The position numbers were made by a program, and so were the translations under genes. A stretch of DNA of 22,701 nt from a virus, in the IMG/VR virus record IMGVR_UViG_3300046413_001407, positions 1-22,701 of that record; one strand, written 5' to 3'. Below are positions 1-22,701 of the stretch, one piece after another. Position 1 is the first letter of the stretch. Every line of letters begins with the position of its first letter. The notes under the pieces were generated by a model. That model made no database searches, was not told the origin of the DNA, and saw nothing but the letters and a program-made list of their open reading frames with translations.

Positions 1-2524
1 TTGGGAATTGAATCCCGGTCCAAACTTTCGGTTTGTCTTTCAAAAGGTTTCTCCCCCCGTCGGTTCCGTCGGTTCCGTCGGTTCCGTCGTCGCCAGGGTC
101 GCCAGGGTCGCCATCCTTTCCATCTACGCTAACTATTTTGGGTGGATAGCATCCGCAAATGTATAAAGAACTATAAGCTTTTGCATTCTGCGATACATAA
201 GTTGGGATTTCTTGCTCAATTTCACTCCAGGTATCAATGGTCGTTGATCCAAATTGTGGTAGATAAAGTTTATCAGCGACAAATGAAGGTACATCTATTG
301 TGACAGGTTGATTGCTATCTTTAATATCATAAATCGTGATAGGCTGATTATAATATATAAAATCAAGCACTTGCTTGTGTTTCGGAACCTCTACGTGAGT
401 TTTTGCTACAGGGTAAATAGTATATTCACCTGTTTCACATTTTGCTACATCTTGCTCTTCTGTTTCTGTAATTACCTCAAAACTTTTATAATCTTTAGGT
501 TCAAGAAAGTACTCAGGCTTAAAACCACCTATCGCATAAAAGTTCTTGTAATTATCAACTTCAAATAATTTTACACTATAATTTATGTATTCAACTCCGT
601 ATAAATCTTCAGAGTATGCAATTTGGAGAAACTTACCCTCCTTTTCATCCTCAATAGTTCCTCTTATTTTGGTTTCTTTTACTACCTTGGCATCAAATGG
701 ATTTTTGTAGCTCTGTAATATATATGGATCATCATCTACAACACAATCACCATGACTTTCACCCTCTGGGTCGCACATTTCCGTAATGGATGGCAAACTA
801 TCACTTAAAACTCGAACGTATTTGTAGGATACTATTTCGCAAACTTTTACTTTCTCGGGGTCAGGTTCATCGCAATATTCTTTTGACAGCTGTGCTAGAT
901 AAATCGCTTCATCTTCTTTTGAGCATTTTTTTGTAGTAAGTACAGTATCAACTTTTTTCTGACCTATATATCTGCAATCATATGTAGAGCTATCTGGACA
1001 GCGCAAATTGTCCATATGCCATACTTTATTTAACCCCCAGCATGGATCAGGACTACATGGCTCACAGATATTGTTTTTGCAATCTCTTACATTCCTTTCA
1101 GCTTCATAACATCCAGCACTATTTTCTGGAAAAGAAACTGTTCTACCTAGCCCCCATTGAGTTGGTAAATCTATATTGCATGATGGAATAACGAAGTCCA
1201 TTTCTTCCGTTCCCTCATGATAAACGGGCATCCAAATCCACTCCTCCTTACCTCTTATATAGTCCCAGCAAAAGTAATTATGAGTTATATGCTCAAGAAC
1301 TCCACTACGAGGTTTTGCAAGATAGCGACCACCAGAAAAACTTCCAGGTTCTGTCCATTCTGGGAATCTTAGATGGTTTCTTGGCTCCTCTTCGTTATAA
1401 TATGATTTACCCCAAGTCATTGGAGTATCTCTCATTTCATTTATTTCAAAATCTTCATTTGCCGAGCATGGCTCTTGAAATACATTTGCCTTCCCATGTT
1501 CACTACAAGGGCCTCGTGGATTGGCGTCCTGCTTAAATGGGCTTTGGTAGCTGGGAGAAATAACAACATCATGATTAATGTGCTGGGTTTCGCCCAAGTC
1601 CATGTTTCCATACCTAAATGCAAAATTTAGATTAGCCTGAAAATCACTAGGAAATCGCTTTGATCCATATATTGTTTCATGCGTGATACTTGCACGATTA
1701 GGAGTTTGTGGAGTGTCTCTGTCGTTCTTGCGTTTTCCGCCCACCTCCATCCATTTTGTTATAGTTCTATTATGATGATTATAACTAGCTTCATACTCGT
1801 TCATCACGAGCATACTTGTAGTGCTTATATCAATTTCATAAGTCCCTTCATCAAGAAATTCAATGTAGCCTACATCCTTATTTTTCTTCCTAGCATTATA
1901 GGCATTGTGCTGATTTGTTTGACTATCATCCCTTTTGTCACCATCTCCATTTCCTGTGTCTTCAAATTTATCACATATGACGACTCTAGCTATATGATTA
2001 CCACTAATATTTAAATCAGTAAGAAATTTTGTAATATCAAGTGGATCGTTTTTACTTTTATATCTTTGCTCTTTCTTAGGGCCACCTAAATTACCATCAT
2101 TATCATTCGCAAATGGTATTACGGGAGACTGATAGCCAACATATTTTTCTTGAACTACACCTTGTAATTTATGAAGTCCTCCATCTTTCCATGTTTTTAC
2201 CCCGTCTAGCCTTTGCCTATCATAACTTATTGTTTTTTTTCCTGGGTCTTGACCAATGCTATCTATGACTTCATCTATCCCGTCTGCGAAGTAAGCAAAT
2301 TGCTGAACATCTTGGATATGATTTCTCATATCAGTCGTTTTGGAGTTTATAGTAACTCCTGAAGAATTTTTTGTAATCTTTGTGCCAGTACCCTGATTTA
2401 TATTTGAACCACTCGCCAAGCTTTTTATTGCATCTTGTATTGCATTTAAACGATCAGCCGTAACCGCATCGGTGAGCTTATCCCCCTTATTTAGGCGTGT
2501 TAGTTTAGAAAGTATATCCTTCAT
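1..2524 (-). CDS. Large Cys-rich tail-tip/fibre-like protein with collagen-like repeat, C-terminus beyond window
   Basis: I read this frame codon by codon. It opens with ATG at 2524 (ATGA overlap with the stop of the previous gene) and has no stop to the left edge, so at least 841 residues are encoded and the C-terminus lies outside. The N-terminus (MKDILSKLTRLNKGDKLTDA) is followed by polar, beta-rich sequence. Residues about 340-600 are unusually rich in cysteine, with clusters such as CEPCSPDPC, which suggests disulfides or metal sites. Residues about 801-822 form a Gly-X-Y tract (GDPGDPGDDGTDGTDGTDG) like the collagen-like segments of phage tail fibres. The last visible residues are KVWTGIQFP. 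It lies downstream of the tape measure and two tail paralogues, so a role in the tail tip, fibre or host recognition is inferred. No family is recognised. The reading frame is certain; the function is moderate. Confidence 0.8.
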   Translation of the reverse strand, partial: MKDILSKLTRLNKGDKLTDAVTADRLNAIQDAIKSLASGSNINQGTGTKITKNSSGVTINSKTTDMRNHIQDVQQFAYFADGIDEVIDSIGQDPGKKTISYDRQRLDGVKTWKDGGLHKLQGVVQEKYVGYQSPVIPFANDNDGNLGGPKKEQRYKSKNDPLDITKFLTDLNISGNHIARVVICDKFEDTGNGDGDKRDDSQTNQHNAYNARKKNKDVGYIEFLDEGTYEIDISTTSMLVMNEYEASYNHHNRTITKWMEVGGKRKNDRDTPQTPNRASITHETIYGSKRFPSDFQANLNFAFRYGNMDLGETQHINHDVVISPSYQSPFKQDANPRGPCSEHGKANVFQEPCSANEDFEINEMRDTPMTWGKSYYNEEEPRNHLRFPEWTEPGSFSGGRYLAKPRSGVLEHITHNYFCWDYIRGKEEWIWMPVYHEGTEEMDFVIPSCNIDLPTQWGLGRTVSFPENSAGCYEAERNVRDCKNNICEPCSPDPCWGLNKVWHMDNLRCPDSSTYDCRYIGQKKVDTVLTTKKCSKEDEAIYLAQLSKEYCDEPDPEKVKVCEIVSYKYVRVLSDSLPSITEMCDPEGESHGDCVVDDDPYILQSYKNPFDAKVVKETKIRGTIEDEKEGKFLQIAYSEDLYGVEYINYSVKLFEVDNYKNFYAIGGFKPEYFLEPKDYKSFEVITETEEQDVAKCETGEYTIYPVAKTHVEVPKHKQVLDFIYYNQPITIYDIKDSNQPVTIDVPSFVADKLYLPQFGSTTIDTWSEIEQEIPTYVSQNAKAYSSLYICGCYPPKIVSVDGKDGDPGDPGDDGTDGTDGTDGGRNLLKDKPKVWTGIQFP
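59..115. repeat. Nine-base tandem repeats encoding Gly-X-Y
   Basis: On the plus strand, GTCGGTTCC is repeated three times (59-85). GTCGCCAGG is then repeated twice with a third partial copy (89-115). On the minus strand these read as G-T-D and G-D-P triplets inside the large tail protein. The tract is GC-rich against AT-rich surroundings, as expected of a collagen-like segment that expands and contracts by slippage. Confidence 0.85.
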
Positions 2525-3399
2525 AGCCCAGAAAATGCTTGTTTAGCTCCTGACTTTTGGTCAAGAGATACTGAACCAGCGTCTTGGTAAATTAAAGCAT
2601 TCCATCCTCCTGCTCCACTGCTTTTAAACTCTATTTCTGTATAATATGCGAACTTGCCGCTTTTCAAGGGTTTCGGCTCTATATTAACTGCCATAAGTAA
2701 CCAATCCCTTTTTTCCTTATCACCTCCCGGCAAACTTGGAACGGGAACAAGATCAGATTTTGGGGTCATTTTCTTTGTTATATCTTCAGTAAGTTCTTCT
2801 GCCCAATTGTTTTCTGTAACTATTCTATACTTATAGGATACTCCGCCTTGATCTAAAAAACTTTCTGTTCCCATTAACCTACAGAGGTCAGTAACTTTAT
2901 TAATACAATCTACATTTCTCTCATGGGGCTCAGGAGAATCCTCCCCATTCGGCAAGGGGCCAAAAGTTTTGAATAACCCATCTTCATCAAGTAATCTTCC
3001 AAATGCATTAGGAGAGGCATTCCCATCTCCTATTATAACCCCCCAGCTCTCCTTTTTTTTCGTATAATTGGGGTGAAACTGTATGGATGACTCTGTGGTA
3101 GATGAACCAGCTCCACCTACTGGTATTTTGGGTGATGAAATGAAACCCTCATATGTCGCGGTTAAGGTATCAAAGTCATCACCGCTATTGACTGATATAT
3201 CAGTACAGTATAAATCAAAACAAGTATGCCTGTCTCCCAAATCAGGTGCGAGGTTATAACTTTTTCCTATTTGGCATTTCCAGCTAACTACAGCCTTATC
3301 AATATCAGAATTACTAAACGAAATAGATGAGCCTGGTTGCTGTATCAAACCTGGGCATCCTCCTCTAGTAGCATCTCTATTAGAAAAAACTTTTCTCAT
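2521..3399 (-). CDS. Tail-tip protein, paralogue of the preceding gene (copy 2)
   Basis: This 292-residue protein is not recognised as a named family. It is clearly a paralogue of the gene just upstream (3396-4283). Shared landmarks in order are PGS near residue 23, a Cys plus KSY block, a GD[RK]H motif near 56, YEGFI/YQGFI near 85, IQ-HPNY near 107, ESW, GR followed by an acidic stretch, FGPLP, and a C-terminal GAGGWN-IYQ motif followed by SLD-KSG. The start ATG at 3399 overlaps the previous stop as ATGA, and a purine-rich GGGAG lies about eight bases upstream. Its own stop overlaps the start of the large Cys-rich protein. Position after the tape measure suggests a distal-tail or baseplate part; that role is inferred. 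Confidence 0.8.
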   Translation of the reverse strand: MRKVFSNRDATRGGCPGLIQQPGSSISFSNSDIDKAVVSWKCQIGKSYNLAPDLGDRHTCFDLYCTDISVNSGDDFDTLTATYEGFISSPKIPVGGAGSSTTESSIQFHPNYTKKKESWGVIIGDGNASPNAFGRLLDEDGLFKTFGPLPNGEDSPEPHERNVDCINKVTDLCRLMGTESFLDQGGVSYKYRIVTENNWAEELTEDITKKMTPKSDLVPVPSLPGGDKEKRDWLLMAVNIEPKPLKSGKFAYYTEIEFKSSGAGGWNALIYQDAGSVSLDQKSGAKQAFSGL

Positions 3400-4283
3400 G
3401 CTGGAAATCTCCCTGCTTTACTATCAAGATCAATTGAAGTGCCTTCTTGATAAATATATTTATTCCACCCACCTTCGCCTGAGCCAAGAAATTCAAGGCT
3501 TGTTTGGTAGTAAGAGTCTCGATTGGTCAAAGGGGTTGCATTCACAGAACAATTAGTAAATAGCCAGTCAGCACCTTTAGCAAGTTTAGGTACTGGGACG
3601 TATTTGGAATTAAAGCTAACTACCTTACCTAAGTTATCTTTAACCAAACCGCTCGCCCAATCTTTTTGTGTTAAGACGTCATATCTATACTGTATCGCTC
3701 CCTCTCTCAAATAAGCTTCGATTCCCTGAAGCCTACAAGCACCTCTATCGTGTGGCTTGTCTCCCCCTGGGCATACAACAGCAGGTTCTGGTCTACCATT
3801 CTTTCCGTCGGGTAATGGGCCAAAAAATTTAAACCCTCCATCTGCATCATCTGTAACTCTTCCATAACGATTTGGACTGGGGCCATCTCCAAATATATGT
3901 TTATCTGCACACCACGATTCAGGTTTCTTTTGATAATTCGGGTGAAGTTGAATCGGAGTCTCCATTGTATTAAGAGTCGCCCCACCAGATGGCATCTTAG
4001 CTGTGCTTTTTCCTATAAACCCTTGATACGATGATGTAATCTTTGCCCAGCCTGGGCCGAACGATACATTTGATCCCGTGCAAAACATTCTTCTAAACTC
4101 TGCACCCCCAGGATGTTTATCTCCAATGCTTGGTGTGAGCCTTTTATAGCTTTTTTTAGGGCAAGTATATACAACAGTTGCGCTATCAAGACCATGTGAC
4201 CCAAGCTTGAATGTAGAGCCAGGCGACTCAATTAGGCCAATTAAGCTACACGAGTTAGTCCATCTGCACTCAATTCTAGCCAT
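3396..4283 (-). CDS. Tail-tip protein, paralogue of the following gene (copy 1)
   Basis: This 295-residue protein directly follows the tape measure; TAATG joins the tape-measure stop to its ATG, with AAGG just upstream. It shares the full length and motif order of its neighbour: SPGSTF near residue 21, KSYKRLTP, GDKHPG, YQGFIG near 85, IQLHPNY, ESW, YGRVTDD, FFGPLPDG, and GEGGWNKYIYQ near the C-terminus. Several cysteines are kept at matching places. The pair is therefore a tandem duplication that has diverged a good deal. In lambda-type phages the genes after the tape measure build the tail tip (M, L, K, I, J), so a tip or hub role is likely. I do not see a match to a particular lambda protein. 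Confidence 0.8.
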   Translation of the reverse strand: MARIECRWTNSCSLIGLIESPGSTFKLGSHGLDSATVVYTCPKKSYKRLTPSIGDKHPGGAEFRRMFCTGSNVSFGPGWAKITSSYQGFIGKSTAKMPSGGATLNTMETPIQLHPNYQKKPESWCADKHIFGDGPSPNRYGRVTDDADGGFKFFGPLPDGKNGRPEPAVVCPGGDKPHDRGACRLQGIEAYLREGAIQYRYDVLTQKDWASGLVKDNLGKVVSFNSKYVPVPKLAKGADWLFTNCSVNATPLTNRDSYYQTSLEFLGSGEGGWNKYIYQEGTSIDLDSKAGRFPA

Positions 4284-7200
4284 TACCTTAAAACAGCTTC
4301 TTTATCTTGTTCTTGTAAAATCGCATTTGCCATTTTATTTATATCCTTCTGAATCAATTCTTGCACTCTTAATCTTCTCTCTGCGAGTATTTTCATAGGA
4401 TCAGTTGCGACTCCTTGGCCTCCAGCTCCAATTCGTCTAAAAGAGTCTGCGACCACTTTCATCTCTGGAGTTTCTCTCATAAGCTTTGAATCTAAATCCT
4501 GAGTTGCAAGCTGCTCTGCTTCAAGGTCGCCAAACCCGGCTCTTAAGTTCTCCTCAAGCTTACCACGAAAAAAGTCTTGATCATTCATTGCCTGCAATTT
4601 CTTGCGTGACTCTGCATCTCCAAAAACTTTTGATTCCATTTCTAGCCTAGCCTTAATATTATCTCTATCTGAAAAATTCCTTGTTCCCTGCCTGGCATTT
4701 TCTTTTGCCTTTTCTCTATTTGCAGCTTCTTCAGATGCTATTCTTCTGGCATCTTCTTCAGTTTTTCCAGCTTTTCTTAATTCATCAACTCTTCGTCGTT
4801 GTGTTTCTTTTTCATTGGCTTCATTATCGGCTTGTATTCTCTTGAAGGCCTCTCCGAAATCCATGTTAAGAAAAGCTTCATCTATCTCCAAGCCTCTCAA
4901 TTCAGCTGCAATATCAGCGAATATTTTACGGACGGATTCAGCCAATTCAGCTGCCATTTTTTCAATTTGCTTTTCAAGTTTTTCAACTTGCTGTTGGGCT
5001 TTCTCAACTTCTTTGTTATTTTCTTTCGCAAGTTTTAGCTGTTTTTGCATTTCAGCTTTAGCTTTTTGCAAATTTTCAATTGTTTTATCATCCCCTCCTT
5101 CTGCTATTTCTTTATCTATATCTGATATTGCTTTTTCTTGATCCTCGATTGATTTTTGTTCATCGCCTAGTCTTTTTAGTAATTCGAGCTCAGCTTTTAA
5201 TGCAGTTAATTGAGCTTCCTGTTTCTTTTTACTTACTTGGAACCCTTGGTCATCTATATCAATAAGGTCTCCATGTAATTTATTTTGGATTTGGAACAAT
5301 TCTATACCTCTTTGTTGAATGCGATTCATCTCTGCCAAGCGAGCATTGACTTTTGCTTGCTCAGCTTCTAGTTGTCCACTTTCTTCTGCTGCTTTTTTTA
5401 GGGTAGAAACTATTTTTTCTAATTGTTCTCTAGTTGCTGGATTTAAGCTTGTGTCTTTAAGTTTTGCTTGAAACGCAGTTAAAGCACCCAAGGGGAACAT
5501 GTCTTCATTAAAGAGTAAATCTTTCATATCCCCTGTGTCGATTTGATTAATCATTTGGGTAGTTATATTACCTACGCCTGTTGCTGCGTCTGTCTGCGCT
5601 TTTCTTCGCTCCTTAAGTATACTTATACTTTCTTTTAGATTTTCTTGGAGTTCTTTTTCACTTTGTATTTCTTTTGCATTTCCCTTTTCATCAAATCCCG
5701 CGACCCTTGCGTCCAAACTTCCCACGGTCTCCGCGAATGTTCTCATAGCCTCTGCTTTAACTTGAACTGCTTTACTTCTTTCAAGTTGAGCTTCAAGTTC
5801 TGCTAATCGTCCTGCGCCTTGCCGTCTGCCATCCTCTCTTTCAAAATCCTCTTTAGCGACTAGCGAATTACTCGCTTCCTCCGCGACTCTTCTTTCCATA
5901 CCTACTTCTTGCATTCTTTTTGCCATTAAAGATATTTGCTCAGCTTCTGAGGCATTAGCCATAGCTGTATCAAATGCAATTTTTTTAAGTTCTCTTCTTG
6001 TTTCAAGCTCTGCTTCTAGTTGCGCTTTTTTTTGTTTTCCTATTTGAAGCTCATTTGATGAAATATTTGCGATTTCATTAATTTTATCAATGAGCATACT
6101 ATATCCCTTTATTTGGGAATCCATTTGAGCTTCCAAGACTTTACCGTCTCCGGTTGATAATCCAACTCTCCCTATGCCTTTTGCTTTGTCGCCCAGCTCC
6201 TCCATTTTTTTCGTTATACTCTTAATCTCACCCTCACCCTTAACCATAGCACCTAAACTATCCTCAAAGGTCTTTATGCTTTTTATAACTTCATCAATTT
6301 TATCAGACAGCTCGCTGAACTCTTTGCCGATCGTCTCAACTTTTTTTGCGGCTTCCTCAGAATTACTGCTCATACGCAACAGCATTGCTCCGACAGCAAC
6401 AATGCCTGTTATTATCAAAGCCAGAGGGTTAGCAACTAAAGCTCCAAAGGCTGCTTTTACGGCACTTGTAAACATACCTAATGCAAAGCCAGCCACTTTT
6501 GTAGCACCCGCAAATATCAGTTGACCACTTGCGGCTACCATTCCTTTAGCACCCAAGCCTACAAAACTCTTACCAGTAAGCAAGAGAGCTGTACCTAAAC
6601 CTTTACTCGCATGACCTGCGTATATTGTTGCAATGGTGGTTTTATTAATACTCGTAGTAAAAGCCAATGCCGCGCTTGATCCTCGTGCGAGTGAACCAAC
6701 CATAGTAGCGATCTGATTTGCTGCAACAGCTACAGTGAATGCTAGAAATGCATCCAAGGCCACACTTATATTGTTAGCTAATGTCTTGAATCCGTCTTCT
6801 CCCCCGGTGATAAACTTAAAAAACTTAGCAATAGCAGTCGCGCCTGTTGAGAATACTTGGCCTAAACGAACTATTGCGGGTTCTAGTAGCTGAAACATAT
6901 TAATCATCGCAGCCGTGCTTTCCTTTTCCGCTTCAAAGAAATTAGCGGCAAACTCTGCTGAAAATTTGCCCCGCACGTCAGCTAGAGTACTTTCAAGACC
7001 ACCAAGGGTTTGACTCATCTTTTCCATCCCACCTTCAGATTTCTTCAGCTCTTTTTCAAGTATTTCAAAAGTATCAATAAAACTATCTCCAGCATCTCTA
7101 CTAGCTTCTAGCTTTCGTCTAACATCTCCAGATATTAAACCCATTTCTTGCAATCTTGCAGATGCCTCACCTATTGGTGCTCCACTTTTTAAACCATCAT

Positions 7201-7711
7201 AAAGCCTACCTGTCCAAAATGCTATGGTTTGCATTGATTGCCCCGTGACGGCTGCGGCATCTCCAATGAGTTTCATTCCCTCCACGGTAGCCAAAGCCCC
7301 CTTAGTAAGCACCTGCAGGGTTCTATTAGCTTCCGCTATGCCCTCAAGCTGAAAAGGAGTAGAACTCGCAAAGCTGTATAGTTCTTCTAGTCTTTTTTGC
7401 GCTAAAGCCGCTCCTCCAAGTAAGGGATCAAATTGTGTTTTAATTTGCTCAAGAGACCTAAGCTTGTCTATGCCCTTCCCGACCAATTCAATCCTTCCGA
7501 GAAATAACTTCATTGCACCAGTTATTCCGATTAATGCACCTGTGACCAAGGAGAGTGGGCCTAGTACATTACCGATTATAACTGCTTTCAGGCCTCCCCA
7601 TATCGCGGCGGCTTTACTACCAGTTGCCGCGAAAATAAGAGCAGGCTCAGCTAAAGCCCCAAGCGAACCTTTTAACTTATCTAAACCGGTCTGTGGATCA
7701 GGGCCTGCCAT
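4283..7711 (-). CDS. Tail tape measure protein
   Basis: At 1142 residues this is the longest complete gene here. It sets tail length and is ejected ahead of the DNA in siphoviruses. Residues about 85-140 hold the classical tape-measure N-terminal domain: an IKTQFDPLLGG-type segment, then LEELYSFASSTPFQLEGIAE and LQVLTKGA. Hydrophobic, Gly/Ala-rich segments occur at about 25-70 and about 310-450, as expected for a protein that crosses the membrane during ejection. From about 580 onwards the sequence is long, charged Lys/Glu/Gln-rich coiled coil. ATG at 7711 overlaps the upstream gene by 14 bases. With about 1.5 angstroms per residue (the usual rule), the tail would be roughly 170 nm. Assignment is firm from domain, length and position. 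Confidence 0.95.
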   Translation of the reverse strand: MAGPDPQTGLDKLKGSLGALAEPALIFAATGSKAAAIWGGLKAVIIGNVLGPLSLVTGALIGITGAMKLFLGRIELVGKGIDKLRSLEQIKTQFDPLLGGAALAQKRLEELYSFASSTPFQLEGIAEANRTLQVLTKGALATVEGMKLIGDAAAVTGQSMQTIAFWTGRLYDGLKSGAPIGEASARLQEMGLISGDVRRKLEASRDAGDSFIDTFEILEKELKKSEGGMEKMSQTLGGLESTLADVRGKFSAEFAANFFEAEKESTAAMINMFQLLEPAIVRLGQVFSTGATAIAKFFKFITGGEDGFKTLANNISVALDAFLAFTVAVAANQIATMVGSLARGSSAALAFTTSINKTTIATIYAGHASKGLGTALLLTGKSFVGLGAKGMVAASGQLIFAGATKVAGFALGMFTSAVKAAFGALVANPLALIITGIVAVGAMLLRMSSNSEEAAKKVETIGKEFSELSDKIDEVIKSIKTFEDSLGAMVKGEGEIKSITKKMEELGDKAKGIGRVGLSTGDGKVLEAQMDSQIKGYSMLIDKINEIANISSNELQIGKQKKAQLEAELETRRELKKIAFDTAMANASEAEQISLMAKRMQEVGMERRVAEEASNSLVAKEDFEREDGRRQGAGRLAELEAQLERSKAVQVKAEAMRTFAETVGSLDARVAGFDEKGNAKEIQSEKELQENLKESISILKERRKAQTDAATGVGNITTQMINQIDTGDMKDLLFNEDMFPLGALTAFQAKLKDTSLNPATREQLEKIVSTLKKAAEESGQLEAEQAKVNARLAEMNRIQQRGIELFQIQNKLHGDLIDIDDQGFQVSKKKQEAQLTALKAELELLKRLGDEQKSIEDQEKAISDIDKEIAEGGDDKTIENLQKAKAEMQKQLKLAKENNKEVEKAQQQVEKLEKQIEKMAAELAESVRKIFADIAAELRGLEIDEAFLNMDFGEAFKRIQADNEANEKETQRRRVDELRKAGKTEEDARRIASEEAANREKAKENARQGTRNFSDRDNIKARLEMESKVFGDAESRKKLQAMNDQDFFRGKLEENLRAGFGDLEAEQLATQDLDSKLMRETPEMKVVADSFRRIGAGGQGVATDPMKILAERRLRVQELIQKDINKMANAILQEQDKEAVLR

Positions 7712-8336
7712 CTGTTACGTGGGTAAATGATGCACCTGTCCCCAAGTCGGGGTTAAAGTCTTTAAGAAATTCCTCTTCGCCAAGGTTTTTCTCGATATCT
7801 TTCCACTCCTCTTGCATTTCCTTTTCGTCTTGAGTTATGAAATCAATATCAGCTCCTTGATTTTGTGCATAAGCCGCTGAGTACCAACTAGCTTTACCGC
7901 AAGGCATGTCCCAGGATTCTTTTTCAGTAAACCCTAATCCCATCAAAGAGGTAATTGTTGCTAATGGCTCTGGTGGAGTTCCATTTGTCTTGGAGCTCTT
8001 TTTTTCTTCTTTATCCCAAAATTCAGGGTAGGAAGCATAATCGTTGATATAAGTTACAAATTTATGCATTACTTTCTCTGGTTTTTTTCTATATAAAACC
8101 ATACGCAAGTAATCAGTTATCCCTAACTTTACATCAGCATTAGGGTAATCTTGGCTACAAATTAAACAAGCGGCATACACAGCCGCGGCGTTTACTTCTG
8201 ACTCTTCTTGTATTAAAGGTGAATTGATCGAGCTCAGCACAAATCTATGCCATCCCGAAAAAGGTTTAAGCTTTAATCCAAATATGCGGTGATCAGCATT
8301 TAACCATGCTTCCGCGAATTTATCGTCAACGGCCAC
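7698..8336 (-). CDS. Probable tail assembly chaperone
   Basis: This 212-residue protein starts with GTG at 8336, four bases after the stop of the upstream tail gene, and ends 14 bases inside the tape-measure gene. It lies between tail-tube candidates and tape measure, where lambda encodes the gpG/gpGT chaperones. The N-terminal half is a compact helical region (AEAWLNADHRIFG, VYAACLICSQ). A short segment near residues 130-160 (MGLGFTEKESWDMPCGKASW) resembles tail-chaperone and Gp15-like proteins, in which a Trp and a MP-x-G-x-A motif are common. The C-terminal third is acidic. I saw no slippery heptamer in the overlap, so a G/GT-style frameshift is not supported. Function is inferred mainly from position. 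Confidence 0.6.
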   Translation of the reverse strand: MAVDDKFAEAWLNADHRIFGLKLKPFSGWHRFVLSSINSPLIQEESEVNAAAVYAACLICSQDYPNADVKLGITDYLRMVLYRKKPEKVMHKFVTYINDYASYPEFWDKEEKKSSKTNGTPPEPLATITSLMGLGFTEKESWDMPCGKASWYSAAYAQNQGADIDFITQDEKEMQEEWKDIEKNLGEEEFLKDFNPDLGTGASFTHVTDGRP

Positions 8337-8339
8337 ATT

Positions 8340-8684
8340 TTAAACGCCTGAACAGTTTTCGTTCTCAACACCATCCCAGAACTTTCCTGTGATTTCAAGC
8401 TTTTGAAAGTCACCAGAATTTTTGGTCACTAATACTTTATCAACAAAGAATTTCCTGCCAAGCAATGTATACGATGAATTAACTGCAGGTGATGCTGCTC
8501 CCTTGATTTTGTATCCACTAACCGTTGATTGACCAGTTGGGCGACCCAACACAACTGCTGCAGCCTCTCCCTGGTTATTCTTCGCGATTGCAGTGTATTG
8601 AGGGCCAGTATCAGCATTTTGAGACTCAACGACCATTCCGAAGACTTTGGTCGTTCCAAAAGTATAATTATTACAAACTTTCAT
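8340..8684 (-). CDS. Small tail protein, probable tail-tube paralogue (copy 2)
   Basis: This is 114 residues from ATG at 8684, two bases after the upstream TAA; the open frame continues to 8702, but only through a GTG inside the previous gene. The end of the protein (KVLVTKNSGDFQKLEITGKF) lines up with the end of the upstream gene product through a shared T-x-x-N-x-x-D-F-x-K-x-E-[LI]-T motif, so the two look like tandem paralogues. Size, beta-rich composition and position before chaperone and tape measure fit a tail-tube or tube-associated protein. A Cys lies near each end. Which of the pair is the main tube subunit cannot be told from sequence alone. Confidence 0.65.
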   Translation of the reverse strand: MKVCNNYTFGTTKVFGMVVESQNADTGPQYTAIAKNNQGEAAAVVLGRPTGQSTVSGYKIKGAASPAVNSSYTLLGRKFFVDKVLVTKNSGDFQKLEITGKFWDGVENENCSGV

Positions 8685-8686
8685 AA

Positions 8687-9094
8687 TTAGGCAGGGGGGC
8701 AACAGAATTTAGCGGCTGGATAAGTGACGGCAGTAAGTTCACACTTAAGGAAGTCATTATTGGAAGCAGTTATAGCCCACTTCTCAACATAGCAATCAAA
8801 GAATTGATTTAACTCAATTGATTTAACTCTAAGCTTACAATTTTGACCCTCTGTATATGTTGATAAACTTGCAGAGCTTTTACCGTATCCTGAAAGATTA
8901 AATGTTAGCTTAAGTGGGCCTCTACGAACCGCAGCTACATTGCCCTCATCATCAGTTGCTTCAGCCTCAAATTCAGGCACAAGCTCTTCAGTAAAAGTTT
9001 CTATTGTAAGAGCGGTAACATTAGGAAGTTCTTCCCTTCCGTTGCCGTCATCGAAAGCCCAAAGGTAGGCACAGTCTCCAATTGTTTTTCCCAT
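8687..9094 (-). CDS. Probable major tail (tube) protein, copy 1
   Basis: This 135-residue protein starts at ATG 9094, exactly 14 bases after a GTTGACA box. It is predicted beta-rich with a short acidic middle (EFEAEATDDEGN). Near the C-terminus it carries W-A-I-T-A-S-N-N-D-F-L-K-C-E-L-T, the block shared with the next gene. It ends in an unusual CCPP. In lambda order the tube protein V lies between the tail-completion genes and the chaperones, which is where this gene sits; having its own initiation box also fits a highly made protein. The length is below that of lambda V (246 residues), nearer to single-domain tube proteins. No direct family match is claimed. Confidence 0.65.
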   Translation of the reverse strand: MGKTIGDCAYLWAFDDGNGREELPNVTALTIETFTEELVPEFEAEATDDEGNVAAVRRGPLKLTFNLSGYGKSSASLSTYTEGQNCKLRVKSIELNQFFDCYVEKWAITASNNDFLKCELTAVTYPAAKFCCPPA

Positions 9095-9108
9095 ACTAAT
9101 CGGGTTAT

Positions 9109-9115
9109 TGTCAAC
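9109..9115 (-). promoter_or_regulatory. GTTGACA box before tail-tube gene
   Basis: GTTGACA lies on the minus strand with 14 bases to the ATG at 9094. It follows directly after the TAG of the upstream gene. No Shine-Dalgarno sequence lies between box and start. Confidence 0.6.
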
Positions 9116-9856
9116 CTAACAAATTTCCGTTATTCCAATCGTACAATCAAATACATCTCCAAAGCTCTGATCCTCTGCTTTGGCTGATAGTTGATTTATA
9201 TATAAACCTGATATTTGTATTTGCCTTCTTGCTAAAATATATCGATCCCTCAATGGTGTTCTATTGAAATTACATAATAGATATCCATCTTTAGTTTTTG
9301 GCTCAAAAGTATAGTGAGAACCTAAGACTACAAAATCCTTATGATCCGGTGAATTTAATAATGGGCCATTAATTTCCGCTGAGGCATAGATACCCTCCCT
9401 CATTTCTTTCGCCAAAAGGACGGGGTCTTCATTATATATTTTTATTGTTTTTGAAACCAGTAAGCTTTTAAGTTTATCGTAATGCTTATTAATTACGTCA
9501 GGAGTAATGCTATATCCATACAATTCATCCCTACGTAAGTAACGATTAAACTCATCCTCTACTTTGTTCGGTATCAACATTAGGGCATCTTCCATCTTGG
9601 ATATATATCCCCCATGTTCCTGACTATCAGCCTCATCTATATGAGAAACAAACACAACTTTTACATTGCATAAGTAGGCTCTGGGTCTCATTCCACCAGT
9701 TAAGGGCTTAGCTTCTTCGCAGATGACTGCGCCAAAGGGAGTCTCCCTGGCTTCATTTCCATAGTTGGGATAAAACCTAAGTCCTACTTTATTTGTGAGT
9801 ATATCACAAAGAGCAAATTCTAGTTCGCGCTTTGGTTCATGGTAAACCTCAATCAT
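9116..9856 (-). CDS. Unrecognised head-tail or tail-completion protein
   Basis: The protein is 246 residues from ATG at 9856, which forms an ATGA overlap with the stop of the FII-like gene. The open frame reaches 9889, but that extension lies inside the neighbour. The N-terminus MIEVYHEPKRELEF leads into a mixed alpha/beta domain with FGAVICEEAKP and MRPRAYLCNVKVVFVSHIDEAD. A charged helical middle and a C-terminal beta-rich part follow (residues 165-246). In lambda the genes between FII and the tube protein V are Z and U (tail completion and terminator), so a tail-terminator or completion role is a positional inference. The N-terminal part has the look of a U-type domain; the C-terminal part has no counterpart I know. 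Confidence 0.6.
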   Translation of the reverse strand: MIEVYHEPKRELEFALCDILTNKVGLRFYPNYGNEARETPFGAVICEEAKPLTGGMRPRAYLCNVKVVFVSHIDEADSQEHGGYISKMEDALMLIPNKVEDEFNRYLRRDELYGYSITPDVINKHYDKLKSLLVSKTIKIYNEDPVLLAKEMREGIYASAEINGPLLNSPDHKDFVVLGSHYTFEPKTKDGYLLCNFNRTPLRDRYILARRQIQISGLYINQLSAKAEDQSFGDVFDCTIGITEIC

Positions 9857-10191
9857 AATGGCACAGTAGCTGTGAGTAGACCACCGCAATTAAGTGTGAT
9901 TAAATCAGTTCCATCATCATCAACTCTACCAACTCTCATTCTTATAGTTTCTCCATTTTGAGTCATAGTCAGCTTAGACCCTTTACTAATATTATTCTCA
10001 ACAAAATCATCTCTCTTGATAAATATTGTAGTATCATTATCCTCTGCTTTTCCCCCAACTATTCGTCTATCAAACTTACTGACTGGGTCTGCTATTACTT
10101 TTATTGGTGTTGAGCCGAAGTACGCAATTTCCCCCATTTGATCCATAGCTGGATTAGATGATAAATCCATAGCCTGATTAAAGATACTCAT
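9853..10191 (-). CDS. gpFII-like head-tail connector
   Basis: The start ATG at 10191 (MSIFNQAMDL) lies 14 bases after a GTTGACA box. The frame is open to 10227, but that would place the start upstream of the box. The 112-residue product matches the pattern of lambda gpFII (117 residues): a short N-terminal helix, a GSTPIKVIADPVSKFD strand region, TTIFIKRDDFVEN, then KGSKLTM and VGRVDDDGTDLITL, comparable with gpFII's LFVRTDEV, RGDTLTI and DRVSPDDGG segments. gpFII-type proteins plug the head after packaging and provide the tail attachment site. Position after the capsid gene agrees. It ends in ATGA with the next gene. Confidence 0.7.
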   Translation of the reverse strand: MSIFNQAMDLSSNPAMDQMGEIAYFGSTPIKVIADPVSKFDRRIVGGKAEDNDTTIFIKRDDFVENNISKGSKLTMTQNGETIRMRVGRVDDDGTDLITLNCGGLLTATVPL

Positions 10192-10205
10192 ATAATAGAG
10201 ATATG

Positions 10206-10212
10206 TGTCAAC
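10206..10212 (-). promoter_or_regulatory. GTTGACA box before FII-like gene
   Basis: GTTGACA on the minus strand, 14 bases before ATG 10191. It lies in the roughly 80-base gap after the capsid gene, just after a T-run. It decides the FII start. Confidence 0.6.
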
Positions 10213-10263
10213 AAAAAGGGCCGTCATAAGACGACCCCATTTGAGTGGTGTGGAAAGTTTGTT

Positions 10264-10273
10264 ACCCGCGGGT
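10264..10273. repeat. Ten-base GC palindrome at capsid gene stop
   Basis: ACCCGCGGGT is a perfect palindrome that includes the last bases of the capsid stop codon region. It sits inside a looser hairpin (GGAAGT on one side, ACTTTCC on the other) and is GC-rich in an AT-rich gap. It could stabilise the capsid mRNA end or be a weak pause site; chance cannot be excluded. Confidence 0.35.
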
Positions 10274-11316
10274 TACTTCCAAGATATGGAGTTCTTCGAA
10301 CCTGCAGCAGCAAAGTTAGCTAAACAACCAGCATTTTGATTGATAACTTTTTCTGCAGTATGATGGCGAACGCGAACCATGTCTCCACGACGTGGTTCAG
10401 AGCGGTAAGTTTCAGTTGTGAATAATCCAGTACCATCCTTTTGCCAAACAAAAGTACGACCTGCACCACCACCAGAAACTTCTCCTCCAGTAACATCGCC
10501 AACCCAGATAGTATCATTATTCCAAATTGGTTTAAGAACAGCACCAGATGCATTTCGCTTGGAAGTGTCATGATGCTGAGTAGCGATATAAACATTTTGA
10601 AGTCTAAAGTGCTTTGCGATGTCTTGTTCGTTAACAAGCTTGTATCCAACTCCGCTACCAAGTGAACCAAAAAGGAAAGTGTTTAGCTTGCCTGTACGAC
10701 GAATATGGTTCCAGGTATTCTGACCAATAACCATAGTATTTGGAATTTCACCTCTCTTGGTGCATTCCTTCATCATATCCATGAATAAAATAGCATAGTC
10801 AGAAGTATCTAAAGCTGCAGTTGTTCCAACGGCATTGGTAGTATGATAAGGAGAAGTAGTTCCTGTTGCATCAATATTGTTAGTCCAAATGTTGGTTTGA
10901 ACACCTGTATCAACTCCGCATCCCATTGCATCAAAAACTCTTTTTTCATAATCAAGTTTCATTGTACGCATGATGAGCTTAGAAGTAAGAACTTCTACAT
11001 CAAAGAACTTTGCATAGTCACGAACAATGACATCGTCAATTCGCTCTTCCATACCACGATCAAGTGCTTCGTAGGTATCAGTATCAAACTTACGAGTAGT
11101 TTCGTTATAAGTACCAGTTGGGCCTCTGAGAGTAGAGTCTGCTTTTAATAGCTCTCCTCCATCTCCAATTTTAATCTTCGGGAAGATACCAGCTCTGGCA
11201 TCCACGGGAAGGACTGGAAAAATTTTCTCAGCAAAGAGTAATTTATCAGTGCGCGCTGCTTCTTCTACAAAGGCATTTAGATCGTGCCTGATTACTGCGT
11301 GTGTATTTCTGTACAT
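10273..11316 (-). CDS. Major capsid protein, lambda gpE type
   Basis: At 347 residues this is close to lambda gpE (341). It forms the icosahedral shell in the HK97 fold. Typical landmarks are the N-terminal arm with FPVLPVDARAGIFPKI near residue 33, a RGMEERIDD segment near 92 followed by the long spine-helix region, TMVIGQNTWNHIRRTGKL near 197 (the A-domain motif of the E family), and the C-terminal WQKDGTGLFTTETYRSEPRRGDMVRV region followed by a conserved hydrophilic end. It directly follows the decoration-protein gene, as in lambda D-E. No Shine-Dalgarno sequence or GTTGACA box precedes the ATG at 11316, only an A/T-rich leader of about 20 bases. Identification is firm. Confidence 0.93.
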   Translation of the reverse strand: MYRNTHAVIRHDLNAFVEEAARTDKLLFAEKIFPVLPVDARAGIFPKIKIGDGGELLKADSTLRGPTGTYNETTRKFDTDTYEALDRGMEERIDDVIVRDYAKFFDVEVLTSKLIMRTMKLDYEKRVFDAMGCGVDTGVQTNIWTNNIDATGTTSPYHTTNAVGTTAALDTSDYAILFMDMMKECTKRGEIPNTMVIGQNTWNHIRRTGKLNTFLFGSLGSGVGYKLVNEQDIAKHFRLQNVYIATQHHDTSKRNASGAVLKPIWNNDTIWVGDVTGGEVSGGGAGRTFVWQKDGTGLFTTETYRSEPRRGDMVRVRHHTAEKVINQNAGCLANFAAAGSKNSISWK

Positions 11317-11336
11317 AGCTTAAATTATTTAATTGA

Positions 11337-11705
11337 TTAAAGTACTACTCTTACGAACTCGTCTACAGCAGCAGAGGCTTCGAGCGCGGTTCCAAATACG
11401 GTTCCCGTAGCTCCATTACCTGCTGCGACTCCTCCAGCGATTGCCTTTACGTTTCCACCAACTGATATTGAGTGTGTTGTGTTACCGCCTGTTTTCACCA
11501 AAACAATACCACCAGCACTTAAGAGTTGAATATCAACGGGACGATCACTTTCAGCCTGACTAACATCTTGTAAAGCGACACCAATTACATTCGCAACAGT
11601 GACGAGTTTCTTTGCGGTTCCATCAGTATGTATTTCAACGAGTTGTCCCATCTCAATGACTTCGCTGCCCTTTACTGGTAAAGAAATTACTCCATTATGA
11701 TTCAT
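11337..11705 (-). CDS. Capsid decoration protein, DUF2190/gpD-like
   Basis: This 122-residue protein sits between protease/scaffold and major capsid protein, the slot of lambda gpD. It is rich in Gly, Ala, Val and Thr and beta-stranded: VKGSEVIEMGQLVEIHTDGTAKKL, then VIGVALQDV near residue 41, a GGIVLVKTGGN segment near 66, and a C-terminal EASAAVDEFVRVVL. This is the layout of DUF2190-type small phage proteins, which bind the outside of the shell. An AAGGA Shine-Dalgarno sequence lies nine bases before ATG 11705, a clear contrast with genes that use the GTTGACA box. The assignment to decoration is by family look and position. Confidence 0.75.
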   Translation of the reverse strand: MNHNGVISLPVKGSEVIEMGQLVEIHTDGTAKKLVTVANVIGVALQDVSQAESDRPVDIQLLSAGGIVLVKTGGNTTHSISVGGNVKAIAGGVAAGNGATGTVFGTALEASAAVDEFVRVVL

Positions 11706-11717
11706 ATTATAATTCCT

Positions 11718-12341
11718 TTAGTTTCCGTAAACACCTGAAGAATGTAACCATTCTGTATGTGCACGAGGGTTATCATTAACAGCACTGCGAATTGCTTCGT
11801 TTGGATCATTTGAATCCAAGGAAGCTTGTTGAATGCTAAATTGAAAAGAACCTTCTTCAGATGGTGTTCCAAAAAGATGTTCAACTGCAGATGATGGTAA
11901 AGCTTCAACTCCACCCATTTCAATCGCATCTTGAAGGTTTTCATTTTCAAACTTAAGCTCTTGGTTTTCAGCCATGAGCTCTTCAAATTTCATTTCAACC
12001 TCGTCCATAATAGCTTGCTCAGAAATTTCTTGCTCAGCGGCTAATGCGCCTTCTGCTTTGGATTCAAGGTAAGTCAACGCATCATTGATTGACTCATACT
12101 GTTCAGGCTCGCCTTCATACGCTGGTTCAAGATCAGCATCTTCATACTCACCTTCATCTTCATATTCAGCTTCTTCATAGGAATCATCCTCATAAGAATC
12201 TTCTTCATAACTATCATCAGATAAGTTATCAGAAATTGCTTCCTCGAGATCACCTTGAAAATTCTCAAGACCAGAAAGCCTATCATTAATCGCGCCAAGG
12301 AGCTCGGCTACATCCTGTTGGTCAGTATCGGGTTCGTTCAT
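11718..12341 (-). CDS. Putative nested scaffold protein from internal start
   Basis: Met165 of the protease gene (ATG 12341, MNEPDTDQQD) lies exactly 14 bases after GTTGACA, the same box and distance seen at true gene starts nearby. It lies just past the end of the protease domain and before the acidic and coiled-coil part. A product from here would be 207 residues, strongly acidic: a free scaffold in the same frame. Lambda makes Nu3 scaffold in this way from within gene C. The 30 bases around this ATG resemble those around ATG 22121 closely (both begin AAAGTTGACA and have the same spacing). The nested product is an inference. Confidence 0.5.
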   Translation of the reverse strand: MNEPDTDQQDVAELLGAINDRLSGLENFQGDLEEAISDNLSDDSYEEDSYEDDSYEEAEYEDEGEYEDADLEPAYEGEPEQYESINDALTYLESKAEGALAAEQEISEQAIMDEVEMKFEELMAENQELKFENENLQDAIEMGGVEALPSSAVEHLFGTPSEEGSFQFSIQQASLDSNDPNEAIRSAVNDNPRAHTEWLHSSGVYGN

Positions 12342-12833
12342 ATTATAATTATTGTTGTCAACTTTGGTTTCAAACATTCCATCTGGATTGGCTGCTGGAT
12401 CAGCAACTAAGTCCACCGAAATTATTCGTTTGCATCTTGCTAGAGTTTTTCCACCTTTTGCTTCTTTATCGCCTTGGAACGCAACAGAAAGTCCTATCTG
12501 TCCTGGCATCGTAGCTATCTGCTCCATTGTTTGAGCATAATCTTTGTGGTGTTTTAATAAATTTAAATCGCCCTTCAGTTTGTTTCCCTGAATGCTAAAA
12601 TTGTTTATATATCCAAATACAGCCTCCACCCCACTGCGATGATTAAGCTTTGCTTTAATCCCAGGAGAAGAAGCGGCTTCCATAGATGTCTTTAATTGTG
12701 CGAGAGTAACATCATCCACTTCAAGGCCATGACCACGAGCATCACCCATTGTGATTAGTGAGACATCTTTAATCACTCCTTCATCTGAATCTATTCTTCC
12801 ATCTATAGCATTAAACTGTAATACATCTTCCAT
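11718..12833 (-). CDS. Prohead protease fused to acidic scaffold
   Basis: This 371-residue protein has two parts. Residues 1-155 look like the HK97-type (U35/S78) prohead serine protease: KLNHRSG gives the likely catalytic His65, GLSVAF the likely Ser116, and SVDLVADPAANPDG the usual closing block. Residues 165-250 are strongly acidic, with repeated S-Y-E-E/D units. About 250-310 is a Glu-rich coiled coil, and the last 60 residues form a mixed tail (SFQFSIQQ, HTEWLHSSG). A protease with scaffold in one reading frame recalls lambda C/Nu3. The protease cleaves scaffold and itself before packaging. ATG 12833 lies 15 bases after a GTTGACA box. Domain assignment of the first part is good; the scaffold role of the second is inferred. 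Confidence 0.85.
   Translation of the reverse strand: MEDVLQFNAIDGRIDSDEGVIKDVSLITMGDARGHGLEVDDVTLAQLKTSMEAASSPGIKAKLNHRSGVEAVFGYINNFSIQGNKLKGDLNLLKHHKDYAQTMEQIATMPGQIGLSVAFQGDKEAKGGKTLARCKRIISVDLVADPAANPDGMFETKVDNNNYNMNEPDTDQQDVAELLGAINDRLSGLENFQGDLEEAISDNLSDDSYEEDSYEDDSYEEAEYEDEGEYEDADLEPAYEGEPEQYESINDALTYLESKAEGALAAEQEISEQAIMDEVEMKFEELMAENQELKFENENLQDAIEMGGVEALPSSAVEHLFGTPSEEGSFQFSIQQASLDSNDPNEAIRSAVNDNPRAHTEWLHSSGVYGN
12356..12362 (-). promoter_or_regulatory. GTTGACA box inside the protease gene
   Basis: GTTGACA on the minus strand, 14 bases before the internal ATG at 12341. In the protease frame it reads V-D-N, so it is coding sequence as well. Bases next to the ATG read TATAAT. Confidence 0.55.
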
Positions 12834-12848
12834 TTATATATTTTATTA

Positions 12849-12855
12849 TGTCAAC
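12849..12855 (-). promoter_or_regulatory. GTTGACA box before protease gene
   Basis: GTTGACA on the minus strand, 15 bases before ATG 12833; this is the only copy with 15 rather than 14. Its TGA is also the stop codon of the upstream 165-residue gene. Confidence 0.55.
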
Positions 12856-13348
12856 GAAGGTACTTCGCATAAGGGTTGTTAATGATAGCCCACTTTGGCA
12901 TTGCTGCTTTCGATCCTTTGAATACTTTTTGCAAAACTTTTGATACACCTGACCTTTTAGTCTTTAATCGCTCACCACCCCTTCCATCTTTTATGGTTAT
13001 TGGGTTTCCTTTTTTATCTAGTACTAATTTTCCACGCTCAGTTGGAAACCTTTTACTCGTACTGTCGTATTCTGATCGCACTACTCCGTGCTTCTTTGCC
13101 TGTTTTCTTTCCCAGTCCAATCGAGCTTTACGCCTCTTTCCGCTCACATCTTGCGGATCTAATATTTTCTCCTGGGGATTCTGTGTTGGATACTTTTCTT
13201 TCACGCTTTTATTATATTTAACACGTGCCTTATCGTACCCCGCAAGTATTTGATGATCTCTAGCCGCTTTATAGTAAGCTCCTGATAAAGCAGTTCCTCC
13301 AGCTATAGCACCAGCTTTCGCTAACCTGTCGTTTTTCTTTTCACTCAT
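12851..13348 (-). CDS. Basic head-module protein with Gly/Ala segment
   Basis: This 165-residue protein is not recognised. It is rich in Lys and Arg throughout. A short Gly/Ala segment near residues 12-26 (AGAIAGGTALSGAYY) follows a charged N-terminus. The rest is hydrophilic, with KRRKARLDWERKQAKKHG near the middle and a C-terminal half that ends PKWAIINNPYAKYLR. It lies directly before the protease and belongs to a run of five basic genes between portal and protease. ATG 13348 overlaps the upstream stop as ATGA and has AGGAAG about eight bases upstream. It may be an internal head protein that binds DNA or is ejected with it; that is inferred from charge, the membrane-like segment and position. 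Confidence 0.65.
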   Translation of the reverse strand: MSEKKNDRLAKAGAIAGGTALSGAYYKAARDHQILAGYDKARVKYNKSVKEKYPTQNPQEKILDPQDVSGKRRKARLDWERKQAKKHGVVRSEYDSTSKRFPTERGKLVLDKKGNPITIKDGRGGERLKTKRSGVSKVLQKVFKGSKAAMPKWAIINNPYAKYLR

Positions 13349-13575
13349 CGTCTTCTTCCTAGTAGCCCTGCTCCCATAAGTAATCCCCCAAGTATCATTT
13401 GAAGTTTACCTTCTTTTTCTAAACGGTCTTTTTTTCGTCCACCCACTTTTCTCCTTATACGAGATAGGGAGTTTCTTCTGACTATAACATTTCTGCCATA
13501 TATCTCAGATAGGTCTGGACTAACCACCCAACCCGGCGGAGGCATCCTCCTAGAAGGCCAGGTGCGAACTTCCAT
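13345..13575 (-). CDS. Small basic protein with C-terminal membrane-like segment
   Basis: This 76-residue protein is of no recognised family. Residues 1-57 are basic and hydrophilic, with a Trp/Pro-rich start (WPSRRMPPPGW) and an arginine run (RRNSLSRIRRKVGGRKK). Residues 58-73 (LQMILGGLLMGAGLLG) form one Gly-rich hydrophobic segment, closed by RRR. That plan, basic body plus glycine-zipper-like helix plus basic end, recurs in neighbouring genes. The start ATG directly abuts the TAA of the 59-residue gene, and the stop overlaps the next ATG, so all are translated as one coupled set. Confidence 0.6.
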   Translation of the reverse strand: MEVRTWPSRRMPPPGWVVSPDLSEIYGRNVIVRRNSLSRIRRKVGGRKKDRLEKEGKLQMILGGLLMGAGLLGRRR

Positions 13576-13755
13576 TTATCTAAACCTAGCAGGAGTTCTT
13601 GAAGCAAAAACTACATCATTAGGCTTTGAATTGCCTGGATTACCTTGAGGTTTTTGTTCAGCTTGGCGTTCAGCTTGGCGTTTAGCTTGGCGTTCAGCTT
13701 GGCGTTCAGCTTGGCGTTTAGCTTGTTCAGTTTGTTTATTATTGTCTTCGCTCAT
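13576..13755 (-). CDS. 59-residue protein with Q-A-E/K-R repeats
   Basis: This short gene has ATG 13755 overlapping the TAA of the upstream gene (TAATG), and its own TAA is directly followed by the next ATG, so it fits the operon without a gap. After MSEDNNKQTE come six four-residue units, QAKR or QAER with a last QAEQ (residues 11-34). These would form a highly charged single helix with a heptad-free repeat. The C-terminal part is polar (NPGNSKPNDVVFASRTPARFR). It is too short for common length cut-offs but lies exactly between two coupled genes, which is strong support. No family is recognised. Confidence 0.65.
   Translation of the reverse strand: MSEDNNKQTEQAKRQAERQAERQAKRQAERQAEQKPQGNPGNSKPNDVVFASRTPARFR
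13654..13725. repeat. Twelve-base tandem repeat coding Q-A-E/K-R
   Basis: On the minus strand six copies of CAAGCT(G/A)AACGC run in tandem, the last ending in GAACAA. Units differ only at the Glu/Lys codon and at the end. Near-identical DNA suggests recent expansion by slippage. Confidence 0.85.
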
Positions 13756-14807
13756 TAATTATCTAGTATTCTATTTTTAGGTGGTTTTGGTAATATCTTA
13801 TCTACTGCTGGCTTTTTTGGCTTTAATCTTCTTCGCGCGGCACTTTTATAAGCTTCAGTTAATGCCTTCTGGCTCTTATATTTTTTTCCGAGCACAGTGG
13901 CGATGAGTCCAAGTCCTGCTGTTGCTGTAGCTCCTCCAGCCAACATCTTGTCTCTTGAGCTTTTCCTTTCGTGCCAGTACTTACCCCTTCGATCTCTTTT
14001 CTTGCCTGAAGTATGAACCCTTACTGATGAACCCGTTGGGCGGGACATGCGCCAGCCTTTCTTTTTCATCTCGTCTTCAATGGCAAACTCCATAGTGCTT
14101 GTATTGATTTCAGCAAATTTCTTTAATAGCTTTTTACCTTTTTTTGTTTTTGATAAATAAGCTGCTCCTCCCAAAGCCGCTGTAATTGCGGTAGCTGCAG
14201 CTGCATCTTTAAAATGTTGCTTCTCGTAAAATCTTTTGCGTCTCTTGTTTCTTCTCTCTCCCTTAGCTAAATCCCTTAAGTCTCTAACCGCCTCAACGCC
14301 CTTGCGTCCAGTTTTAACATTAGATCGCACTTTTCTATTTACTCTTCTAGCATCATCAAGAAGCTCAAGTGGGTCTCTTTCAAACTCTACCAAACCCTTG
14401 GCGATATTTTTTGCATTCTTTTTTTCATGCACTCGCTGAGTGATTGGATTTTCAAATAAGCGAATTTTTCCTCCAGGTAATTTATTTAAAGCTTTTCTCC
14501 ATTTTGGATATGATCTTTTTTCCCTCACTAAAATTTTAGATGCCGCTCTTTTACTTCTTTGTCTAGCAACCCTTCGTTTTGCTTTTGCTTTTGGTGATCT
14601 ATCTAAAGGAGAATATTGAAAACTCTCATCAATCTTTTTTACCAAAGGAGTTGTCTTTTTAGCCAATTCAGCAATAGGCTTGACCTGCTTGCGTAATTGA
14701 TAGCCGCCCGCAATAGCTCCTGCGGCACCTAGTCCCCCAAGTGCGCTTAAGCCCAATCCAGCCTTACGAATTGTTTTCTCTTCTTCCTTTTCTTTTTTCG
14801 ATTCCAT
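13755..14807 (-). CDS. Basic head-module protein with three Gly/Ala segments
   Basis: This 350-residue protein is not recognised. It is very rich in Lys and Arg. Three short hydrophobic Gly/Ala segments lie at about 16-36 (GLGLSALGGLGAAGAIAGGY), 201-218 (DAAAATAITAALGGAAYL) and 288-307 (KMLAGGATATAGLGLIATVL), each followed by a basic cluster. Between them are DNA-binding-like stretches such as PKAKAKRRVARQRSKR. Three short motifs with Glu-Phe or Gln-Tyr also stand out: SFQYSP (62-66), LVEFERD (139-145) and TMEFAIED (238-245), with relatives in other head genes. An AGGAT lies close before ATG 14807, which overlaps the 653-residue gene by 44 bases. An ejected or DNA-condensing internal protein is inferred; a structural filler is possible. 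Confidence 0.65.
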   Translation of the reverse strand: MESKKEKEEEKTIRKAGLGLSALGGLGAAGAIAGGYQLRKQVKPIAELAKKTTPLVKKIDESFQYSPLDRSPKAKAKRRVARQRSKRAASKILVREKRSYPKWRKALNKLPGGKIRLFENPITQRVHEKKNAKNIAKGLVEFERDPLELLDDARRVNRKVRSNVKTGRKGVEAVRDLRDLAKGERRNKRRKRFYEKQHFKDAAAATAITAALGGAAYLSKTKKGKKLLKKFAEINTSTMEFAIEDEMKKKGWRMSRPTGSSVRVHTSGKKRDRRGKYWHERKSSRDKMLAGGATATAGLGLIATVLGKKYKSQKALTEAYKSAARRRLKPKKPAVDKILPKPPKNRILDN

Positions 14808-16725
14808 ATCCTATGCCTGTACCTATTGCTATTGGTGTCAATATTCTCGCTAGTGATCTTGTTGCTACGTGTCGCCTAAAACCCTTGGGTGCGTGCTTTG
14901 ATAAAAGACCAACCTTTACTCTTTTAGTAGTTCCAGTTGATGTTTTCTTTCCTGTGGTTGGGTCTTTCTTTTTTATTTCTTTATCGCGATATCCAACCTT
15001 CCAGTCTTTATTTGAATCTGGCAATGTACCCTGGCTTGCGCCTTTTTTAAATTGTTTATGCCTTATGCGAACATCTCGTAAGTATCTTCTGGTGAGTTCG
15101 CCACCCGTTGTTGCACCTACAGCTGCGCCAACAGCACCATAATTAATATTTTTCTTTTTCTCAGATAACCTAATCGGGTCATCCTTTTTTCTAATCTTGC
15201 TACCAATATTTCTGCTTATTTTTTTCAATTCCTCTGGGCTCAAGGGTTTCTCTTGTTTGGCTATCCGTTCTTTTTCTTCCTTAACCTTCGGATTTATTCG
15301 TGCCATAAGTTTATCCATTTGCTCTTGTTCCTCTGGAGTATAATCAGGTTTCTTGGATTTGGAGTTTACTATTCTTCGTGCTTTCTTACGTGCTTTATTA
15401 ACTGCCGCAGTTCCGCTGATCCCTTTTTCCTCTTTAGGGGTTCCCGCCACTCTTGATCTTTCGCTTTCAACTTTACCAGTCTCTTTGTTTTTTCGTTTTT
15501 TATAATTTCTAGATTTTTCTTGTGGGGCCATTGGGTTAGCACCTGGACGTTCTCCAGCCATAGCTGCGCGAACTTTTCCTTCTTCAGGCACACCTTGCTT
15601 TACATTTATAGCTTTAATTTTTTCCTGATTGCCGTCTATTGACTTCTTTTTACCTGGAGCTTTTGAAATCTTAGCTTTTCTTTTAGCTTTCACCGCCTCC
15701 TCCACATTTTTTCTAGCTGTGGATTTTATCCCCATATCTGAACCTTCTGCTCCTTCAGCTTTCAGCTTTTTAACTTCTTCCTCTATGTCTTTTGCTTTCT
15801 TAGCTTGCTTAGCGCCTTTTACTCTAGCCGTTTCTCCAGCCTGACGATTTTTTAATGTTTCTGAATTATTCTTATAAAGAGCTTGGCTTTCTCTTGGCGA
15901 TAGAGGATTTCCCTTTTGTAGCTTTTTTCTTAATGCAGCTGGGTTTACCCCTGGATGTTTAGCTTTGATTTCCTTATCAGTCATTTTAAGGAGCTGATCT
16001 TTTGATGCGCTTTGTATCTGCCTTGTCTCAGACCCAGTCAAAGCTCCAATGTTTCTACCTCTAACTCCTTTTGGTGCTTTACCTTCCTGCCAGTCTTTAA
16101 GTTGTTCCACACTGGTATCAGTCCTCGCGGTCTTCTTTTGCTCCTTCCGAACTTGTTTTAAGCGAAGCTCTGGGTCTTTCTCAATTTCAGTTTTGGAATA
16201 TGATGCATCTCTCTCTTTTTGGTCTTTAATAAAATCCTTTTCTTTAGCAATTTTTTGATCCAATAACTTGTTGACCTTTCTATTTGTTGGTCTGAATTTG
16301 CCTGTAACCTTTCCTGTCTTTTTATCCCAATTGATAGTAGTCTTAGCATTAGCTTCTTCAACTAGTTTTCTCCCCTCTGCGTCCTGCCTCATTCCGGCAA
16401 CTCTTTCTGCTTTTGCTTTTGTTCGCTTAGATACTGGTTGTAAATTTTTTCTTTCTTCTATAACAGCTGGGTCTTTTCGTCCACCAACTGCATAGATTCC
16501 TGCCCCTCCCGTACCCGCGAGTGCTGCTATATCTTTGCCTTTTCTTTTAGCTTTTTTATATTTCTTAGCACCCTTGGGGTCATAAAACTTATCAGTATCA
16601 AAAGCTCCAACTGGATTTTTACTCCCAGGTTTTTTACCACGAGACCCAGGTAGAAATTTCTCCCTACCCTTTATGCGACTTTTTACAGCCTGTTTTTTTA
16701 AAAACTTACTGAGGCCCTTGAGCAT
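14764..16725 (-). CDS. Large very basic head-module protein
   Basis: This 653-residue protein follows directly after the portal and overlaps it by 20 bases. It is extremely Lys-rich from end to end, with low complexity (KKYKKAKRKGK, RKKARRIVNSKSKK). Three small Gly/Ala-rich hydrophobic stretches lie at about 66-82 (DIAALAGTGGAGIYAVG), 530-544 (GAVGAAVGATTGGE) and 628-642 (ILTPIAIGTGIGYGI). Lambda has no gene here (portal is followed by protease). Charge suggests contact with packaged DNA. The membrane-like segments suggest a role in DNA entry, as for ejected proteins of podoviruses such as T7. Both are inferred. No catalytic motif is visible. The AT-rich DNA does not differ clearly from its neighbours. 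Confidence 0.65.
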   Translation of the reverse strand: MLKGLSKFLKKQAVKSRIKGREKFLPGSRGKKPGSKNPVGAFDTDKFYDPKGAKKYKKAKRKGKDIAALAGTGGAGIYAVGGRKDPAVIEERKNLQPVSKRTKAKAERVAGMRQDAEGRKLVEEANAKTTINWDKKTGKVTGKFRPTNRKVNKLLDQKIAKEKDFIKDQKERDASYSKTEIEKDPELRLKQVRKEQKKTARTDTSVEQLKDWQEGKAPKGVRGRNIGALTGSETRQIQSASKDQLLKMTDKEIKAKHPGVNPAALRKKLQKGNPLSPRESQALYKNNSETLKNRQAGETARVKGAKQAKKAKDIEEEVKKLKAEGAEGSDMGIKSTARKNVEEAVKAKRKAKISKAPGKKKSIDGNQEKIKAINVKQGVPEEGKVRAAMAGERPGANPMAPQEKSRNYKKRKNKETGKVESERSRVAGTPKEEKGISGTAAVNKARKKARRIVNSKSKKPDYTPEEQEQMDKLMARINPKVKEEKERIAKQEKPLSPEELKKISRNIGSKIRKKDDPIRLSEKKKNINYGAVGAAVGATTGGELTRRYLRDVRIRHKQFKKGASQGTLPDSNKDWKVGYRDKEIKKKDPTTGKKTSTGTTKRVKVGLLSKHAPKGFRRHVATRSLARILTPIAIGTGIGYGIEKRKGRRENNS

Positions 16726-18223
16726 TTTCTTGTGGTTCTGATCCTTGTTGCTGGAAAGCTTGAATCATTTGATGGGCATTTTCTAACCTTTTTGATAAAA
16801 GGCTCATAGGTATGCCAAATTTATTTGCCACCTCTTCAAGATACTTCACTTCCTTTGCGATCTTCTCTGCCTCTTCTTCAAAATCAAGCCCCATTTCACC
16901 AAAAACCGTCTCGTGAGTTTTTAGCCCTGCATCCATCATGCTTATATTGGCTTGTACTTCATGACCAAGATCAGCAGTAATTTGTGAGTTAAACTGCCAT
17001 CTTGCTTTCTGATAATTCATACTTACGGGTAGTTGCCCGCGAGCAATAGCCATGCTTATCACTTTGTTCTTAATCGGATCAAGGACTTGCTCAGTCAATA
17101 GGTCTTGATGCCTTTTAAATGATCGCTGTGCTTGTTGAACCTCAAGCCTAGCTGTGGCTCCACCAAACGAACTCATGTCCCAAACAAATGCATAAGGTAA
17201 GTTTAGTCCATTAGCCATTTCCCTTACTAGGGTATTTACAAAACCATTGAATGTGGGACTTGGGCGAGACTGATTGGGGAACATAGAAATACCATCCCCT
17301 GGCTGAAGTCTGACAATTTTCCCAGGCTCAATTTTTTCTAATTTCTTCCCATCTTTCGTTAAGGCCCCAGGCTTAGTTGTAGTCCACTTATCTGGGCCTT
17401 GATCATTTTTCGTTATAACCCCTGCATGACTAGCTCCCCACTTTACAGCAAGCTTCTCCATTTTGTATAACTCATGTATATCTTTAGCGTGAGGAATAGA
17501 TGTCTCAAAGCAAGTAATTCCTCTATACTGATCTACTCGCAAGGGGTCTATGTAGTGGATGAAATTTTGGGCAGGTACTTCTGTTGGGTCTTTGTACATA
17601 CCATGTAAGGTTCTTTTAAATACTCTATAGCTTACTGGCTGTCCAAAATCATTTATAGTAATTCCGCCGATGTAGTTTTCATCGTTGGTCTTTTTTCCAT
17701 ATTCAGATGGATTGCCTAATCTATCAGCCTCTATAGCTTGCAACTTTACTTCCTCGCCTTTCGTTACAAGGGCGAATCCAGCATCTCCATCTCGCCTCAT
17801 TCCAATATGCATCATCTGGACTAAATGCCTAAAAGGATACCTTCCGGTAATATCACAATTTTTAGTCCAGTTTTTCCAGTATTCTTCGTAGGCTTGATCT
17901 ACAGCAGGATCGCCTGTTTGGGATTGATACCTAATTGATCCGCACACATACATCGCTTCTTTTAGGAGTACGCTTTTAAAAAAAGAAAAATTTTGTGATA
18001 AATGCCTAGCTTCCCACATCATCTTAATCCGATCTCTCTGATTCATTAAGGATTCAGAAGCCGCGGTTGTGAAAGACGAAGCCATCGTGCTTTGGTTTGG
18101 CAAGTTCTTTGCCGCATCATAAGCGAACTCTAGTTTATCTTTGTAGTATTTTCTTTGTAGACCCACTTCAGGGCTTACAAAAGAAATTACTCGATCTAGG
18201 ATTGTTTGTTTATTGTTCATCAT
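16706..18223 (-). CDS. Portal protein, lambda gpB family
   Basis: Portals form the dodecameric ring at the vertex through which the terminase pumps DNA. The 505-residue product shows the lambda-type signature: YWKNWTKNCDITGRYPF followed by MRRDGDAGFALV (N-terminal third), then the EADRL turn, VSYRVFKR, FIHYIDPLRVDQYRGI, and late in the protein ANGLNLPYAFVWDMSSFGGATAR and LEVQQAQRSFKRHQDLL. The C-terminus is a Glu/Gln-rich helix. The frame is open to a TTG at 18235, but ATG 18223 or the adjacent 18220 is the likely start. No strong Shine-Dalgarno sequence precedes it. An inverted repeat lies just upstream. The family assignment is firm. Confidence 0.93.
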   Translation of the reverse strand: MMNNKQTILDRVISFVSPEVGLQRKYYKDKLEFAYDAAKNLPNQSTMASSFTTAASESLMNQRDRIKMMWEARHLSQNFSFFKSVLLKEAMYVCGSIRYQSQTGDPAVDQAYEEYWKNWTKNCDITGRYPFRHLVQMMHIGMRRDGDAGFALVTKGEEVKLQAIEADRLGNPSEYGKKTNDENYIGGITINDFGQPVSYRVFKRTLHGMYKDPTEVPAQNFIHYIDPLRVDQYRGITCFETSIPHAKDIHELYKMEKLAVKWGASHAGVITKNDQGPDKWTTTKPGALTKDGKKLEKIEPGKIVRLQPGDGISMFPNQSRPSPTFNGFVNTLVREMANGLNLPYAFVWDMSSFGGATARLEVQQAQRSFKRHQDLLTEQVLDPIKNKVISMAIARGQLPVSMNYQKARWQFNSQITADLGHEVQANISMMDAGLKTHETVFGEMGLDFEEEAEKIAKEVKYLEEVANKFGIPMSLLSKRLENAHQMIQAFQQQGSEPQENAQGPQ

Positions 18224-18256
18224 ATAGCCAGGCAATTATAATTGTGGAAATAATAA

Positions 18257-18274
18257 TAATGTTAAATAACATTA
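18257..18274. repeat. AT-rich inverted repeat between gpW and portal
   Basis: TAATGTTA and TAACATTA are perfect inverted arms separated by AA. They lie in the only 50-base gap between the gpW-like gene and the portal. Too AT-rich for a strong hairpin, the repeat resembles an operator for a dimeric protein; the nearby HTH gene makes that worth a look. Confidence 0.4.
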
Positions 18275-18280
18275 GTAAGG

Positions 18281-18562
18281 TCATCCAGACATATTAGTAT
18301 TATATAGTTCGCCATCAAGCCCATTTTCACGGAAGTCAGTGTATGTGCTTTCTAGGTAATCCCTGCCGGAACTTTCTCTTTTAATTTCAGATAATGCTCT
18401 GAGTCTTTCCTCCACGCTCGTTATGCTTCTCTGATAGCTTTTACCACCAACTGATTGAGCTAGATATAAATTTTTAGTCTCAAGCATAAGTGATTTCCTT
18501 TCGTCTATTAGCTCTTGACTTGTGTAGTCACGATAAATAACTTTCCAATTGGCAACGCTCAT
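18281..18562 (-). CDS. gpW-like head-tail connector
   Basis: This is 93 residues from ATG 18562 (MSVANWKVIYRDYT), exactly 14 bases after a GTTGACA box. A five-residue longer frame from 18577 would start over the opposite-strand gene and is less likely. The middle (SQELIDERKSLMLETKNLYL, then VGGKSYQRSITSVEERLRALSEI) follows the gpW plan of two helices around a short beta hairpin, with the S-V-x-x-L-type second helix. It stands before the portal as W does before B in lambda. gpW is 68 residues, so about 25 extra residues, mostly C-terminal, are present. gpW-type proteins complete the head and stabilise packaged DNA. Confidence 0.65.
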   Translation of the reverse strand: MSVANWKVIYRDYTSQELIDERKSLMLETKNLYLAQSVGGKSYQRSITSVEERLRALSEIKRESSGRDYLESTYTDFRENGLDGELYNTNMSG

Positions 18563-18575
18563 ATAAAATAATATC

Positions 18576-18998
18576 ATGTCAACATTAGTAGAGGGGTCTG
18601 TGGACTTTGACTATGAGTCAATTGATTTTGACTATGATCGTCTTGACGCTGAAGAAATTATAGAAAATATGCCCCCTGTGCTTCAGGAGTACTTTAAGGA
18701 GAAGATCAGAAAAGAAATCCAAGATGCCCTAACGCAAGTCATTGCTATTATATATGATTCTAATAATTATAAACTAAAGCTTGCTACTATTGTATGTTCG
18801 TTTGGTCTCCCTCTTTTTCTTGGAAAATCCATGAGCGAGATAGCAAAAATGCACGGAGTTACTAGACAGGCTTTGTCTAAGTCAGTTAAGCAATTCCAGA
18901 AAAACTTTAACTTGCCCCCGACAAGAGGGCAGAAATCACTCGCAGCCTGCGAGAAATATAAACAAGCCCAAATAGAAAGATACAAGAATGTCCATTGA
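18576..18998 (+). CDS. HTH DNA-binding protein, opposite strand
   Basis: This 140-residue protein is transcribed against the surrounding genes. A helix-turn-helix sits at about 84-107 (KSMSEIAKMHGVTRQALSKSVKQF), a sigma-70 region 4 or MerR-like reading of the promoter type. A PPTRGQKS basic tail follows and a helical middle (residues 31-70) precedes it. The N-terminus has an acidic repeat (FDYESIDFDYD). Possible roles are a regulator or, since it lies next to the large terminase, a terminase small subunit (which has an N-terminal HTH); the HTH being C-terminal speaks against the second. ATG 18576 begins next to the gpW start, so any promoter for this gene must lie inside the gpW coding region. 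Confidence 0.75.
   Translation: MSTLVEGSVDFDYESIDFDYDRLDAEEIIENMPPVLQEYFKEKIRKEIQDALTQVIAIIYDSNNYKLKLATIVCSFGLPLFLGKSMSEIAKMHGVTRQALSKSVKQFQKNFNLPPTRGQKSLAACEKYKQAQIERYKNVH
18577..18583 (-). promoter_or_regulatory. GTTGACA box before gpW, overlapping HTH gene start
   Basis: GTTGACA on the minus strand, 14 bases before ATG 18562. The same bases on the plus strand fall in the first three codons (ATG TCA ACA) of the HTH gene, so box and opposite start codon occupy one site. Confidence 0.6.
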
Positions 18999-19494
18999 AG
19001 CAACTATAACCTTAGCCCCTGAAGATTGCGCACTGCAAGTAAATGAAGCTCACCGACGTGGCTTGGAGTCTATGGTCGGCTCACTTAAGCATTTCTCTGA
19101 GGCTGGACTCCACCTAAAGAAGGCTCAAAATACTGTTGAGAACTTCACAGCATGGCTTAAGGATAATATACCATTTTCAAGAAAGACCGCATATCAGTAT
19201 ATACAACTACATGATAAGGTTTCCGCGGGTCTTGTGAATCTGGATTCTGGGGAGTTTACTTCTATAAGGCAGTGCCTCGGAATCGATCATGATGGCGAAA
19301 AGAGTACTTATCAAGAGGACAGAAAAACCGACCCAAGATTTGAAAGCATACCAGGGCTTTGTGCTAAAATTGAACAGAATTTCAAAACAGCTGCGCGAGC
19401 GAAACCGTTGGAGACATGGAGCGAGGATGAGAAGCGAGTTCTCGCAAATGCGCTTCAACCTATTGATGATATATATCTTGACCTTCTAAAATGA
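18988..19494 (+). CDS. DUF3102-like protein
   Basis: This 168-residue protein overlaps the HTH gene by 11 bases. Residues about 18-78 (EAHRRGLESMVGSLKHFSEA, then LKKAQNTVENFTAWLKDNIP and SRKTAYQYIQLHDKV) fit the DUF3102 pattern: a helical repeat with 'G-x-x-L-x-x-A-K', a W-x-x-W/L core and a closing S-x-x-T-A-x-x-Y helix, common in phages and plasmids and often likened to an HTH-like fold. The C-terminal half is a charged, poorly characterised region. A DNA-binding or regulatory role is usual for such proteins but not proved. The stop overlaps the next ATG as ATGA. Confidence 0.7.
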   Translation: MSIEATITLAPEDCALQVNEAHRRGLESMVGSLKHFSEAGLHLKKAQNTVENFTAWLKDNIPFSRKTAYQYIQLHDKVSAGLVNLDSGEFTSIRQCLGIDHDGEKSTYQEDRKTDPRFESIPGLCAKIEQNFKTAARAKPLETWSEDEKRVLANALQPIDDIYLDLLK

Positions 19495-19571
19495 AAATAG
19501 AAGTATCAGATTTAATAACTCTATTTATAGCCCTTAGTCTTTTAGTAGGGGTTCTTTTATATATACTATAA
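19491..19571 (+). CDS. 26-residue single-pass membrane peptide
   Basis: This very short gene has ATG 19491 overlapping the TGA of the DUF3102-like gene as ATGA, the usual sign of coupled translation. After a short acidic head (MKIEVSD) the rest is one hydrophobic helix (LITLFIALSLLVGVLLYIL). It is the last gene before the shared hairpin. Small membrane peptides of this type occur as exclusion, toxin or lysis helpers; sequence alone does not choose. Its length and lack of family keep confidence modest. Confidence 0.5.
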   Translation: MKIEVSDLITLFIALSLLVGVLLYIL

Positions 19572-19574
19572 AAG

Positions 19575-19598
19575 AGTAGTGGGGCTTTAGCCACTACT
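19575..19598. terminator. Hairpin between convergent genes
   Basis: AGTAGTGG and CCACTACT form an eight-base-pair stem with an eight-base loop, in the 44-base gap between the plus-strand cassette (ends 19571) and the terminase stop (19616). On the minus strand a CTCTTTTA run follows the stem directly; on the plus strand T-runs are weaker. A bidirectional terminator, stronger for terminase mRNA, is likely. Confidence 0.65.
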
Positions 19599-19615
19599 AT
19601 TATAGGAGTTTTGGC

Positions 19616-21340
19616 TTACGTTAAGCCAATCATTCCTGTGACTAAGCCACCCACCAATATCATACACTCACAGTCCCAAAAGTGATTGTCTTTTCTTGGC
19701 TTATTTACCCACTTATAAGTTACCTTGCCATAGTTATCGACCATCTCTTCTCTATGCTCTGCTGACATTTGATTTACATAATCACGTGTCACATTTTTCG
19801 GTAGCTGCCAGCTAGGGCCGAGTCCCTTTTTATATTCAGCAAGTAGGTCTTTTATGGATGGATTTGAGTAAACAAAAAGTCTAATTGGTCTGATTTGACC
19901 CTGCGCTGATGTTCCTATTGCTGGGTCAACTAAGGTATCCTTGTATGGTTGCCTCACTCCCTCAACAACAAAATATTGATAATCATCGCCCTTCATGGGT
20001 TTCCACATATATCCTGATTTAGTAACTTCGTTATATACGGATGTTGCCATATATCCAGAGTCAATAACGACATCATCATTATCCACACCTAATTCGGTTA
20101 TCAATTCACGAAGAGATGAGAAGTCTGCTATTTTTCCATAATCAAAAAGACGAGATGTCCCATGCTTTCCGAATTGCCTGCAGACGTAATATAGGCAATC
20201 TTTTTGAACATCTACTGCCAAAAACTTACGCTCTCCATCATTCCAGGTTTCTTTAAGCTTATACTCGCCCTGTCTTTCTTCTGACCAGGACATAGTATTC
20301 CCATACTTAAGTCTATCTTCCCAAGGTTGACCTAAACTTTCTGTTATAAATGCTTTAAGCGGTTGAGGGTCTCCCCAGCTAAGAGCTTTCTTTGCATTTA
20401 TAAACTCTTCCACTAGCTCTCTCCAGCGAACCCAAGGGGGTAATATCGCACTCCATGTGTAGCTCCTTCTTGAACTAGGGGCATTTGTATTTTGAGGAAT
20501 CCACTTACCTTCAGTCAGCCTACGCCTTTCTAATGGCGTATCATATGTCTTATGTTCACAGTGCGGACATTCCATTCTTATTGTGTCCGCTAAAGCATCA
20601 AAATCGTACAGGTCAGGTTTTGTTTTTGTATTAGTATCCCACCTCATGTTCTCCCAATCTAACCCGTGGCTTTCTTTGCAACTTGGACATTCAACATGCC
20701 AGGTTCTTTGATCTCCACGTAAGTACTCTTGGTGAACTGAATCATGTTCAGTATCAGGTGTTGATATAATGACTTGTCGCGCATTCCAGAAGGTTCTAGT
20801 TCTTTTTAAAACCATCGGGAGAGCACCAGGAGGCCAGTTACGAACCTCATCAAGCAACAACCACCTTCTTGGCTTGGACTGTAGTTTAGAAGGAGCATTA
20901 GAGCCCACAACCTCAAGTGTCATATGCGGGAAATAAATTTCTTTTGATTTAGCGAGTTCTCTACTTACAGGCATATGTCTATTGACCTTTTCGCAAGCTT
21001 TTAGCGAAGGCATAAGCCTTTCTTTTGCAAACTTCAATGCCTCATCTTCGTTGGAAGTTACCCACATGCACGGCCCTGGGTCTTCGGCTATGAGCCAGCA
21101 AAGAGACGCGATCATCGTTTCGGTCTTTGCACTTTGAGCTGAGCACATAATAGAAAGAGTCCTTACTCTATTATCAGCAAAGGTTTCCATAAACTCTCTC
21201 ACCCAAGGCGAGTTTGATGAACGCCACTTGCCCGGGAACGGAGAAACAGCTACTTGGAAATTATCTTCAGCCCATTGCCAGGGAGGTCTGCGATCTGCGG
21301 GTCGCCACGCCTCGCTCGCGGTCTGTTCTACTATATTCAG
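19616..21340 (-). CDS. Terminase large subunit, GpA type
   Basis: This is the ATPase-nuclease that cuts and packages DNA through the portal. Counted from GTG 21202: a Walker A-like SAQSAKT at 21-27 (Ala replaces the usual Gly), Walker B LLLDE at 114-118, a zinc-type pair CPSC (171-174) and CPHC (211-214), and nuclease acidic sites at about Asp330 (FLAVDVQKD), Asp380 (VVIDSGY) and a late DCECMILV. Homologous sequence continues upstream in frame: WRPADRRPPWQWAEDN and SPFPGKWRSSNSPW are typical of the family. The only start-like codon before the preceding in-frame stop (21355) is CTG 21340, overlapping the upstream stop as CTGA. I give that start; 574 residues result. A frameshift or sequence error is the other option. 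Family is firm, start is not. Confidence 0.88.
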   Translation of the reverse strand: MNIVEQTASEAWRPADRRPPWQWAEDNFQVAVSPFPGKWRSSNSPWVREFMETFADNRVRTLSIMCSAQSAKTETMIASLCWLIAEDPGPCMWVTSNEDEALKFAKERLMPSLKACEKVNRHMPVSRELAKSKEIYFPHMTLEVVGSNAPSKLQSKPRRWLLLDEVRNWPPGALPMVLKRTRTFWNARQVIISTPDTEHDSVHQEYLRGDQRTWHVECPSCKESHGLDWENMRWDTNTKTKPDLYDFDALADTIRMECPHCEHKTYDTPLERRRLTEGKWIPQNTNAPSSRRSYTWSAILPPWVRWRELVEEFINAKKALSWGDPQPLKAFITESLGQPWEDRLKYGNTMSWSEERQGEYKLKETWNDGERKFLAVDVQKDCLYYVCRQFGKHGTSRLFDYGKIADFSSLRELITELGVDNDDVVIDSGYMATSVYNEVTKSGYMWKPMKGDDYQYFVVEGVRQPYKDTLVDPAIGTSAQGQIRPIRLFVYSNPSIKDLLAEYKKGLGPSWQLPKNVTRDYVNQMSAEHREEMVDNYGKVTYKWVNKPRKDNHFWDCECMILVGGLVTGMIGLT

Positions 21341-21552
21341 GAGTTCTGTATGCTATCCTTTAAGGACTTTTTAGCCTGAACAACTTCTCTATAGTATAAA
21401 TTTAAAAAATTAATAAAATCTTGAAACGACCCATTTTCTGTATCGAAAGTTGGGATATTCATATTTCTGTCTAAGTTATGCGCTTCTACTGCTGAGTTTA
21501 CCTCCGCAATATCAACGGTGAACTTATTTCCACTCAAATTTACACCATTCAT
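21337..21552 (-). CDS. 71-residue protein before terminase
   Basis: This short, unrecognised protein is joined to the upstream gene by ATGA and to the terminase by CTGA. The sequence is mildly acidic with a mixed N-terminal half (GNKFTVDIAEVNSAVEAHNL) and a helical C-terminal half (DFINFLNLYYREVVQAKKSL). Position just before the large subunit is where the small terminase subunit (Nu1) lies in lambda, but 71 residues and no HTH make that a weak guess. It may simply couple translation into the terminase. Confidence 0.55.
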   Translation of the reverse strand: MNGVNLSGNKFTVDIAEVNSAVEAHNLDRNMNIPTFDTENGSFQDFINFLNLYYREVVQAKKSLKDSIQNS

Positions 21553-22121
21553 TTTTTACTTTTTCTACCAGCGGCATACGATCCGCCCATTGCTGCTCCT
21601 GCTCCTGCAACCGCACCAACAATTTTTGCTCTTCTTGAGCTAAGCAATGCTTTGATTTTAGCTTTTTTGCTTGGTGAAGCTTTATCATAAACATGTGCTG
21701 GAATAGGAATCATACCAAACTCCATCACATCTTCGCTTTGCTCTTCAAATTTTAATTTCTTAAGAAGACCGCCGACTTTTTTACCAAGTCCACTTGAGCG
21801 GACTTTACCAGCTTGCTTGCCAACATACTGACCAGCCTTGCTTCCTGAAATTTTTGCCTTGTCACCTCTCATTACATTCCCCATGCGAGTTTTTAGAGGT
21901 TGATTTGGGCCCATACCTTTATTTCTTGCTCTATATGCAACGCTTCCTGCATATGCTGCACCGCCTGCTGCTGCTGTGCCTAAAGCTCCTGCTCCAATTC
22001 CTTTGTTTTTCTTGTCAGGAGAGTATTCAAATTCTATACTATTAGCAAGCCTTTCCCCACGGGAAAGTATAACTTCATCAAGGGCTTCATCAAGCGCAAT
22101 AATTCTTTCAGCAATATTCAT
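21549..22121 (-). CDS. Basic protein with two Gly/Ala segments and Glu-Phe motifs
   Basis: This 190-residue protein opens with an acidic amphipathic stretch (ALDEALDEVILSRGERL), then SIEFEYSPDKKNKG (28-41). It continues with a Gly/Ala-rich hydrophobic segment at about 41-63 (GIGAGALGTAAAGGAAYAGS) and a long basic middle. VMEFGMIPIPA (132-142) follows, then a second Gly/Ala segment at 166-184 (AKIVGAVAGAGAAMGGSYAA) that ends KSKK. The same plan, basic body with glycine-zipper-like helices and short Glu-Phe motifs, is seen in the genes between portal and protease. ATG 22121 is 14 bases after a GTTGACA box. An internal or ejected head protein is inferred; the acidic start could be a capsid-targeting or cleavage segment. 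Confidence 0.65.
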   Translation of the reverse strand: MNIAERIIALDEALDEVILSRGERLANSIEFEYSPDKKNKGIGAGALGTAAAGGAAYAGSVAYRARNKGMGPNQPLKTRMGNVMRGDKAKISGSKAGQYVGKQAGKVRSSGLGKKVGGLLKKLKFEEQSEDVMEFGMIPIPAHVYDKASPSKKAKIKALLSSRRAKIVGAVAGAGAAMGGSYAAGRKSKK

Positions 22122-22135
22122 ATTAATAAAGATTA

Positions 22136-22142
22136 TGTCAAC
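22136..22142 (-). promoter_or_regulatory. GTTGACA box before 190-residue gene
   Basis: GTTGACA on the minus strand, 14 bases before ATG 22121. It follows two bases after the upstream TAA. The 30 bases around it closely match the internal site at 12341. Confidence 0.6.
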
Positions 22143-22143
22143 T

Positions 22144-22701
22144 TTACCTAAATGCCTTTAATATAGTTTTAAACAAATCAGGCGATTTTTTTAGTAAGCT
22201 CTCAGCTCCACGGCGATTTAATTTCTTTGACTTCATTACTCGACTTATAACCTTTTCTCTGGCTTTTTCAGTTTTATCTAAAGGTAGCGACTCCATTATT
22301 TTTACATTCTTGCGAGCCCTTCGTTTTGGAGATTTATCTAGCTCTTTGGCTTCAATTTTCTTACCCCGTTTCCTTTGCGTTTGACTATAATCTTGCTGAC
22401 CTAATTTTGATGGATCATCCACCTGGGGCAAGTCAGATAACTTCGCATTTACTGTGCCTTGTTGTTTGGCGAAGTCAGGGTTTGCTCTTATCTTCATTTT
22501 TACCCTTCCCTTCAAGCCTTTACCTCGCACAGTAGCTTGCTCGGCTTCCTGTTGAGTCAACATTGCAATCTTAGCATTTTCTTTTTTTATTTTACTTCGT
22601 ATCTGGGATTCCTTACGGGTCAATTTTTCGGGCAAAACTGATTTTGACTCCATTATTGGCCTGGATTTTCCCGGCTGAGACATTGGGCCATCCACATTAG
22701 G
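22144..22701 (-). CDS. Lys/Arg-rich protein, N-terminus possibly beyond window
   Basis: The frame is open through the right edge, so the N-terminus may be missing; the first in-window choices are GTG 22695 and ATG 22683 (MSQPGKSRP). Up to 185 residues are visible, strongly basic and low in hydrophobic residues. Blocks include RKESQIRSKIKKENAKI, KGLKGRVKMKIR, and near the end LDKSPKRRARKNVK, which resembles LDRSPKAKAKRRVA of the 350-residue head-module protein. It lacks a Gly/Ala segment. It belongs to the same basic gene group, upstream of the terminase; family unknown. Confidence 0.6.
   Translation of the reverse strand, partial: PNVDGPMSQPGKSRPIMESKSVLPEKLTRKESQIRSKIKKENAKIAMLTQQEAEQATVRGKGLKGRVKMKIRANPDFAKQQGTVNAKLSDLPQVDDPSKLGQQDYSQTQRKRGKKIEAKELDKSPKRRARKNVKIMESLPLDKTEKAREKVISRVMKSKKLNRRGAESLLKKSPDLFKTILKAFR

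Follow-up and report, generated by a model that had tools for sequence, protein, structure and literature searches.

A seven-base box, GTTGACA, stands at a near-fixed distance before start codons in the stretch of phage DNA analysed here (the window: 22,701 nucleotides, IMG/VR record IMGVR_UViG_3300046413_001407), and it occurs together with a gene for a small helix-turn-helix (HTH) protein. We judge the chances to be about even that the box serves this protein as its DNA site, most likely as a late-promoter core giving leaderless mRNA. The parts of this reading differ in strength: from the patterns described below, binding of the box by the HTH protein is probable, and a positive effect on transcription initiation, with leaderless mRNAs, is put forward more tentatively, at slightly less than an even chance. 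Relatives of the phage point to Verrucomicrobia as hosts.

The box in the window and at matching starts in relatives

GTTGACA occurs six times in the window, always on the minus strand and never on the plus strand, as the initial annotation had it; the spacer between box and ATG is 14 bases long five times and 15 bases long once. The boxes and the genes discussed below are as follows (the names gpW, FII and protease rest on position only).

22136..22142, minus strand: box 1, GTTGACA, 14 bases before ATG 22121 of a gene for a 190-aa protein (MNIAERIIALDE...)
18577..18583, minus strand: box 2, 14 bases before ATG 18562 of the gpW-like gene
12849..12855, minus strand: box 3, 15 bases before ATG 12833 of the putative head protease gene; kept in the relative G2r
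12356..12362, minus strand: box 4, 14 bases before in-frame internal ATG 12341, a putative scaffold start in the protease ORF
10206..10212, minus strand: box 5, 14 bases before ATG 10191 of the FII-like gene
9109..9115, minus strand: box 6, 14 bases before ATG 9094 of a tail-tube-like gene (135 aa); kept in G2r
18281..18562, minus strand: gpW-like gene, labelled from position and the initial annotation; no family match
11718..12833, minus strand: putative head protease containing the nested scaffold start 12341, labelled by position; no family match
18576..18998, plus strand: HTH regulator, 140 aa, proposed reader of the box
18988..19494, plus strand: second ORF on this strand (168 aa), with a weak match to DUF3102; overlaps the end of the HTH gene

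Dinucleotide shuffles of the window hold 1.89 copies of GTTGACA on average, both strands summed, and 3 of 100 reach six or more, so the copy number by itself is mildly unusual at most; as proof, six occurrences of a 7-mer are weak and were set aside. The earlier expectation of 1.4 copies per strand was a little high, since the shuffles give 1.89/2, about 0.95. It is the near-fixed spacing, not the copy number, that is the strong part of the observation: GTTGACA-N12..17-ATG was observed six times against 0.20 expected, and none of 100 shuffles reached six. In a 49.7-kb contig that is nearly identical to the window (99.94% over 21.7 kb), an ATG follows at N13-16 after all nine GTTGACA copies.

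Alignment bore out that the sequence 5' of the six boxes is not common to them. No Shine-Dalgarno-like word precedes the start of any of the six box genes, and no sigma-70 -10 box was found 17 bases past the box at the window sites, both as first described. The boxes are located among structural genes and the replication block of two long genomes holds no exact copy, a placement that supports the initial suggestion of a late-expression signal. No box was found before the start of the major capsid gene. The opening codons (ATGTCAAC) of the divergent HTH gene contain the reverse complement of box 2. Box 3 contains the stop codon of the ORF that precedes it.

In relatives with a terminase 77-83% identical to that of the window, the box is kept at matching starts and the spacers have diverged; the 14-base spacer is only 31-57% identical in a pairwise table of sites picked because they carry the box. 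Box 1 is exact at the matching start in G2r, G6, G13, L227, L229 and L236. The start proposed for the gpW-like gene is supported, with box and ATG recurring in seven other lineages (and a GTG at N13 in G14/G15). The FII start is matched in the 81% relative G2r, but there the exact word gives way to a one-mismatch box, ATTGACA, at N13. An in-frame internal start with a box at N14, 164-187 codons into the open frame, was found in four lineages (the window, G2r, L230/L231 and L235), and G17/L238 has one with the box at N17, 201 codons in; the box is therefore tied to the start and not to gene borders. Protein constraint may add to its conservation at the internal start because the box there also encodes Val-Asp of the protease. 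A box-marked in-frame start inside a putative head protease is a scaffold-like arrangement. Random spacing elsewhere and absence at orthologous starts, which the initial annotation had named as grounds for dropping the box, were both checked, and neither refuted it.

The proposal that the box is phage-specific is supported by the host phylum. Among 59 genomes of this phylum, GTTGACW-N13-16-ATG occurs 1243 times against 953 for a reversed control (1.3 times), the reversed word not being codon-matched. The excess is over 2.5-fold in 11 of the 59 (for example 28 against 2), and in four of those eleven the stricter GTTGACA-N14-ATG gives 22 against 5. When 19 of these 22 loci were inspected, 17 of the 19 matches lay inside stop-to-stop ORFs of at least 184 aa, and none of the inspected loci had an HTH homologue. 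On the 1.3-fold ratio and the position of the inspected matches inside ORFs, a host-wide signal was rejected.

Association of the box with an HTH protein

The HTH family is the only one among 444 query ORFs to be found in 17 of 18 box-bearing and none of 7 box-less records; the next-best family reaches 10 of the 18, and the 168-aa plus-strand ORF 9 of the 18 and none of the 7. These are 27 records minus phage P8625 (4+1 boxes, of which one precedes a start; its HTH match is weak, E 0.0012) and L103 (a 7-kb fragment with one box and no HTH). G23 was scored box-less despite one box-start match, G30, which bears boxes without an HTH gene, is a 28.9-kb fragment, and the HTH match of G35 is very weak (E 0.01-0.02). 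The Fisher value of 1.7e-5 overstates independence because W/G1 (W being the window), G14/G15 and G16/G17 are near-identical pairs. By TerL the box-less records (41-47% identical to the window's) are closer to the window than most of the far HTH-bearing records (26-34%, one 44%), which counts for a link between box and HTH.

With the HTH protein alone as bait, 64 further contigs were obtained (from the best 80 of 137 relatives, the other 16 being on contigs already found by TerL), and 51 of the 64 have GTTGACW-N13-16-RTG on the HTH strand, as against 3 of 64 antisense. GTTGACW ranks first of 180 permuted hexamers in this set (second 46, median 6). The contigs have ancestry in common, and in another ranking of words the unrelated TCAACGT, AGAGCTG and TTTCTGT also reach the top seven.

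Spacing was surveyed in 88 HTH-bearing records with 127 distinct GTTGACA sense sites, an ORF start being an ATG or GTG opening at least 60 aa. A start codon lies at distance 13-16 in 80 of the 127 (14, 38, 15 and 13 at distances 13, 14, 15 and 16), and the edges are sharp, with only one start at 12 and three at 17; the other 47 sites have no start at 13-16. For the comparison words GTTGACC/G the figure is 14 of 126. In collapsed counts, a start at N12-16 follows GTTGACA in 21/51 and GTTGACT in 16/34, and thirteen other words range from 0/5 to 5/17 (ATTGACA), among them GTTGACC (3/24), GTTGACG (7/38), GATGACA (6/36) and GTGGACA (1/62). The box consensus is GTTGACW, its first base mostly G, and the box and its candidate reader span phages from 40% to 66% GC.

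The HTH occupies roughly residues 80-112 of the 140, followed by one helix only in the structure model. The family matches of the protein are weak and generic; one, phrog_357 'transcriptional repressor' (E 6e-4), is a repressor family. Neither the protein nor 51 homologues matched sigma region 2 at E 0.01; Sigma70_r4 was matched by one of the 51 and a PHROG sigma factor by eight, all weakly. A fold search of the PDB gave no match under E 0.001, and among the 50 chains listed identity is highest for 7r6r, a repressor structure (32% over 44 aa, Z 4.8). HTH folds tie in this search, so that sigma region 4 and a repressor are not told apart by structure. Neither an RNA polymerase nor a sigma factor appears in the 17 Pfam families of 37 further phage proteins or in the 25 listed of 41 PHROG families; the 17 Pfam families include no integrase either.

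The main rival reading, serious but on the whole improbable from the sequence, is that the HTH protein is a repressor that sits on the box and halts late-gene transcription, as at the stoperators of cluster A mycobacteriophages. In 50,697 phage records the HTH protein matched only Mycobacterium phages, 27 of them (64% over 25 aa, E 0.7); in the 20 listed, the annotation is immunity or transcriptional repressor, and its phrog_357 and 7r6r matches are repressors too. In addition, all 12 W-group loci examined have a box overlapping the start codon of the HTH gene, which resembles autoregulation; 40 of 41 far loci lack a box in the vicinity of that gene. Mycobacterium phage Hammer has, in its first 50 kb, 19 copies of CTTGACA along transcription and one against it, and 9 of the 19 sites are 17-25 bases before an annotated start; with 10 of 19 outside that range this distance is loose, whereas that of the box is sharp. 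According to the passages on stoperators in PMC9283540 and PMC6550527, those of cluster A (L5, TipsytheTRex) are like the box in being asymmetric, with a TTGACA core and many copies along transcription, often just before gene starts; their reader is a phage HTH protein, as is proposed for the box, and the two HTHs may be similar. As described there, they differ in being 13-bp sites with CCCACC at a looser distance (the box has 7 bp and a distance of 13-16), and the cluster A repressor carries a second DNA-binding (Stoperator) domain after its HTH; both the CCCACC half and such a domain are absent here. Those passages tie cluster A to repression and lysogeny, but no integrase was seen in the box phages, and the replication block, the expected target of silencing by a lysogeny repressor, has no exact box. 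Nor does a transcription roadblock require a link to the internal scaffold start or the initiator-like context described next.

Orientation of the box and context of the start

In 33 chosen HTH-bearing records (11 W-group, 7 far and 15 of the 64 bait contigs), GTTGACW occurs 173 times sense and 12 times antisense, with 75 antisense copies expected; seven records lacking the HTH gene have 13 antisense copies against 25.4 expected, the order-2 Markov expectation thus being too high for these as well. The contrast in depletion between the two sets gives p 0.004. That antisense copies are avoided argues for recognition of DNA.

At 36 of 40 distinct N14 sites the base at -1 is a pyrimidine (control 0.51-0.54; p 6e-7 against 0.53), as it is at 18 of 23 N13 sites (p 0.01), and 18 of 22 N15 sites have a purine at -1; N16 sites show no clear initiator or pyrimidine-purine step. 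At 44 of 60 GC-rich sites a G stands 12 bases past the box, anchored to the box and not to the ATG, and the bases after GTTGACW are otherwise not conserved. AT-rich sites favour T, A/T, T at 4-6 bases before the N14 start; GC-rich sites do not. No -10-like element was found either 17 bases past the box (104 distinct sites, and also by distance class) or 7-12 bases before the start.

A signal at the mRNA level, with the box in leader RNA as a target of the ribosome or of an RNA-binding factor, was among the first suggestions and now seems unlikely. It would suit the near-fixed distance to the start, the in-frame internal start and the toleration of GTG starts, but antisense copies are avoided, the box tracks a phage protein with a DNA-binding fold, and the host phylum lacks the pattern at its starts; it is disfavoured because a purely mRNA-level signal leaves the HTH link and the antisense avoidance unexplained. 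An early idea that box genes stand out by a lack of Shine-Dalgarno words was not borne out by controls: such words precede 7 of 37 box genes and 41 of 194 other ORFs in the W-group, and 3 of 55 and 131 of 914 in GC-rich phages (p 0.07), so that they are rare in both and box genes are not significantly poorer in them.

TTGACA is the canonical -35 word and is contained in the box, but an ordinary sigma-70 promoter, the box being a -35 hexamer preceded by G, is very improbable, for the -10 hexamer would sit at codons 2-3, where none is seen and the columns show codon composition only. Equally improbable is that the HTH protein is the small terminase subunit, linked to the box by chance or shared ancestry: its gene does precede TerL by 2-10 kb, on the same strand, in 7 of 8 far records (in G20 it is downstream) and 1 of 51 homologues matches a terminase small subunit family (E 0.008), but in the W-group the gene follows TerL and has the opposite strand, a packaging site would not be repeated ahead of gene starts, and the co-occurrence and bait tests speak against a chance link.

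Proposed late initiation and known systems

If the box is the DNA site of the HTH protein and a late-promoter core, it would be a one-sided recognition site for the phage's own regulator and would control the gene whose start codon is 13-16 bases downstream. The HTH protein would recruit host RNA polymerase, and RNA would begin at about the 14th-15th base past the box, at the start codon or 0-3 bases before it, giving a leaderless mRNA; one such mRNA would begin within the protease gene and encode the scaffold. It is possible, though in our view rather unlikely, that this constitutes a novel form of late initiation, in which a small HTH protein and a seven-base box set the RNA start at the start codon with no -10 element. 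The same word would then set promoter, mRNA end and translation start, inside genes too, and such initiation would be used across many otherwise diverged Verrucomicrobiota phages.

The proposal has a parallel in the verrucomicrobium Akkermansia. In the account of start sites in PMC4782308, 10% of those of Akkermansia are leaderless, as against 0.4% in E. coli, and the leaderless transcripts of A. muciniphila begin at the start codon, with YR at -1/+1; unlike the box, the host promoters behind them have the usual -35 and -10 elements. The start-associated sequences (SAS) of cluster K mycobacteriophages, as presented in the relevant part of PMC3203893, are likewise short asymmetric words, mostly in one orientation and immediately 5' of starts. 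The SAS, GGGATAGGAGCCC, is unlike the box in word and distance, and that part names no cognate protein. Late promoters of phage AR9 resemble those proposed here in having a short consensus (bipartite, AACA-N6-TA/G) and a fixed start site, and 13 internal ones lie inside ORFs, according to the late-promoter data in PMC5312081. As given there, they are used by a phage multisubunit RNA polymerase and leave leaders of at least 26 bases, whereas no phage polymerase was found in the box phages and the start codon adjoins the inferred start site.

No paper on a promoter motif in Verrucomicrobiota phages was found in the open-licence PMC literature, nor, in titles and the beginnings of abstracts there, any mention of GTTGACA as a phage motif; print on gene regulation in these phages seems scarce. 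Box and HTH protein together seem to form a gene-switch system apparently new for Verrucomicrobia-type phages. If this is true, these phages could be recognised from sequence only, their start codons, including nested scaffold starts, could be fixed and their late genes predicted. Leaderless translation would become testable across a whole phage group, and the question would arise whether cluster A stoperators and the box system have a common origin.

The spaced box in the window and its closer relatives

The window, an entire virus record, has six copies of GTTGACA. Each is on the minus strand, with an ATG 14 bases past the box (N14) in five copies and 15 in the sixth. The initial annotation had described this arrangement by inspection, and it is borne out by the count, as 0.20 spaced matches were expected and none of 100 shuffles reached six.

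Features of the window
22121, minus strand, box-linked ATG
18562, minus strand, box-linked ATG
12833, minus strand, box-linked ATG
12341, minus strand, box-linked ATG, in-frame internal start of ORF 11718-12833
10191, minus strand, box-linked ATG
9094, minus strand, box-linked ATG
18576-18998, plus strand, 140-aa helix-turn-helix (HTH) protein
18988-19494, DUF3102-like ORF downstream of the HTH gene

The large terminase (TerL) matches phrog_15 at E 8e-93, the portal phrog_21 at E 1e-55 and the major capsid protein phrog_1005 at E 1e-25, and these three identities are certain. The gpW, FII, protease, scaffold and tail tube candidates had no family match in searches and are labelled by position. 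ORF 11718-12833 and its internal start, immediately ahead of the cement and capsid genes, are laid out like a protease gene that has a scaffold gene nested in it (putative, position-based), for which lambda C/Nu3 is a parallel. A collagen-like GDPGDPGDDGTDGTDGTDGG stretch lies at about 50-115 on the minus strand, near the open end of a long tail-region protein.

A TerL search gave seven contigs in three lineages: the 49.7-kb G1, the same virus as the window at 99.94%; G2-G4, one virus at 99.9%, with 81% TerL identity to the window; and G5-G7, with TerL 77-78% identical and GC about 51%. Counted in these relatives, as the initial annotation had proposed, the pattern is kept in all seven: GTTGACA-N13-16-ATG accounts for 9/9, 7/8, 4/4, 5/5, 2/3, 2/3 and 2/2 occurrences, and the reversed pattern matches in none. 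The copies that break the pattern in G2 and G6 are followed by GTG at N14. G2 site 1693, counted among its seven, is better assigned to a GTG at N15 because its ATG runs straight into a stop. The box also persists at orthologous starts, as six of the seven G2 counterparts of window-virus box genes (recognised by eye) have it exactly and the FII-like gene has ATTGACA at N13.

Among the window's closer relatives, the box precedes the gpW-like gene in eight lineages (window included), the 'ERIIALDE' protein in seven and the cysteine-bearing 'PFHNNP' protein (PFHNNPTF...) in seven, the last starting with ATG or GTG at N14-N15.

Boxes of the PFHNNPTF protein, by relative contig
L227, 5427; L229, 5357; L236, 5087 (reverse-complement coordinates)
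G13, 9900
G14, 2020
G6, 9487
G2r, 1693

The scaffold-like internal start has a box at N14 in four lineages. On recount, the internal starts of the window virus and of G2r, L230, L231, L235, G17 and L238 are all in frame and lie 164-201 codons inside an open frame. Between lineages, matching sites share 31-57% of the 14-base spacer and 20-75% of the 20 bases upstream, box identity there being by selection of sites. At 6360-14258 of L017 (25.4-33.3 kb in G1), sulfotransferase, glycosyltransferase, FkbM methyltransferase and 2OG-oxygenase-like genes form a block; comparable genes, judged by eye, lie between terL and the HTH gene in G2r.

The helix-turn-helix protein

The HTH gene adjoins the gpW-like box, with the DUF3102-like ORF next. 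At 18570-18584 (ATGTCAAC) its first codons are the reverse complement of that box, and its start codon lies within the box's reverse complement at 12/12 loci examined in the closer relatives, so two divergent genes share one word. Profile searches found the family in 17 of 27 records. In a comparison whose rows were selected by the analyst, it was the sole family among 444 query ORFs (two genomes) to occur in 17/18 records with the box and 0/7 without; the next-best family reached 10/18, and the DUF3102-like ORF occurred in 9/18 and 0/7. In a prospective test, a viral collection searched with the HTH family alone yielded 64 new contigs (from 80 of 137 relatives). Among 7-mers ahead of N12-16 ATG, GTTGACT ranked first and GTTGACA seventh, and GTTGACW-N13-16-RTG occurred on the HTH strand in 51/64 contigs (top of 180 permuted hexamers) and on the opposite strand in 3/64.

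Form and distribution of the signal

At 127 distinct GTTGACA sites (similar sites collapsed) from 88 records with the HTH gene, starts at 13, 14, 15 and 16 bases numbered 14, 38, 15 and 13, with one at 12 and three at 17. An ORF started at 13-16 in 80/127 GTTGACA, 22/56 GTTGACT, 34/138 other-first-base and 14/126 GTTGACC/G sites, which makes TTGACW the core and G the favoured base ahead of it. A G stands 12 bases past the box in 44/60 sites of GC-rich phages, regardless of ATG distance; AT-rich sites favour T, A/T, T at +9 to +11. A pyrimidine directly precedes the start codon in 36/40 N14 sites. Aligned sites showed no -10-like columns 17 bases past the box or 7-12 bases ahead of the start.

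In 33 records with the HTH gene, GTTGACW was found 173 times in sense (61 expected) and 12 in antisense (75 expected); seven records lacking the gene gave 19 (23 expected) and 13 (25 expected). The exact box is absent from the replication block, its limits set by the analyst, of G1 (25.2-41.2 kb) and G2r (33.4-48.7 kb), with a chance by simple proportion of about 0.03 and 0.06, respectively.

A TerL profile search (best 80 of 84 loci) reached 26% identity. In far relatives of 55-60% GC, GTTGACA is nearly confined to the late strand (G11 10/0, G12 12/0, G24 7/0), a pattern lacking in several relatives with closer TerL. GTTGACA-N12-16-ATG gave 41 matches in 28 records vs 4 for the reversed control. 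Tandem boxes 18 bases apart, the second at N13, precede a single gene in L053 (14750-14790; MSETAAATPETP). All three TerL relatives in the genome collection belong to Verrucomicrobia MAGs (Pedosphaera, Akkermansiaceae, unclassified); the hosts are therefore probably Verrucomicrobia, a MAG contig being no proof of host. Use of the pattern at gene starts by this phylum was rejected after a survey of 59 of its genomes. Some (G063, G087, G075, G054) had GTTGACW-N13-16-ATG clearly above the reversed control (28 vs 2, 47 vs 13); N14 cases inspected there lay mostly within ORFs.

A proposed promoter or a possible repressor site

That antisense copies are avoided and that the box goes with a DNA-binding protein both speak for its being recognised as DNA. 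Three features argue that it fixes where expression begins: starts cut off sharply below 13, the initiator-like context is anchored to the box, and boxes stand before internal starts. Together these points favour, from sequence, late promoters that would be read by the HTH protein and may yield leaderless mRNAs. Hosts of this phylum can use such mRNAs: in Akkermansia 10% of start sites are leaderless, with YR at -1/+1 (PMC4782308). Weak points of the promoter reading are the missing -10 element and the lack of a phage polymerase or sigma factor among the scanned phage proteins (Pfam and PHROG matches).

A role as repressor has to be taken seriously as an alternative, though as possible rather than probable: cluster A mycobacteriophage stoperators, as described in PMC9283540 and PMC6550527, share with the box a TTGACA core, orientation and closeness to starts, and go with an HTH that is weakly similar. 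However, the box lacks the 13-bp stoperator site and the HTH protein lacks the second DNA-binding domain of cluster A repressors, and membership of that family is not claimed.

No paper on a GTTGACA start motif was found in searches of the open-licence PMC literature. The strict form of the favoured promoter reading, a single-box promoter with RNA starting at the codon, is the bold case; the box is likely a phage-specific, start-associated regulatory site, found together with its likely reader.
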